Assembly (NCBI RefSeq): GCF_005405925.1
Contig: NZ_BJHV01000001.1
Location: forward strand, 7,812,001-7,876,000
Reading direction: 5' to 3'
Length of the DNA stretch: 64,000 nt
DNA from: Streptomyces antimycoticus
GTDB taxonomy: Bacteria; Actinomycetota; Actinomycetes; Streptomycetales; Streptomycetaceae
Below the pieces are notes generated by a model. That model saw nothing but the letters and a program-made list of their open reading frames with translations. It did not search any database and was not told the origin of the DNA. Shown one piece after another: positions 1 to 64,000 of the stretch. The translations under genes and the position numbers were made by a program. Position 1 is the first letter of the stretch. Each line of letters opens with the position of its first letter.

Positions 1-214
1 AGACTGGGACCCCGACCCGGCCCACCTCGCCGCGGGCGAGGATGTGGTCGGGGTCGTAGCCGGTCTGGGTGGGCAGGTCGAAGGCGACCGAGAGCCCGGT
101 CTGGCCCTTGGCCAGGTTGCGCCGGTACAGCTCGTTGGACGCCTCGGCGGTGGAGTGCCCGGCGTAGGTGCGCATCAGCCAGGGCCGGTCCTTGGGGCGG
201 GGTGTGCCACTCAT
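1..214 (-). CDS. meaA: MeaA, ethylmalonyl-CoA mutase, N-terminal part (runs off the left edge)
   Basis: About 71 codons of the N-terminus are present, and the rest lies beyond the window. The reading begins [19 protein letters not shown] and continues through [13 protein letters not shown], which is the signature start of the B12-dependent acyl-CoA mutases of the MeaA/methylmalonyl-CoA mutase large-subunit family. MeaA converts ethylmalonyl-CoA to methylsuccinyl-CoA in the ethylmalonyl-CoA pathway. Its start codon overlaps the stop of the upstream ccr gene by one base (TGATG), so the two are translationally coupled. That context supports MeaA over the ordinary methylmalonyl-CoA mutase. The domain that binds cobalamin is not visible here. 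Confidence 0.9.
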
Positions 215-1623
215 CAGATGTCCCGGCTGTGCTTGGTGGTCCGCTCCGACGAGTCGTCGCGGCTGTGCTTGGTGGTCCGCTCCGACGAGTCGTCGCGGAA
301 CAGGTTGATGCCGTCGATGTGCTGCTCGCGCATCGCCTGGTCGCGCACGCCCATGCCCTCCTCGGGGGCCAGGCACAGCACGCCGACCTTGCCCTGGTGG
401 AGGTTGCGGTGGACGTCGTACGCGGCCTGTCCGGTGTCCTCCAGCCGGTAGGTCTTGGACAGCGTCGGGTGGATCTTGCCCTTGGCGATCAGGCGGTTGG
501 CCTCCCACGCCTCGCGGTAGTTGGCGAAGTGCGAGCCGATGATCCGCTTCAGCTGCATCCACAGGTAGCGGTTGTCGTACTCGTGGGTGTAGCCGGAGGT
601 CGAGGCGCAGGTGACGATCGTGCCGCCCTTACGGGTGACATAGACGGACGCGCCGAAGGTCTCCCGGCCCGGGTGCTCGAAGACGATGTCCACGTCCTCG
701 CCGCCGGTCAGCTCGCGGATCTTCTTGCCGAACCGCTTCCACTCGCGCGGGTCCTGGGTGCCGTCGTCCTTCCAGAACGCGTAATCCTCGGCGGTGCGGT
801 CGATGATCGCCTCGGCGCCCATCCGCCGGCAGATCTCGGCCTTCTGCGGCGAGGAGACCACGCAGATCGGGTTGGCGCCGCCGGCCAGCGCGAACTGGGT
901 GGCGTAGGAGCCGAGCCCACCGCTCGCGCCCCAGATCAGGACGTTGTCGCCCTGCTTCATCCCGGCGCCGTTACGGGAGACGAGCTGCCGGTAGGCGGTG
1001 GAGTTGACCAGGCCCGGGGCGGCCGCCTCCTCCCAGCTCAGATGCTTGGGCTTGGGCATCAGCTGGTTGGACTTGACCAGGGCGATCTCGGCGAGCCCGC
1101 CGAAGTTGGTCTCGAAGCCCCAGATGCGCTGTTCGGGGTCGAGCATGGTGTCGTTGTGGCCGTCGGAGCTCTCCAGCTCGACCGACAGACAGTGCGCGAC
1201 CACCTCGGCGCCCGGCTGCCAGGCGTTCACACCGGGGCCGGTGCGCAGCACGACGCCCGCGAGGTCGGAGCCGATGATGTGGTACGGCAGGTCGTGCCGC
1301 TTGGCCAGGGGGGAGAGCTTGCCGTACCGCTCCAGGAAACCGAAGGTCGGCAGCGGCTCGAAGATCGAGGTCCACACGGAGTTGTAGTTGACCGAGCTGG
1401 CCATCACGGCGACGAGTGCCTCTCCGGGGCCGAGCTCCGGCACCGGCACCTCGTCCACGTGCAACGACTTGCGGGGGTCCTTCTCCCGGGTGGTGAGGCC
1501 CGCGAACATCTCGGCCTCGTCCTTGCGCACGGTCACCGCGCGGTACGACTCGGGGATGCGCAGTGCCGCGAAGTCCTCGGGTGCTGTGTCCGACGCCAGG
1601 ATCGCGTCAAGTATCTCGTTCAT
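214..1623 (-). CDS. ccr: Crotonyl-CoA carboxylase/reductase
   Basis: This 469-residue MDR-superfamily enzyme makes ethylmalonyl-CoA by NADPH- and CO2-dependent reductive carboxylation of crotonyl-CoA. It feeds the ethylmalonyl-CoA pathway and polyketide extender-unit supply. The sequence follows actinobacterial Ccr closely: an N-terminal [11 protein letters not shown] start, the family stretch [17 protein letters not shown] near residue 80, the nucleotide-binding segment [16 protein letters not shown], and [13 protein letters not shown] in the C-terminal third. I chose the ATG at 1623 because GGAGG lies seven bases upstream. A longer frame reaches 1857 but lacks family similarity. The C-terminus is odd: a 36-bp in-frame tandem duplication gives [12 protein letters not shown] twice just before the last residues. 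Its stop overlaps the meaA start. Confidence 0.96.
224..295 (-). repeat. 36-bp in-frame tandem duplication at the 3' end of ccr
   Basis: Two identical 36-bp units (224-259 and 260-295) each encode the 12 residues [12 protein letters not shown] in ccr. The array ends eight bases before the ccr stop codon. The frame is preserved, so only the C-terminal tail is lengthened. Confidence 0.95.
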
Positions 1624-1989
1624 CGGTGCCTCCGGCGAGGCGTCCAGGGGGACGCCTGAGGGAACGCTGGGCTCGTGACGGGTGATGCTGATGCGGTGCC
1701 GTCGGTTCGGCGGAGGTGGTGCTCGATGCGGCGCGGGTGGCGCCGGTTGCCTGGTGACGCAGGCGTTGTCCGGGCGCACAAAGCGGTTTGCGGGGACAGC
1801 CGACGCACGAAGGTTGGCAGTGCGCCGGCCGCCCGGACTCCACTCACCGTATGGCACGCTGTGCCACCTCGCAAGACACTGCGTGCCAACAAATTCCCTC
1901 AGTTGTCATCTCGGCTGCACACATGAGCAGTGACGGCCGCCCCCGGATGGGGCGGCCGTCACTGTGGGTCTGCGGTGAGGTGCGTCTCG
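1624..1989. other. Intergenic region: ccr promoter side and GH95 3' side
   Basis: There is no convincing gene in these 366 bases. The part next to ccr should hold its promoter. A palindrome, TGGCAC-gct-GTGCCA, lies at about 1853-1867 and is followed by GTGCCA/TGCGTGCC half-site-like sequence, so it is a possible operator. The distal part holds the terminator hairpin annotated at 1928-1964. Confidence 0.5.
1928..1964 (-). terminator. Hairpin terminator downstream of the GH95-like gene
   Basis: A near-perfect stem pairs CAGTGACGGCCGCCCC with GGGGCGGCCGTCACTG around a five-base loop. It begins 26 bases past the GH95 stop codon. There is no T-tract, as is usual in Streptomyces. Confidence 0.75.
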
Positions 1990-4857
1990 TCAGTCGTTCT
2001 TCTCCAGCGAGAGCGCGAAGACATGGGCCCGTGCGGTGCCCGAGGGGGCGGTCAGTGTGATCGCCGACAGCTCCTTGGCCGGGTCCAGCTCCACCACCTG
2101 GTGGAAGATCGCGGCCTTGGTGCCCAACGGGCCGGTGCGGGTGTGGATCTGGCTCGTCCGCACCGCCTCCGTCTCGCCGTACGCCGGGCCCGACATCCAG
2201 CCCGTGAGCTGGATGGTCAGCGTGCCCGTGGAGCCGTCGGCGTACGTGGCCTCGGCCGGCACGGACACATTGCCGGTGTCGCCCGCGCCCAGCACATGCA
2301 GCTTGGCGTAGCTGCCCGCCGGGACCGCGACCTTCTGGCCCGCCGCGATCACGTTGTTGTCGGAGCCCTCGCTGCCGTTGGTGAACGCGAAGGTGATCCC
2401 GTCGTCCTCGGTCTGCCCGGTCTGCGGCAGCTGCGCCATCGGATAGGTGCGGCCCGTACCGTCGAAGTCGCCGTCCCCGTAGTACATCTCGGTGGTGATG
2501 GCGTCGTTGTCGAAGTGCCCGGTCAGATCGACCTGGGTGACCGCGCCCGCCTGCGGCAGCTCCGGCAGGCCCCAGGGCTCGGCCGGGGTGGTGACCATCA
2601 CCGGGGCGACCCGGAAGTCCGGCCGGGTGCCCGCCGGATAGATCACTGCCTCGTCCTCCCGGTCCAGCTCCAGCTCGATCTCGCCGTTCCCCAGGTCACG
2701 CCACTTCGGCGCGGGGCCGCCGACCCCGGCGACCGCGACCCGGCCGACGATCGAGTGGCGGACCCGGCAGGGCTCCCCGGCCAGGCTGCGCACCCGCACC
2801 CAGCGTGTCCTGCCGCCCGTGCGCACCGCGCTGACCAGGAACGCGCCCTCGGTACGGAAGTCGTGCAGCGTGACGTCCTGCCACTCGCCCGGCACCCCGG
2901 GGAAGAAGCGGATGGTCCCGCCCCAGCTCTGGCAGAGCATGTCGTGGATCGCCTGCGCACCCGACAGCGGGGTCTCGATCACCGGACCCGCCTCGTAGTA
3001 GTGGGTATTGGGCTGGATGAACCGCGCCACCAGCTCCCGCAGATACGTCAGCGCGTCATCGCCGCGCCCCATCTGGGTGGAGATCGAGGCCGCGCCCGAG
3101 AAGCTGTAGCCGCGCAGCGCGCCCTCGAAGCTGATCCAGTGCTTCAGTGAGCGGGCGATCAGGTCCCGGTGCTCCTGCTGGTCCCAATTGACCAGGTAGA
3201 GCGGGTAGACCGAGAGCATATGGGAGTAGTGGCGGTGGGATTTGGCGAAGGGGACACCGGTGCCGATCATGAAGCCGTTCTCGTCCACCGGATAGTCGAC
3301 CAGCTTCTCCAGCACCTCGCGCCACTTGGGTGCCAGCGGATCGTCCTTGCCCAGCAACTCGACCGTCGTCAGCAGGGTCTGGCAGGACCAGCGCAGCAAC
3401 GCCAGGTCGTAGTTGCAGTCCGGGGCCGCGCCGTACTCGGGCGAGAAGGTCTTCGGCAGATGCAGCCTGCCGTCCGACTGCTCGGTGAGAAAGTGCAGGT
3501 AGTAGTTGGTGGAGCGGCGCAGCAGCGGATAGAGCACATCCTCCAGCACGCCCCGGTCCATGGTGTGGCGGTAGGTCAGCCAGACGTTGTGCAGCGCCCA
3601 GGGCAGATTGCCGACCTCGGGGGAGTCCCCGACACCCGGCACCGGGACCGTGCCGTTGTCCTCGCACTGCGCGTCCGTGGAGCGCCGCAGCCCGGCCGAG
3701 TCGGCGCGGTACTCGGGCTTGAGGGCGCCGATGAGCACATCGGTGTTCTCGGCCAGGGTGCGCGGAATCGCGTCCAGCTCCAGGTGGTTGGAGCCGTGGA
3801 CCGGCCAGTACTCCAGCTGGACGTTGAGGTTCCACCACACGCCGGGCCAGGGGGTCGGCTCCACCCACGGGCCGGTCGTGGCCATGACGGGCGCGTGCTC
3901 ACGGGCGGCGCAGGCCAGCTTGTAGAGCTGGATCCAGTAGAAGCTCTGCAGCATCCCGTCGGGCACCGAGATGAAGCTCTTGCGGTAGAAGCGGTGCCAC
4001 CACTCGTAGTGGGTGCGCCGCAGGCTGGAGACCGGCAGCGCCGACGCCTTGCGCACGGTGGTCCGGGCCCGGCCCTCCGCGTCCGTACCGGGGTGGGAGT
4101 GCGCCACGGCCAGGTAGTACGTGCGCTCCCGGCCGCTGCCGCGCTGCCGGTACGCGCTCACCGTCTGCCCGCCCGCCACCAGCGACTGGACGGTGATGCC
4201 GAGCCCGTCCTCGGTGCGGGTGACCGGGGCCGGGTTGGGCTCGAAGCCCTTCGGCGGATCCTCGCGGACGATGCGCGGGCTGACCGCCGGTGACGGCTTG
4301 AACTCCCAGCGGAATCCCTCCTCGCCGGCGCTCGCCTCGACGGTGGCCAGCAGCATGGTGCGGTCGTTGTGCACCAGGGCGCGGAGTTTGAGCTTCCCCT
4401 TGTCCGTGGTGATCGTGCCGCGCAGTTCGGCGTTCCACAGCTCCAGCCGCAGATCGACGCCGGTGATGGCGCCGACCGGGCGCAGCAGCAGATTGCCGAC
4501 CGGAAGCCGTGCCACGCCCCAGTCGCTGCCGCCTTCGGCGGGCCGGTGGTCCTGCACCTCGCTGTGGTGGATGGTGAACCGCAGCGCGTTCTCGCCGGGC
4601 TCCTGATAGATCATCGAGCCGAGCAGCCCATTGCCCAGAAAGGGTCCCTCGTACCAGGTTCTCGGCAAGCGCTTCCAGACCAGATCCTGCCCGCCCAGAA
4701 AGCGCTCCCACTCCCGGTCGGTGCGCATGCCCCGCAGGGCCACCGACTGCTGTGGCTGGGCGGCCGCCTCCTGTTCGGGGAGGGCCGCACCGACGGCCGT
4801 GCTCGCGGCCGCGCCCGCCGCCACCCGGCCCAGGAACCCACGTCTGCTGACTGGCAT
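1990..4857 (-). CDS. Secreted GH95-like glycoside hydrolase (alpha-L-fucosidase/galactosidase family)
   Basis: This 955-residue protein opens with a twin-arginine signal (SRRGFLGRVAAGAAAS), so it is folded before export. The central domain matches the GH95 catalytic region. Around residue 320, WWNLNVQLEYWPV carries the N-x-N-x-Q motif. Further on come TFSPEYGAAPDCNY (the SPE acid segment) and HRHYSHMLSVYPLY (the HRHxSHL motif). A C-terminal beta-sandwich of about 200 residues (DLTGHFDNDAIT onward) is probably non-catalytic. GH95 enzymes act on alpha-1,2-L-fucosides or L-galactosides; the exact substrate cannot be read here. The ATG at 4857 is preferred because GGGAG lies nine bases upstream; ATGs at 4863 and 4866 are alternatives. 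The gene is divergent from a GH97-like gene, which suggests shared carbohydrate control. Confidence 0.82.
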   Translation of the reverse strand: MPVSRRGFLGRVAAGAAASTAVGAALPEQEAAAQPQQSVALRGMRTDREWERFLGGQDLVWKRLPRTWYEGPFLGNGLLGSMIYQEPGENALRFTIHHSEVQDHRPAEGGSDWGVARLPVGNLLLRPVGAITGVDLRLELWNAELRGTITTDKGKLKLRALVHNDRTMLLATVEASAGEEGFRWEFKPSPAVSPRIVREDPPKGFEPNPAPVTRTEDGLGITVQSLVAGGQTVSAYRQRGSGRERTYYLAVAHSHPGTDAEGRARTTVRKASALPVSSLRRTHYEWWHRFYRKSFISVPDGMLQSFYWIQLYKLACAAREHAPVMATTGPWVEPTPWPGVWWNLNVQLEYWPVHGSNHLELDAIPRTLAENTDVLIGALKPEYRADSAGLRRSTDAQCEDNGTVPVPGVGDSPEVGNLPWALHNVWLTYRHTMDRGVLEDVLYPLLRRSTNYYLHFLTEQSDGRLHLPKTFSPEYGAAPDCNYDLALLRWSCQTLLTTVELLGKDDPLAPKWREVLEKLVDYPVDENGFMIGTGVPFAKSHRHYSHMLSVYPLYLVNWDQQEHRDLIARSLKHWISFEGALRGYSFSGAASISTQMGRGDDALTYLRELVARFIQPNTHYYEAGPVIETPLSGAQAIHDMLCQSWGGTIRFFPGVPGEWQDVTLHDFRTEGAFLVSAVRTGGRTRWVRVRSLAGEPCRVRHSIVGRVAVAGVGGPAPKWRDLGNGEIELELDREDEAVIYPAGTRPDFRVAPVMVTTPAEPWGLPELPQAGAVTQVDLTGHFDNDAITTEMYYGDGDFDGTGRTYPMAQLPQTGQTEDDGITFAFTNGSEGSDNNVIAAGQKVAVPAGSYAKLHVLGAGDTGNVSVPAEATYADGSTGTLTIQLTGWMSGPAYGETEAVRTSQIHTRTGPLGTKAAIFHQVVELDPAKELSAITLTAPSGTARAHVFALSLEKND

Positions 4858-4866
4858 CCCCATCAT

Positions 4867-5005
4867 CTCCCGTCCCCAAAGCGATCAGATTGATCCGATG
4901 ATTTGGCTAGACGGGAGCGTAGGAACGGGCTAATGATGCGTCAAGGTAGGCGATTGCTCTGATGTATCGAGCTCCGCATCGAGGTGCGGTGTACGAGGAG
5001 GAACG
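4867..5005. promoter_or_regulatory. Divergent promoter region between the two glycoside hydrolases
   Basis: These 139 bases separate the two divergent GH starts. The stretch at about 4883-4903 holds two similar GATC-x-GAT halves in direct orientation (GATCAGATT, GATCCGATGATT), which may be one operator serving both genes. The promoter elements themselves are not certain. A strong GAGGAGG precedes the GH97 start. Confidence 0.4.
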
Positions 5006-6855
5006 ATGCATACGGCACGATCAAAGGTCACCAGAGCCGTGGCCGCGCTCGCCTGCGCGGCCGCCGTGCTGGTGCCGCTCCGGGCGGCGGCGGCATCGGA
5101 CGGTCGTGCGCAGGACTGGCGACTGACCGGAAAGGGGCAGGTCAGCGGCGAGCTCAGACTGAGCAACGAGGGCGGTCTTACGCTGGCCGCGCGCCATGGC
5201 GCCACCACCGTGCTGCGGCCGTCGGGCCTGGGCATCCGCACCGCGGAGACCGATTTCAGCAAGGGCTTGCGGTTCGCCGGGCGCAGCGACCGTAAGGTCC
5301 ACGAGACCTATACGACCACCACCGGCCGCCGCACCCACCACACCTCCGACGCCTCCGAGTCGACCTTCACCTTCCGCAAGGACGGGCGGACGCTGAAGGT
5401 GGTCATCCGGGTGGCGGCCGACGGGCTGGCCTACCGCTATGTGATGCCGGACAAGGGGACGGTCACCGTCCTCGGCGAGCACTCGGAGTTCGCCGTCCCG
5501 CCGTCCGCCGACTCCTTCCTCCTGCCGTACGACAACGGCCGCCAGGACTACGAATCCGCCCATGACCACGGCACGGTCGCCGACGCGAAGGCGGGCGACT
5601 ACGGCTATCCGTCGCTCTTCCACATCGGCAAGAGCTGGATGCTGATCGAGGAAGCGGACCTGAACAGCTCGTACGGCGGCTCCCGGCTCGCCCTCGACTC
5701 CGCCACCGACCGCTTCGAGCTCACCCTCCCCGACCCCGCCGAGGTCAGCGGCCCCGGGCTGACCACGCCTTGGCGCACCATGGTCATCGGGGATCTCGCC
5801 ACCGTCACCGAGAGCGATCTGCCGACCGATCTGGCCGCCCCTCGAAGGTCGCCGACACCTCATGGATCAAGCCGGGCCGGGCGGCGTGGTCCTGGTGGTC
5901 GGACGGGCAGAGCCCGACCAGCCTGGACGCCCAGAAGAAGTTCGTGGACTTCGCGGCGCGCGAGGGCTGGGAGTACATCCTGGTGGACTCGGGCTGGAGC
6001 GACTCCTGGATGCCCGAGCTGACCGCGTACGCCAAGGAGAAGGGCGTCGGCGTGTGGCTGTGGGCCCGCTGGCAGACCATCGACGCACAGAGCGAGCGCG
6101 ACCGGCTGTTCCCGCTGTGGAAGTCCTGGGGGGTCGCCGGGCTGAAGATCGACTTCCTGGAGTCGGACGGCCAGGACCGGATGCGCTGGTACGACGCGGT
6201 CTTCAAGGACAGCGCCCGGAACCAGCTGATGCTGAACTTCCACGGCGCCACCATCCCGCGCGGCCAGGAGCGGACCTGGCCGCAACTGATGAGCACCGAG
6301 GCGGTCAAGGGCGCCGAGGGCACCCGCCCCAAGCCGGGCCGCCAGCCCTTCCCGGCGGCGCACTACACGACCCTGCCCTTCACCCGGAACCTCATCGGGC
6401 CCATGGACTTCACACCGGTGACCTTCACGGGCGTACGGCCCACGAGTGACGCGGCCGAACTCGCGCTCTCGGTCGTCTACGAGTCCGGGGTGCAGCACTT
6501 CGCCGACAGCGTGGAGTCGTACGAGAGCCGGCCGCAGGAGCTGAAGTTCCTGAACCAGGTGCCCACGGTGTGGGACGAGACGCACCTGGTCGACGGCGAC
6601 CCCGGCGACCGCGCCGTCCTGGCCCGCCGCTCCGGCGACAGCTGGTACCTGGGCGCGATCACCTCGGGCGAGGCCCGCACGCTGGACGAGCCGCTGAGCT
6701 TCCTCGGCAAGGGCGGCTGGCGGATCGAGGTGTGGAAGGACGGTCCGGACGGCAAGGTCGTCACCGAAACCCACGAGGTCACACGGGACTCGCGGCTCTC
6801 GGTGGACGTCCCGAAGAACGGCGGCTTCGCCGCCAAGCTGACCAAGACCGGCTGA
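5006..6855 (+). CDS. Secreted GH97-like glycoside hydrolase (frameshifted as sequenced)
   Basis: The full-length product would be 616 residues with a Sec signal (ALACAAAVLVPLRAAAA). The N-terminal beta-sandwich runs to about residue 280. The TIM barrel then begins at WIKPGRAAWSWWSDG and includes GLKIDFLESDGQ, where the Asp of KIDF matches the nucleophile of retaining GH97 members, and TEAVKGAEG, a candidate acid/base region. A beta-sandwich closes the protein. GH97 enzymes hydrolyse alpha-glucosides or alpha-galactosides; the KIDF Asp favours the retaining group. The frame breaks at the C-run 5838-5841 (…DLAAP|SKVADTSW…), and one extra C restores it. The length then becomes a multiple of three. 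GAGGAGG precedes the ATG. Confidence 0.82.
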
Positions 6856-6865
6856 CGCGCCCGCA

Positions 6866-6890
6866 CCGCCCCGGCCCGGCACCGGGGCGG
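6866..6890 (+). terminator. Hairpin after the GH97-like gene
   Basis: A nine-base-pair GC stem (CCGCCCCGG with CCGGGGCGG) with a seven-base loop starts 11 bases past the stop. More GC-rich inverted sequence follows up to about 6950, so this may be a compound terminator between two convergent genes. Confidence 0.55.
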
Positions 6891-7141
6891 CGCCGAGCCG
6901 GGCCCGGGGCCCGGCGGGGCGGGACCTGCCTGTGGGGGGCGGGTCCCGCCCCTCCGTGTCCGACCTTGGGCCCGCAAGCGGGGCGGCCCCCGCCGCTGAT
7001 CCCCGCCGCGACGGCGAGACGCCCGACGGCGGAGTCCGGCCGTGCCGAACCGTCCGTACCGGCGGCCACTCCAGCCCATGACGTGGGTCACCCGGCCCGG
7101 GAGGCGAGCTCCGGACCGGCGCCCCCGGACGCCCGCCAGAG

Positions 7142-7965
7142 CTACCGCTTAAGCGCTTCCTTGATCGTGCGCATCACCTCGGCCAGTGGCGCATCCGTCC
7201 GCGCCACCATCACCACCACCTCGTCCTCGTCCGTCGCCGACACCGTCGCCGCGGGGCGGCTGCCGGACGGGAGGGGCGGGCGCCGATGCCGCTCCCGAAG
7301 GTTTCGCGGACGATCGCGAAGGCGTGGTCCAGCTGGGTCTCCACATCGCCCTGGCCACCCGCCCGCAGCCAGCGTCGCAGCACATGGTTGTGGGCCGTGA
7401 CCACGGCCGACGCGGCGACCTCGGCCAGCAGCGGATCGTCGTCGCCGTCGTGGTGGGCGCCTTCGTCGAAGTGGCCCAGCAGATAGCGGGTGAACAGCCG
7501 CTCGTAGCGGGCCACCGAGGCGATCTCCCGCTCCCGCAGCGCCGGTACCTCACGGGTCAGCCGGTAGCGCTCCACGGAGACGGTCGGCGCGGCCGCGTAC
7601 ATCCGCATGACCTCCTTGATCCCGCGGCACACGGTGTCCAGGGGGTGCTCATGCGGAGGTGCCGCGTCCAGCACCGCCGCCGCCCGCACCAACGTGTCGT
7701 CGTGGTCCGGGAAGATCGCCTCTTCCTTGGAGCGGAAGTGCCGGAAGAAGGTGCGGCGGGCCACTCCCGCCCTGGCCGCGATCTCGTCGACGGTCGTCGC
7801 CTCGTACCCCTGCGTCGCGAACAACTCCATGGCCGCGGCCGCGAGTTTGCGGCGCATGGACAGACGTTGAGCCGCGGCGCGGCGACTTCCCGCGCTCTCA
7901 CCGCCACCGGATGAGGGGGATCGCTTCGTACGCTCCGTACGTGTGGCCTTCACGGGCTGGGACAT
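7142..7965 (-). CDS. TetR-family regulator of the ethylmalonyl-CoA region (frameshifted as sequenced)
   Basis: A TetR-type helix-turn-helix lies near residues 35-80 (ATTVDEIAARAGVARRTFFRHF) and is followed by an all-helical ligand domain. The gene stands between the ccr block and the 3-hydroxyacyl-CoA dehydrogenase, so it probably controls these genes in response to an acyl-CoA. The first frame runs into low-complexity Arg/Pro codons, but a -1 shift gives EVVVMVARTDAPLAEVMRTI and a stop at 7142, which looks like a real C-terminal helix. The break maps to the G-run 7253-7256, where one added base restores 274 codons. The start at 7965 is chosen from family alignment; no clear ribosome-binding site is visible. 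Confidence 0.82.
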
Positions 7966-8080
7966 GTGGGGAACGTAACACGCTTGTGAGTGCCGGTGCG
8001 GGGGCAGACCGACGGAAGGCTCCAGCAGCCCGCCCCACCCGGAACCGGACTCAGACGGTCCGCCCCACCCGGAGCAGAAT

Positions 8081-9919
8081 TCAGGCCTTTGCATACTCGC
8101 GGAAGCCGCGCCCGGTCTTGCGCCCCAGGCACCCCGCGGCCACCAGATGCTCCAGCAGCGGCGCCGGCGCCAGGCCCGGTTCACGGAACTCCCGGTGCAG
8201 CACCCGCTCGATGGCCAGCGACACATCGAGCCCCACGACATCGAGCAGTTCGAAGGGGCCCATCGGATAGCCGCCGCCCAGCTTCATCGCGGCGTCGATG
8301 GCGTCCGGGGTTGCGTAGTGCTCCTGCACCATCTTCACCGCGTTGTTGAGGTATGGGAACAGCAGGGCGTTCACGATGAAGCCCGCCCGGTCGCCGCAGT
8401 CCACCGGATGCTTGCCCACCGCCGCGCACACCGCGTGCGCGGTCGCGCGCACATCGTCCGCGGTCAGCACGGTGCGCACCACCTCGACCAGCTTCATCGC
8501 GGGCGCCGGGTTGAAGAAGTGCAGGCCCACCACGTCCTGCGGGCGGGAGGTCGCCCGTGCGCAGGCCACGACCGGCAGCGAGGAGGTGGTCGTGGCCAGC
8601 ACCGCACCCGGTTTGCAGACCTTGTCGAGCACCTTGAAGAGCTCCTGCTTGACGACCAGGTCCTCGGCCACCGCCTCCACGGCAAGATCCACCTCGGCGA
8701 ACGCGTCGAGTGCGTCGGCCGCGGTGATCCGCTCCAGCGCCTGCTCCCGGGCCTGCTTGGTCATCCGCCCCTTGGACACCGACCTTTCCAGGGATTTCCC
8801 TATGCGGGCCTTGGCCCGCTCGGCCTTCTCCAGGGTCCGGCCGGCCAGCACCACCTCCAGACCCGCCTTCGCGAAGACCTCGGCGATCCCGGAGGCCATC
8901 GTGCCCGAGCCGGCGACGCCCACGGCGCGCACCGGACGCGCCCCTTCCGTGGAGTGCCGCACCTCGGCCGCCGCGGCGTCCGGGACGACGGTGGCGCTGC
9001 CCGGCGCCTCGTACGTGTAGAAGCCGCGGCCCGCCTTACGGCCGGTGAGACCGGCCTCGGAGAGCTGCCCCAGGATCGGCGCGGGCGCGTGCAGCCGGTC
9101 GCCGGAGGCGGCGTACATGGCCTCCAGGACGGTGCGGGCGGTGTCGATGCCGATCAGGTCGAGCAGGGCCAGCGGGCCCATCGGCAGCCCGCAGCCGAGC
9201 CGCATCGCGGCGTCGATGTCCTCCCGCGCCGCGTACTTGGCCTCGTACATCGCGGCGGCCTGGTTGAGATAGCCGAACAGCAGCCCGTCGGCGACGAATC
9301 CGGGCCGGTCGCCGAGTGCCACCGGCTCCTTGCCCAGATCGCGGGCGAGGGCGGTGACCGCCTCGACGGCCGCGGGGGCGGTCAGCACGCTGGAGACGAT
9401 CTCGACGAGCTTCATCGCGGGCGCCGGATTGAAGAAGTGCAGGCCCAAGACCCGCTCCGGATGGGCGGATTCGGCGGCCAGCCGGGTCACCGACAGCGCG
9501 TTGGTGCCGGTCGCGACGATCGCCGTGGGGCTGATGACGGTGTCCAGCTCCGCGAAGACCTCGTGCTTGGTGTCGTAGTCCTCGGGCACCACCTCGATCA
9601 CCAGCTCCGCGTCGGCGGCGGCGCGCAGATCGGTGGAGATGCGGAAGCGGTCGAGGATCCCGGCGCGCTCCCGCTCGGTGATCCGCTCGCGGTGCACGGC
9701 GCGGGCGGTGGCGACCTCGAGCGCGGTGACGGCTCGGCGGCAGGCGCCTTCGTTGACGTCGATGCCGATCACCTCGCGGCCCGCCCGGGCCAGGATTTCG
9801 GCGATGCCGGTGCCCATCGTGCCGAGCCCGACGACGGCGACAGTAGTGAGCGGGGCCCGGGAGGGGGAGAGATCAGAGGGGGACGTAGTGCTGACGCCGG
9901 TGTGTGGGAGACGGTCCAT
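8081..9919 (-). CDS. Double-module 3-hydroxyacyl-CoA dehydrogenase
   Basis: This 612-residue protein contains two complete 3-hydroxyacyl-CoA dehydrogenase copies in tandem. Each has an NAD-binding Rossmann loop (VVGLGTMGTGIAEI near residue 25; GVAGSGTMASGIAEV near residue 325), the catalytic HFFNPAPAMKLVE segment and a C-terminal helical dimerisation domain ending in GRKxGRGF. It should oxidise or form 3-hydroxybutyryl-CoA and feed crotonyl-CoA to Ccr. Homologues next to ccr in other Streptomyces have the same double layout. The ATG at 9919 has GGAG about eight bases upstream. Upstream in-frame codons extend the frame to 10063 but look non-coding. Confidence 0.9.
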   Translation of the reverse strand: MDRLPHTGVSTTSPSDLSPSRAPLTTVAVVGLGTMGTGIAEILARAGREVIGIDVNEGACRRAVTALEVATARAVHRERITERERAGILDRFRISTDLRAAADAELVIEVVPEDYDTKHEVFAELDTVISPTAIVATGTNALSVTRLAAESAHPERVLGLHFFNPAPAMKLVEIVSSVLTAPAAVEAVTALARDLGKEPVALGDRPGFVADGLLFGYLNQAAAMYEAKYAAREDIDAAMRLGCGLPMGPLALLDLIGIDTARTVLEAMYAASGDRLHAPAPILGQLSEAGLTGRKAGRGFYTYEAPGSATVVPDAAAAEVRHSTEGARPVRAVGVAGSGTMASGIAEVFAKAGLEVVLAGRTLEKAERAKARIGKSLERSVSKGRMTKQAREQALERITAADALDAFAEVDLAVEAVAEDLVVKQELFKVLDKVCKPGAVLATTTSSLPVVACARATSRPQDVVGLHFFNPAPAMKLVEVVRTVLTADDVRATAHAVCAAVGKHPVDCGDRAGFIVNALLFPYLNNAVKMVQEHYATPDAIDAAMKLGGGYPMGPFELLDVVGLDVSLAIERVLHREFREPGLAPAPLLEHLVAAGCLGRKTGRGFREYAKA

Positions 9920-10313
9920 CGCGGACTCCAGAGGGTGTTCCCCGTAGGCGGGGATGAAGTGACGACTGAGGGGAGCTCGTGCCATGCCACTGCTGCCGTT
10001 CACGCCACGCATGCGCGGGGGGCTGACGCGGCTGACACAAATCCCCGATGGAAGGGCTTGCACGCTCCCTTACGGACAGCGCCGCACGGAGGAAACTGCC
10101 CGTGGGAGACACGTGGCCGACCCTGTCCCGGGGCCATGCCGTACTCGCTTTTCTGGAACTGCCGAACCGACGTCACACAAGGCGGCTGCGTCACCAGGCC
10201 GCCGGAGCAGGGGTGCTGCTCGTGTCGCCATATTAACTCGCGGGTAACCAAGATGCCAGAGCTCAAAGTGCGGCCGTGCCCGGGCGCGGCCCACCGGGGA
10301 GGGGAGACCTCGT
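9920..10313. promoter_or_regulatory. Divergent intergenic region, possible operator at 10233-10247
   Basis: No gene is evident in these 394 bases. A partly palindromic TTAACTCGCGGGTAA at 10233-10247 resembles the imperfect inverted sites used by TetR regulators of acyl-CoA metabolism. That is an inference from its form and the neighbours. A short CRISPR-repeat-like sequence at 9936-9962 occurs once only. Confidence 0.35.
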
Positions 10314-10994
10314 ATGGACGAAGAATTCCGGACGCTGACGGAGCGGGTACGGGCCTCGCTCTCAACCCCGCAGGAAACGGCGGCCCATGCCTCGCTGCTC
10401 GCGCTCGTACGCCAGGGCACCCCCGCCGCGCGCGAACAGCTGGCCCGCATCCTGGTCGCGCCGGAGCAGCCGCTGTGGGCGCGTGAGACGGCCGCCTTCG
10501 TGCTCGGCAGCGCAGGAGACCGCCGGGCCTTCGAAACCCTTGTCCTCCTGCTCAACTACCGTGAGCCGGCCCGCTGTGCGACCGCCGCCCGGGTGCTGGC
10601 CCGCCTCGGCGATCCGCGCACCGCGCGGGCCGCCGCCGCCCTGGCCACCAACCCGCTGCGCACCGCGTACTCCCTGCACCCCATCCGGCTGCTGGTGGAG
10701 CTGCGGGCCGCCGAGTCCGTACCGGCCCTGGTCGCCGCGCTGGAACGGCAGTTGGGAGCCCGCGACCGCCACTGGGCGATCGCCCGCGCCTGCGTCGAGG
10801 GCCTGGGCGCGATCGGCGACGAGCGCGCCATCCCGGCGCTGACCGCCGCCGCCCAGCACATACGCCTCAGCGCGGCGGCCGCCGCCGCCCTGGCCCGCAT
10901 CACCGGCGAGGGCGCCGTCACGGGCGGGGGTGCCCCGGAGCCGGCGGGCAAGGGCGGCGCGGCGGAGAAGGTGGGTGAGGCGCGCGTGCCGTGA
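10314..10994 (+). CDS. HEAT-repeat protein
   Basis: This 226-residue protein is built of about five alpha-helical HEAT/PBS-lyase-like repeats between residues 20 and 205. Examples are WARETAAFVLGSAGDRRAFETL, with its helix-turn-helix periodicity split across repeats, and ACVEGLGAIGDERAIPALTAA. The tail after residue 205 is Gly/Ala/Glu-rich and probably disordered. No catalytic motif is visible, so a scaffold or binding role is likely. Homologues sit beside the ccr region in Streptomyces and have sometimes been labelled adenylosuccinate lyase without support. GGGGAGG ten bases before the ATG fixes the start. Confidence 0.8.
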   Translation: MDEEFRTLTERVRASLSTPQETAAHASLLALVRQGTPAAREQLARILVAPEQPLWARETAAFVLGSAGDRRAFETLVLLLNYREPARCATAARVLARLGDPRTARAAAALATNPLRTAYSLHPIRLLVELRAAESVPALVAALERQLGARDRHWAIARACVEGLGAIGDERAIPALTAAAQHIRLSAAAAAALARITGEGAVTGGGAPEPAGKGGAAEKVGEARVP

Positions 10995-11048
10995 GGGACA
11001 GCAGGGACCGTCCGCCGGGAGGTGCGTGTGCTCACGGCGGTGCGCGCA

Positions 11049-11160
11049 TGCTCACACGCACCTGCTCACACGCACCTGCTCACACGCGCATGCTCACACG
11101 CACCTGCTCACACGCGCATGCTCACACGCACCTGCTCACACGCGCATGCTCACACGCGCG
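11049..11160. repeat. 14-bp minisatellite, eight units, abutting the radical SAM stop codon
   Basis: The units are TGCTCACACGCACC or TGCTCACACGCGCA, largely alternating, at exact 14-bp spacing from 11049. The ninth, broken unit (TGCTCACAG) contains the radical SAM stop codon at 11164-11166. The array fills the gap between two convergent genes. Confidence 0.95.
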
Positions 11161-11163
11161 TGC

Positions 11164-12207
11164 TCACAGCAGGGACAGCTGGGCGGGCGCCGGCGGTGAG
11201 TCGGCCCGGGCGTCCGGCTCCTCCGGCTCGTCCGGCACATTGCGGTGCGCGCCCGCCGCGTACGGGCCGATGCCGTACTCGGCGGCGAAGTCGTGGACCA
11301 TCCCGGTGATCCGCCGCTGATACCACTTCGGGGCGTAGGAGCCGCCCTCGTACAGCGCGTCGTACCGCCGCAGCAGCCGGGGGTGGTGGTGGGTGAGCCA
11401 GGTGGTGAACCACTCGCGGGCGCCCGGGCGCAGATGGAGCACCAGCGGGGTCACGGAGGTGGCTCCGGCCTGAGCGATCGCCCTTACGGTGGCGCGCAAT
11501 TGCTCGGGGGAGTCGCCGAGGAAGGGGATCACCGGGGCCATCAGCACGCCGCACGGGATCCCGTGGGAGGACAGCGTCCGTACGACGTCCAGGCGCCGCT
11601 CGGGCGGGGGCGTGCCCGGCTCGACGGTGCGCCACAGCTCGCCGTCGGTGAAGCCGACCGAGACCGAGACGCCGATGTCGGTGACGCGTGAGGCCCGCCG
11701 CAGCAACTCCAGATCGCGCAGGATCAGCGTGCCCTTGGTGAGGATCGAGAACGGGTTGGCACGCTCCACGAGCGCCGTAAGGATGCCGGGCATCAGCTGG
11801 TACCGGCCCTCGGCGCGCTGGTAGCAGTCCACGTTGGTCCCCATGGCGATGTGCTCACCGGCCCAGCGGCGGGAGGCCAGCTCGCGGCGGAGCAGCTCCG
11901 GCGCGTTGGTCTTCACCACGATCTGGGAGTCGAAGTCGATCCCGGTGTCCAGGTCGAGATAGCTGTGTGTCTTGCGCGCGAAGCAGTAGACACAGGCGTG
12001 GGTGCAGCCCCGGTACGGGTTCACGGTCCACTCGAAGGGCATCCGGGAGGCCCCGGGCACCCGGTTGATGATCGAACGCGCCCGGATCTCGTGGAAGGTG
12101 ATCCCGCGGAACTCCGGGGTGTCGAAGGTACGGGTGGTCACCGCGTCCGCGGCGAAGAGGGCCGGGGTGGCCGACGTGTCGTCTCGGGTCAGGTTGTCCC
12201 AGCGCAT
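11164..12207 (-). CDS. Rv2578c-family radical SAM protein
   Basis: This 347-residue protein carries the iron-sulphur motif GCTHACVYC (CxxxCxxC) at about residue 68, preceded by the family stretch WTVNPYRGC. The triose-phosphate-type barrel follows, with SILTKGTLILRDLELL and GVLMAPVIPFLGDSPE. It belongs to the group of radical SAM proteins named after mycobacterial Rv2578c, related to spore photoproduct lyase-like/SplB annotations, whose reaction is not established. The ATG at 12207 has GGAGG ten bases upstream. The C-terminal tail is acidic and then hydrophobic. The gene's 3' end lies inside a 14-bp tandem array. Confidence 0.88.
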   Translation of the reverse strand: MRWDNLTRDDTSATPALFAADAVTTRTFDTPEFRGITFHEIRARSIINRVPGASRMPFEWTVNPYRGCTHACVYCFARKTHSYLDLDTGIDFDSQIVVKTNAPELLRRELASRRWAGEHIAMGTNVDCYQRAEGRYQLMPGILTALVERANPFSILTKGTLILRDLELLRRASRVTDIGVSVSVGFTDGELWRTVEPGTPPPERRLDVVRTLSSHGIPCGVLMAPVIPFLGDSPEQLRATVRAIAQAGATSVTPLVLHLRPGAREWFTTWLTHHHPRLLRRYDALYEGGSYAPKWYQRRITGMVHDFAAEYGIGPYAAGAHRNVPDEPEEPDARADSPPAPAQLSLL

Positions 12208-12367
12208 CGCAGGCACCTCCGGGGTCTCGCTCGTTACCACAATAGAACACATGTTTGATTGGTTTTCGTCAACCCCCGATTTGGGCGGGTGACCCTGAGG
12301 TGGTTGGCTTGCGCTCGTCAAGGCGCCACGGGCTGGGGGCGCCACGTCGAGCGCGGAGGGACATGCG

Positions 12368-12811
12368 ATGGGCCAGGTCGAGGCCACTACGGAGCGGATC
12401 GTCACGGGTAAGCCCGAGGACGTGTTCGACGCACTCGCCGACTACCGCGAGACCCGCCCCCGGCTGCTTCCGCAGCAGTTCAGCGAGTACGAGGTGCGCG
12501 AGGGCGGCGACGGTGAGGGCACCGTCGTGCACTGGAAGCTCCAGGCCACCAGCAAGCGGGTGCGCGACTGCCTGCTGGAGGTCTCCGAGCCGAGCGACGG
12601 CCAGCTGATCGAGAAGGACCGCAACTCCTCCATGGTCACCACCTGGACCGTCACCCCGGCGGGTGAGGGCACGTCGCGGGTCGTCGTCACCTCGACCTGG
12701 ACCGGTGCGAGCGGCATCGGCGGCTTCTTCGAGCGGACCTTCGCCCCCAAGGGGCTGGCCCGGATCTACGACGAGCTGCTGGCCAAGCTCGCCGCCGAGA
12801 CCGCCCAGTAG
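12368..12811 (+). CDS. SRPBCC-family protein (START/polyketide-cyclase fold)
   Basis: This 147-residue single-domain protein has the SRPBCC layout: an N-terminal strand plus a helix (ERIVTGKPEDVFDALADY), a seven-stranded sheet (VHWKLQAT, TVTPAGEGTSRVVVTSTWT) and a long C-terminal helix (GLARIYDELLAKLAAETA). Such domains bind hydrophobic ligands; no catalytic residues are obvious. GGAGGG upstream of the ATG supports the start. It stands alone, divergent from the radical SAM gene, with 160 bases between them. Confidence 0.82.
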   Translation: MGQVEATTERIVTGKPEDVFDALADYRETRPRLLPQQFSEYEVREGGDGEGTVVHWKLQATSKRVRDCLLEVSEPSDGQLIEKDRNSSMVTTWTVTPAGEGTSRVVVTSTWTGASGIGGFFERTFAPKGLARIYDELLAKLAAETAQ

Positions 12812-13019
12812 CGCTCGGCACGTCCTGATCCCGTCCCCCGGACCGAACGTCGCACTCACCGGTTCGGGTGGTTTTCTCCGCGGTCCGGCATACCCCCCGC
12901 ACACACTCCCACCGGGGGAATGCCGTCTACGGCCCCTCGTCGGTGATTCGTCGCTGTTTGCCCCTGGTTGCGCGTGATGCGAGAAATGGGCGGCGCAGGC
13001 GTGACGAGGGGAGAAGGAC

Positions 13020-15562
13020 GTGGGCGGCACCACCGGGACCACCGGGGCCACCGTGCCGAAGCGGCGAGAGAGCCACGAGCGGCACGGGGGGTACGAACCG
13101 GCGGGCCCTCCCGCCCACGCGACCGACGACGGAACCGACGGGGCCGGGAGCGCGGGCGCGGCGCCGCCTCCGGCGGAGGGCGCCGCCCCGGCGCCCGCCC
13201 CGCTCAGCCCGGCCCGGGTGCGGATGGTCTTCTTCGGGCTGATGCTCGCGCTGCTGCTCGCGGCCCTCGATCAGACCATCGTCGCCACCGCCCTCCCCGA
13301 GGTGGTCGGGGAGCTCCACGGCCTGGACAAGATGTCCTGGACCGTCACCTCCTACCTCCTCGCGGTCACCATCGTGTTGCCGGTCTACGGCAAGCTGGGC
13401 GACCTCATCGGCCGTAAGAGCGTCTTCGTCTTCGCGATCGTCGTCTTCATCGCCGGATCCGCGCTCGCGGGCTGGTCCCGCACGATGGACGAGCTGATCG
13501 CCTTCCGTGCGGTGCAGGGCGTGGGCGCCGGCGGTCTGATGATCGGCGTCCAGGCGATCATGGCCGATATTGTTCCCCCCGGGAACGCGGCCGCTATATG
13601 GGGCTCATCGGCGCCGCGTTCGGCCTCGCCTCGGTGGCCGGGCCGCTGATCGGCGGGTTCTTCACCGACCATGCCTCCTGGCGCTGGTGTTTCTATGTCA
13701 ACGTCCCCTTCGGGCTGGTCACCCTCGCCGTCGTGGCCGCCGTCCTCAAGGTGCCGGAGCCGCCGCGGCGGGCGCGCTTCGACTATCTGGGCGCGCTGTT
13801 CCTGTCGCTGTTCTCCACCTGCGCGGTGCTGCTGACGAGTTGGGGCGGCACGGAGTACGCATGGGGCTCCCGCGTCGTCCTCGGGCTCGCCCTGGGAGCG
13901 GCCGGTTCGGCGATCCTCTTCGTCGTCGTGGAGTGCGTCGTCCCCGAACCGATCATCCCCATGCGGCTGTTCCGCGACTCGGTCTTCTGCGTCAGCGGGC
14001 TGATCGGCGCCGTCGTCGGCGTCGCCCTCTTCGGCGCCGCCAGCTATCTGCCGACCTTCCTGCAGATGGTCGACGGCGTCTCGGCCACCGAGTCGGGGCT
14101 GCTGATGGTGCCCATGATGGGCGGCATGGTGCTGGCCTCGATCATCTCCGGCCAGCTCATCAGCGCCACCGGCCGCTACAAGGTCTTCCCCATCGTCGGC
14201 GGGCTGATCTCCGTCGTCGGCATGTGGCTGCTCTCCCGGCTGGAGGAGGACACCTCCCGCCAGGACTACAGCCTGTGGATGGGCGTCCTCGGGCTCGGCC
14301 TCGGGCTCGTCCTGCCGGTGCTCATCCTCGCCGTGCAGAACGCCGTGCCCGCGGCCGACCTCGGCTCGGCCACCAGCGCCAACAACTACTTCCGGCAGAT
14401 CGGCGGCAGCGTCGGCGCGGCCGTCTTCGGCACGCTCTTCGCCAACCGGCTCGCCGACCGCCTCGAGGTCGACCTGCCCTCCGGAGCCGCGTACGGGCGC
14501 GGCAGTGACGGAACCGGTCTGCCCGACCCCGACTCGGTCACCCCGCAGATGGTGCACGCGATGCCGGGCGCCCTGCGGGACGGCTACATCGCGGCGTACG
14601 CCCACGCCATGCCGCGGATCTTTCTCTATCTCGTGCCGGTGCTCGTCCTGGGCTTCCTGCTCGCCTTCCTCCTGAAGGAGAAACCTCTGGTGTCCCACAC
14701 CGACTATGCCGTCCAGCAAGACCTGCAAGACCCCGTGGTGCCGGCCGCGCGCACGGGCGCCCGGCACGCCGCGGCGGCCGCGCCCTCCGCGCCGCCACCC
14801 TCCGCGGGCGTCCCGGTCTGCGGCACGGTCCAGCACCACGACGGCACCTCGGTCCCGCGGGCGGCCCTGACCCTCATCGACATCGGCGGACGCCAGATCG
14901 GGCGCGGTGCCACCGGGGAGGACGGGCGGTACGCGCTGAGCACGCCCGGCGCCGGGTCGTACGTCCTGATCGCGGCGGCCGGCGGGCACCAGCCGCGGGC
15001 GGTCAGCGTCACCGTCGGGGACCGGCCGGTCGACCTGGACGTGGTCCTCGGCGGGGCGGGGCGGCTCGCCGGTGCCGTCCTTACGGCGGACGGCACCCCC
15101 GTAAGGGAGGCGACCGTCACCCTGACCGATGTGCGCGGCGAGGTCGTCGCGACCACCCGCAGCGGCCGCGAAGGGGGCTATGTGATGGACGAGTTGGTGG
15201 CGGGCGAATACACCCTCGCCGCCAGCGCCCCCGCGTTCCGCCCCGCCGCCCTCCCCGTCTCCGTCCAAGCCGCCCGCGAGACCCGGCAGGACATCGAACT
15301 GGCCGGTGGCGCGGTGCTGCGCGGAGTCGTCCGGGCCACCGGCGGCCGGGTGGTGGAGGACGCCCGGGTCACGCTGCTGGACGCGGCGGGCAATGTGGTC
15401 GACACGGCGACGACGGGCCCGGACGGCGCGTTCCGCTTCATCGACCTGTCGGCGGGCGAGTACACGGTCATCGCGGCCGGCTACCCGCCGGTGGCGACGG
15501 TCCTCCAGGTCGCGGGCGGCGGCCGTACGGAGCGCGATCTCCAACTGGGCTACGAGGACTAG
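13020..15562 (+). CDS. DHA2-type MFS exporter with C-terminal carboxypeptidase-regulatory-like repeats (frameshifted as sequenced)
   Basis: The full product would be 847 residues. After a disordered N-tail, about 14 membrane segments follow the drug:proton antiporter-2 pattern, with [14 protein letters not shown] (motif in TM1), [13 protein letters not shown] (motif A) and [12 protein letters not shown]. Residues from about 600 to the end form three Ig-like carboxypeptidase-regulatory repeats ([47 protein letters not shown]), which are unusual on a transporter. The start is the GTG at 13020, preceded by GAGGGGAGAAGG. The frame breaks at the six-C run 13575-13580; a seventh C gives the expected [15 protein letters not shown]. 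The substrate is unknown. Confidence 0.86.
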
Positions 15563-15572
15563 GCCCGGAGCC

Positions 15573-15604
15573 CCGTCGGGAGGCGCCGCGGCGCCTCCCG
15601 ACGG
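15573..15604. terminator. Perfect 32-bp palindrome terminator after the exporter gene
   Basis: CCGTCGGGAGGCGCC-GC-GGCGCCTCCCGACGG pairs perfectly. It starts 11 bases past the exporter stop and ends 123 bases before the next start. Confidence 0.85.
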
Positions 15605-15727
15605 CGGCCTCCTTCGCACGTACCCGCACATGACACCTATTCGGGTATTGCCTCCCGCGGACGCCCGCAACAGCCGTACCGTGGGTAGCGCTGTCGCAGA
15701 TCTTGCGTGCGAAGGAGTCTTCCGCCT

Positions 15728-18214
15728 ATGGAGTACGGCACGTCGCGCTGCGACGACGGCCAGGGCGAACCGCCCGCGGTGCCGGAGCAGCGCAGGGGTG
15801 TCCACGGAAGGATGCCGCTCGCGGTCGTCGTCATCGACGCCGAGGGGCGCGTCACGCATTGGAGTTCGGGGGCCCGCAGGCTCTTCGGACCCACACGCGA
15901 ACAGGCCGTCGGCTGCCCCGCCGTAGACCTGATGCCGGTCTCGGGGGCGTTACGCGGCGCGGAGGTGCGCACCGACGCGACGGGCCACCCGGAGCTCGAC
16001 GATTCGCTGCTCGGCACCATGTACTACCCCACCGCGGGCCGGGCCCGTATGGCCGACCCGGACCATGGCCGGGCGGACGTCCTGTGGTGGGCGTACCCGC
16101 TGGTGGGCCCCGGGCCGGAGCGGCTGCTGGTACTGGCGGCGGACGCCGACGGAGTGGGCGGGGACGCGCTGGGGCGGGACGAGCGGATCGCACCCGCTTT
16201 CGCGCTGCACACCGAGTTCCCCGGCGCCGAGCGGCTGGCCGGCCGGCTGCCGGACATCCTGCCCAACATGGGCCCGGCCACGGCCGGCCGGATCGTCGCC
16301 CAGGTGCTTGAACTGGGCTATCCGGTACTGGAGATCAGCCACCATGAGCGCGTCCCGGTGACGCCGGACTGGGGGATGCCGCGCTACCGCGAGCGCCGGG
16401 CGCGCCAGGAGGCCGTACTGCGGCGCGCGGTCACGGCGGACGGCGCACCGGATCGCGCGCACGCCTCCGAGTGCTCGCTGGACCCCGATGAGATGGACCT
16501 GGAGTACGCGGCGGTCCGCGAGCGGCTGGAGTTCCTCAACGAGGTCAGCGGCCGTATCGGCACCTCCCTGGACCTCGCCCGCACCATCCGCGAGGTGACC
16601 AGCGCCGCCGTGCCGCGCTTCGCGGACTTCGCCGGTACCCATCTGCGCGCCCAGGTCCTGGCGGGCGAGGGGTTCCCCGACGGCCCGCCCGACGTCACCA
16701 CCGTCTGGCACCGCGTCTGGGTCGAGCACAACGACGAACCGGGCCGCTGGGACGACACCGTGCCGGTCGGGGAGAGCATCGCGTTTCCCGAGCACACCCC
16801 GTTCTTCCAGTGCATGGTCACGGGCGAGCCGGTGCTGATCCCCTCCATCAGCGACGAGGTGGGCGACCGGATCGCCGGGCAGTTCGAGAAGCGCGACCTG
16901 AGACCGCTGATCAACGGCCGGTCGATCCTGATCGTGCCGCTCAAGGCGCGCGATGTGGTGCTGGGCTTCATGGTGCTGCTGCGGCGCCCCGGGCGTGAGG
17001 CGTTCGACGACATGGACCGCACGACCGGCGCCGAACTGGCCGCCCGCGCAGGGCTCGTCCTCGACAACGCCCGGATGTACACCTACCAGGAGAACGTCGC
17101 CGAGACGCTCCAGGACAGCATGCTGCCCCAGGTGACCCCGCGCATGGCGGGCTGCGACACCGCGACCCGCTATCTGCCCGGGACCCGGCTCGGCAGGGTC
17201 GGCGGAGACTGGTTCGACACCATCAAGCTGCCCGGGTCGCGCACCGCGCTGGTGGTCGGCGACGTCATGGGGCACGGGCTCACCTCGGCGGCGATGATGG
17301 GGCAGCTGCGCACCGCCGTGCAGACCATGGCCGCGCTCGACCTGCCGCCCGCCCAACTGCTGCGCACCCTCGACGACCTGGCCCAGCGGCTCGGTGAGCA
17401 CTATCTGGCCACCTGTCTGTACGCCGTCTACGACCCCGTCAGCTCCGAGCTGGTGCTCTCCAACGCGGGCCATATCCCGCCCGTGCTGGTGCGGGCCCAG
17501 GACGGCCGCAGCGAGCTGCTGGACCTGCCGACCGGGGCGCCGATCGGCGTGGGCGGGGTGCCCTTCGAGACGGCGACGGTGCGGGTGGAGCCCGGGGACC
17601 GGCTGGTGCTGTGCACGGACGGCCTGGTCGAGGTGCGCGGCCAGGACATCGGCGCGGGGATCGCCGCGCTGTGCGAGTCCGCGGCGCATCCGGCGGCGTC
17701 CATGGACGACGCGTGCGACACCATCATCCGGACGCTGGCCGCAGCCTCCCGGGACAAGGACGGCCGTGGCGGCCGTAAGGACGACGTGGCGCTGCTGATG
17801 GCCCGGCTGGGCGGCATACCGGCCGAGCATGTCGCCCAGTGGCGGCTGGCGCTGGACCCCAGCGAGGTCGGGCGGGCCCGCCGGCTCGTCCGCGAGCGGC
17901 TGCTGCGGTGGGGGCTGCCGGAGTCCGTGGAGACCGCCGAGCTTCTGGTGAGCGAGGCGGTGACCAACGCGATACGGCATGCCCACACCCACCATGTCCG
18001 GCTGCGTCTGGTCCGCACCGACGCCCTGCTGTGCGAGGTCACCGACGACGACCACGAACTGCCGGCGCTGCTGAGCGCGGACCGGGACGACGAGAGCGGG
18101 CGCGGGCTGCGAGTGATCAGCAAACTGGCGCGCGAGTGGGGTACGAGTCGCACGGGGCGCGGTAAAACGGTGTGGTTCGAGCAGGCGTTGGCACACTCAG
18201 GGGAGCGGCGATGA
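15728..18214 (+). CDS. PAS-GAF-SpoIIE phosphatase with C-terminal HATPase (RsbU/anti-sigma type regulator)
   Basis: The 828 residues contain, in order: a PAS domain (MPLAVVVIDAEGRVTHWSSG, about 30-130), a linker with a second PAS-like part, a GAF domain (about 270-450), a PP2C/SpoIIE phosphatase domain (RVGGDWFDTIKL, VGDVMGHGLTSAAMMG, LCTDGLVEVR, about 470-700) and a histidine-kinase-like ATPase (VSEAVTNAIRHA, DESGRGLRVI). The metal-binding Asp residues of GGDWFD and GDVMGHG are present. This fusion can both dephosphorylate an anti-anti-sigma factor and bind or phosphorylate one, so it likely acts in partner-switching stress or development control. The ATG at 15728 follows AAGGAG by 11 bases. 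The stop overlaps the next gene by four bases (ATGA). Confidence 0.88.
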   Translation: MEYGTSRCDDGQGEPPAVPEQRRGVHGRMPLAVVVIDAEGRVTHWSSGARRLFGPTREQAVGCPAVDLMPVSGALRGAEVRTDATGHPELDDSLLGTMYYPTAGRARMADPDHGRADVLWWAYPLVGPGPERLLVLAADADGVGGDALGRDERIAPAFALHTEFPGAERLAGRLPDILPNMGPATAGRIVAQVLELGYPVLEISHHERVPVTPDWGMPRYRERRARQEAVLRRAVTADGAPDRAHASECSLDPDEMDLEYAAVRERLEFLNEVSGRIGTSLDLARTIREVTSAAVPRFADFAGTHLRAQVLAGEGFPDGPPDVTTVWHRVWVEHNDEPGRWDDTVPVGESIAFPEHTPFFQCMVTGEPVLIPSISDEVGDRIAGQFEKRDLRPLINGRSILIVPLKARDVVLGFMVLLRRPGREAFDDMDRTTGAELAARAGLVLDNARMYTYQENVAETLQDSMLPQVTPRMAGCDTATRYLPGTRLGRVGGDWFDTIKLPGSRTALVVGDVMGHGLTSAAMMGQLRTAVQTMAALDLPPAQLLRTLDDLAQRLGEHYLATCLYAVYDPVSSELVLSNAGHIPPVLVRAQDGRSELLDLPTGAPIGVGGVPFETATVRVEPGDRLVLCTDGLVEVRGQDIGAGIAALCESAAHPAASMDDACDTIIRTLAAASRDKDGRGGRKDDVALLMARLGGIPAEHVAQWRLALDPSEVGRARRLVRERLLRWGLPESVETAELLVSEAVTNAIRHAHTHHVRLRLVRTDALLCEVTDDDHELPALLSADRDDESGRGLRVISKLAREWGTSRTGRGKTVWFEQALAHSGERR

Positions 18215-18930
18215 GCGTCTCGGAGCGCTACCGGCAGGCGTGGGAGAGCTACTGGCAGCAGACCTCGGACGCCCCGGGGGACGCCATCTGGGACGCGGAC
18301 CCTTCGCTGAGCGCCGCCCCGCATCTGGACCTGCTGGCGCCGTACGCCGACCCCTCGCTGCCGATCGCCGACCTGGGCTGCGGCAACGGCACTCAGACCC
18401 GCTACCTGGCCTCCCGCTTCGGGCGGGCGGTGGGTATCGACCTGTCCCGCGCCGCGGTGGAGCACGCGCGGCGCGCCGATCCGGCCGGCGCGGCGGAGTA
18501 CCGGCAGCTGAGCCTGACGGACGCGGCCGGGGTGGCGGAGCTGGCCCGGCGGCTCGGCGACGCCAATGTGTATATGCGCGCCGTCATCCACCAGAGCGAC
18601 GCCGCCGACCGGCGTCCGGTCGCGGAGGCGGTGGCCACGCTGCTGGGGCGGCGCGGGCGGGGGTTCGTCGTGGAGCTGACGGCGGAGTCCAAGGCCGTGC
18701 TGGGAGAGCTGGCGGCGAGCCCGGGCGGTCCGCCGCTGAAGCTGCGCCGGGTCTTCGACCACGGGCTGCGGCCGGCCGACGCGGCGGACAAGGAGGTGCC
18801 GGAGGTGCTGGCGGAGGCCGGGCTGGAGATCCTCGCCGAGGGCCCGACGGCGCTGGCCCAGACGGAGCAGTGGCCGGACGGCTCACGGGTCGAGCTGCCG
18901 GCCCGCTGGTTCGTGGTCTCGCGGGCGTAG
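18211..18930 (+). CDS. Class I SAM-dependent methyltransferase
   Basis: This 239-residue Rossmann-fold methyltransferase carries motif I (PIADLGCGNGTQTRYLA, about residue 50) and the acidic end of beta-2 (AVGIDLS). The C-terminal half lacks features that would name a substrate. It overlaps the SpoIIE regulator by ATGA, so it is translated with it. A functional link is therefore likely, though its nature is not visible. GGGAGCGG precedes the ATG. Confidence 0.85.
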   Translation: MSVSERYRQAWESYWQQTSDAPGDAIWDADPSLSAAPHLDLLAPYADPSLPIADLGCGNGTQTRYLASRFGRAVGIDLSRAAVEHARRADPAGAAEYRQLSLTDAAGVAELARRLGDANVYMRAVIHQSDAADRRPVAEAVATLLGRRGRGFVVELTAESKAVLGELAASPGGPPLKLRRVFDHGLRPADAADKEVPEVLAEAGLEILAEGPTALAQTEQWPDGSRVELPARWFVVSRA

Positions 18931-19112
18931 GGCCCTTGCCCACGGGTGGCCGGGACGCATGCCCGCGGGCGGTTGGGGCCCTTGCGCGCGGGTGGTCGGG
19001 GCGCGGCGGGTACGCGCCGGACGAGGCGGGCACGGGCCGGGCGCGATAGTGGACTGGACCAGTTATCCACAGGGGTGGTTCGGGTCGGGCGCGGCGCGTA
19101 ACGTGACGAGGC

Positions 19113-19946
19113 ATGAAGATCCTCATCAGCGCCGACATGGAGGGCGCCACCGGCGTCACCTGGCCGGCTGATGTGCTGCCCGGCACCCCACAGTGGGAGC
19201 GCTGCCGCCGTCTGTTCACCTCCGATGTGAGCGCGGCCGTCGCCGGATTCCTCGACGGCGGTGCGGACGAGGTGCTCATCAACGAGGCGCATTGGACCAT
19301 GCGCAATCTGCTGCTGGAAGAGCTGGACGATCGAGCCCAGATGCTCACCGGCCGGCACAAGAGCCTGAGCATGGTCGAGGGCGTGCAGCACGGTGATGTG
19401 GACGGAGTGGCGTTCGTCGGCTATCACACCGGCGCGGGCACCGAGGGCGTCCTCGCCCACACCTACCTCGCCAACTCGATCACCGGAGTGTGGGTCAACG
19501 GCGCGCGGGCCAGTGAAGGCCGGCTCAACGCTCTGGTGGCCGCCGAGTACGGAGTGCCGGTGGTGCTGGTGACCGGGGACGACAAGACCTGCGAGGACGC
19601 CGGGGACTATGCGCCGGACGCCCGTTCGGTCGCGGTCAAGGACTATGTCTCGCGCTATGCGGCGGTCTGCCGCACCCCCGCCCGCACGGCGGCCGACATC
19701 CGGGCGGCGGCGCGGGAGGCGGCGGTGCTGGCGGTGCGCCACGAGCCCGCCCGCGGCGTGCCGTTCACGGTGGAGCTGGAATTCGACGCCGAGCATCTGG
19801 TGGGGGCGGCGAGCGTCGTGCCGGGCGTGGAGCGCAGCGGCGAGCGGCGCGTCGCCTACACCTCACCGACCATGTACGAGGGGATCCGCTGCTTCAAGGC
19901 CGTCACGACGGTCGTCTCGGCCGCGGTGGAGGAGCAATATGGCTGA
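19113..19946 (+). CDS. M55-family D-aminopeptidase (DppA-like)
   Basis: This 277-residue M55 metallopeptidase has the zinc ligands of the family: SADMEG (Asp8, Glu10), INEAHWTMRN (His60 position) and GYHTGAGT (His104 position). DppA-type enzymes release D-amino acids from short peptides of the D-Ala-D-Ala kind, as in cell-wall turnover. It is the first gene of a tightly overlapping peptidase operon and overlaps the M20 gene by eight bases. The start follows AACGTGACGAGG closely; the ribosome-binding site is weak. A promoter is expected in the 180 bases upstream. Confidence 0.88.
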   Translation: MKILISADMEGATGVTWPADVLPGTPQWERCRRLFTSDVSAAVAGFLDGGADEVLINEAHWTMRNLLLEELDDRAQMLTGRHKSLSMVEGVQHGDVDGVAFVGYHTGAGTEGVLAHTYLANSITGVWVNGARASEGRLNALVAAEYGVPVVLVTGDDKTCEDAGDYAPDARSVAVKDYVSRYAAVCRTPARTAADIRAAAREAAVLAVRHEPARGVPFTVELEFDAEHLVGAASVVPGVERSGERRVAYTSPTMYEGIRCFKAVTTVVSAAVEEQYG

Positions 19947-21279
19947 CACGGACCGTCCTGAGACCATCGACGCCCAGGCGCTGGACGAGGTGGTGCGGTT
20001 CACCTCCGAGCTGATCAGGATCGACACCACCAACCGCGGCGGCGGTGACTGCTCGGAGCGCCCGGCCGCCGAGTATGTGGCGGAGATGCTCGGCGATGTG
20101 GAGATCGAGCCCACCTTGCTGGAGCGCTCGCCCGGGCGCACCAATGTCGTGGCCCGGATCGAGGGCACCGATCCGTCGGCGCCCGCGCTGCTGGTCCACG
20201 GCCATCTGGACGTGGTGCCCGCCGAGCCCGCCGACTGGACCGTGCACCCCTTCTCCGGGGAGGTGCGCGACGGGGTCGTCTGGGGCCGGGGCGCCATCGA
20301 CATGAAGAACATGGACGCGATGGTGCTCGCGGTCGTCCGGGCCTGGGCGCGGACGGGCGTGCGGCCGCGCCGGGACATCGTGCTGGCCTTCACCGCCGAT
20401 GAGGAGGACAGCGCCGCCTGGGGCTCCGGCTTCCTCGCCGAGCGCCACGCCGACCTCTTCGAGGGCTGCACCGAGGGCATCAGCGAGTCCGGAGCCTTCA
20501 CCTTCCACGCCGGGCCCGGGGCGCGGATCTACCCCATCGCGGCGGGGGAGCGCGGCACGGCCTGGCTCAAGCTCACCGCGCACGGCCGCGCCGGACACGG
20601 CTCCAAGGTCAACCGGGACAACGCGGTCAGCAGGCTCGCTGCCGCCGTCGCCCGGATCGGCGACCATCGCTGGCCGGTCCGGCTGACGCCCACGGTGAAG
20701 GCCGCGCTCACCGAACTGGCCGCGCTCCAGGGCATCCCGGCCGATGTGGACGCCGCGGACTTCGACGTCGACGCCCTGCTGGCGAAGCTCGGGCCCGCCG
20801 CCGCCCTGATCGAGCCGACCGTGCGCAACAGCGCCAACCCCACGGTGCTGGAGGCCGGTTACAAGGTCAATGTGATCCCGGGCAGCGCCACCGCCTATGT
20901 GGACGGGCGGATGCTGCCCGGCGGCGAGGAGGAGTTCCACGACACCCTGGACCGGCTCACCGGGCCGGACGTGGAGTGGGAGTTCCACCACCGGGAGCGC
21001 CCGCTGGAGGCGCCGATCGACACCCCCACCTACCGGGCGATGCGCGCCGCCGTCGAGCACTTCGACCCCGGCGCCCACGCCGTGCCGTACTGCATGTCGG
21101 GCGGCACCGACGCCAAGCAGTTCTCCCGGCTCGGCATCGCCGGATACGGCTTCTCGCCGCTGCGGCTGCCCGAGGGCTTCGACTATCAGGCGCTCTACCA
21201 CGCCGTGGACGAGCGGGTCCCGGTGGAAGCCCTGCACTTCGGCGTCCGGGTGCTCGACCACTTCCTGCAGAGAGCGTGA
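19939..21279 (+). CDS. M20/M25/M40-family metallopeptidase
   Basis: The 446-residue protein shows the di-zinc M20 layout: LLVHGHLDVVPA (ligand His and catalytic Asp), WGRGAIDMKNM (bridging Asp), FTADEEDS (general-base Glu and ligand Glu) and the late ligand His in ALYHAVDERV. A lid/dimerisation domain is inserted at about 190-310 (AHGRAGHGSKVNRDN). It cleaves small peptides or acyl-amino acids in the cytoplasm. It overlaps the upstream M55 gene by eight bases, and the S9 peptidase follows after six bases, so the three genes form a peptide-degradation operon. Confidence 0.9.
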   Translation: MADTDRPETIDAQALDEVVRFTSELIRIDTTNRGGGDCSERPAAEYVAEMLGDVEIEPTLLERSPGRTNVVARIEGTDPSAPALLVHGHLDVVPAEPADWTVHPFSGEVRDGVVWGRGAIDMKNMDAMVLAVVRAWARTGVRPRRDIVLAFTADEEDSAAWGSGFLAERHADLFEGCTEGISESGAFTFHAGPGARIYPIAAGERGTAWLKLTAHGRAGHGSKVNRDNAVSRLAAAVARIGDHRWPVRLTPTVKAALTELAALQGIPADVDAADFDVDALLAKLGPAAALIEPTVRNSANPTVLEAGYKVNVIPGSATAYVDGRMLPGGEEEFHDTLDRLTGPDVEWEFHHRERPLEAPIDTPTYRAMRAAVEHFDPGAHAVPYCMSGGTDAKQFSRLGIAGYGFSPLRLPEGFDYQALYHAVDERVPVEALHFGVRVLDHFLQRA

Positions 21280-21285
21280 AGAACG

Positions 21286-23372
21286 GTGCGAACGGTGCAG
21301 CAAACGGTTCAGCAGCAGACGGCCGTCACGGCCCCCTACGGAGCCTGGAGTTCCCCGGTCGACGCCGCGCTCGTCGCCTCGTACGACGGCCATCCGGAGT
21401 ATGTGGGCACGGTCGGCGAGGAGGTGTGGTGGACCGCGCCGCGCCCCGGCGAGGGCGGCCGCCGCGCCCTGGTCCGGCGGCGCACCGACGGCGCGGAGGT
21501 CACGGTGCTGGCCCCGCCGTGGAATGTGCGCAGCAAGGTGATGGGGTACGGCGGAATGCCCTGGGCCGCGGTGGACCGCGCGAGCGGCGGCCCGCTCGTG
21601 GTGTTCGTCCACTTCGCCGACCAGCGGTTGTATCTCCATGAGCCGGACGCCCCGGCCGGGGGCGCGCCGCGTCCGCTGACCCCGCTGTCGGCGGTGGGGG
21701 AGGGGCTGCGCTGGGCGGATCCGGTGCTGCACCCGGAGCGCGGCGAGGTGTGGTGTGTGCTGGAGGAGTTCACGGGCGCGGGGCCGACGGATGTGCGGCG
21801 GGTGATCGCCGCCGTACCGCTGGACGGTTCGGCCGCCGAGGACCGCGCGGCGGTGCGCGAGCTGACCGACGACCGGCACCGCTTCCTCACCGGGCCCCGG
21901 CTCTCGCCCGACGGACGGCGGGCCGCCTGGATCGCCTGGGACCACCCCCGGATGCCCTGGGACGGCACGGAGGTGATGCTGGCCGATGTCGCGGAGGACG
22001 GCTCCTTCACCGGCGCCCGGGCGGTGCTGGGCGGGCCGGATGAGTCGGTCGCCCAGATCGAGTGGGCCGAGGACGGCGCGCTGCTCGCGGCCACCGACCG
22101 CACCGGCTGGTGGAATCTGCACCGTCTGGAGCCGCCGGAGGGGGCGGCCGGTGCGCGGGAATGGGGACGGACCGGGCCGCCGGTGGCGCTGTGCCCCGCG
22201 AGGAGGAGTTCGGCGGGCCGCTGTGGAAGCTGGGCCACCGCTGGTTCGCCCCGCTGTCCAGCGGTCTGATCGCGGTGCTGCACGGCCGGGGCGCCGCCGC
22301 CCTCGGCATCCTCGATCCACGGACCGGCGAGACGGCCGATGTGCCGGGCCCCTGGACCGAATGGGAGCCGACGCTGGCCGTGAACGGCACGCGCGTGGTC
22401 GGCGTCGCGGCGAGCCCGCACAGCGGCCACGAGGTGATGGAGCTGGATGTCTGCACCGGCCGCTCCCGGGCCATCGGCAACGCCCACACCGACCCCGTGG
22501 ACCCCGCGTACTACCCCCGGCCCCTGGCCCGCACCTTCACCGGACCGGACGGCCGGGAGATCCACGCCCAGCTCTATCCACCGCACCATCCCGGCCACAC
22601 CGCACCGGACGGAGAGCTTCCGCCGTATGTGATCTGGGCCCACGGCGGGCCCACCGGCCGCACCCCGCTCGTGCTCGACCTGGAGATCGCCTATTTCACC
22701 TCACGCGGCATCGGCGTCGCCGAGGTCAACTACGGGGGCTCCACGGGCTATGGCCGCGCCTACCGCGAGCGGCTGCGCGAGCAGTGGGGCGTGGTCGATG
22801 TCGAGGACTGCGCCGCCGTCGCCGGAGCGCTCGCCGACGAGGGCATCGCCGACCGCGCCCGGCTCGCGATCCGCGGCGGCAGCGCGGGCGGCTGGACGGC
22901 GGCGGTCTCCCTCACCGCCACGGATCTCTACGCCTGCGCCACCGTCACCTACCCCATCCTCGACCTGGTCTCCTGGGCCACCGGCGGCACCCATGACTTC
23001 GAGTCGTGCTACACCGAATCGCTGGTCGGCCCGCTCGCGGAGGTGGCGGACCGCTACCGCGAGCGTTCCCCGCTGCACCGGGCCGACCGCATCGGCTCGC
23101 CCTTTGTGCTGCTCCAGGGGCTGGACGACACCATCTGCCCGCCCGAGCAGTGCGAGCGGTTCCTGGAGGCGGTCTCCGGGCGCGGTATCCCGCACGCGTA
23201 CCTCACCTTCGAGGGCGAGGGCCATGGCTTCCGCGGCGCCGATACGATGATCCGCGCCCTGGAGGCCGAATTGTCGCTGTACATCCAGACCTTCGGGCTG
23301 ATCAGATCCGATGTGCCCACCCTGGAGCTGCTGACATCGGCGGCCCCGATCTCCACTGGAGGAGCGAGTTGA
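21286..23372 (+). CDS. S9-family prolyl oligopeptidase/acylaminoacyl peptidase (frameshifted as sequenced)
   Basis: The full product would be 695 residues. The N-terminal two thirds form a beta-propeller. The alpha/beta-hydrolase domain begins near residue 430, with oxyanion VIWAHGGPTGRT, nucleophile motif AIRGGSAGGWTA (G-x-S-x-G with Ser), acid LLQGLDDTICP and catalytic His in EGEGHGFRGA. It should cleave short or N-acylated peptides. The frame breaks at the C-run 22194-22197; a fifth C gives LCPREEEFGGPLW, as expected. The GTG at 21286 is the likely start; GTG 21295 is an alternative. The stop overlaps the TTG start of the next gene. Confidence 0.88.
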
Positions 23373-24112
23373 CACCCCCATCGGCCCCGCGCATCGTCGG
23401 CTCCGAGCCGCTGCCCACCGCCGTCGCCGGTGCCTGGCCACAGGGCGGCGAGCCGGAGACCTGGCTGCTCAGCGTCTCCCGGTACACCGCGGCCATGGAC
23501 CCGGGCGCGCCCGGCACGATCCTGGACGCCGGGGAGCGGGAGCGGGCGGGGAAGTTCCTGCGGGCGGAGGACCGCGAGCGCTATACGGCGGCCCATCTGG
23601 GGCTGCGCGAGCTGCTCGGCGCCTATCTGGGCATCTCCCCGGCCGACGTTCCGTTCACCCGCGAGGCGTGCCCCGGCTGCGGCGGTCCGCACGGCCGCCC
23701 CGCGGTGTCCGGCACCCCGCTGCACTTCAATATGTCGCACGCCGGTGATCTGGTGCTCTTCGCCTTCGCGGGCTCCCCGGTCGGCGTGGACGTGGAGAAG
23801 CTGCAGCCCGCCTCGGTGGTCGACCAGGTCGCCGAGAGCCTGCATCCCAAGGAGCGCGCCGAGCTGGACGCGCTGGCGCCGGCCGACCGCCCCGCGGCCT
23901 TCGCCCGCTGCTGGACCCGCAAGGAGGCCTATCTCAAGGGCCTGGGCACCGGCCTGTCCCGCGACCCGGCGGTCAACTATGTCGGCACCGGGCTCTCCGC
24001 CGTGCCCGTCGGCCCGTGGGCGATGACCGACATCCCCGTGGACGAGGCGATATCCGGTGGCTCCGGCTATGCGGCGGCCATGGCGCTGCTGTCATCATTG
24101 CCGCATGTCTGA
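23369..24112 (+). CDS. Sfp-type 4'-phosphopantetheinyl transferase
   Basis: This 247-residue enzyme transfers phosphopantetheine from CoA to carrier-protein serines. It has the family motifs PLHFNMSHAGDLVLFAF, GVDVEKL (GxDxE magnesium site, about 138) and FARCWTRKEAYLKGLG (W-x-x-KEA). The Cys-rich ACPGCGGPHGRP is normal for the family. The start is TTG at 23369, overlapping the S9 stop (TTGA) and preceded by GGAGGAGCGAG; no better ATG exists. It could activate the ACP of the pigment cluster at 49.7 kb, though it lies in a peptidase operon. It overlaps the GNAT gene by eight bases. Confidence 0.92.
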   Translation: MTPPSAPRIVGSEPLPTAVAGAWPQGGEPETWLLSVSRYTAAMDPGAPGTILDAGERERAGKFLRAEDRERYTAAHLGLRELLGAYLGISPADVPFTREACPGCGGPHGRPAVSGTPLHFNMSHAGDLVLFAFAGSPVGVDVEKLQPASVVDQVAESLHPKERAELDALAPADRPAAFARCWTRKEAYLKGLGTGLSRDPAVNYVGTGLSAVPVGPWAMTDIPVDEAISGGSGYAAAMALLSSLPHV

Positions 24113-24659
24113 CGTCCGGTATGTCACCGAGGGAACCCGGGTGGCCATCCGCCGCACCACCCGGGCGGACGGTGCGGAGTTCGTCAGGCGCGCCCGGGAG
24201 AGCATGGAGTTCCACCGCCCCTGGCTCACCCTCCCCACCACCGAGCGGGCCTATCTGCACTACATCGCCCAGCTGGAGCGCGAGGACCGCGAGGGCTTCC
24301 TCGTCTGTGCCCGGGAGACCGGGGAGATGGCCGGGTTCATCAACATCAACAATATTGTGCGCGGCGCCTTCCAGTGCGGCTCGATCGGCTACGGAGCCTT
24401 TCCGCCCGCCGCCGGACAGGGCTATATGTCCGAGGCGCTGGGGCTCGTGCTGCGCCATGCCTTCGGCCCGCTGGGGCTGCACCGCGTCGAGGTCAACATC
24501 CAGCCGGGCAACAAGGCGTCGTTGGGGCTGGTGAAGCGCCATGGCTTCCGGCTGGAAGGGTTTTCCCCAGACTTCCTGTATATCGAGGGCGCGTGGCGCG
24601 ACCATGAGCGCTGGGCCATGACCAGCGACATGCTGGACCAGGGGACCGGTCCTGACTGA
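24105..24659 (+). CDS. GNAT N-acetyltransferase (RimJ/RimL type)
   Basis: This 184-residue single GNAT domain resembles the ribosomal-protein acetyltransferases RimJ/RimL: AIRRTTRADGAEFVRRARES at the N-terminus, SIGYGAFPPAAGQGYMSEAL (acetyl-CoA pyrophosphate loop), and HRVEVNIQPGNKASLGLVKR near residue 135, followed by GFRLEGFSP. The substrate is unknown but may be an N-terminal amine of a protein or peptide. It is the last gene of the operon that begins at 19113, and no obvious hairpin follows. Confidence 0.88.
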   Translation: MSDVRYVTEGTRVAIRRTTRADGAEFVRRARESMEFHRPWLTLPTTERAYLHYIAQLEREDREGFLVCARETGEMAGFININNIVRGAFQCGSIGYGAFPPAAGQGYMSEALGLVLRHAFGPLGLHRVEVNIQPGNKASLGLVKRHGFRLEGFSPDFLYIEGAWRDHERWAMTSDMLDQGTGPD

Positions 24660-24776
24660 CGGGGCACCATGATCGGTCCGAAGCGGCTCTGTTCAGCGGG
24701 CCCCGCGACGTTGTTCCATGGTCATCGGACGGTCGCCGCACCGAGGTGACCCAAGGCAGTCGGAGCGAGGCAGCCC

Positions 24777-26994
24777 GTGGCCACGAGCGTGCGACGTACC
24801 ACCCTGACCCTTCCCACCGCCCCGTCGGGCCCGACAACCCCCTGCCCGCGCTGCGCCCCCTCGACGAGGTGCACCGCGTGGACGACCGCGTCCGGGCCAC
24901 ACTCCCCGCCGACATGGCCCGCCAGGTCGCCCATGCCCCCCTGCGGTCGGTGCTGCCGGTGCGGCTGCGCGACGGCTACGGCCGCGACCGCGCCCCCGCC
25001 ACGCTCGACGCCATCGTCCTGGAGAACGACCGGCTGCGGGCCACGGTGCTGCCCGGGCTCGGCGGCCGGGTCCACTCGCTGATCCACAAGGCCACCGGCG
25101 ATTCCGCCGACACCGAGCTGCTGTACCGCAACCCGGTGCTCCAGCCCGCCGACTTCGCCCTCAACGGCGCCTGGTTCTCCGGCGGGATCGAGTGGAACAT
25201 TGGCGCCACCGGCCACACCACCCTGTCCTGCGCACCCCTGCACGCCGCCCGCGTCCCCGCCCCGACGCCGCCGAAGGGGGCGCGATGGTGCGGCTGTGGG
25301 AGTGGGAGCGGCTGCGCGATCTGCCCTTCCAAGTGGATCTGTGGCTGCCCGCCGACTCCGCGTTCCTCTACGTGGGCGTCAGGATCCGCAACCCCCACCA
25401 CCTCCCCGCCCCCGTCTACTGGTGGTCCAACATCGCCGTCCCCGAGGACGAGCACACCCGCGTCCTCGCCCCCGCCGACGACGCCTGGCACTTCGGTTAC
25501 GCCCGCACCCTCAGCAGGGTCCCGGTCCCGGAGTGGGACGGCGCGGACCGCACCTATCCGCTGCGCGGCGCCTACCCCGCCGACTACTTCTACGAGGTGC
25601 CCGACGGCGCCCGCCGCTGGATCGCCTCCCTCGACGCCGACGGCAGCGGCCTCGTCCAGACCTCGACCGATCTGCTGCGCGGCCGCAAGCTCTTCGTCTG
25701 GGGCGCGGGCCCCGGAGGACGGCGCTGGCAGCAGTGGCTGACCGAGCCCGGCACCGGCGGCTACGCCGAGATCCAGGCCGGGCTCGCCCGCACCCAGCTC
25801 GAGCACATCCCGCTGGAAGCGGGCGAGGAGTTCGCCTGGCTGGAGGCGTACGGTCCGCTGACCGCCGACCCGGCCGCCGTCCACGGCGCGGACTGGGCGG
25901 CCGCCCGCCGCGAGGCCGAGACCCGGCTGGAGGCGGCGCTGCCGCGCGCCGCGGTCGACGCGGCCTACGCCGCCTGGCGCCCGTACGCCGACACGGAACC
26001 GGCGGAGCACCTCGCGACCGGCTCCGGCTGGGGTGCGCTGGAGGCCGAGCGCGGCGGGTTCGAGCTGCCCGGTACGCCGTTCGACCCGGGCACGCTGGGG
26101 GAGGACCAGGAGCCGTGGCGCCGGTTGCTGCGCACCGGCGCCCTCCCCGACTGGGAGCCGGGCCCCTCCCAGGCCGACCCCGGCGCCTCCCTGGTCGCGC
26201 CCGCCTGGCGCGACCTCCTCGAAGCGGCCCCCTCGACCGCCGCCGCCGAATACCATCTTGGCGTCGCCCAGTGGCATGCGGGCGACCGCGCACAGGCCGA
26301 GCGCAGCTGGGAGCGGTCGCTGCGGTGTGCCGAGACGCCCTGGGCACTGCGCTGTCTGGCCGTCGCCGACACCGCCTCCGGCCATCCGGCGCGCGCGGCG
26401 GACCGGCTGCTGCGCGCCGTACAGCTCCTCCTCGCCGCGGGCGCCGTCCCGCCGCGGGAGGCGGATCCGGTGCTCGAAGCGGACCCGGTGCTCGAAGCGG
26501 CGGGAGCGGGGCAGGGGCCGGGAGTTGGAGGGGGCGCGGGGCAGGGGACGGAGGCGGCCGGAGCGCCGACCGCCGTCTCGCTGGCCGCACCGCCCGCCGC
26601 CGCCACCGCCGACCCGGTCGCCCTGGAGGCGGCCGAGGCGGCGCTCGGCCGGGAGGCGATCGTCGCGCTGCTCGCGGCCGACCGCGCCGACGACGCACGA
26701 GCGGTCCTCGACGCACTGCGCCCCACCATCCGGTCCCGCGGCCGCTTCCGGCTGCTGCGCGCCCAGGTGCTGCTGGCCCAGGGCGACGCCCCGGCCGCCC
26801 GCGCCGTCTTCGACGAGGGCTTCGAGGTCTGCGATCTGCGCGAGGGCGACGAGGCGTTGAGCGACACCTGGTACGCGATCGTGGAACGGCTGGTGGCGGG
26901 GGCCGTTGAGCCCCTGACCGAGGAAGCACGAGCCCGGGCCAGGACCGAGCACCCACTGCCCGGCCGCTACGAGTTCCGAATGCGCCCCACGTAG
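24777..26994 (+). CDS. DUF5107 protein with C-terminal TPR-like region (two frameshifts as sequenced)
   Basis: The full product would be 739 residues. The N-terminal part is a large beta-sandwich (LRATVLPGLGGRVHSL, NGAWFSGGIEWNIGATGHT, FLYVGVRIRNP) of the DUF5107 type, similar in fold to aldose-1-epimerase-like domains of glycan enzymes. The C-terminal third is helical with TPR-like units (AEYHLGVAQWHAGDRAQAE). Its biochemical role is not established; carbohydrate binding is plausible. Two single-base losses are needed: at 24827-24832 (GGGCCC) and at C-run 25260-25263. Adding both makes the length divisible by three. The GTG at 24777 gives MATSVRRTTLTLP, which fits the family. An 18-bp duplication (DPVLEA twice) lies near 26466-26505. 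Confidence 0.78.
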
Positions 26995-27319
26995 CGGGCC
27001 TACGGCCCGCATGGGGTCGGCCCGGGGTGCGCCCGCGAGCGGCCTGCGTCCCGCGTGGGGGCGTACTCGGATTGCGCCCGCGTGGCGTATGGCTTGACCG
27101 GGTTGCGCCCTCAGGCGGCCGTGCCCGCGAGCGGACGCCCCCGTGCCCGGGGCGCGGGGGCGAGCGGACGCCCCCTGCACGTGGGCTGCATCCCCATGGA
27201 TGGCTGCGCGGCTGCGCCCGGCTTCGCGTCGGGCGACGCGGTCCGCATAGGGCTGGGCTATGGGGCACCCGGTCGCGGATGTCGGCACAGCGCATGAGCG
27301 AGCGGAAGGAGCCGCGACC
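26995..27319. other. GC-rich intergenic region
   Basis: These 325 bases hold no convincing gene. They include several degenerate direct repeats with the core GAGCGGACGCCCCC (about 27129-27175), and they end in the ribosome-binding site of the next gene. Confidence 0.5.
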
Positions 27320-27772
27320 GTGAGGACACCGCATGACCCCGGCGCGGATCCCGAGGACGAGGGGATCCCCGATCTGCAGGACGGTACGCCCGAGCAGCAG
27401 CGGGCCGAGGATCCTGAGCAGTTGCCCGTACCCGGGGATGAGCCGACGATCGCCGCGTACCGGGACACCACGAGCGCGGAGACGCATGAGCGGGAGTCGC
27501 TCGAGGAGCGCTTGACCGATGAGGAGCCGGAGACCGGGGAGCCGGTCGGCACCGAGGCGGAACGGGCGGGGCTGCTGTACGACGAGCCGGACCCCGACTT
27601 CCCGCGTGAACAGGACGTCTACTCCCAGGAGGGCTCGACCAGCGGGCTGTCCGCCGAGGAGGAGGCGGTCCGGATCAAGAGCGATGAGCTCCGTGACGTG
27701 GACGATCTCTACGAGGAATACGAGGAGTTCGACGACGGGGAGCTCACCGAGGATCCGGGACCGCCCTCCTGA
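27320..27772 (+). CDS. Small acidic protein, possibly DUF5709
   Basis: The 150-residue product is strongly acidic and probably largely disordered, with ESLEERLTDEEPETGEPVG in the middle and a Glu/Asp-rich end (DLYEEYEEFDDGELTED). The ESLEERLTDEEP part resembles the DUF5709 family of actinobacteria, but I cannot be sure. No signal peptide or membrane segment is visible. The GTG at 27320 is preferred because AAGGAG lies nine bases upstream; a longer frame from 27260 has no such site. Confidence 0.68.
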   Translation: MRTPHDPGADPEDEGIPDLQDGTPEQQRAEDPEQLPVPGDEPTIAAYRDTTSAETHERESLEERLTDEEPETGEPVGTEAERAGLLYDEPDPDFPREQDVYSQEGSTSGLSAEEEAVRIKSDELRDVDDLYEEYEEFDDGELTEDPGPPS

Positions 27773-27804
27773 CGGGTCTGCCGGACGGTGAGTTCACGGG
27801 CGGG

Positions 27805-28157
27805 TCACGCCATCGGATTCCGGTCGACGTACTCGAAGATCGAGCCGTCGGGGTGGCGCGCCACCAGGGTCCGGCCCACGGGGCGGGCAGCGGACCGGCC
27901 ACGATCTGCCCGCCGACCGCCGTGAGATCCGCGATCGCCTCGTCCACGTCCTTCACCGCGATCGTCGCCGTGATCTTGCGAAGAATCGACAGCTCCGACT
28001 CCGGACCGCTCATCAGAAAGAAGCAGCCGACCGCCGCGACCGAGACGGGCCCGCGCTGGAAGCGCACCGCCTCGGCTCCCGTCAGCCGTTCGTAGACGGC
28101 GATCGCCGAATCCAGATCGTCGACGCACACGCGGAGTGAAGTCCCCAGAATATCCAT
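27805..28157 (-). CDS. VOC-family (glyoxalase-like) protein (frameshifted as sequenced)
   Basis: The 117-residue repaired product is one vicinal-oxygen-chelate domain: ILGTSLRVCVDDLDSAIAVY at the start, FFLMSGPESELSIL in the middle, and GRTLVARHPDGSIFEYVDRN at the end, where the late Glu is the usual metal ligand position. The substrate is unknown. The frame breaks at the G-run 27880-27883; a fifth G restores PLPAPVGRTLV and a stop at 27805. It faces away from the acidic gene and sits head-to-tail with the methyltransferase gene upstream, 23 bases away. Confidence 0.78.
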
Positions 28158-28180
28158 GCGGGCGAGCCTAGTTGAACTGC

Positions 28181-28995
28181 TCAGACGCGGCAGAGGATCT
28201 CACCGTGCAGGACGGCGAACCAACCGTCGGGGCCTCGCCCCACGCCCGCCACGCCTCCGCGATCGACCGCAGCTCCTCCTCGGTGGCATGGCCGCCGTCC
28301 ACCGCGCGCCGGGCGTAGGAGGAGGCGACCGTACGGTCTGCCCACAGCCCGCTCCACCACGCCCGCTCGTCCTCGGTGGCGTAGCACCACGCCGAGGCGG
28401 TCGAGGTGATGTCGATGTCGGTGAACCCCGCCTCCAGCGCCCACGAGCGCAGCCTGCGACCGGCGTCCGGCTCACCGCCGTTGGCCCGCGCGACCCGGCG
28501 GTAGAGATCCAGCCAGCCGTCCAGGCCGGGGACGGACGGATACCAGGTCATGGCGGCGTAGTCGGAGTCGCGCACCGCCACGATGCCGCCCGGCGCGCAC
28601 ACCCGCCGCATCTCGCGCAGCGCCCCCACCGGGTCGCCGACGTGCTGCAGCACCTGATGGGCGTGGACCACGCAGAAGGAGTCGTCGGGGTAGTCCAGCG
28701 CGTGGACGTCGGCGACCGCGAAGGACACGTTCGCCAGCCCGCGCTCCTCGGCCACCGAGCGGGCCCGCTCCAGGACGGAGTCCGCGGCGTCGACGCCCGT
28801 GACCTGCCCCTGGGGGACCAGTTCGGCCAGGTCGGCGGTGATGGTGCCGGGGCCGCAGCCGATGTCCAGGATCCGCATATGGGGCCGCAGATGGCCGGTG
28901 AGATACGCGGCGGAGTTGGCCGCCGTGCGCCAGGTGTGCGAGCGCAGCACCGACTCATGGTGGCCGTGGGTGTAGACGGCGGCGTCCTTCGGCAT
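28181..28995 (-). CDS. Class I methyltransferase (frameshifted near its end as sequenced)
   Basis: The repaired product has 271 residues, with motif I RILDIGCGPGTITADLAEL at about residue 42, VTGVDAADS at the end of beta-2, and DYPDDSFCVVHAHQVLQH for motif IV. It is of the UbiE/type-11 kind acting on small molecules. The G-run 28229-28232 lacks one base. With it, the C-terminus reads APDGWFAVLHGEILCRV and stops at 28181, as in homologues; without it the frame runs on to 28168 with unrelated residues. AGGGGGAG precedes the ATG at 28995. Confidence 0.84.
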
Positions 28996-29048
28996 GGCGG
29001 AACTCCCCCTTCGGGACCGGTGAGCGGGTGGCTCCACGGTAGAAGGCA

Positions 29049-29084
29049 TCTCGCATCACGAGAAGAACCGTCTCACTATGCGAG
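29049..29084. promoter_or_regulatory. Inverted repeats upstream of the methyltransferase gene
   Basis: TCTCG-catca-CGAGA (29049-29063) is nested in a wider inverted repeat, CTCGCAT at 29050-29056 and ATGCGAG at 29078-29084. It lies about 55-90 bases before the methyltransferase start, where an operator would be expected. No regulator is identified. Confidence 0.35.
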
Positions 29085-29087
29085 CAT

Positions 29088-29137
29088 CGTCGTGAGCGTC
29101 GTGAGCGTCGTGAGCGTCGTGAGCGTCGTGAGCGTCA
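29088..29137. repeat. 9-bp tandem repeat, about five units
   Basis: The unit is GTGAGCGTC, in a row from about 29088 to 29137. It is followed at once by three copies of ATGGCGAA. The array lies between the inverted repeats and the CBS-gene terminator. Confidence 0.85.
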
Positions 29138-29157
29138 TGGCGAAATGGCGAAATGGC

Positions 29158-29193
29158 GAAGGGGCGGCGGGGGAGGACCCCCACCGCCCCTTC
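29158..29193 (-). terminator. Strong hairpin downstream of the CBS gene
   Basis: GAAGGGGCGG-c-GGGGG pairs with CCCCC-a-CCGCCCCTTC around a four-base loop. This is a 16-pair stem with one mismatch. It lies 22 bases past the CBS-protein stop. Confidence 0.85.
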
Positions 29194-29214
29194 GGCGGAA
29201 CGTGCCGCGGGAAT

Positions 29215-29598
29215 TCAGGGCGGCTCCGTCGCATCGCCCAGGCTGATCACGCCCAGCGGGCGCCCCGCCTCGACGACCGGAAGCCGCCCCACCGCATGTC
29301 TCCGCATCAGCGCGGCCGCCTCGGCCACCTCCTCGTCCGGCCCGATGGTCACCGGGTCCGGCGTGCACACGGCATGGCAGGTGACGGCGAGGGGGTCGAT
29401 GCCCTCGGCGACAGCGCGGAGGGTGATGTCACGGTCGGTGAGCACACCGAGCAGCTTCCCGTCGCTGGCGACCAGCACATCGCCGATGCCCTGTGTGCGC
29501 ATCAGCTGAGCGGCTTCCACCAGCGAGGCATCGGGGTGCACCCAGATCACGGGCCGCGTCATGACTTCCCGCACATAGCGAGGTGGGTCCTGGGACAT
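29215..29598 (-). CDS. CBS-domain-pair protein
   Basis: This 127-residue protein is a single Bateman module: CBS1 (VREVMTRPVIWVHPDASL to GVLTDRDIT, about 8-62) and CBS2 (MVxTPDPVTIGPDEEVAEA-like to PLGVISLGDA, about 75-122). Such free-standing pairs bind adenine nucleotides and often occur among actinobacterial general-stress genes, which fits its neighbours here. GGGGAGG lies eight bases before the ATG. The stop is followed by a strong hairpin. Confidence 0.9.
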   Translation of the reverse strand: MSQDPPRYVREVMTRPVIWVHPDASLVEAAQLMRTQGIGDVLVASDGKLLGVLTDRDITLRAVAEGIDPLAVTCHAVCTPDPVTIGPDEEVAEAAALMRRHAVGRLPVVEAGRPLGVISLGDATEPP

Positions 29599-29742
29599 CT
29601 GTCCACCTCCCCTTCGTGGGTGATGTGCTGCCCGCAGTACCCGCGCGGGGCGGGGGTTATGCGTGCCGGTGTGCGCCGGCCCTCCATGTCTGGCCGTCCC
29701 ACCATGTCTCGCCGTCGCTCCATCTCTCGCCGGCCCTCCATG

Positions 29743-29802
29743 TCTTACGAGGCCGGGTCTTGCGAGGCCGGGTCTTGCGAGGCCGGGTCTTACGAGGCCG
29801 GG
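29743..29802. repeat. 15-bp tandem repeat, four units, containing the DUF2795 stop codon
   Basis: The units are TCTTACGAGGCCGGG or TCTTGCGAGGCCGGG at 29743, 29758, 29773 and 29788. The last unit contains the DUF2795 gene's stop (29790-29792) and its last codons. Upstream, 29680-29742 holds looser repeats of CTCCATGTCTCGCCG. Confidence 0.92.
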
Positions 29803-30173
29803 CGCAGCCCCAGCGCCGAGACCACCTCCTGCACCGTGTGGAACGTCCGGTCCGCGGGCAGTTCCTCGGCCAGAGCGATCAGACCGTCCGGTGTGTGTCG
29901 TTCCTCCAGGACGTGCAACAGCTCCTCACGATCGGCGGGGAACGACGTGCGTCCCAGCCGGCGCGCGAACTCGAACCGCACCACCTCGGCCTCACCGGTC
30001 GTCCCCCGGGCCGGGATCGGCCCCATGGTCACGTCCGGGTCGTCGTCGGCGGCCGGCTCCGGGTCGTGCCACTCCTCGGCACGGGTCGGGTGCCCGGAGC
30101 GGATCAGCCCCTGGAGCTCGTGCTTCATCTCGTCGTCCTTGTGGACGCTCAGCCGGTCGCTGCCTCGCTGCAT
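29790..30173 (-). CDS. DUF2795 protein
   Basis: The 127-residue protein carries a DUF2795 segment at its C-terminus (about 65-120: VVRFEFARRLGRTSFPADRE onward, with TFHTVQEVVSALG). These small proteins are common near stress genes in Streptomyces, and their function is unknown. The N-terminal half (HELQGLIRSGHPTRAEEW) is polar and probably flexible. GAGGAAGGGG upstream of the ATG supports the start. The stop codon lies inside a 15-bp tandem array. Confidence 0.8.
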   Translation of the reverse strand: MQRGSDRLSVHKDDEMKHELQGLIRSGHPTRAEEWHDPEPAADDDPDVTMGPIPARGTTGEAEVVRFEFARRLGRTSFPADREELLHVLEERHTPDGLIALAEELPADRTFHTVQEVVSALGLRPAS

Positions 30174-30250
30174 GTCGGTCCCCTTCCTCAGCGGGTCCGT
30201 ATATGTCTTCCGGGTCGGTCGTCTCCCGGGATGGTCGTCTCACTGGATGG

Positions 30251-31432
30251 TCAGTCCGCGCCGCCCTCGTACGGCCAGCGCAGCAGCGCGCCGAGGCCGC
30301 CCACCGGAATGTCGGCGCCGTATGTCTCCCCGTCGGCCGACGACACCGTCAGCACCTCGGCGCCGGAGACCGCGACCGAGCGGATCAGCGCGTCGTCGGC
30401 GCGGGCCGGGGACGGCCGGGCGTCGCCCAGATACTGGACATCGGTGCGGCGCAAGGCCAGCTGGTCCGGTTCGGTGCCGACCCATACCTCGCGGTAGAGA
30501 TCGGGCCCGTCGGGGCGTATCAGCAACGAGCCTATGCGGTGTTCGCGCGCCGCGTCGACCAGTGCCGGAACTCCTTCGGCCGCCTCCACGCGCCCGTCCG
30601 AGGGCATCCGTCCGGCCCGGAACCGCTCCATCGCCGCCTTGCCGCGCTCCTGCGCATGCCGGGCGCGGGCGCCGTCCACCTCCTGGTCCAGCAGCCGGGC
30701 GGCGTGGGTGCCGGGCGAGGCGGAACCGGGGGCACGGCCCCCGCGCGCGGTCTCCACCGCTGCCGAGCGCAGCGCCTTGGGCAGCTGGTCGCGGACGGCG
30801 CGCCGCTCGCGCGGGTCCCCGGCCAGCACCACCAGATCCGCCCGGGTTTCCTCCTGGCAGGCGCGCAGCTCGTCGGCGATCAGCGCGGCGTTGTGCTCCC
30901 AGGTGTTCTCCGTCTTGAGCTGGAAGTGGCGCTCCGACCAGTCGGCACCGGCGGTGCGGTGCACCGGCCACTGCCGTCCGGGCACCGAGCCGACCCGGTC
31001 GCCACCGTGGCCGTTGCGCAGCTCGACGTCCGCGCCGGTGCGGTCGATGTACGCCACCAGGCAGGACGGGTCCTCGCCGGTCAGCTCCAGCAGCGGCCCT
31101 ACGTGCGGAAGCGCCGACCAGCACGGGGCTTCGCCCATCGGCGGCGGGGTCGGCAACGCGGTGTCGACGACCACCTCACCGGCCGTGGCGAAGACGGCCC
31201 GCCCAGCCGCCGGCCCGGCACCGGGTGGCGCCGAGGTCAGCCTCTCGTACACCGCACGACAGGTGGCCCGGTCGGCGCCCTGCCCTTCCAGCCGGCGACC
31301 GGCCTCGCGGGCGGCGCGTTCCCGCTCCTGGGCGGCGGACTCGTCGTGGTGCGAGGTGTCGAAGTAGACGCTGGCCCAGGGGCCCGGGCGGTCGGGGCGC
31401 TCGTAGAGCGGTTGGAGATGTCCGAGTCGCAT
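30251..31432 (-). CDS. baeRF-family / Vms1-Ankzf1-like peptidyl-tRNA hydrolase homologue
   Basis: The 393-residue product matches the bacterial family related to the archaeo-eukaryotic release factor eRF1 (baeRF family 2): PGPWASVYFDTSHHDESAAQ at the start, FQLKTENTWEHNAALIADEL in the middle and ADLVVLAGDPRERRAV before the C-terminal domain. Family members are proposed to act on stalled ribosomes or peptidyl-tRNA, as Vms1 does in eukaryotes. This activity has not been shown for the Streptomyces proteins, to my knowledge. The ATG at 31432 follows CTGGAGGGAG, so the longer open frame to 31672 is unlikely to be translated. Confidence 0.8.
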   Translation of the reverse strand: MRLGHLQPLYERPDRPGPWASVYFDTSHHDESAAQERERAAREAGRRLEGQGADRATCRAVYERLTSAPPGAGPAAGRAVFATAGEVVVDTALPTPPPMGEAPCWSALPHVGPLLELTGEDPSCLVAYIDRTGADVELRNGHGGDRVGSVPGRQWPVHRTAGADWSERHFQLKTENTWEHNAALIADELRACQEETRADLVVLAGDPRERRAVRDQLPKALRSAAVETARGGRAPGSASPGTHAARLLDQEVDGARARHAQERGKAAMERFRAGRMPSDGRVEAAEGVPALVDAAREHRIGSLLIRPDGPDLYREVWVGTEPDQLALRRTDVQYLGDARPSPARADDALIRSVAVSGAEVLTVSSADGETYGADIPVGGLGALLRWPYEGGAD

Positions 31433-31722
31433 GTACTCCCTCCAGATTTCGCGTCCCCCACGCGTACCCGTCACGATGGCATCGACACGAGGTTGCCGGG
31501 CGCGTTTGAGGACCCCGGGGACGGGGACCCGTCGTGCGGCCGAGCGGCCCGTAGGGAGTGAGGAGCGGCGTCGGACGTGGGAGATCAGGGGCCGCGTTCG
31601 ACGCCGTGCCCTGCCCTGCGGATGTGCCCGTGTATCCGTGTCCCGTCCGTTTTCCGTCCCATTCCCCGCCACGTGCTGACTGGGACTGTTAACGAGGATG
31701 GGGCACGGGTACCCGGCGGCGC
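31433..31722. promoter_or_regulatory. Divergent intergenic region
   Basis: These 290 bases lie between the baeRF gene and the holin-X gene and should contain both promoters. I see no clear gene and no strong repeat. The stretch near 31680-31720 (GGGACTGTTAACGAGGATGGGGCACGGGTACC) is split here into GTTAAC and GGGTAC, which resemble promoter pieces of stress sigma factors but are not decisive. Confidence 0.35.
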
Positions 31723-32211
31723 ATGACTGATAAATCGGGCTACCCGAAGGCGGGCATACCCTCGGCCGGGGACATGGCGGAGCCGGTCGCCCGGGCCGTC
31801 CGCGACGAAGTCCGCAGGGAGCTGCGCGAGCAGTCCGGACGGCGCGCGGTCCGCCTCTACGGCGGCGCGGCGGCGGCCGCGCTCTACGCGGGGGGTGCGC
31901 TGACGGCGTGCCTGGTGCTGCTCCTCGCCCTCGCGCTTCCGGCGTGGGCGGCGGCGCTGATCGTTTTCGCGCTGTTGCTGGTGGCGGCGGGGTGGCTGAA
32001 GAACTCCGCGGCGCAGGCGTCGGGGCCGACCGCGCCTTCGGCGCCTTCGGGTCCTGCCCCGCCTACAGGTCCTTCCGGCCCTTCGGGCCCCTCCGCTCCT
32101 TCGGGCCCCGCTGGGCCCTCCGCGCCTCCCACGCCGCCGACGCCGCCGATGCCTCCGGCGCCGGGGTCAGGGGCGCCTCCTCAGCCCCCTCAGCCTCCTC
32201 ACACGGGGTGA
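31723..32211 (+). CDS. Holin-X-like membrane protein with Pro-rich tail
   Basis: The 162-residue protein has an amphipathic N-terminal part (RAVRDEVRRELREQSGRRAV), two close membrane segments (about 47-90: AALYAGGALTACLVLLLALA and AALIVFALLLVAAGWL) and a long tail of Pro/Ser/Gly (about 97-162). This is the actinobacterial holin-X/phage-holin-3-6 layout, a family that is usually chromosomal and not a phage gene. The Pro-rich tail could be cytoplasmic and disordered. It is followed after six bases by a TIGR03086 gene, so the two are probably co-transcribed. Confidence 0.78.
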   Translation: MTDKSGYPKAGIPSAGDMAEPVARAVRDEVRRELREQSGRRAVRLYGGAAAAALYAGGALTACLVLLLALALPAWAAALIVFALLLVAAGWLKNSAAQASGPTAPSAPSGPAPPTGPSGPSGPSAPSGPAGPSAPPTPPTPPMPPAPGSGAPPQPPQPPHTG

Positions 32212-32217
32212 TCGCCC

Positions 32218-32793
32218 ATGGCGGAGAATCCGCTGCTGGCCAGGCACGGCGAGGCGCTGGACCTCTTCACCGAACGGGTGCACGAGATCCGGCCCAACCA
32301 GTGGGACGACCCGACGCCCTGCACCGAGTGGACCGTACGCGACCTGGTGAACCATCTCGCGGTCGAGCAGATGTGGGTGCCGCCGCTGGTCCGGGAGGGA
32401 GCGAGCGTCGCCAACCAGAGCAATGCGCTGGAGGGCGATCTGCTCGGTGACGACCCGGTCGCCACGTGGGACGTGGTGGTCGCCGCGGCGCGGGACGCCT
32501 TCCGCGAGCCGGGGGCCCTCGACCGGACGGTCGAGCTCTCGTACGGGGAGAGCCCCGCCACGCATTACTGCGCCCAGATGACGGCTGACGCGGCCGTCCA
32601 CGCGTGGGATCTGTCGCGGGCCATTGGCGCGGAGGAGCGCATTCCGAAGCCGCTGGTGGACTTTTCGGTGCGGGAAGTCGCGCCGTATGCGGCGGACTTG
32701 GAGGAGAGCGGGCTTTTCGCGGCGCCCGTGGAGCCACCGCCCGGGGCGGATGCGCAGGCCCGACTCCTGGCCCTGCTCGGCCGCGAGCCGTAG
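32218..32793 (+). CDS. TIGR03086-family mycothiol-dependent-isomerase-like metal-binding protein
   Basis: This 191-residue protein has the DinB/MDMPI four-helix fold. PTPCTEWTVRDLVNHLAVEQ contains the first metal His (about 41), and the later MTADAAVHAWDLSRAIG supplies His and Asp ligands. Members of TIGR03086 are related to mycothiol-dependent maleylpyruvate isomerase and probably use mycothiol in detoxification. Its substrate is unknown. It is the second gene of a pair with the holin-X gene. A known type of Streptomyces intergenic repeat follows. Confidence 0.85.
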   Translation: MAENPLLARHGEALDLFTERVHEIRPNQWDDPTPCTEWTVRDLVNHLAVEQMWVPPLVREGASVANQSNALEGDLLGDDPVATWDVVVAAARDAFREPGALDRTVELSYGESPATHYCAQMTADAAVHAWDLSRAIGAEERIPKPLVDFSVREVAPYAADLEESGLFAAPVEPPPGADAQARLLALLGREP

Positions 32794-32837
32794 GGGGGGC
32801 GGGGCGCGGGGCGCGGGCGCCTCCGGCGGAGAGACCC

Positions 32838-32940
32838 CACCCCGCCCCTTCCCGAAACGGGGGCTCCGCCCCCGTGCCCCCTGCCGGGGCTCCGCCCCGG
32901 ACCCCGCTCCTCAATCGCCGGAGAGGCTGGAATACAGCAC
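32838..32940. repeat. Streptomyces-type intergenic repeat with two hairpins
   Basis: The element includes two GC stem-loops, ACGGGGGctccgCCCCCGT (32857-32875) and CCGGGGCtccGCCCCGG (32884-32900), then CCGCTCCTCAATCGCCGGAG. From memory, near-identical sequence with the CTCAAxCGCCGG ending is scattered between genes in many Streptomyces genomes. It may also act as the terminator of the TIGR03086 gene. Confidence 0.65.
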
Positions 32941-33087
32941 ACCGAGCCGTGCGGGCCGACGCGCGGGCGAGCCCCGGGGCAGGAAGGTGTGCCGACGAGC
33001 CACGGGGCCAGACGCGGCGACGCACCGGCGACCGGCCCCGGAGGCGAACACATCGGCGCGCAGACGGCCCCCTAACGCCCCCAAGCC

Positions 33088-33437
33088 CCGGAAGGCCGGG
33101 CAAGCCGACGGCGCCCGGGCGTGCCCGACTCACGAACGCGCTGCGGGTCTTGGCGTGCTGATGGGCCGCCGTGCGCCCCGGTGTGCGGACGGTTCTGGGC
33201 GTGCCCTAGGCGTGATCACGACCTGAGATCCGGGGGGTCGACGGCGGCCGGGCGTGCCCGTCTCGCGAGCGCGCTGCGGGCCTTGGAGCCCCCCGGAGTG
33301 CGGACGGTCCTGGGCGTGCCCGACCCGCGAACGCCCCCCAAGATCCGGGGAGCCGGGCGGGCCAACGGCGCCCAGGCGTGCCGACGTGCGAACGCGCCCC
33401 GGGCCTTGTCGGCCCGCCGGGCCGAGAAGCCCCCCGG
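33088..33437. repeat. Three degenerate ~90-150-bp repeats between genes
   Basis: Three imperfect copies start near 33088, 33238 and 33350. Each has the order CGGGCGTGCC, a GCGAACGCG-like core, then GGGCCTTG or GGGTCTTGG, and the first two end in GATCCGGGG. No gene is credible in this stretch (32794-33530, about 740 bases). The copies have diverged, so the duplication is old. Confidence 0.6.
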
Positions 33438-33455
33438 CCGCGGCCGGCCGACAAC

Positions 33456-33505
33456 CATGGGGCGGGGTGTGAGCGGAGGAAAATCCGCTCACACCCCACC
33501 CCATG
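33456..33505. terminator. Long hairpin between the repeat region and the catalase gene
   Basis: CATGGGG-c-GGGGTGTGAGCGGA pairs with TCCGCTCACACCCC-a-CCCCATG around a loop of about six bases. It lies 26 bases past the catalase stop and should terminate transcription from the catalase side, and perhaps from both sides. Confidence 0.85.
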
Positions 33506-33530
33506 ACCCGCCTACCGCGCGCCGCGGAAT

Positions 33531-35630
33531 TCAGCAGCGGACCCGCGGGCGGTCCCAATGCCGGTGGGCCGCTATCGCTTCGGTGAAGACCCTGGTGAAT
33601 TCCTCGCTCGCCGTGCCCGTCGTCGCGTCCGTGACCACGCCGCGGTCGGCGCAGACGTGGCCGTGGCCGGAGGCGATGTGGAGGCCCTCCGGGTCGAGGG
33701 CGGAGAGGACGCCGACGCCCGAGCCCAGGGCGCCGATGGGTTTGCCGTGGCGGTAGGCGTCGCGGACGAAGCGCATGGCCGCGCTGTCGGAGGCCAGGTC
33801 GGGGGTGCCGGTGGGGCCGCCGGGGAGGAGGACGGCGTCGTAGAGGACGGAGGCGACCGTGGGGAGGGCGCGGTCGACCGCGTAGCCGTTGCCGTCGGCG
33901 CCGACCACCTTGCCGTCGTGCGGGGCGAGGGCCTCGACGACGGCGCCCTGGGCGGTGAGTGCCTCCTGGGCCTGGGTGAGCTGGGCGGTGTCCACCCCGT
34001 CCGTGACCAGCACCGCGATCTGGCGGGTGCGGATCGAGCCGTCGCCCTGGAGGTTCTCCAGGCTCAGCGCGGGCGAGGCTTGCGGCTTGTGGTTGTTGGC
34101 GCCCGGCTCCGGCATCGCCACGCCGATGCCCTGGGCCACCTGCGAGGCCAGGTCGTAGTTGACCCGGGCCAGTTGCTCGACCGTGCGCTCGCGCACATGC
34201 ACCGCGGCGACCTTGCCCAGCTCGAAGCGGAAGGCGTCCACGATATGGCGCTTCTCCCAGTCGCTCATGCTGTTCCAGAACAGCGCGGCCTGGCTGTAGA
34301 AGTCCTTGAAGGACTCGCTCCGCTTGCGGATCTTGTGGCCCTCGACCCGCTCCGCGTAGTGGGAGAAGGCATAGCCGTCCGCCCCGGCGAGGGCCGGGCA
34401 CCCGCCGCCGAGTGAGTTGGGGGAGTAGTTGGTGCCCTTGTGGAGCATGGTCTGGTGGTAGCCGTCCCGGTGGTTGGTCCGGGCCGGGGTGACCGGCTGG
34501 TTGACCGGGAGCTGCGAGAAGTTGGGGCCGCCCAGCCGGATGAGCTGGGTGTCCAGATACGAGAAGTTCCGGGCCTGCAGCAGCGGGTCGTTGGTGAAGT
34601 CGATACCGGGGACGACGTTCCCGGTGTGGAAGGCCACCTGCTCGGTCTCCGCGAAGAAGTTGTCCGGGTTGCGGTTCAGGACCATGTGGCCGATCGGCCG
34701 CACCGGCACCTGCTCCTCCGGAACGATCTTCGTGGCGTCGAGCAGATCGAAGTCGAAGTTGAACTCGTCCTCCTCCGGGATCAGCTGCACCCCCAGCTCG
34801 TACTCGGGGTACTGACCCGCCTCGATCGCCTCCCACAGATCGCGCCGGTTGAAGTCCGGGTCGCGGCCCGCGGCCTCCTGGGCCTCGTCCCACACCAGCG
34901 AGTGGACGCCCAGCTTCGGCTTCCAGTGGAACTTCACGAAGGTGCCGCGCCCCTGCGCGTCCACGAAGCGGAAGGTGTGCACCCCGAAGCCCTGCATCAT
35001 CCGGAAGCTGCGCGGAATCGCCCGGTCCGACATCAGCCACATCATCATGTGCATGGTCTCGGGCTGCAGGGAGACGAAGTCCCACAGGGTGTCATGGGCG
35101 GAGGCGCCGGTCGGGATGTCGTTCTGCGGCTCCGGCTTGAGCGCGTGCACGAAGTCGGGGAACTTGATCCCGTCCTGGATGAAGAAGACCGGCATGTTGT
35201 TGCCGACCAGGTCGTAGTTGCCCTCCGAGGTGTAGAACTTCGTCGCGAAGCCCCGCACGTCCCGCACCGTGTCCGCCGAGCCCCGGGGTCCCTGCACGGT
35301 GGAGAACCGTACGAAGACCGGGGTGCGCACGGACGGATCCTGGAGGAAGGCGGCCCGGGTGAACTCCGCGCAGGACTCGTACGGCTCGAAGTAGCCGTAC
35401 GCGCCCGCGCCCCGCGCGTGCACCACCCGTTCCGGGATGCGCTCATGGTCGAAATGGGTCACCTTCTCGCGGAAGTGGAAGTCCTCCATCAGCGTCGGGC
35501 CGCGTTCGCCCACGGTGAGGGAGTCATCGGTGTGGTCGACCGCCACGCCCTGGTCGGTGGTCAGCGGTCCCTCGGCGGGGTCGGGGGCACGGTAGTGGTC
35601 GCGCTGCCGCTCTTTGCGGTCCTCCGTCAT
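33531..35630 (-). CDS. katE: Large-subunit heme catalase with C-terminal DJ-1/PfpI domain
   Basis: The 699 residues match clade-2 monofunctional catalases (HPII/KatE). The distal His lies in [12 protein letters not shown] (about 73), the distal Asn in [14 protein letters not shown], and the proximal Tyr in [10 protein letters not shown]. The catalase core ends near residue 500, and a flavodoxin-like DJ-1/PfpI domain follows ([16 protein letters not shown] to [13 protein letters not shown]) without a clear Cys nucleophile at the elbow. The enzyme breaks down hydrogen peroxide. It overlaps the upstream PfpI gene by ATGA, so both are made together. Catalases of this type are usually stress- or stationary-phase-induced in Streptomyces. 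Confidence 0.93.
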
Positions 35631-36181
35631 GATGCCGATCCCTTCGTCGTCTTCGAGAACTCCTCCAGGAACGCCTCACAGAACGCCTTGAGATCATCGG
35701 GCTTGCGGCTGGTGATCAGGGCGTTGGGACCGCTGGTGCAGACCTTGACCTGCTCGTCCACCCAGGTCCCGCCGGCGTTGGTGATGTCGGTGCGCAGACT
35801 CGGCCACGAGGTCAGGGTGCGGCCGCGCACCACGTCGGCCTCCACCAGCGTCCAGGGGGCGTGGCAGATCGCGGCCACCGGCTTCCCCGCGTCGAAGAAG
35901 CCCTTGGCGAAGGCGACGGCCTTGATGTCCAGGCGCAGGAAGTCGGGGTTGGCGACCCCGCCGGGCAGCACCAGGGCGTCGTACTCCCCGACCGTGGCGT
36001 CCTTCACTACCTGGTCGACCTCGAAGGTGTCCGCCTTGTCGAGGTGGTCGAACGCCTGGATGCGGCCGGGCTTGGTGGACACCAGACGAGGAGTGCCCCC
36101 GGCATCCCGGACCGCCTGCCAGGGGTCGGTCAGCTCGACCTGTTCCACGCCCTCCGGGGCGACGAGAAAGGCGACCTTCAT
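35627..36181 (-). CDS. PfpI/DJ-1-family protein (type 1 glutamine amidotransferase-like)
   Basis: This 184-residue protein is a free-standing PfpI-like domain: VAFLVAPEGVEQVELTDPWQ at the start, DALVLPGGVANPDFLRLD, and the nucleophile elbow AAICHAPWTLVEA with Cys at about 106 followed by His. Members act as proteases, deglycases or chaperones, and the exact activity cannot be read. It lies directly upstream of a catalase that carries its own PfpI-like domain lacking the obvious Cys, and the two overlap by ATGA. GGAAGGA precedes the ATG by about 12 bases. Confidence 0.9.
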   Translation of the reverse strand: MKVAFLVAPEGVEQVELTDPWQAVRDAGGTPRLVSTKPGRIQAFDHLDKADTFEVDQVVKDATVGEYDALVLPGGVANPDFLRLDIKAVAFAKGFFDAGKPVAAICHAPWTLVEADVVRGRTLTSWPSLRTDITNAGGTWVDEQVKVCTSGPNALITSRKPDDLKAFCEAFLEEFSKTTKGSAS

Positions 36182-36281
36182 TGCTGCTCACGTCCTTCCG
36201 GTCCGGGAATCGCATCTGTCCGGTGCGGCGGGTAGCCAGCGCGGACGGGGTCGAAACGGATATATCAGGGGCGACGGGCGC

Positions 36282-38087
36282 TCAGGCGTCGTCCGAAGCC
36301 TTCTTCCGGTGCGGCAGGTACTCCTGCACCTTCGCCTTCAGGCCCTGGCGGACCATGCCCGCCCGGTCCGAGTCGCCCTTGATGATCGACTCGACCGTGG
36401 CCTCCATCTGCTCCCAGGTGGCATGCGGCGGGATCGGCGGTACGGCCGGATCGGTGAGGAACTCCACGACCGCCGGGCCGTCCGCGGCCAGCGCCTCGCG
36501 CCACGCCTGCTCGACCTGCTCGGGCTTCTCCACCCGGAGGCCGGTCATGCCGAGCGATTCGGCGAACCGCGCGTAGGAGACGTCGGGGAGTTCCTGCGAG
36601 GGCAGGAACTGCGGCGCCCCGCCCATCGCCCGCATCTCCCAGGTGACCTGGTTGAGGTCCTGGTTGTTCCAGACGCCGATCACCAGCCGGGGGTCCTCCC
36701 ACGACTGGCGGTACTTGGCCACCGTGATCAGCTCCGCCATGCCGTTCATCTGCATCGCGCCGTCCCCGACCAGCGCCACCGCCGGCCGGTCCGGATGGGC
36801 GAACTTGGCGCCGATCGCGTACGGCACCCCACAGCCCATCGTGGCCAGCGTGCCCGACAGCGAGGCGCGCATCTCGCCGCGCATCCGCAGATGGCGGGCG
36901 TACCAGTTGGCGACGGAGCCGGAGTCGCAGGTGATGATGGCGTCGGAGGGCAGCAGCGGATCCAGGCAGTGGGCCACATACTCGGGGTTGATCGGATCGG
37001 CGGACACCTCCGCGCGCTGGGATGTCACCTCGCGCCAGCGCCGTACGCCCGAGATGATCTCCTCCTGCCAGCCGCGCTCCTTCTTGCGCTCCAGCTGGGG
37101 CAGCAGCCGCAGCAGGGTCTCGCGCGCGTCGCCGACCAGATTGACCTCGTACGGGTAGCGCATCCCGATCATGTGCGGATCGAGATCGATCTGGACCCCG
37201 CGCGCCTTGCCGAACTCCGGCAGGAACTGGGCGTACGGAAAGCTGGAGCCGATCGTCAGCAGTGTGTCGCAGTCCCGCATCATCTCGTACGAGGGCCGGG
37301 TGCCCAGCAGCCCGATGGACCCGGTGACATAGGGCAGTTCATCGCTGAGCACATCCAGGCCGAGCAGCGCCTTGGCGACACCGGCGCCGAGGGTCTCGGC
37401 GATCCGCTGGACCTCCTCGCGCGCCCCGGCGGCGCCCTGGCCGACCATGATCGCCACCCGCTCGCCCGAGTTCAGCACCTCCGCGGCCCGCTCCACCGCG
37501 GTACTGGACGGCACCGCGGACCAGCCGCTGCGGTCCAGGCTGGAGGGCACCATCTTGAACTCATGGGTGGGCGGGGAGTAGTCCAGGTCCTGCACATCCG
37601 CCGGGATGATCACGGCGGTGGGGGCGCGGCGGGCGTAGGCGGTGCGGATCGCCCGGTCCAGGACGTTGGGCAGTTGCTCGGGGACGGTGACCGTCTCCAG
37701 GAAGTCGGAGGCCACGTCCTTGAAGAGGCTGTGCAGATCCACCTCCTGCTGGTACGAGCCGCCCATCGCGCTGCGGTGGGTCTGGCCGACCAGCGCCACC
37801 ACCGGCACATGGTCCAGCTTGGCGTCGTAGAGCCCGTTCAGCAGGTGGATCGCGCCGGGGCCCGAGGTGGCCGCGCACACCCCGAGGCGGCCGCTGAACT
37901 TGGCGTAGCCGACGGCGTCGAAGGCCGCCATCTCCTCGTGCCGGGCCTGGATGAACCGGGGCTCGTTCTCGGCTCGTCCCCATGCGGCGAGCAGGCCGTT
38001 GATTCCGTCCCCCGGGTAGCCGAAGACATGCTCGACACCCCACTCGGACAGTCGGGCGAGGATGTAGTCGGCCACTTTCATGGTCAT
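36282..38087 (-). CDS. Thiamine-pyrophosphate-requiring enzyme, pyruvate oxidase/acetolactate synthase-like
   Basis: This 601-residue enzyme has the three-domain TPP layout. The N-terminal Pyr domain has the cofactor-activating Glu in RHEEMAAFDAVGYAKF (about 52), a central Rossmann-like domain follows, and the PP domain has the motif GDGAMQMNGMAELITV ending in WNNQDL. The closest named groups are PoxB-type pyruvate oxidase/dehydrogenase and ALS-like TPP enzymes; the substrate is probably pyruvate. There is no clear C-terminal lipid-binding helix. The start may be 38087 or 38081 (M-T-M-K); GGAGCG upstream fits the first loosely. Confidence 0.85.
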   Translation of the reverse strand: MTMKVADYILARLSEWGVEHVFGYPGDGINGLLAAWGRAENEPRFIQARHEEMAAFDAVGYAKFSGRLGVCAATSGPGAIHLLNGLYDAKLDHVPVVALVGQTHRSAMGGSYQQEVDLHSLFKDVASDFLETVTVPEQLPNVLDRAIRTAYARRAPTAVIIPADVQDLDYSPPTHEFKMVPSSLDRSGWSAVPSSTAVERAAEVLNSGERVAIMVGQGAAGAREEVQRIAETLGAGVAKALLGLDVLSDELPYVTGSIGLLGTRPSYEMMRDCDTLLTIGSSFPYAQFLPEFGKARGVQIDLDPHMIGMRYPYEVNLVGDARETLLRLLPQLERKKERGWQEEIISGVRRWREVTSQRAEVSADPINPEYVAHCLDPLLPSDAIITCDSGSVANWYARHLRMRGEMRASLSGTLATMGCGVPYAIGAKFAHPDRPAVALVGDGAMQMNGMAELITVAKYRQSWEDPRLVIGVWNNQDLNQVTWEMRAMGGAPQFLPSQELPDVSYARFAESLGMTGLRVEKPEQVEQAWREALAADGPAVVEFLTDPAVPPIPPHATWEQMEATVESIIKGDSDRAGMVRQGLKAKVQEYLPHRKKASDDA

Positions 38088-38195
38088 GGTGGGTCATCGC
38101 TCCTCTCGGCAGTTCAGCCGTGCTCATGGTTCGGGGCGAGCCGGTCCGGTCGACCGCGCGTGGCGGTTGTCGGCCCCGGCCCCCTGCGGCGGTTC

Positions 38196-39161
38196 TCAGC
38201 GGGCCACCTGCGGCAGCACCTTGGTGCGGTAGAAGTCGAAGAAGCCCCGCTGGTCGGGGCCGATCTGATTGACGTAGACGGTGTCGAATCCGGCCTCGGC
38301 GTACGCGTTGAGTGCCCTGACATGCGCCTCCGTGTCATCCCCGCAGACCACCTCTTCGGCCAGCCGCTCGGGGGTGACGAGCTGGGCGGCCTGCTCGAAC
38401 TGGCTCGGGGTGGTCAGCGCCGACAGCACCGCACCGGGCAGCGCCTCGGTCGGCCACAGCCGGTGAGCGGTGCGCAGCGCCTCGTCGGGGTCCGGGCCGT
38501 AGCACACCTTCAGCCCGCCGCGGGCCGGTTTGCTGTTGCCCCCGGCCCCGCTGCCGCGCCGGAACCGCGCCACCAGCTCCGCGTCCGGGACCACGGTGAT
38601 GAAGCCGTCGCCGACCCGCCCGGCCAGCGCGGCGGCGGCCGATCCGAAGGCCGCGATGTCGATGGGCACCGGTTCGTCGGGCACCGTGTACAGCCGTGCG
38701 TTCTCCACCGTGTAGTGCTTGCCGTGATGGGTGACGCGGTGCCCCTCGAAGAGCTGGCGCATCACCATCACGGCCTCTTCCAGCATCTCCAGCCGGATCG
38801 CCGCGGGCGGCCAGCGGTCGCCCAGTACGTGCTCGTTCAGCGCCTCGCCGCTGCCCACACCCAGCCGGAAGCGGCCCTCCAGCAGCACCGAGCTGGTCGC
38901 GGCGGCCTGGGCCACGACGGCGGGATGGATACGGATGATGGGGCAGGTCACCGCGGTCTGCACGGGCAGGCTGGTGGCCTGCGCGAGTGCGCCGATCACC
39001 GACCAGACGAAGGGGCTCTGGCCCTGGGCTTCATTCCAGGGGTGGTAGTGGTCGGAGATCCACAATGCGTGGAAACCGGCCTGCTCCGCCATCCGGGCCT
39101 GCTCGACGAGGTCCGCGGGCCCGTGTTCTTCGGCGGCCAGGAAATAGCCGTACTCGGTCAT
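38196..39161 (-). CDS. F420-dependent LLM-class oxidoreductase (TIGR03557-type)
   Basis: The 321-residue TIM-barrel protein resembles F420-dependent glucose-6-phosphate dehydrogenase: EYGYFLAAEEHGPADLVEQA, GFHALWISDHYHPW, RFRLGVGSGEALNEHVLG (the F420 phosphate-binding part) and DTVYVNQIGPDQRGFFDFY. This is the G6-family of LLM oxidoreductases. The oxidised substrate is not known. GGAGG lies six bases before the ATG at 39161. It is preceded by the PAS-GAF gene's downstream region and followed by the TPP enzyme gene on the same strand, with a gap of about 108 bases. Confidence 0.87.
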   Translation of the reverse strand: MTEYGYFLAAEEHGPADLVEQARMAEQAGFHALWISDHYHPWNEAQGQSPFVWSVIGALAQATSLPVQTAVTCPIIRIHPAVVAQAAATSSVLLEGRFRLGVGSGEALNEHVLGDRWPPAAIRLEMLEEAVMVMRQLFEGHRVTHHGKHYTVENARLYTVPDEPVPIDIAAFGSAAAALAGRVGDGFITVVPDAELVARFRRGSGAGGNSKPARGGLKVCYGPDPDEALRTAHRLWPTEALPGAVLSALTTPSQFEQAAQLVTPERLAEEVVCGDDTEAHVRALNAYAEAGFDTVYVNQIGPDQRGFFDFYRTKVLPQVAR

Positions 39162-39421
39162 GAGCCCTCCTCGCGCGCGGAGCCGGCGGGTGTCGGCAGA
39201 TGCGACGGGTAACCGGCGCCCGGGGAAGGAAACCTCGTTTGATCCGGCGGGGGACGGGCACATCGTGGTGCGCTGAAGGCATGCGCCCGGCGTCGGAACG
39301 GGCAGGCGCCCGGGGCTGGGGCGGGTTCGCGCCCGGTGTGGGGCTGGGGCGGGCCCGCGCCCGGTGTGCTGACCAGCGCGCGCCCGCGCCCGGTGTCCTT
39401 ACGGTTCGCGGCCCCGCCGGG

Positions 39422-40618
39422 TCACGCCCCCGGCGCCGGGGCGCGCGGCGCCGTGCGCGGCATGGCCAGGGCGACATGGCGGGAGATCCGGTCCGCCACG
39501 CCCGCCTCCGCCATCTCGAAGGCACCGCGCCCGCCCGTACGGAAGAGCGTGAGCGCCCCGCGGACCGGCTCCGCGGCGGAGGCGCGCAGGGGTATGCACA
39601 GCAGCGAGGTGACCTCCTCCCGCACCAAGACGGGCGCACCCGTCGCGTCCCGGCCGAAGGCGTCGGCGTCGGCCGGGCTCACCCGCAGCGCGGAGACCCC
39701 GTCGGACAGCGCGTCCACCACCAGGGGGCAGTCGGCCGGGTCCTGCTCCGCCAGGGAGGCCGTACGGTCGCCCACCGCGTCCCGCGGGCCGAGCGCCACC
39801 ACCCGGCGCGGGGCGCCGGGACCGCTCTCCGGGGCCAGGTCGGCGATCACCCAGTCCGCGAACCGGCCGTGCAGCACCTCCGCGGCCCTGGCCAGCACGG
39901 CCTCCGGACCGCCCCCGGCCAGCGCCACCCTCAGCAGCGCCGCCGCCATGTCGTCGGCCAGGTCCAGCAGCTCGGCATGGCGGGTCACCTCCGCCAGGTC
40001 CGGCCGGGACTCCGGGCGCCGCGCCCCGGCCGTCCCCTCGCCCGCCGGGCCACCGATCACCCCGGGCTGGAATGCCGCCAGCACCGCCGGATGGGGCTCG
40101 CCCGGCGGCCGCAGCGCGGCCAGGGTCACCCGCACCTCACCGTCGACCGACGGCTGCGACAGCCGCACCGTCAGACTGCGGTCGCCCTCACCGCGCGCGA
40201 CCGCGGCGACCTGCGAGCGCAGCGCGGCCTGGCCGTCGCGCCGCAGCGAGGCGGCGAGCGGGCGCCCGGTGGCGTACCCGGCGCGGGTGTGGAAGAGCTG
40301 GGTGGCGGCGAAGTTCATGCGCCGCACCACGGTGTCGCGGTCCAGCAGGGCCGCCGGGACCGGCAGCCGCTGGAACAGCGCCCGCAGCAGTTGCTGTTCC
40401 TGCGGGTCGGCCCGGCCCCCGCCGGGGCTCCGGGAGGCCGCCGTCAGCGCGTCGTACTGCGGCCACAGCACGTCGACCACGTGCTGGAGCTCGAAAAGAG
40501 CGGCGTCCAGCAAGGACAGCCGCTCCTGCGAGGGCAGCGAGGCCCGCGCGGTCCGCAATTCGTCGACCCGTCTGCGGAAGTCTGTGAGCTCCGCACCAAA
40601 CTCCTGAGCGCCTGGCAT
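39422..40618 (-). CDS. PAS-GAF sensor protein without a visible output domain
   Basis: The 398 residues contain an N-terminal coiled segment (GAELTDFRRRVDELRTARAS), a PAS domain (LFQRLPVPAALLDRDTVVRR, about 78-180) and a C-terminal GAF-like domain (about 225-385, including SLLCIPLRASAAEPVRGALT). No kinase, phosphatase or DNA-binding domain follows, so it must act through a partner. It is divergent from a GAF-ANTAR gene, which is a possible partner. The start is taken as the ATG at 40618; a GTG lies six bases further up. No strong ribosome-binding site is visible. Confidence 0.75.
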   Translation of the reverse strand: MPGAQEFGAELTDFRRRVDELRTARASLPSQERLSLLDAALFELQHVVDVLWPQYDALTAASRSPGGGRADPQEQQLLRALFQRLPVPAALLDRDTVVRRMNFAATQLFHTRAGYATGRPLAASLRRDGQAALRSQVAAVARGEGDRSLTVRLSQPSVDGEVRVTLAALRPPGEPHPAVLAAFQPGVIGGPAGEGTAGARRPESRPDLAEVTRHAELLDLADDMAAALLRVALAGGGPEAVLARAAEVLHGRFADWVIADLAPESGPGAPRRVVALGPRDAVGDRTASLAEQDPADCPLVVDALSDGVSALRVSPADADAFGRDATGAPVLVREEVTSLLCIPLRASAAEPVRGALTLFRTGGRGAFEMAEAGVADRISRHVALAMPRTAPRAPAPGA

Positions 40619-40765
40619 GGGCACACCGTAGCCTGACCGGACACGGCGGGCGGCATGGGTGCCGTTTTCCGCTCAATGCCGTGGGAAGGCGAAGAAATCG
40701 GGGCCCCGGACGGGGACGGGGCCATAAACGCAGATCGCACCGGAGCGAAAGGAGCGGACCCGGCA

Positions 40766-41551
40766 ATGCCCGACCGTACGCACATCCGCACGGCCTGCCA
40801 GACCGACGCGCCATCCCTCGGCCGCGGCCTGGCCGAACTGGCCGAGCAGGCCGCCGCGGGCACGCCCGACAGCTGCGGGGCCACCGCCACCGCCGTGCTC
40901 GCCGAGGAGTCCTCCGGCGCCGCCGCGGACCGGACCACGGCGGCCACCCACCCCGATCTGTCCGCGCTGGTGTCGGTCCAGATGAGCGCCGGGGAGGGCC
41001 CGATCCTCGCGGCGCTCGACACCGGCCGCCCGGCGGGCGCCGACGATCTGCTCCACGACGACCGCTGGCCGAGCTACCGGGCCCGGGCGCTGGACGCGGG
41101 CGTACGGTCCACCGCCACCCTGCCCTTCGCCTGCGACGGGCTCACCGTGACCGTCTCGGTCTACGGGCTGCGCCCCGGCCCCCTGAAGAAGGCCGCCCAG
41201 GGCGCCACCGAGCTGCTCGGCGACCTGGCCACCGAGAGCATGGCCCGGGACCGGCTCTACCGCGCCGCCCTCGTCCAGGTCGACCAGCTGGACACGGCGC
41301 TGCGCACCCGGCCGGTGGTCGACCAGGCGTGCGGCATCGTCATGTACGTCCTGGGCTGCGACGCGGAGCAGGCGTTCGATCTGCTGCGCCGGCTCTCCCA
41401 GCGGACCAACAAAAAGCTGGCGGAGCTCGCCGAGACCGTGGTGCGCACCCGCGGCCGTGGTCTGGAGAAGGAGCTCATCGCGTTCGACCGGTCAGCCGCT
41501 CCCGGACCCGGTCGGCCAGCGTCCGGCCCGGACCGGGACCTTCCGGGCTGA
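40766..41551 (+). CDS. GAF-ANTAR transcription antiterminator
   Basis: This 261-residue protein has a GAF domain (about 20-165) and a C-terminal ANTAR domain (LDTALRTRPVVDQACGIVMY to TNKKLAELAETVVRT, about 173-235) with the alanine/aromatic pattern that binds paired RNA hairpins to prevent termination. The last 25 residues are Pro/Gly/Asp-rich. The ATG at 40766 follows AAAGGAGC at a long spacing. Its end overlaps the end of the hemerythrin gene on the other strand by 77 bases. It is divergent from the PAS-GAF sensor gene. Confidence 0.86.
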   Translation: MPDRTHIRTACQTDAPSLGRGLAELAEQAAAGTPDSCGATATAVLAEESSGAAADRTTAATHPDLSALVSVQMSAGEGPILAALDTGRPAGADDLLHDDRWPSYRARALDAGVRSTATLPFACDGLTVTVSVYGLRPGPLKKAAQGATELLGDLATESMARDRLYRAALVQVDQLDTALRTRPVVDQACGIVMYVLGCDAEQAFDLLRRLSQRTNKKLAELAETVVRTRGRGLEKELIAFDRSAAPGPGRPASGPDRDLPG

Positions 41552-42017
41552 CCGGGGGCACGCCCTGCGCGGCGGCCGTCGCCTCGCCGACGCGCAGGCC
41601 CAGCATCATCCGCTCCTCGGGGGTGAGCCGCTCCCGCAGCTCGGGGAAGACGAGGTCCTCCTCACCGCGGATATGCATGGCCACCACGTCCATCAGATCC
41701 CGTACCAGCGGGTCGAACCGCCGGTCCCGGGGGTCCACGGCGTCCAGATCGGACAGGATCCGCTCGGCCTCGGTCAGCTCCTCGATCTCCTCGTCGGCGA
41801 TCCGGTCGCCGTTCGGCAGCGCCTTGCGGACCGTGGGGTACAGATAGGTCTCTTCGGCCACGGAGTGCCGCACCACCTCCACCGTGATCCGGTCGACGAG
41901 CTGCCGCCGCTGGTCGGGGTCGGTGGTGGCGCGGTACCCCTCGAAGAGGTTGCGCACCACGTGGTGGTCCGCGGTGAGGACGTCCACCACATCGTGCTGT
42001 TCCGGCATGGCTGTCAT
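41475..42017 (-). CDS. Hemerythrin HHE-domain protein
   Basis: This 180-residue protein has the four-helix HHE iron-binding pattern: VLTADHHVVRNLFEGY (His ligands), VEVVRHSVAEETYLYPTV (His and Glu), and the late MHIRGEEDLVFPELRE (His, Glu). Such proteins sense or store oxygen or respond to oxidative/nitrosative stress. The C-terminal tail (TLADRVRERLTGRTR) is basic. It starts at 42017 or 42008 (M-T-A-M-P), with no strong ribosome-binding site. It is convergent with and overlaps the ANTAR gene and is divergent from the aminotransferase-like gene. Confidence 0.87.
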   Translation of the reverse strand: MTAMPEQHDVVDVLTADHHVVRNLFEGYRATTDPDQRRQLVDRITVEVVRHSVAEETYLYPTVRKALPNGDRIADEEIEELTEAERILSDLDAVDPRDRRFDPLVRDLMDVVAMHIRGEEDLVFPELRERLTPEERMMLGLRVGEATAAAQGVPPVSPEGPGPGRTLADRVRERLTGRTR

Positions 42018-42120
42018 GGGGCCCGGGTCCCCCGGCCGCCTTCCGCGAAACGGCGCCGGAGATCTGCGAAGGTGGACATACGCAGGCGGTGACGCGTCCG
42101 GCACGGGCGGAGGTGGACGA

Positions 42121-43344
42121 ATGCAGCGGCAGTGGACCGCCCCGGCTCCGGCGGACCGGGACGACGGCGGGCTGCCGGTCCTCCCGGAGCTGCTCGACAG
42201 CTTCGTCGCGACGGCCGGCCACACCGCGCCGGAGCCGGTCGGCGGCTCGGCCGGGCTGCGCTCGGCCGCCTGTGGCTACTGGTCGCGGCGCGGGCTGTGG
42301 ACCGATCCGGAGCATGTCGTGGTCGCTCCCGGCGCCGAGCCGCTGCTGCTGGCGCTGCTCGCCTCGGGCCCCGGCGGCGATGTGCTGCTGCCCCGCCCCT
42401 GCGCCGCCTGGTACGCGCCGCTGGTGCGGCTGGTGAACCGGCGCGCGCACCACGCGCCCGTCCCGGCCGAATGCGGTGGGCTGCCCGATCCGTTCGCGCT
42501 GCTGGAGATCGTCCGCAGGATCCGCGCCGAGGGCGGGGTGCCCCGGGTCCTCCTGCTGTCGGTGGCCGACGACCCCACCGGCACCGTGGCCCCGCCCGAG
42601 ATGCTGCACGAGGTGTGCGAGGCGGCCGTGGCCGAGGGGCTGCTGATCGTCAGCGACGAGACCTGGCGGGACACCGTCCACCATCCGCATGGCACGGTGC
42701 TGCTCAGCCCCGCCGAGATGAACCCGGAGAACGTGATCGTGCTCTCCGACCTGGTGGGCGCCTTCACCCCGGCGGGCTGGCCCGCCGCGGTGGCCCGGTT
42801 CCCGGCCACCGAGCGCGGAGCGGAGCTGCGCGGCCGGGTGCTGTCCCTGCTCACCGCCGTACGCTCCGGGCTGCCCGCGTCCATCACCGCGGCCGCCGAG
42901 TACGCCCTCGGCGAGCCCGAGCCGGTCCGGGGCCGGATGGCCGCCGCGGCCCGGGCGCACGGGGCCGTGGCCGCGGCCGCCTACCGCGCCCTGACCGCCG
43001 TCGGGGCGCTGGCCCGCCCGCCACAGGCCGGCCGCCATCTCTACGCCGACCTCGACGAGCTGCGCGGGGTGCTCGCCGCCCGTGGCATCACCGACTCGGT
43101 GGAGCTGGAGCGCGAGCTGGTGCGGCGGATCGGCCCGAGCGTGGCCGGCGGCCATCGCTTCGGCGACCCCCCGCACACCCTGCGGCTACGGCTGGCGACC
43201 CTGCCGCTGCTGGGGGCGGCGGAGGAGTCGCGGCTCCAGGCGCTCCAGGCGCCCGATCCGCTGGAACTGCCCCATGTGGCCGCGGCGTTGGCCGCCTTCG
43301 AGACGGCCTTCCGGGGCCTGCTCGAGGACGGTCCCGCGGCCTGA
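42121..43344 (+). CDS. Fold-type I aminotransferase-like protein apparently lacking the catalytic lysine
   Basis: The 407 residues follow the large-domain order of class I/II aminotransferases. VVVAPGAEPLLLALLA covers the helix at the cofactor phosphate, SVADDPTGTVAPPEML corresponds to the NPxNPTG segment, VSDETWRDTVHHP corresponds to the SDExY segment, and VLSDLVGAFTPAGWP lies where S-x-S-K-x-F-x-x-x-G-x-R is expected. There the lysine is replaced by Asp or Leu and the Arg by Pro, and the usual Asn before PTG is also changed. It probably cannot form the normal internal aldimine, so it may be a non-enzymatic relative. GGAGGTGG precedes the ATG. The metallo-hydrolase gene follows after 72 bases. 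Confidence 0.78.
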   Translation: MQRQWTAPAPADRDDGGLPVLPELLDSFVATAGHTAPEPVGGSAGLRSAACGYWSRRGLWTDPEHVVVAPGAEPLLLALLASGPGGDVLLPRPCAAWYAPLVRLVNRRAHHAPVPAECGGLPDPFALLEIVRRIRAEGGVPRVLLLSVADDPTGTVAPPEMLHEVCEAAVAEGLLIVSDETWRDTVHHPHGTVLLSPAEMNPENVIVLSDLVGAFTPAGWPAAVARFPATERGAELRGRVLSLLTAVRSGLPASITAAAEYALGEPEPVRGRMAAAARAHGAVAAAAYRALTAVGALARPPQAGRHLYADLDELRGVLAARGITDSVELERELVRRIGPSVAGGHRFGDPPHTLRLRLATLPLLGAAEESRLQALQAPDPLELPHVAAALAAFETAFRGLLEDGPAA

Positions 43345-43416
43345 GCCGCCCCGGACATCCGCCATATGACGCGCCGGCACGGAAGGGCCGGACCAGAGAG
43401 GGAAGGGAGCCAGGCC

Positions 43417-44712
43417 ATGACCGACCACGCCGAGCAGGCCGACCCGGCGGAACCGGCCGACCGGCCCCGGCCGGTCCCGACCACGACCGAGTCGGCCAGC
43501 CCAGATCCGGCCAACCCCGATCCGGTCGCCCCTGGGCCGGCCAGTCCCGATCCGGCCAGTCCCGATCGGGCCACAACCGCCGATCCGGCGGCCCCCGACT
43601 CGGCCACCTCCGATCCGGTCGCCTCCGATCCGGCTACCCCCGGGTCGGTCGCCTCCGAGTCAGCCAGCCCCGATCCGGCCACAACCTCCGACCCGGCCAC
43701 CTCCGATCCGGCCGCCCCCGGGTCGGTCGCCCCCCAGCCAACCGCCCCCCGTCCGCTGTACGAGGTCCGTCGCTGGCCGCGGTCGTTCGCCGATCGGCTC
43801 ACCTCTCCGCTGCCCGGGGTGCGGGCGGTGGCCCGGCTGGCGCGGGAGGGGCGGCTCAGGCCGCCCGTGAAGACGCTCCGCCAGATCCCCGAGCTGCCCT
43901 TCGCACCGGGGCCGCTGCCGCTCCCCGTCCCCGGCCGGACCGCGGTCACCTGGGCGGGGCACGCCAGTTGGGTGGTGCGGATCGGCGGGCTCACCGTGCT
44001 CACCGACCCGGTCTGGGCCCGCAGGATCCTCGGCACCCCGGCCCGGGTCACCCCGGTGGGGGTCCGCTGGGAGGATCTGCCGCCGGTCGACGCGGTCGTC
44101 ATCAGCCACAACCACTACGACCATCTGGACGCACCCACGGTCAAACGGCTGCCGAGGACGACGCCGGTCTTCGTCCCGGCCGGGCTCGCCGGCTGGTTCC
44201 GGACGCGTGGGTTCACCCGGGTGACCGAGCTCGACTGGTGGGAGGCGGCCGAACTGCCCGGCGAGGACGGCCCGGTCCGCTTCGACTTCGTCCCGGCCCA
44301 CCACTGGAGCAAGCGCACCCTCACCGACACCTGCCGCTCGCTGTGGGGCGGATGGGTCATCACCGCGCCCGGCGGCCGGCGGGTGTACTTCGCCGGGGAC
44401 ACCGGCTACGGCCACTGGTTCCGGCAGATCGGCCGCCGCTACCCGGGCATCGATCTGGCGCTGCTGCCCATTGGCGCCTATGAGCCGCGCTGGATGCTGG
44501 GCGGGGTGCACACCGATCCGGAGGACGCCGTACGGGCGCATCAGGACCTGGGGGCGCGGGTGCTGGCGCCCATGCACTGGTCGACCTTCCTGCTCTCGGC
44601 CGAGCCGCCCCTGGAGCCGCTGCACCGGATCCGCGCCGCCTGGGAGGCCACCGGCCGCCCGCGCGAGGAGCTGTGGGATCTGCCGGTCGGTGCCTCGCGC
44701 GTGCTCGAATAG
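43417..44712 (+). CDS. MBL-fold metallohydrolase with a repetitive Asp/Pro-rich N-terminal tail
   Basis: The 431-residue product begins with about 110 low-complexity residues (repeats such as ASPDPAxxDP), then a metallo-beta-lactamase domain of the NAPE-PLD/UlaG-like type: TWAGHASWVVRIGGLTVLTD, SHNHYDHLDA (HxHxDH) at about 230, VYFAGDTGYGHWF, and APMHWSTFLLS with the last His. The catalytic domain is close to enzymes that cleave phospholipid or phosphodiester bonds, but the substrate is unknown. The ATG at 43417 follows GGGAAGGGAG. An in-frame ATG at 43366 would add 17 residues. Confidence 0.85.
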   Translation: MTDHAEQADPAEPADRPRPVPTTTESASPDPANPDPVAPGPASPDPASPDRATTADPAAPDSATSDPVASDPATPGSVASESASPDPATTSDPATSDPAAPGSVAPQPTAPRPLYEVRRWPRSFADRLTSPLPGVRAVARLAREGRLRPPVKTLRQIPELPFAPGPLPLPVPGRTAVTWAGHASWVVRIGGLTVLTDPVWARRILGTPARVTPVGVRWEDLPPVDAVVISHNHYDHLDAPTVKRLPRTTPVFVPAGLAGWFRTRGFTRVTELDWWEAAELPGEDGPVRFDFVPAHHWSKRTLTDTCRSLWGGWVITAPGGRRVYFAGDTGYGHWFRQIGRRYPGIDLALLPIGAYEPRWMLGGVHTDPEDAVRAHQDLGARVLAPMHWSTFLLSAEPPLEPLHRIRAAWEATGRPREELWDLPVGASRVLE

Positions 44713-44796
44713 AGGGCCAAGTGGGGGAATGCGGCGCATAGGTGACAGACAGATCATAAGTGGCGAGTGGTGCGGAGCGCACCTAGCTTCCTGTTC

Positions 44797-45873
44797 ATGC
44801 GCACTCCGAAACTTCGTCACCTCGCAGGCCTCACGGCCGTCCTCGTCATCGAACTCGCCCAGCTCCCCGGAGCCCACGCCGCCCCCGTCGACCAGGCCGG
44901 GACCCGCCACGTGGTGCAGCCGGGCCAGTCCGTCCAGGCCGCCGTGGACGCCGCCAAGCCCGGCGACACCATCGAGCTCCGGCCCGGCACCTACCGGGAG
45001 AACATCCAGCTCACCACCGACCGGCTGACTCTGCTCGGCGCGGGCGAGAGCACTGTGCTCTCCCCGGCCGCGAAGCCGTCGGACAACGCCTGTGGCGCGG
45101 CCGGCCACGGCATCTGCGTCACCGGGACGGCCCAAGACCCCGTCTCGGATGTACGGATCGGCTCACTGAAGGTCACCGGCTTCGCCAAGAACGGCATCTG
45201 GGGCTCCGGCACCGACCGGATGACCGTGCGGGACACCGTCACCGAGGACAACGGCCAGCAGGGCATGGGCCAGGAGATGTCCACCCGCGGCACCTTCGCC
45301 GACAACGTCTCGCGGAGCAACAAGCAGTCCGGCATCTTCCTGGCCAACACCATCGACGCCGAGGGCGGCGCGACCGACGCCCTGGGCACCCTGGTCACCG
45401 GCAACCAGCTCAGCGGCAACCGGACCGGTGTCGTGGTCCGCCGGCTGCGCGACATGACCGTCGAGCGGAACACCATCACGGCCAACTGCGCCGGGGTGTT
45501 CGTCGTCGGCGACGAATCGACCCCCCGCGCCGGGGACCTGAACGTCCGCCACAACTCCGTGTACGCGAACAACGCCTACTGCGCGGCCACCGACCGGCTC
45601 CCCTTCATCCAGGGTGCCGGCATCGTGCTCACCGGCACCGAGGGCACCCGGGTGACGGGCAACCAGGTGACCGACAACGTGGGCACCTCGCCCATGTCCG
45701 GCGGGATCGTGCTGTTCACCAGCGTCGTGGGCGCCCCCAATGCCAAGAACGCCGTCAGCCGCAATGTGATGAGCGGCAACAAGCCCGCCGACCTGGCCGA
45801 CCGGGACAAGGGCCCCGACAACACCTTTACCGACAACGTGTGCGAGCTGTCCGTGCCCACGGGCCGGTGCTGA
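44797..45873 (+). CDS. Secreted right-handed parallel beta-helix protein
   Basis: The 358-residue product has a signal peptide (LAGLTAVLVIELAQLPGAHA) and then many beta-helix coils of the pectate-lyase-like kind, rich in GxxxxxNxxxxNxxG (for example VTGNQLSGNRTGVVVRRLRD). An N-terminal VVQPGQSVQAAVDAAKPGDT segment is typical of polysaccharide lyases and related binding proteins. No catalytic Asp cluster is certain. Two Cys pairs (CGAAGHGIC; CELSVPTGRC) may form disulphides. The start is ATG 44797 with a weak ribosome-binding site. An O-methyltransferase gene starts 12 bases after the stop, so the two are probably one unit. Confidence 0.8.
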   Translation: MRTPKLRHLAGLTAVLVIELAQLPGAHAAPVDQAGTRHVVQPGQSVQAAVDAAKPGDTIELRPGTYRENIQLTTDRLTLLGAGESTVLSPAAKPSDNACGAAGHGICVTGTAQDPVSDVRIGSLKVTGFAKNGIWGSGTDRMTVRDTVTEDNGQQGMGQEMSTRGTFADNVSRSNKQSGIFLANTIDAEGGATDALGTLVTGNQLSGNRTGVVVRRLRDMTVERNTITANCAGVFVVGDESTPRAGDLNVRHNSVYANNAYCAATDRLPFIQGAGIVLTGTEGTRVTGNQVTDNVGTSPMSGGIVLFTSVVGAPNAKNAVSRNVMSGNKPADLADRDKGPDNTFTDNVCELSVPTGRC

Positions 45874-45884
45874 GAGGCGACGTC

Positions 45885-46958
45885 ATGACCACTGTGGACA
45901 CCACCACCCCCGCGGCCGCGGCACCGCCCCCACCGGCCGCGCTCCCGCCGCCCATGCAGCTGCGGGAGATCGTCTTCGGCGCCGCACGGGCGGCCTCCGT
46001 GCGCGCCGCGGTCCGGCTGCGGATCGCCGACGCGCTGGGGGAGCATCCCGCCTCCATCGGCGAACTGGCCGCCGCCGTGGACGTCGAGCCCGATCCGCTG
46101 CGCCGGCTGCTGCGCTCCCTGGCCTGCTGTCAGATCTTCGCCGAGACCGAGGACGGCCACTTCCGGCACACCGAGATGTCCCGGCTGCTGCGCGAGGACA
46201 CCCCGGGCAGTCTGCGGAACATCGCCCTGTGGTGCACCGAGCCGTGGACCTGGGAGGCGTGGCCGCTGCTGGACCGGGCGGTGCGCGGCGGCGGCTGTGT
46301 CGTCAACGAGATCTATGGCAAGGACTTCTTCGCCTATCTCCATGAGGACGCCCCCGAGTCGGCCCGGGTGTTCGACGCCGCGATGACCACCTCCAGCCGG
46401 CAGTCCGCCGCCGATGTCGCCGCCTTCCTCGACCTCGACGGGGTCAAGGACGTGGTGGACATCGGCGGCGGCCAGGGCCATGTGCTGGCCAGCCTGCTGG
46501 AGCGGCACCCGGCGCTGCGGGGCACGCTGCTGGACCTGCCGCAGGTGGTGGCGAACGCCGATCCGCGGCTGCGGGACGGCGGGCCACTGGCCTCGCGGGC
46601 CACGCTGGTGCCCGGCGACTGCCGTCGTGAGGTCCCCGTCGAGGCCGACCTCTACATCATCAAGAACATCCTCGAATGGAACGACGAGAGCACCCGCCGG
46701 ACGCTCGCCAACGTGGTCGCGGCGGCGCGGCCCGGCGCCAGGGTGGTCGTCATCGAGAACCTCGTCGACAACAGCCCCTCCTCCTTCACCACGGCGATGG
46801 ACCTGTTCCTGCTGCTCAATGTGGGCGGCCGGAAGCACACCGAGGACAGCATGGTGACGCGGATGACCGAGGCCGGTCTGAACGTGACCGACATCCGGCC
46901 GGTCAACGGCGCGCTGCACGCCTTCGACTCCACGGTGCCCGCCACGGGCCGCCGCTAG
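45885..46958 (+). CDS. O-methyltransferase (COMT/TcmO-like, dimerisation plus SAM domain)
   Basis: The 357 residues have an N-terminal winged-helix dimerisation domain (about 20-110) and a SAM-binding domain with VVDIGGGQGHVLASLLERH, LLDLPQVVANA and DLYIIKNILEWNDE. This is the layout of the O-methyltransferases that modify aromatic polyketides such as those of the TcmO/N family. It lies 2 kb from the whiE-type cluster but is separated by a sortase pair, so a role in pigment methylation is only possible. GAGAGGCG precedes the ATG. A strong hairpin follows. Confidence 0.88.
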   Translation: MTTVDTTTPAAAAPPPPAALPPPMQLREIVFGAARAASVRAAVRLRIADALGEHPASIGELAAAVDVEPDPLRRLLRSLACCQIFAETEDGHFRHTEMSRLLREDTPGSLRNIALWCTEPWTWEAWPLLDRAVRGGGCVVNEIYGKDFFAYLHEDAPESARVFDAAMTTSSRQSAADVAAFLDLDGVKDVVDIGGGQGHVLASLLERHPALRGTLLDLPQVVANADPRLRDGGPLASRATLVPGDCRREVPVEADLYIIKNILEWNDESTRRTLANVVAAARPGARVVVIENLVDNSPSSFTTAMDLFLLLNVGGRKHTEDSMVTRMTEAGLNVTDIRPVNGALHAFDSTVPATGRR

Positions 46959-46961
46959 CCG

Positions 46962-47022
46962 CACACGCCACGCACGGTGCCCGCGTCGTCCGTCCTCGAC
47001 GACGCGGGCACCGTGGCGTGTG
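46962..47022. terminator. Terminator after the O-methyltransferase gene
   Basis: The stem pairs CACACGCCAC and GGTGCCCGCGTCGTC with GACGACGCGGGCACC and GTGGCGTGTG. The loop is seven bases, and the left arm has a four-base bulge. It begins three bases past the stop. Confidence 0.85.
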
Positions 47023-47043
47023 CTCGGTTTGTTCGTTGTCGGT

Positions 47044-47079
47044 CCGTCAGCTGTGCCGTCAGCTGTGCCGTCAGCTGTA
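47044..47079. repeat. 12-bp tandem repeat, three units, containing the sortase stop codon
   Basis: Units CCGTCAGCTGTG at 47044 and 47056 and CCGTCAGCTGTA at 47068 follow each other. The third contains the sortase stop codon (47071-47073). Confidence 0.9.
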
Positions 47080-47796
47080 GCGGTACGAGCTGAGGTGCGC
47101 GAACACCACCACATTGGCCGTGTAGTCCTTGGCCGTGTGGTCATAGGCCCCGCCGCAGGTGATCAGCCGCAGCTGGGCATTGGGGGTGTCCCCGTACACC
47201 TTCTGGTCCGGGAAGGCGTTCTTCTTGAAGGTCTTGATCTTGTCGACGACGAAGGTCGCGACGATCCCGTCCTCGCGGGTGATGGCCACCTTGCCCTGCG
47301 GCTTGAGCTGGCTGAGGGTGGCGAACACCGCCGGGCCGGTCTTGGTGTCCACATGCCCGGCCACGATGGCGTTGCCGCGTTCACCGGGGGAGGGGCCGCC
47401 CTCGTACCAGCCCACCAGGTTCTGCTCGGTGTCCGGGGGCGGCACCAGCACACCCGCCGCGTCCAGCGCGAGGGGGGTGAAGGGCGCGCTCACGCCGATC
47501 GAGGGGATGTCCAGATGGGACGCGGGGGAGCGCGGCAGCGCGGGTCCCGGACGGGACTCGGGGGCGGCCGTCGACTCCGAGGAGTCCGCGTAGTCGTCCT
47601 CGGCCGAAGTGTCGCTCTCCGGTTCGGAGATGGACGCCGGGGCGCTGGCCGTGGGCCGGGCCGACGCCGGGGTGTTCTGGGAGGCGGCGTCGACGGAGTT
47701 GTAGATGAGGAATACGCCGATGAGGGCCGACGCGGCGGCCCAGCGGAGGATGCGGGTGTTGCTGTCGGCAGCGCCCTGCTTGGCCGGCTTTCCCAT
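47071..47796 (-). CDS. Class F sortase
   Basis: The 241-residue product has one N-terminal membrane segment (ILRWAAASALIGVFLIYNS, about 15-35), a linker rich in Ser/Ala/Pro, and a sortase domain with the catalytic His in AGHVDTKTG and the catalytic Cys in LRLITCGGAYDH. Class F sortases are the common actinobacterial group and cut an LPxTG-like signal before joining the protein to the cell wall. The gene follows its likely substrate gene on the same strand. The start is set at 47796, about 11 bases after AAAGGCG; ATG 47835 is a possible alternative. Confidence 0.88.
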   Translation of the reverse strand: MGKPAKQGAADSNTRILRWAAASALIGVFLIYNSVDAASQNTPASARPTASAPASISEPESDTSAEDDYADSSESTAAPESRPGPALPRSPASHLDIPSIGVSAPFTPLALDAAGVLVPPPDTEQNLVGWYEGGPSPGERGNAIVAGHVDTKTGPAVFATLSQLKPQGKVAITREDGIVATFVVDKIKTFKKNAFPDQKVYGDTPNAQLRLITCGGAYDHTAKDYTANVVVFAHLSSYRYS

Positions 47797-47945
47797 AGGG
47801 GTGTTCGCCTTTCTCACAGCGCCTTTCGGTGTCATTCTCGCGGTGCTTTTCTCGCAGCCGCTTTTTCACCATGCTCGTGGCGCTGCCGTGGCACCACCGC
47901 TCGGCGGAGGTGCCACGGCAGCACGGAATTACGAAAGCGTCAGGC

Positions 47946-48500
47946 TCAGATCGCGGTGCCGGTCGGCTTGCGGCGACGCAGGGCGTAGGCGCCGGCGCCC
48001 AGCCCACCGAGGAGCAGAACGGAGCCGGCGGCCATGCCGCTGCCCGTGGTGGCCATGCCGCCACCACCGGTGTGGACGCCACCGCGCGGCTTGTCGCCCT
48101 TCTCGTGGTCCTTCCAGGAACCGCCGTTCCACTCGTGGTCGTCCTTCTTGCCGTCCCACTCGTGGTTGTCGTGCTCCCGGCCCTCGTCCTTGCCGTGGGA
48201 GGAGGACCAGTCGCGCTCGCCGCCCTCGTCCTTGCCCTTCATCTCGTCCTTGCCGTGGTCTTCTTCCCGGCCGTCCTCGCGGCCGTGGTCTTCCCGGCCG
48301 TCCTCGCGGCCGTGGTCGTCCTTGTCCTTCCAGGAGCTGCCGCCCTGGCCGTAGCCGTCCTCGGAGGACTCCTGGCTGCTCGAGTACCCACCGTGACCGC
48401 CCGGGTCCGAGACGTCGGCGGCGAACGCGGCGGCGGGGGCGCCCAGGGTCAGGGTGGCGGCAATCGCCGCCCCGGTGAAGAGTGCGCGAGTAGATCGCAT
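47946..48500 (-). CDS. Cell-surface protein with charged repeat region and an MATTG-type sorting end
   Basis: This 184-residue protein has a signal peptide (ALFTGAAIAATLTLGAPAAAFA), a middle of about 100 residues rich in Asp, His, Gly, Glu and Arg (DDHGREDGREDHGREDG), and a C-terminus with MATTGSG, a hydrophobic helix (MAAGSVLLLGGLGAGAYAL) and the basic tail RRRKPTG. This is a sorting-signal layout in which MATTG stands for LPxTG/LAxTG. The sortase gene lies 149 bases downstream, so it is the probable partner. The charged region could bind metal ions. GGAAGGA precedes the ATG. Confidence 0.85.
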   Translation of the reverse strand: MRSTRALFTGAAIAATLTLGAPAAAFAADVSDPGGHGGYSSSQESSEDGYGQGGSSWKDKDDHGREDGREDHGREDGREEDHGKDEMKGKDEGGERDWSSSHGKDEGREHDNHEWDGKKDDHEWNGGSWKDHEKGDKPRGGVHTGGGGMATTGSGMAAGSVLLLGGLGAGAYALRRRKPTGTAI

Positions 48501-48820
48501 GAGTCATTCCTTCCGGCGCCGTCGCGATACTGACTATTTGCCAGATAAAGGGATCGCATTGGCGTCTTGTCCACCGTCAGCGAAGAGGGCTCCCCCTGCC
48601 ACTCGGCGCGGCCTGTGATCTGCTCTGTTGTAAGCCCTCTGGGTGTAGATAAGCGCAATGATCACTCATTTGCCGCGCGAATGGACTGACGCCCTTTCAC
48701 CTTTTCGGCAGACAACATTCCGATGAGCCCAGTAGTGTGAGATTTTCGCTGACGGGGCATAAGGAAAGGGCCGCCGGGAGGTGAACTCCGTCGGCGGCCC
48801 CGTGCGGCGGGACGCGTCCG
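48501..48820. promoter_or_regulatory. Intergenic region between the sortase substrate and the pigment cluster
   Basis: These 320 bases have no credible gene. They hold the promoter region of the surface protein and the terminator of the pigment cluster at 48768-48800. The local base composition (about 48530-48770) is less GC-rich than its surroundings. Confidence 0.5.
48768..48800 (-). terminator. Hairpin terminator at the end of the pigment cluster
   Basis: GGGCCGCCG and CGGCGGCCC pair around a loop of 15 bases that itself holds GGAG/CTCC. It starts 21 bases past the stop of the last cluster gene. Confidence 0.8.
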
Positions 48821-49876
<1,056 letters not shown>

Positions 49877-49877
<1 letters not shown>

Positions 49878-51126
49878 CAGTAATCTCCTTCCGGTCCGCG
49901 GAGCACGAGCGCCGCGTTGCAACCCATGAGCCCTCGGCTGAGCACCAGCGCCGTCCGCGGCTCGGCGGGGCGGGAGCTGCGGGTGACCAGGTCGAGCTCA
50001 TGGCAGACGTCGGTGACGTACGGGGTCGGGGGCACGACGCGGTGCTCCATGGAGAGCACGGCGGCCACCACGTCGAGCGTGGGGGCCGCGCAGTGCACCC
50101 GGCCGAAGCCGGTCTTCGGCGCGGTCACCGGGACCCGCGCGCCGTGCGGCCCGAGGGCGTCGGCGATGGCCAGCGCCTCGGCGCGGTCGGCCTCGGGCAC
50201 GCCGAGCGCGTCGGCGAAGACCATGTCGATCTCCTCCGGCGCGCACTGGGCGTCCTCCAGGGCGACGCGGATGGCCTGGGCGAGCCCCTCCCGGGACCGC
50301 TCCCAGCGGGAGGCGCCGGTGAAGGTCGAGCCGTACCCGGCGATAGAGCCCCGGATCCGCACCCCGCGGCGCCGGGCGGCCCCTTCCTCCTCCACGACCA
50401 GCATCGCCCCGCCCTCGCCGGGCGCGAATCCGCAGGCGTCCTCGGTGAACGGCAGATAGGCCCGGCCCGCGTCGCGGGCCCGGCTCAGCTCGTCCCAGCC
50501 GAGCATGCAGACGATGGAGTACGGCGCCAGCGATGCCTCGGAGGCGCCGGCCACCATCGCGTCCGCCCCGCGCCGGATGGACCGGCGGGCGTGCGCGAGC
50601 GCGTCCAGACCGCCGGCCTCGTCGTTGGCCACCACTCCGCAGGGGCCCTTGAACCCCCGCGGATGGAGACCTGGCCGGTGCTGGCCGCGTAGAACCACGC
50701 GATGGACTGGTACGGGCCCACATAGCGCGGCCCCTTGCCGTAGAGCTGCTGCAGCTCGCGCTGGCCGAACTCACCGCCCCCGGAACCCGAGGCGGTCACC
50801 ACGCCGATCGCGAACGGCGACATGTCGTCCACCGGCAGCCGGGCGTCGTCCAGCGCGAGATCGGCCGAGGCCATCGCGAAGTGGGTGAAGCGGTCGGTCT
50901 GGACGAGGAAGCGCTCCTCGATCATCGACGCCGGATCGAAGCCGCGGACCTGGCCGCCGATCCGGACCGGGAAGTGCCCGCTGCCCTCGCGGGAGATCCG
51001 GTCGAGGCAGGGGATCCCCTCCCGGGTCGCCTTCCAGAAGGCGTCGGTGCCCACCCCGTTGGGGGCGATCACACCGATGCCCGTGATGGCCGCGCCCCGG
51101 CTCCGGGTGTCCATCGCCGCGTTCAT
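49877..51126 (-). CDS. whiE-ORFIV: Ketosynthase beta / chain length factor (WhiE ORFIV-type; frameshifted as sequenced)
   Basis: The repaired product has 416 residues of the ketosynthase fold. The active-site position reads [13 protein letters not shown], with the Gln that marks a KS-beta instead of Cys, so it pairs with KS-alpha and sets chain length. The frame breaks at the C-run 50654-50658 (five C on the + strand); a sixth restores [18 protein letters not shown]. It overlaps the KS-alpha stop by ATGA and the ACP start by one base. The C-terminal part ends [20 protein letters not shown]. Confidence 0.92.
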
Positions 51127-52391
51127 GCCGCCCTCCCGTCCGTCCGGCCCAGCACCACCGCGGACTGGAAGCCGCCGAACCCGCTGCCGACCGACAGCAC
51201 ATTGCGCAGCGGCAGGGCGCGGGCGGTGCGCGGGACATAGTCGAGGTCGCATTCGGGATCGGGGGTCTCGTAGTTGGCCGTCGGCGGCACCACGCCATGG
51301 GCGAGCGCCATGGCGCAGGCGACCACCTCGATGGCGCCGATCGCCCCCAGCGAATGGCCCACCATGGACTTGATCGAGCTCATGGGGGTCTTGTACGCGT
51401 GCTCGCCCAGGGACCGCTTCACGGCCGCCGTCTCATGCCGGTCGTTCTGCTTGGTGCCCGAGCCGTGCGCGTTGACGTAGTCGATCTCGTCGCTGTTGAC
51501 GCGGGCGTGGCCGAGCGCGTGGTCGATCGCCTCGGACATCTCCAGTCCCTCCCGCGTCAGACCGGTCATGTGGTACGCGTTGCCGTAGGTGGCGAAGCCC
51601 CGGAACTCGCAGTAGGCCCGCGCCCCTCGGGCCCGGGCGTGCTCCAGCTCCTCCAGGACCAGCACGGCGGCGCCCTCGCCGAGGACGAAGCCGTCCCGGT
51701 GGGCGTCGAACGGCCTCGAGGCGGTGGCCGCGTTGTCGTTGTTCGCCGAGGTGGCCTTGATCGAGTCGAAGCAGGCCACGGTCAGCGGGGTGATCGGCGA
51801 GTCCGCGGCCCCGGCGATGCACACATCGGCCCGCCGCTCCTCGATCGCCTGGAAGGCGTATCCGATCGCGTCGAGACCGGAGGTGCAGCCGGTGGAGACG
51901 GACTGCACGGGCCCCTGCGCACCGGTCAGCTCCGCCACCCCGGAGGACAGCGCGCTCGGTGAGAACGCGTGCTGCAGATGCGGACCCGCCTTGCGGTGGT
52001 CCACATCCCAGTGCTCCCCGGCGTCGCTGACCTTGACGTAGTCCTGCTCCAGCCGGGTGGAGGCGGCGACCGCGCTGCCCAGGGAGACCCCTATCCGCCA
52101 GGGGTTGAGCGCCTGGAGGTCCAGCCCGGAGTCCCGGACCGCTTCCTTCGCCGCCACCAGCGCGAACTGCACATAGCGGTCCGAGCGTTCGATCTGCTCG
52201 AAGGTCAGACCGCCGGCCAGCGGGTCGAAGTCGCATTCGGCGGCGATCCGGGAGCGGAACCGCTCCGCGTCGAAGAGCGTGATGTTGCGGGTGGCCGTAC
52301 GGCCCGCGGTGAGCATGTCCCAGAACGCCGGAACGCCCACACCCCCGGGAGCGACGACACCGAGCCCGGTGACCACCACCCGTCGGGTCAC
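51123..52391 (-). CDS. whiE-ORFIII: Ketosynthase alpha of the pigment PKS (WhiE ORFIII-type)
   Basis: The 422-residue condensing enzyme has the complete triad: Cys in [17 protein letters not shown] (about 173), His in [12 protein letters not shown] and His in [15 protein letters not shown]. It extends the polyketide with malonyl units together with KS-beta and ACP. The start is GTG at 52391, overlapping the cupin stop (GTGA). Position and sequence match the spore-pigment ketosynthases more than antibiotic ones, although the sequence alone does not prove it. Confidence 0.95.
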
Positions 52392-52795
52392 GACGTCGCC
52401 TCGGCGGGTTCGGCGGACTCCGTGTCCACATGGCCGAGCTCGGGGCGCGGCGCCAGGGGGCCGAGATGGAAGACCATCCGGGCCTCGGTGCTGCCCACAT
52501 TGCGGAACCGGTGCCGCACATTGATGGGGATCAGGATCGCCTGGTCGGGGCGGAGCGGATGCGCCTCGCCGTCCAGGTCCACCTCCATGTCGCCGCTGAC
52601 GACGTACACGAACTCCTCGGAGTACGGGTGGTAGTGCTCGGTGACCCGTTCACCGGGCCCCACGATGGCCATCCCCATGAAGCCGCTCGTGGCGCCCACC
52701 AGCGGCGGTGTGAGCATGGCGCGCACATCGCCACCGCGCCGGCGGTTGGGGGCGACCGCGGCGAGGTCGACGACGAGAGGGGACTGCGTGGTCAT
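52388..52795 (-). CDS. whiE-ORFII: Cupin-domain protein (WhiE ORFII-type)
   Basis: This 135-residue single cupin has the two metal-binding motifs: [20 protein letters not shown] (first, with His/His/Glu) and [12 protein letters not shown] (second). In whiE clusters this gene lies next to KS-alpha and is needed for normal pigment; its chemistry is not settled. GGAGG precedes the ATG by six bases. It overlaps the KS-alpha start by GTGA. Confidence 0.92.
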
Positions 52796-52868
52796 GTGTT
52801 CCTCCAGGTAGCGTTGCGCGGTCCGCGCCACAGGGGGTGGGAAGGTGTGCAGGGGAAGAGGGGGGGCG

Positions 52869-54047
52869 TCAGTGGTCGGCCGCTTGGCGGTCGGTGATCG
52901 GGGTCATGTCGCAGTCGGCGAGGAAGCGGCGCAGCCCGTCGTCCACGGACAGGTCGATCACCGCCCCGTCCGCCCCGAGGTCGAGGAGGCGGCCCAGCAC
53001 CGCGGCCGCCCGCCGTCCGCTCACACCGGCCGCCATGGCGGGGTGCCGGTCCAGCGGCACGCTCAGGTCCACCAGCCGGACCACGATGTCGTCGCGCTGG
53101 AAGATGGTGCTGCTCAGCAGGGTCTTGGCGGACTGCTCGGCGGTCATCTCCTTGTTCACCGCGAGCTCGTCCTGCCGGGCCAGCAGACTGGCCACCGCCG
53201 GTCCGCAGCCGGTCTTGACCGGGTAGAGCAGGGCGTGCCGGTGGACGCCCTGGGCGGGGCGCGGGCCGCCGGCCGTCATGTGGTGGACCACCGGAAGCGA
53301 GGCCCGGGCGAAGAACTCCCGTGCCGAGCTGGGGTCGTCGAGGTTGCGGTCCTCCTCCAGATACGGATTGATGGCCTCCTCGACGGCCTTGATCTCCGGC
53401 TGCCGGGCCACGAAGCGCAGCGCCGCGGTCAGGTCGCCCTTGACCTCCACGGCCCGTACGACCCGGTTGCCGCTCATGAAGACGGAGGTGCGGGAGAGCC
53501 GGGTGGTCTCGTCGACGCGTGCATCCGGTGAGGCGTAGTCGGCGAGGATCTTGGCGACGGTGTCCTCGCTGCCGGGGTTCACCGTGAAGGTCAGCGCCTG
53601 CCGTACCAGCCCGTCGCCGACCCGCAGCGCGGCGTCCACACCCCGGGTGGTGACATCGACCGGCGCGGATCCGGCGGTCAGGGTCTCCCGCAGAATGCTG
53701 AACCGCAGCGAGCGGGTGTCCTCGACACAGCCGTGGAAGGGCTTGACCATCTCCCGGTGCGCGGGAGAGTCCACCCAGGCCAGGAAGGGAGGGGCGCTTT
53801 CCCATTCGCTGGTGATCAGCCACTGGGAGGGGTTCTCGATCGACTGGCAGAGCTGGTCGCTGATGTGCCCGGGCACCGCGGCCACCTGCTGGGACAACTG
53901 GTCATAGGCACGCAGAAAGCGCTGCTCGGCACCGCTGTTGACCTGCACCAGCAAGACGACGCGCAATCTGGTGTCGGTGAGAGCGGATTCCACGGTGGTC
54001 GGTGATGGGTTCACCGTGGACTCCGGAATGTCGGACAGGGTGCTCAT
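52869..54047 (-). CDS. whiE-ORFI: SchA/CurD-like protein (WhiE ORFI-type)
   Basis: The 392-residue product is the first gene of the minus-strand pigment operon. It contains a duplicated antibiotic-biosynthesis-monooxygenase-like fold in its first half ([20 protein letters not shown] and [20 protein letters not shown]) and a SchA/CurD-like region. The name comes from the first gene of the homologous S. halstedii and S. cyaneus pigment clusters. AAGGAG is seven bases before the ATG. A gap of 73 bases separates it from the cupin gene, the widest in the operon. Confidence 0.9.
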
Positions 54048-54212
54048 ATTCCACTCCTTATTTCGCGGACGCGTCCTTCCGGGCATCGAGGACACCCGCC
54101 CGTTAGACGATCGTGGGGTGCTCCCACCAATGGCGCGAGATATGTGAGCCATCCGAGCGAACGCCTCGTCAGCCTCCCGGAAGAGCCCGGAAACACCGGG
54201 CATAGCAGCACA
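54048..54212. promoter_or_regulatory. Divergent promoter region of the pigment cluster
   Basis: These 165 bases lie between ORFI and the divergent hydroxylase gene and should hold both promoters. In S. coelicolor the equivalent region has a whiE operon promoter and a SigF-dependent hydroxylase promoter. I cannot assign exact -10/-35 boxes from the sequence. Confidence 0.55.
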
Positions 54213-55855
54213 ATGAACCGTCTTGCCGACAATGCTGAGCGTGTGCCCGTCCTCATCGCGGGCGGCTCCCTGGTGGGCCTGTCCGCCTCACTGTTCCTGG
54301 GCCGACTGGGGATCGGTCATCTACTGGTCGAAAAACACCCGCGCACCTCGCACCACCCGCGCGGACGGGGGAACAACATCCGGACGATGGAGCTGTTCCG
54401 CACCGCCGGAGTGGAGTCCGCGATCCGCGAGGCCGCGTCCGTCCTGGCCGACAACCATGGAATCCTGCAGACCCCGTCGCTGACCGGCACGGAGGGCAAC
54501 TGGCTCTTCCGGGAGATGGATCCGGGGGCAAGGCCGCCCGGATCAGCCCTGCCGGATGGTGCCTGTGCAGCCAGAACGACCTGGAGCCGGTGCTGCTGAG
54601 CGCGGCCCAGGACCTCGGTGGGGATCTGCGGTTCTCCACCGAGCTGATCTCCTTCGAGCAGGACGCGGACGGGGTCACCGCCGTGCTCCTGGACCGCAGG
54701 TCCGAACGGCGCTCCACGGTCCGCGCCGACTACCTCATCGCCGCCGACGGCCCCCGCAGCCCGGTGCGCGAGGCGCTCGGCGTCGAGCAGAGCGGACGCG
54801 GTGAGCTGTTCCACAACGTGTCCATCACCTTCCGCGCCAAGCGGCTCGCGGACGCGGTCGGGGACCGCCACTTCATCGCCTGCTACCTCACCAATCCGGA
54901 GGCGGACGGGGCGCTGCTGCCCGTCGACAACCAGGAGCAGTGGGTCTTCCACGCCCCCTGGCACCCCGAGCGGGGCGAGGCGCTGGAGGAGTTCACCGAC
55001 GAGCGCTGCGCCCAGCACATCCGTACCGCCGTCGGCATGCCCGACCTGGAGGTCGAGGTCACCGGAAAGGCGCCCTGGCACGCGGCCGAGCGGGTGGCGG
55101 ACCGCTACTCCGACGGCCGGGTCTTCCTCGCCGGGGACTCCGCGCACGAGATGTCGCCCACCGGCGCCTTCGGCTCCAACACCGGTATCCAGGACGCCCA
55201 CAACCTGGCATGGAAGATCGCCGCCGTCATGGGCGGCTGGGCGGGCCCCGGGCTGCTGGAGAGCTACGGCACGGAACGGCGCCCGGTCGCCCAGGCCACC
55301 AGCGCCCGCGCCGCCGCCCGTTCGGCCGAACACAGCCACCCGGGCTATTCGGCGCCCGCCAGCGAGGACCGGGGTCCGCAGAGCAATGTCATGGCCGTCG
55401 CCATGGGCTACCGCTATGTGCGCGGCGCGGTCGTCGGCGCCGACGCCGCGGCGCCCGCGGTGCCCGACCACTTCACGGTCTCGGCCGAGCCCGGGAGCCG
55501 CGCGCCCCATATGTGGGTGCACCGCTGCGGGGTGCGGCTGTCCACCCTCGACCTGTACGAGCGCACCTGTGTGCTGCTCACCGGGCCGGGCGGGTCCTCC
55601 TGGTACGAGGCGGGCCACCGCGCCGCCGACGCCCTCGGCGTACCGCTGGACTGCTACCGGGTGGGCGACGGACCGGACCATGAACTCGCCCCCGAACCGG
55701 GCGCGGACTGGGCCGAACTGCACGGCACCGCCCCCGACGGTGCCGTCCTGGTCCGCCCCGACGGCTTCGTCGCCTGGCGGGTGGAGCGGTCGGTGCCCAA
55801 CCCGGAGGCCGCGCTGACGCGTGCGCTGCGCGAGGTACTGAGCCTGGACGGCTGA
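54213..55855 (+). CDS. whiE-ORFVIII: FAD-dependent aromatic hydroxylase (WhiE ORFVIII-type; frameshifted as sequenced)
   Basis: The repaired product has 547 residues of the class A flavin monooxygenase family: LIAGGSLVGLSASLFLGRLG (FAD dinucleotide fold), EKHPRTSHHPRGRGNNIRT, YLIAADGPRSPVREALG (DG motif) and LAGDSAHEMSPTGAFGSNTG (GD motif). It would hydroxylate the pigment skeleton. The frame breaks at the G-run 54524-54528; a sixth G gives DPGGKAARISPAGWCLCSQN. Homologues in whiE-type clusters are in the same divergent position. The start is taken as ATG 54213 from alignment; the ribosome-binding site is poor. Confidence 0.9.
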
Positions 55856-55888
55856 CGCCCCCACCCCGGGGCGCCCCCGCCTTCGGGG

Positions 55889-56092
55889 TGCTCCGGCCTT
55901 CGGGGTGCTCCGGCCTTCGGGGTGCTCCGGCCTTCGGGGTGCTCCGGCCTTCGGGGTGCTCCGGCCTTCGGGGTGCTCCGGCCTTCGGGGTGCTCCGGCC
56001 TTCGGGGTGCTCCGGCCTTCGGGGTGCTCCGGCCTTCGGGGTGCTCCGGCCTTCGGGGTGCTCCGGCCTTCGGGGTGCTCCGGCCTTCGGGG
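55889..56092. repeat. 17-bp minisatellite, twelve units
   Basis: Twelve essentially identical units (TGCTCCGGCCTTCGGGG) run at exact 17-bp spacing from 55889. Partial units flank both sides (CCCGCCTTCGGGG; TGCCCCGG). Each unit holds CCGG-cctt-CGG, a small self-complementary element. The array fills the gap between two convergent genes (hydroxylase and DedA). Confidence 0.97.
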
Positions 56093-56153
56093 TGCCCCGG
56101 CCCCGGGCCTGCGGGCCCCCGGGCTTCCGGGCCCCCGGGCCCGGTACGCGGGG

Positions 56154-56816
56154 TCAGCCCGCGGCCTCGCTGCGGGCATCGCCCGCACTGCGGCGCCGTA
56201 GTCGGCGCCACAGTGCGGGGGTCGTGCTGATCACTACCGTCAGCGCCACGGCCGCCGCCACGCCCTCCCACGGTTCGGGGAAGAGCGAGCCGCCCAGGAT
56301 CCCGATGAGCTGATACGTCACCGCCCAGGCCAGCGCCGCGGGCGCGGCGCCGTGGGCGAATCTCCGCAGTGGCCAGCGCGCCAGCAGGCAGGCCAGCATC
56401 ACCGGTATCCGGCCCGCCGGGATCAACCGGGACAGCACCAGAACGGCCACGCCGTGTTCCTCCAGCCGCGCCTGCGCCTGGTCCAGCCGTTCCGGCGCGG
56501 CGTGGTCGTGGATCCGTTCCAGCCACCGCGAGCCGTTCTTCGAAGCCACCCCGCGCCGCCCGAGCCAGTAGAGCATCACGTCACCCGAGAAGGCCGCCAG
56601 CGAGCCCACCCCGAAGACCACCAGCAGCGACAGCGGGGGAGCGGTCTGGTGGATGGCGACCACCGCGGCCGAGGAGACCACCGCACCGGTGGGCACCACC
56701 GGCACCAGCGACCCGAACACCACCAGCAGGTACAGCGAGGGATATCCCACCGCCTGCTGGGTCGACTCGGATGGCACGCTCCGGGCCAGGTCCACCAGAT
56801 TCGCCAGATCCCCCAT
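56154..56816 (-). CDS. DedA-family membrane protein
   Basis: This 220-residue protein has the DedA/VTT layout: YPSLYLLVVFGSLVPVVPTG with the acidic/charged re-entrant loop, GDVMLYWLGRRG, LSRLIPAGRIPVMLACLLAR (conserved R-x-I-P-x-x-R/G part) and a C-terminal membrane helix. DedA proteins are polyprenyl- or phospholipid scramblases/transporters. Its start overlaps the MBL-hydrolase stop by one base (TGATG), so the two are coupled. Confidence 0.9.
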   Translation of the reverse strand: MGDLANLVDLARSVPSESTQQAVGYPSLYLLVVFGSLVPVVPTGAVVSSAAVVAIHQTAPPLSLLVVFGVGSLAAFSGDVMLYWLGRRGVASKNGSRWLERIHDHAAPERLDQAQARLEEHGVAVLVLSRLIPAGRIPVMLACLLARWPLRRFAHGAAPAALAWAVTYQLIGILGGSLFPEPWEGVAAAVALTVVISTTPALWRRLRRRSAGDARSEAAG

Positions 56817-57597
56817 CACCTGGCGGGCTCCAGCCGGACGCACTCCCCGTGCCCCAGCCGGTGCACCACCGCGTCGGGGGCCAGCCGCCCGGCGTGGCGC
56901 ACGAAGTCGTCGCCGGGGGCGTGGAATTCATGTGGACGGATCGCGTCCATCCCGATCGGCCAGTACGTCCCGTAGTGCACCGGCACCGCGCAGCGCGCCC
57001 CCAGCCGCGCCAGCGCCTGGGCCGCGCGGCCCGCGTCGAGATGGCCGGGGCCGAGGTAGGGCCCCCAGCCGCCCACCGGAAGCAGTGCCACATCGCATGC
57101 GCCCACCGCCTCCGCCATCCGGTCGAACAGCCCGGTGTCGCCCGCGAAGTACGTGGTCGACTCGCCGCTCAGCACATATCCCAGCGCGGGCACCCGGCTC
57201 GGCCCGTACGGCAGCCGCCGTCCGTCGTGCTCGGCCGGTACCGCCCGGATCCGCACCTCGCCGACCGTGCACACATCCCCCGGCGCCATCTCGGTCACCC
57301 GCAGCCCCCGCGCCGCCACCACCCGCCGCAGTCCGGGCACCGCCCGTCCGGCCCCGCGCGGCACCACCAGCCGGGTGCCGGGCAGCAGCTTGGCCAGCGA
57401 GCCGGGGTGCAGGTGGTCGGCGTGCAGATGCGAGACCAGCGCCACGTCCGCCACCGCCGCGGCCGCAGGTGGCACGGCCCCCGGCGGCGCCGTAGATGGG
57501 CCAGACGCCGTACGAACAGGGGGTCGGTCAGCACCCGCACCCCGGAGTCCCGCACGGTCGCGGTGGCATGCCCCCACCAGGTGATCTCCACCGACAT
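56816..57597 (-). CDS. MBL-fold metal-dependent hydrolase, UlaG-like (frameshifted as sequenced)
   Basis: The repaired product has 260 residues: TWWGHATATVRDSGVRVLTD at the start, VSHLHADHLHPGSL (HxHxDH), TTYFAGDTGLFDRM (Asp ligand) and VPVHYGTYWPIGMD (last His). The frame breaks at the C-run 57478-57482; a sixth base joins LAHLRRRRGAVPPAAAAVAD. GGAGGCGGGAG precedes the ATG at 57597. It is coupled to the DedA gene and divergent from the MarR gene. Members of this group are beta-lactamase-like hydrolases of unknown substrate. Confidence 0.87.
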
Positions 57598-57677
57598 CTC
57601 CCGCCTCCGTCCCTCGGGCCCGTCCGTCCGATCCTCTCACCCCGCCGGCCGGGGCATGGCATCCGCTCGGCCAGGGT

Positions 57678-57694
57678 ATGCATGAGTCATGCAT
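57678..57694. promoter_or_regulatory. 17-bp perfect palindrome covering the MarR start codon
   Basis: ATGCATGA-g-TCATGCAT is a perfect inverted repeat centred at 57686. It includes the start codon of the MarR gene (57689-57691). This is the shape and size of a MarR dimer operator. It also lies 81 bases upstream of the divergent MBL gene, so one dimer could control both sides. Confidence 0.7.
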
Positions 57695-58252
57695 GATGAC
57701 AGGGAACGAGTGGCGAACCTGCTGGGGGCCACGGCACTGGCGATCACGGACGATCTGCTCAGCGCCCCGGCCTCCGCGTCCCGCCTGAGCATGAGCGCGG
57801 CCGCCGCGCTGATCGTGCTCCGCGCCGACCCCGGCGTGAGCGTGACCGAGCTCGGCCGCCGGGTGGGGCTGACCCAGTCCGCGGCGGTGCGGATGGTCGA
57901 CGGGCTGGAGCGGGACGCGCTGGTCGAGCGGCGCCGCACGATCGGCAACTGGACCGGGGTCCACCCCACCGCCAAGGGCCGCCGGACCGCCGGCCAGCTG
58001 CTCACCTCGCGGACCTCCCAGCTCACCGGGGTGCTGGACGGCCTCGGCGATACGGAGATCCGCCACCTCGGCACGCTCCTGGCGAAGCTGCTCGACGGGC
58101 TCTACCAGGCCAGTGGCTCGGCCGACCGGATGTGCCGGCTGTGCGACCGGGCCGCCTGCACCCCGGACGGCGTGGAGTGCCCGGTCGGCGCCGCGGACCG
58201 GGCGGCCGCTCGGGCGGCGGCCGAGGACGAGGCCCGTACGGACCGTGGGTGA
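57689..58252 (+). CDS. MarR-family regulator with a C-terminal cysteine cluster
   Basis: The 187-residue protein has a winged helix (about 45-110: GVSVTELGRRVGLTQSAAVR, then GLERDALVERRRTIGNW). The C-terminus, about 145-165, holds MCRLCDRAACTPDGVEC with four Cys (C-x2-C-x5-C-x6-C), which could bind a metal or respond to oxidation. The start codon lies inside a 17-bp palindrome that is probably its own operator. Its stop overlaps the EamA-type transporter gene by eight bases, so it likely regulates that exporter. Confidence 0.88.
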   Translation: MHDDRERVANLLGATALAITDDLLSAPASASRLSMSAAAALIVLRADPGVSVTELGRRVGLTQSAAVRMVDGLERDALVERRRTIGNWTGVHPTAKGRRTAGQLLTSRTSQLTGVLDGLGDTEIRHLGTLLAKLLDGLYQASGSADRMCRLCDRAACTPDGVECPVGAADRAAARAAAEDEARTDRG

Positions 58253-59150
58253 GCTGCTCGCCCTCGCCTCGGCGCTCTGCTTCGGCACCACCCACTTCCT
58301 GAGCGGCCTGGTCTCCCGCCGCCGGCACGGGGTGACGGTCGCGGCCTGGGCACAAATGGCCGGCACGGTGGTCAGCCTGATCCCGGTGCTGCTCACCCAG
58401 GGCGCCACCGCCCCGGCCCCGGCCCTGGCCTGGGGCGCGCTCTCGGGGCTCGGCACCGGTGTGGGGGTGGCGTGCCTCTACTGGTCGATGAACAAAGGGC
58501 CGATGAGTGTCGTGGTGCCGGTCAGCGATGTCACGGCGGTGGGGCTGCCGGTGCTGGCCGGGATCGCTCTCCTCGGCGACCGGCCCTCGCCCCCGGCGCT
58601 CACCGGGATCGCGCTCGGGCCGCCCGCCCTCTGGCTGGTCTCACGCGGCGAGCGCGGCGAGGCCCGTCCGGGCGGCGAGGCGCGTCCGGCGGCGACACCG
58701 GCCGCCGCCCGGGCCGGGCGGGCGCAAGGGGCCGACCGGCTGTCCCCGGCCCTGGTCATGGCGCTGGTCGCCGGAGTGGGTCTGGCCGTTCACTTCTTCG
58801 CGCTGGCCCGGATACCCGCCACCGCCGGATGGTGGCCGGTGGTGGTCAGCCGGGCCGTGTCGGTGGCCGTCATCCTCGCGCTGTTTCCCGCGACCGGGGC
58901 CCGGCTGCGGCTGCCCCGCCGGGAGGTCGCGGTGGCGGCGGTGGCGGGCGTCCTCGGCACGGTGGCGACCGTCCTGTATCTGCTGGCCACCCGACAGGAG
59001 TTGCTGTCCGTGGCGGTGGTGCTGTCCGCGCTCTATCCGGCGGTGCCGGTGCTGCTCGCGCTGACGTTCCTGCGGGAGCGGATCACCCGGCCCCAGGCCG
59101 TCGGGCTGCTCGGCGCGGGAGTGGCCATCGGGCTGATCGCCCTCAACTGA
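58245..59150 (+). CDS. EamA/DMT-family transporter
   Basis: This 301-residue protein has ten likely membrane segments in two EamA repeats (ELLALASALCFGTTHFLSGL first; VMALVAGVGLAVHFFALARI second). A hydrophilic loop of about 40 residues separates them (RGERGEARPGGEARPAATPA). Such proteins export metabolites or amino-acid derivatives. The GTG at 58245 overlaps the MarR gene by eight bases, so the pair is co-expressed under MarR control. Confidence 0.88.
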   Translation: MGELLALASALCFGTTHFLSGLVSRRRHGVTVAAWAQMAGTVVSLIPVLLTQGATAPAPALAWGALSGLGTGVGVACLYWSMNKGPMSVVVPVSDVTAVGLPVLAGIALLGDRPSPPALTGIALGPPALWLVSRGERGEARPGGEARPAATPAAARAGRAQGADRLSPALVMALVAGVGLAVHFFALARIPATAGWWPVVVSRAVSVAVILALFPATGARLRLPRREVAVAAVAGVLGTVATVLYLLATRQELLSVAVVLSALYPAVPVLLALTFLRERITRPQAVGLLGAGVAIGLIALN

Positions 59151-59180
59151 CCGCCGACGATGGGCGTCCGACTGCGCAGG

Positions 59181-59400
59181 ACCGGCGCCTGGCCGCGGAG
59201 GACCGGCGCCTGGCCGCGGAGGACCGGCGCCTGGCCGCGGAGGACCGGCGCCTGGCCGCGGAGGACCGGCGCCTGGCCGCGGAGGACCGGCGCCTGGCCG
59301 CGGAGGACCGGCGCCTGGCCGCGGAGGACCGGCGCCTGGCCGCAGAGGACCGGCGCCTGGCCGCGGAGGACCGGCGCCTGGCCGCAGAGGACCGGCGCCC
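59181..59400. repeat. 21-bp minisatellite, about 10.5 units
   Basis: The unit is ACCGGCGCCTGGCCGCGGAGG from 59181, in near-perfect tandem with two or three base changes (CGCAGAGG in some). Because 21 is a multiple of three, all frames stay open. Read one way it gives RRTGAWP and read another way DRRLAAE. It lies between the EamA-type gene and the dipeptidase gene. Confidence 0.96.
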
Positions 59401-59487
59401 GGGCGAAAACCCATGGCCCGGTGGGCGGCGCGTACGTCACGATGACCGACGCCGCTTCCCGCCCCACGAAAGGACACCGTCGTCCTC

Positions 59488-59505
59488 ATGAGCCGTGCCC
59501 TATGA
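59488..59505 (+). other. Five-codon mini-ORF (MSRAL) overlapping the dipeptidase start
   Basis: An 11-base direct repeat, ATGAGCCGTGC, occurs at 59488 and 59502. The first copy gives the frame M-S-R-A-L-stop, with its stop overlapping the second ATG (ATGA), the dipeptidase start. AAAGGA lies about 12 bases before the first ATG. It could be a leader peptide or just the result of a small duplication. Confidence 0.5.
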
Positions 59506-60527
59506 GCCGTGCACTCCACCAGCGCGCCGTCGTCGCCGACGCCCATAACGACCTGCTGATCGCCGTCACCGCCCGCCCACCGCACCGCTGGGCCGGCTAC
59601 TTCCGGGAGCGCTGGCTGCCCCAACTCCGCGAGGGCGGAGTGGATGTGCAGGTGCTGCCGGTCTTCATCGACGACCGGTTCCGCCCCGAGGGCGCGCTGC
59701 GCGAGACGCTGCGGATGATCGAGTGCGCCCACACCCTCGCCGAGGGCAACGCCGACGAGGTACGGCTGTGCCTGGACGGCGACGACATCGACGCCGCGCT
59801 CGCCGACGGCCGGATCGCCCTGGTGCTGGCGCTGGAGAGCGCCCCCGGGCTGGACGCGAACGTCGAACTCCTCCCGACCCTCCACCGCCTCGGGGTGCGT
59901 ATCGCCTCGCTCGCCCACTGGGGCCGCACCGCCCTGGCCGACGGCAGCGGTGAGGACGCCACCGGAAGCCGGCTCACCGAGGCCGGGGTCCTGGCGCTGC
60001 GGGAGATGGAGCGCCTTGGCATCCTCTTCGACGTCTCCCACCTCGGCGCCTCCGGGGTCGCCCATGTGCTGGAGCTGGCCACCCGTCCCGTACTGGCCAC
60101 CCACTCCTCCGCCCGCGCGCTCCTGGACCACCATCGCAACCTCACCGATGAGCAGTTGCGCGGGATCGCCGGGACCGGGGGCATGGTGTGCGTCAACTTC
60201 CTCGGCGAGTTCCTGGCCACCGCCCAGGCCGACCGCACGGTGGACCGGCTGGCCGACCACATCGTCCATATCGCCGAGGTGATCGGCGTCGACCGGGTGG
60301 GTCTGGGGCCGGACTTCATCAAGGAGGTCAGCGACGACACCACCCCGCCCTGCTGCGAGGACGTCGAGTACGCCCGGCTGCTGGTCCCCGGCCTGGAAGG
60401 CCCCCGCGGACTGCCTCTGGTGACCGAGGCGCTGATCCGAAGGGGCCTTCCCGAGGCGGACGTCGAGAAGATCCTCGGCGGCAATGTGCTGGAACTCTTC
60501 CGCAAGGAGCTGGGACGCCCCGCCTGA
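59502..60527 (+). CDS. M19-family membrane dipeptidase homologue
   Basis: The 341-residue protein has the renal-dipeptidase TIM barrel with all zinc ligands of M19: VADAHNDLL (His/Asp near 14-16), LVLALESAPG (bridging Glu), ATHSSARALLDHHRNLTDE (two His) and GLGPDFIKEV (Asp). It cleaves dipeptides or acts on related cyclic amides. The start at 59502 follows the AAAGGA of the mini-ORF and matches the start of homologues. A 21-bp tandem array upstream could be read in frame but is not expected to be translated. The stop lies in a 19-bp tandem array. Confidence 0.9.
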   Translation: MSRALHQRAVVADAHNDLLIAVTARPPHRWAGYFRERWLPQLREGGVDVQVLPVFIDDRFRPEGALRETLRMIECAHTLAEGNADEVRLCLDGDDIDAALADGRIALVLALESAPGLDANVELLPTLHRLGVRIASLAHWGRTALADGSGEDATGSRLTEAGVLALREMERLGILFDVSHLGASGVAHVLELATRPVLATHSSARALLDHHRNLTDEQLRGIAGTGGMVCVNFLGEFLATAQADRTVDRLADHIVHIAEVIGVDRVGLGPDFIKEVSDDTTPPCCEDVEYARLLVPGLEGPRGLPLVTEALIRRGLPEADVEKILGGNVLELFRKELGRPA

Positions 60528-60579
60528 CAGGTGCCTGAGGATCTGACAGGTGGCTGAGGATCTGACCGGTGCCTGAGGA
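60524..60579. repeat. 19-bp tandem repeat, three units, containing the dipeptidase stop
   Basis: Units CTGACAGGTGCCTGAGGAT (60524), CTGACAGGTGGCTGAGGAT (60543) and CTGACCGGTGCCTGAGGA (60562). The first holds the dipeptidase stop codon (60525-60527). The array ends six bases before the convergent hydrolase stop (60586). Confidence 0.93.
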
Positions 60580-60585
60580 CGGCTG

Positions 60586-61368
60586 CTACCGCCCGATGGT
60601 GGCCGAGAAGGCGTCGATCGCGGCGAACGTGAGCTCCGGGGCCTCCCGGGTGGGGATGTGACCCGCGCCCGGGATCAGCTCGAACCGTGCCCCCGGGATG
60701 GCCGCGGCGTACGCACGGCCGAAGTCGGGCGGGACGACGGTGTCCTGCTCCCCCCACAGCGCGAGGGCGGGCACGCTCACCCGGGCGAGCCGGTGCAGCA
60801 GCTTCGGATCGGACCTCGTCGGGCCCGCGTAGGCCATCAACGCCTGGAGGGCCGCGGGCGAGGGGCCCCGGCGCGGTGCCGGTGCCGGTGCCGATGCCGG
60901 TGCGCCGGAGCCCTGACCGGGCGGCGGGCCGGGCGGACCGGGCGGGGCGGTGGGGAATTGCAGCTCGTGCCCCTCCACGTGCGGGCCGAAGGCGCCCATG
61001 ATGACCAGCCCGCCGACGCGGCGGGCCCGGTCGCGCACGGTCATCTCGGCGGCGATCCAGCCGCCGAAGGAGACGCCGACGACCAGGACATCGCGCAGAT
61101 CGCGGTCGTCCAGCAGGTCCAGATAGGTCTCGACGAGGTCGCCCACGTCCGAGAACCACTCGGGGCGCGGGGTGTCCTCCCAGCCCGGATGGGTCGGCGC
61201 CAGCACCCGGGAGGTGGCGGCGAAGTGGTCCACGATGTCGGTCACGGAGGCGGGTCCGCCGCCGCCGTGCAGCACGAGCACGGGTCGGCCCGCGCCCACG
61301 TCCCGCACCCTCAGGGGAAGGCCGGGGTAGGGCTCGATGGTGAATCCGGTGGTCTGGTGGGTGGTCAT
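60586..61368 (-). CDS. Alpha/beta hydrolase
   Basis: This 260-residue protein has the alpha/beta-hydrolase core: VLVLHGGGGPASVTD (oxyanion), VVGVSFGGWIAAEM (G-x-S-x-G with Ser near 97), LWGEQDTVVPPDFG (acid) and GAGHIPTREAPE (His). A Pro/Ala-rich lid at about 138-165 ([20 protein letters not shown]) is unusual. The substrate is unknown. It overlaps the monooxygenase gene upstream by ATGA and is probably translated with it. Confidence 0.87.
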   Translation of the reverse strand: MTTHQTTGFTIEPYPGLPLRVRDVGAGRPVLVLHGGGGPASVTDIVDHFAATSRVLAPTHPGWEDTPRPEWFSDVGDLVETYLDLLDDRDLRDVLVVGVSFGGWIAAEMTVRDRARRVGGLVIMGAFGPHVEGHELQFPTAPPGPPGPPPGQGSGAPASAPAPAPRRGPSPAALQALMAYAGPTRSDPKLLHRLARVSVPALALWGEQDTVVPPDFGRAYAAAIPGARFELIPGAGHIPTREAPELTFAAIDAFSATIGR

Positions 61369-62536
61369 CGGGCCTCACCGCCGGAGGTGACCGCGGTGAA
61401 GGTGTCGCACGCGATCCGCAGGCCGTCCGGGTGGAAGAAGCCGGTGAGGTTGTCGGCGGAGTGCGCGGCCGCCTCTTCGGCGCGCGGGAACATAGGGGTC
61501 TCGTAGGCGTTCAGAGCCGTCTCCAGGTCGTCGTGAGCGGCGAGGGCGAGGGCGAGTTCCGCGCCGTCGAGCATGGCGAGGTTGGCGCCCGCCCCGCGAA
61601 GGGGGACATCAGATGGGCGGCATCGCCCAGGAGCGTGACGCCGGGCGTCCGCTCCCAGCGGTGGCCGATGGGCAGGGCGTGGATGGGCCGGGGGACCAGC
61701 GGGCCGTCGCTGTCGGCGATCAGGGCACGCAGCCCCTCGTCCCAGTCGGGGAAGAGGTCCAGCAGCCGCTTCCTGGCCGCCGCCGGGTCCGCCGGGTCGA
61801 TCAGGCCCGAACGGCTCCACTCCTCCGGTGCCTTGACCGCGGCGTAGACGCGGACGCGGTCGCCGCCGTTGCGCTGGGCGATCAGCCCCTTCTCGTCGGC
61901 CAGGGCGAACATCGTGCCCCGGCCGACGAGTTCGGCGACGGCGGGGTGCCGGGCGTCGACGTCGTGCAGCAGACAGTCCACGAACGAGATTCCGGAGTAG
62001 ACCGGATCGGCGTCGGACACCAGGGGCCGGACCCTGGACCACGCCCCGTCCGCGCCGACCAGCAGATCCGCCTCGACGGTCCGGCCGTCGGACAGGGTGA
62101 GCGTGGGCCGCCCCGCCGTGCCGAGGGCGACCGCGCGCACCTTGTGACCCCAGCGAACGGTCGCCTCGGGCAGCGAGCCCAGCAGCAGATCTCGCAGCGC
62201 CCTGCGGTCGATCTCGGGCCGCTCTTCTCCCTCGTCTCCCTGGGCCGGTTCCGGAGCGGGGATGCGGAAGCCGACGGCCGCGTCCTTGTCGAGCAGCCGC
62301 AGCTCCCCGTCCTCGGGGCGGCTGAGCGGCCGGAACTCCTCCAGCAGGCCGGCGTGCAGCAGCGCCCGCTGACCGGACGCGGGATCCATGTCCAGCGAGC
62401 CGCCCTGGTCGCGTGCGGTCGCCGAGGCGTCCAGTTCGTAGACGGTCGAGGCGATGCCGTGGACGTGCAGAACGCGCGCCAGCGTCAGGCCGCCCAGCCC
62501 TCCTCCGACGATGGCGATACGGGGTGCTCCGGACAT
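61365..62536 (-). CDS. TetX-like FAD-dependent monooxygenase (frameshifted as sequenced)
   Basis: The repaired product has 390 residues: IAIVGGGLGGLTLARVLHVH (FAD fold), DQGGSLDMDPASGQRALL, PEIDRRALRDLLLGSLPE, DLLVGADGAWSRVRPLV and LLGDAAHLMSPFAGAGANLA. These segments follow the TetX tetracycline-monooxygenase group closely, although the actual substrate is not known. The frame breaks at the C-run 61592-61595; one more base on the + strand gives SPFAGAGANLAMLDGAE. GGGAGG precedes the ATG. It is divergent from a TetR gene across an array of palindromes and overlaps the hydrolase gene by ATGA. Confidence 0.88.
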
Positions 62537-62592
62537 GGCAATGCCTCCCAGGCTCGGCGCCGGTGCGCGGCGGATGAGACGAGCGTAGGGCG

Positions 62593-62666
62593 ACGAACGC
62601 GTTCGTGGCAAACGCGTTCGTGACGAACGCGTCTGTGGCGAACACGTCTGGGACGAACGCGTTCGT
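62593..62666. promoter_or_regulatory. Five tandem 15-bp-spaced palindromes, likely TetR operators
   Basis: The core AACGCGTT (in full ACGAACGCGTTCGT) occurs five times with exact 15-bp spacing, starting at core positions 62596, 62611, 62626, 62641 and 62656. Copies 1 and 5 are perfect 14-bp palindromes; copy 2 has one flank changed, and copies 3 and 4 have one or two core changes. The array lies between the divergent monooxygenase and TetR genes. Confidence 0.85.
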
Positions 62667-62685
62667 GATCAGGTACGATGGCGCC

Positions 62686-63450
62686 ATGACAGCGCATCCC
62701 ACCGCCCCGCGGAGCCGCCGGGAACGTCCCGCGAAACCGGCCCTGACCAGGGAAGGCATCATCGCCACCACGGTCGGACTCATGCGTGCCGAGGGCCTGG
62801 AACGGGTCACGATGCGCCGCCTGGCCAAGGAGCTGGACACCGGGCCGGCCTCGCTCTACGTCTACGTCCGCAATATCGCCGAGCTGCACGCGGCGGTCCT
62901 GGACGAGCTTCTCGGCGAGGTCGACCTGAGCCCGGCCGGGGCGGGCGGCGACTGGCACGACCGGCTGGTGCGGATCCTCACCTCGTACACCGCGGTGCTG
63001 TTCGAGTACCCCGGTCTCGCCCAGTCCGCGCTGGTGGCCCGCCCCTTCGGGAAGCACTATCTGCTGCTGGTGGAGGCGATGCTGACGCTGCTGGACGAGG
63101 GCGGCCTGGAGTCCGACCGGGCCGCGTGGCTGATCGACCTGCTGCTGCAGTACGGCACCGCGACCGCGGCCGAGCACGCCCACCGGGTCCCCGGCGACAT
63201 CCCCCAGGACCAGGCGGACTGGCAGGCGCTCGCCACGGTGGTGCGGGACGTCTCACCGCGGACCCATCCGCATATCGCCGCGCTCGGCCCGCGGCTGCTG
63301 TCCGGGTCCCCGCAGGACCGGCTGGCCTGGGGGTTCGACGTCCTGATCGCCGGGGCGCGGCACACCCCGGTGCCGGAGGTGCTCTCCCCGTCCCCGGCGG
63401 ACATCGGGGACCCGGCGGACATCGGGGACCCGGCGGATATCGGAGACTGA
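62686..63450 (+). CDS. TetR-family repressor with TetR-type C-terminal domain
   Basis: This 254-residue protein has an N-terminal helix-turn-helix (ATTVGLMRAEGLERVTMRRL and AKELDTGPASLYVYVRNIAE, about 25-70) and a ligand domain of the TetR type (AWLIDLLLQYGTATAAEHAH). It probably represses the divergent monooxygenase gene and itself through the palindrome array between them. The C-terminus is a threefold ADIGDP repeat (18-bp units) that directly meets a 23-bp tandem array at the stop. ATG 62686 follows the last palindrome by 20 bases; the ribosome-binding site is weak. Confidence 0.9.
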   Translation: MTAHPTAPRSRRERPAKPALTREGIIATTVGLMRAEGLERVTMRRLAKELDTGPASLYVYVRNIAELHAAVLDELLGEVDLSPAGAGGDWHDRLVRILTSYTAVLFEYPGLAQSALVARPFGKHYLLLVEAMLTLLDEGGLESDRAAWLIDLLLQYGTATAAEHAHRVPGDIPQDQADWQALATVVRDVSPRTHPHIAALGPRLLSGSPQDRLAWGFDVLIAGARHTPVPEVLSPSPADIGDPADIGDPADIGD

Positions 63451-63532
63451 GGCGGCGGCGCTCAGGAGACTGAGGCGGCGGCGCTCAGGGGCTGAGGCGG
63501 CGGCGCTCAGGGGGCTGAGGCGGCGACGCTCA
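63442..63532. repeat. 22-23-bp tandem repeat, four units, bridging two convergent stop codons
   Basis: Units of 23, 23, 22 and 23 bases start at 63442, 63465, 63488 and 63510 (GGAGACTGAGGCGGCGGCGC and TCA, or close variants). The first contains the TetR stop (63448-63450), and the last ends in the stop of the convergent fibronectin-type gene (63530-63532). Confidence 0.93.
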
Positions 63533-64000
63533 GCCGCGCCCGGCGGGCCGCTCGCCGGTGGTGAGCCGGGCGATATTCGACCGCTCGCCGTAGGTGACCG
63601 GCCGCACCCGGTAGGAGGCCCGCTTCTCGTTCGGCAGGGTGATCAGCCCGAAGGAGTTGATGTCCGGGTCGAGCACGGCGACCGGACGGAAGGAGCCGCC
63701 GCCCCGCGGCCGGTCCTCCAGCAGATAGCCCCGCTCGCCCTCGGCGTGGTCGGTCCAGGTGAACCGGATGCCGTTGGCGTGCATGATTTTCGCGCGCAGA
63801 TCGGTCGGGGTCGCGGCGGGCCGCCGGGCCGGGCTGGTGCGGACACCGGCCCGCCGGAGGGTGCGTGGCGGCGCCCATGTGTGCTCCTCGCGCTGTTCCG
63901 CCTTGGTGAACGACCCCTTCGGCAGCGTGACGTCCACCGGCCGGGACGCGGGTCCGTAGTACGGCCGCACCCGGTAGTAGAAGTGGGTCTCCGGTATCAG
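63530..64000 (-). CDS. Fibronectin-type-III-like protein, C-terminal part (runs off the right edge)
   Basis: About 156 codons are seen, in frame to the window edge. They hold parts of two beta-sandwich units with the FN3 look: HFYYRVRPYYGPASRPVDVT and FTWTDHAEGERGYLLEDRP, ending with ASYRVRPVTYGERSNIARLT. The RVRPY/RVRPVTYG pattern repeats. The N-terminal part, where a catalytic domain or signal peptide would be, is outside the window. Its stop is in the last unit of a 23-bp array. Confidence 0.7.
   Translation of the reverse strand: MIPETHFYYRVRPYYGPASRPVDVTLPKGSFTKAEQREEHTWAPPRTLRRAGVRTSPARRPAATPTDLRAKIMHANGIRFTWTDHAEGERGYLLEDRPRGGGSFRPVAVLDPDINSFGLITLPNEKRASYRVRPVTYGERSNIARLTTGERPAGRG

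Follow-up and report, generated by a model that had tools for sequence, protein, structure and literature searches.

The PacBio assembly of Streptomyces albus SM254 contained 205 single-base indels in 7.17 Mb that were corrected by Illumina polishing (PMC4832174). For Streptomyces strains GS93-23, S3-4, and 3211-3, PMC6923854 gives 70, 295, and 335 SNPs and indels between PacBio-only and short-read-corrected assemblies, and describes the vast majority of the corrections as single-base insertions in homopolymers. False gene fragmentation in long-read assemblies is also the subject of Kastor (PMC12007338), which, as its abstract describes, recognizes gene-breaking errors against intact relatives, as was done here; it is a tool paper, unlike the present case.

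Here, we describe twelve reading-frame breaks in 64 kb (the window) at positions 7812001–7876000 of contig 1 in a three-contig, 11.17-Mb Streptomyces genome. The SM254 and PMC6923854 genomes resemble this one in having single-base indels concentrated in G/C homopolymers of GC-rich Streptomyces. They differ in that Illumina reads stand behind their corrections and comparison with relatives stands behind ours, and the break density of the window exceeds the average implied by their counts. The twelve breaks are very probably assembly errors in which C/G homopolymers were called one base short, a reading that rests on sequence comparison. Most likely, they are a known, ordinary artifact of sequencing GC-rich DNA and no biological feature.

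For the choice of references, 392 members of the genus were drawn, of which 152, including the genome itself, were scored and 240 were not scorable. The closest scored genomes over window positions 1–20000 were G071 (96–97% identity), G166 (96%), G112 (91–95%), and G085 (87–91%); in the base-by-base comparison, identity was about 96% for G071 and about 94% for G112. Stretches were aligned from G071, G112, and G085, with G071 covering 60.4 kb of the 64-kb window. The main contigs, G000:C1 of this genome and G071:C3, are largely collinear with different start points (5.0 Mb here corresponds to 10.25 Mb of G071:C3, and 5.5 Mb to 0.1 Mb), which means that the two records are rotated with respect to each other. 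Sampled sequence totaled 515 kb: the window (60.4 kb), 168 kb nearby, and 287 kb distant, the last from 17 stretches of 20 kb. Stretches L143, L150, and L162 had no unambiguous counterpart and were left out of the comparison. Alignments of <300 bases or <84% identity were excluded from the scans, as were triplet-length gaps and those of >5 bases. Coding status was assigned by whole-ORF codon-periodicity models; a 120-base periodicity test for each gap was too weak, with most gaps ambiguous. G112 versus G071 served as a control pair over the window and 14 of the 17 distant stretches; the near sequence has no control.

The initial annotation had reported twelve one-base losses in eleven genes, and both counts were borne out in the alignments. 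G071 and G112 were each one base longer than the window at 12 of 12 sites. G085 spans eight of the sites and shows the same gap at six (breaks 3, 5, 6, 8, 9, and 11 in order of position), its alignment being too gappy for judgment at 7273 and 22194. G166 spans one site (5838) and agrees there. In G071, every break point falls inside a single uninterrupted ORF; there are eleven such ORFs for twelve breaks because 24820 and 25260 lie in the same gene. Ten of the reported positions were right and two were misplaced. The run at 7253–7256 is intact in G071, and the loss there was located at 7268–7276; positions 24827–24832 read GGGCCC, which is no run of one base, and that loss was located at 24820–24824.

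On the forward strand, break 1 is a C run one base short at 5838–5841 in a GH97 glycoside hydrolase gene (about 5006–6855; the intact G071 protein is GH97). Break 3 is a short C run at 13575–13580 in a gene for an MFS transporter with CarboxypepD_reg repeats (about 13020–15562). Break 4 is a short C run at 22194–22197 in an S9 prolyl-oligopeptidase-family gene (about 21286–23372). Break 5 (24820–24824) is a loss in or beside the C run 24820–24823, early in a DUF5107 gene (about 24777–26994) that also contains break 6, a C run one base short at 25260–25263. Break 10 is a short G run at 54524–54528 in a gene for an FAD-binding aromatic-ring hydroxylase (about 54144–55855).

On the reverse strand, break 2 (7268–7276) is one base short beside the G run 7273–7276 in a TetR-family regulator gene (about 7159–8241; the G071 protein has TetR_N). 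Break 7 is a G run one base short at 27880–27883 in an ORF of 117 aa without a Pfam match (about 27804–28157). Break 8 is a short G run at 28229–28232 in a methyltransferase gene (about 28184–29049), near the C-terminal end at codon 270 of 285 in G071. Break 9 (50654–50660) is a loss in or beside a C run in the pigment-cluster gene for KS-beta, the chain-length factor (about 49877–51252), where the ketosynthase match is split. Break 11 is a C run one base short at 57478–57482 in a gene for a metallo-beta-lactamase-fold protein (about 56816–57598), and break 12 is a short C run at 61592–61595 in an FAD-binding monooxygenase gene (about 61361–62840). The eleven genes are unrelated in function, in keeping with the initial view that the breaks strike unrelated genes.

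In the exporter at 13020–15562, three carboxypeptidase-regulatory-like repeats come after the MFS transporter part; in G071, the whole is one intact protein of 849 aa.

When non-triplet differences of one to five bases were checked against the ORF models, neither another coding frameshift nor a coding insertion in the window was backed by both relatives. The coding shifts in the window that both relatives back are all missing bases, as had been claimed. An insertion relative to G071 alone lies at 36180, at the edge of a gene model. Elsewhere in the sampled genome, L148:19110 is a one-base coding insertion relative to both G071 and G112, so losses are not the sole kind of difference there.

Run lengths were compared by a flank-matched test, in which every C/G run of at least three bases in G071 was measured in this genome, provided that the five bases flanking it on either side matched. 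Losses are commoner as run length grows. In the window, 0/329 runs of length 4, 7/93 of length 5, and 2/11 of length 6 were shorter than in G071. The distant stretches gave 4/1491, 6/356, and, for six or more bases, 8/41; all sampled sequence gave 8/2805, 22/678, and 12/64 for lengths 4, 5, and 6. Among all sampled runs of at least 4 bases, 44 were shorter and 9 longer. When G071 runs of three are counted, 13 were longer (44 versus 13, binomial p = 5e-5). The test also found three non-coding runs in the window, with no strand assigned, that are one base shorter than in G071: G runs at 6980–6983 and 12914–12918 and a C run at 27192–27195. The window holds 816 C/G runs of at least 4 bases and 20 A/T runs. 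Of the earlier statement that all losses fall in C/G runs, the location in runs, the single direction, and the bias to longer runs exceed chance; the restriction to C/G is partly composition.

These patterns are what would be expected if the consensus were one base short in some C/G runs with a length of about five bases or more. Such undercalls would arise from long-read data of a 72% GC genome incompletely corrected with accurate reads. The reads themselves would then hold the longer runs. The platform would be a long-read one, as in the two published Streptomyces cases, and thinner coverage or failed polishing may account for the higher rate in the window.

Alternatively, the shorter C/G runs may be true and recent mutations: the strain would have accumulated single-base deletions there, with slippage left unrepaired as one possible route and relaxed selection during culture as a possible setting. 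Slippage occurs naturally in runs, and to our knowledge, actinobacteria lack MutS/MutL-type mismatch repair. We consider this explanation improbable. Among coding runs of at least 5 bases, 22/540 were shortened here versus 0/209 in the control pair (p = 0.001), or 12/349 versus 0/209 (p = 0.005) once the near sequence, lacking a control, is removed. For coding runs of at least 4 bases, 25 were shorter and 1 longer (n = 2863), an excess of losses over gains that also argues against mutation. Between G112 and G071, 0/1201 coding runs changed; of 271 non-coding runs, 5 were shorter and 4 longer. Coding runs are therefore hit in a manner foreign to the evolution of the relatives. The number of breaks, twelve within 60 kb and with unrelated functions among them, likewise speaks against mutation.

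Non-coding runs of at least 5 bases showed no clear difference from the control (14/205 versus 3/76, p = 0.57), which weighs against undercalling. Across all sampled sequence, shortening of runs of at least 5 bases was 22/540 in coding versus 14/205 in non-coding sequence (p = 0.13); in the control pair, it was 0/209 versus 3/76 (p = 0.018). Undercalling is likely to be completely indifferent to coding status. In the distant stretches alone, coding runs of at least 5 bases were hit somewhat less than non-coding runs (6/265 versus 8/132, p = 0.08), a point in favor of true mutation, so full blindness to selection falls short of proof.

Decay was assessed in the frame of G071, with intact window genes for comparison. 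Past the breaks, 81/231 changed codons were non-synonymous; in the intact genes, 349/960 were. The row at 24819, whose stretch overlaps that of 25259, was left out of these counts. Before the breaks, the fraction (70/152) was higher than in intact genes, another point against undercalling. No relaxed constraint was detected past the breaks, and a second coding break occurs only in the gene with breaks 5 and 6. This upholds the earlier observation that the remainder of each gene is intact, and recent true mutations would likewise show no decay. Together with the direction and run-length dependence of the losses, the coding rate above control, the spread across the genome, and the state of hisG (both described below), it points to homopolymer undercalls rather than decay, the reading that the initial annotation had favored.

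Losses are present across the genome, beyond one locus. By one automatic rule, breaks by one-base loss numbered 9 in the window (60.4 kb), 10 nearby (168 kb), and 9 in the distant stretches (287 kb); the rule overlooks three of the window's twelve because the piece was too short or trimmed. Over the 515 kb, the same rule found 28 loss breaks in this genome versus 3 in G071. One of the three (48988, in the upstream stretch) adjoins a break of this genome and may belong to the other side.

The only HisG-family match found in the genome starts at 8510940. In the gene models, hisG begins in a different frame from its remainder, the gene being split by a one-base loss at G000:C1:8510939 (L217; L159:10939). 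Residues 2–182 of the intact G071 protein match hisG, and the break falls at codon 48. No second hisG copy was found in the genome, which argues against true mutation. Outside the window, modular polyketide genes also have three ketosynthase domains that are split between two frames, near 3985060, 9856080, and 9500500 of G000:C1 (L213, L214, and L216); the break at 9500500 is the same as L161:497 and was counted once. A fourth suspected split ketosynthase, at 9461676, lies in a single frame and was rejected.

The break rate in the window is about five times the distant rate. The window holds 9 of the 18 breaks found in window and distant sequence together, in 17% of that sequence (one-sided p = 0.0016), and its excess over near and distant sequence pooled gives p = 0.0036; both p-values are optimistic because the window was picked by its reader for its breaks. 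The excess is smaller when measured by runs of at least 5 bases (window 9/104 versus distant 14/397, p = 0.035; versus near sequence, p = 0.24). With 0.722 GC and 2.98 runs per kb, the window is within the range of the other stretches (0.671–0.728 and 1.75–3.5), so neither GC content nor run density explains the excess. We infer a local gap in coverage or polishing. The excess may instead mark a physical trait of the stretch, for example a reduced copy number in the culture that was sequenced, modification of an unusual kind, or rearranged DNA in a subpopulation. Such a trait would thin read support and concentrate undercalls; this seems unlikely.

A methylated or phosphorothioated motif beside the run could also mislead a base caller. 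In the window, each of the 8 break runs of four bases has a G on the 5′ side of the C strand, and GAG follows the C run in 4/36 shortened versus 25/704 unchanged runs (p = 0.047, uncorrected, for one of six contexts tested). Among runs of at least 5 bases, however, G was enriched neither on the 5′ side (20/36 shortened versus 327/704 unchanged, p = 0.31) nor on the 3′ side (22/36 versus 402/704, p = 0.73), and modification is a very improbable cause.

Under homopolymer undercalling, users of the record would wrongly call dead the pigment chain-length factor, the aromatic hydroxylase, the exporter, hisG, and the modular polyketide genes. Simply scaled up, the distant rate of 9 in 287 kb would mean about 350 breaks in the whole 11.17 Mb, by a rule that overlooks some. 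Such assemblies can be flagged cheaply and without reads by applying the flank-matched run test with a close relative as reference.

Programmed ribosomal frameshifting, in which the shorter runs would be slippery sites yielding two products, is barely credible: C or G runs can be slippery, but the same genes are in one open frame in G071 and G112 at 12/12 sites, they are unrelated in function, 113 of the 120 KS-beta relatives listed (of 1434 matches in the protein search) are at least 400 aa, and in two short relatives, P0002 and P0048, the break does not coincide with that of KS-beta in the window. Among the 120 matches listed, no intact KS-beta from a second assembly of this species was recognized; the nearest full-length relative in that set is P0003, which is 89% identical across 64% of the piece. 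P0002 (214 aa) and P0048 (211 aa) had been candidates for a shared KS-beta frameshift and were rejected on alignment, which shows where each departs from the family sequence. They come from other assemblies, and their early ends fit independent frameshifts.
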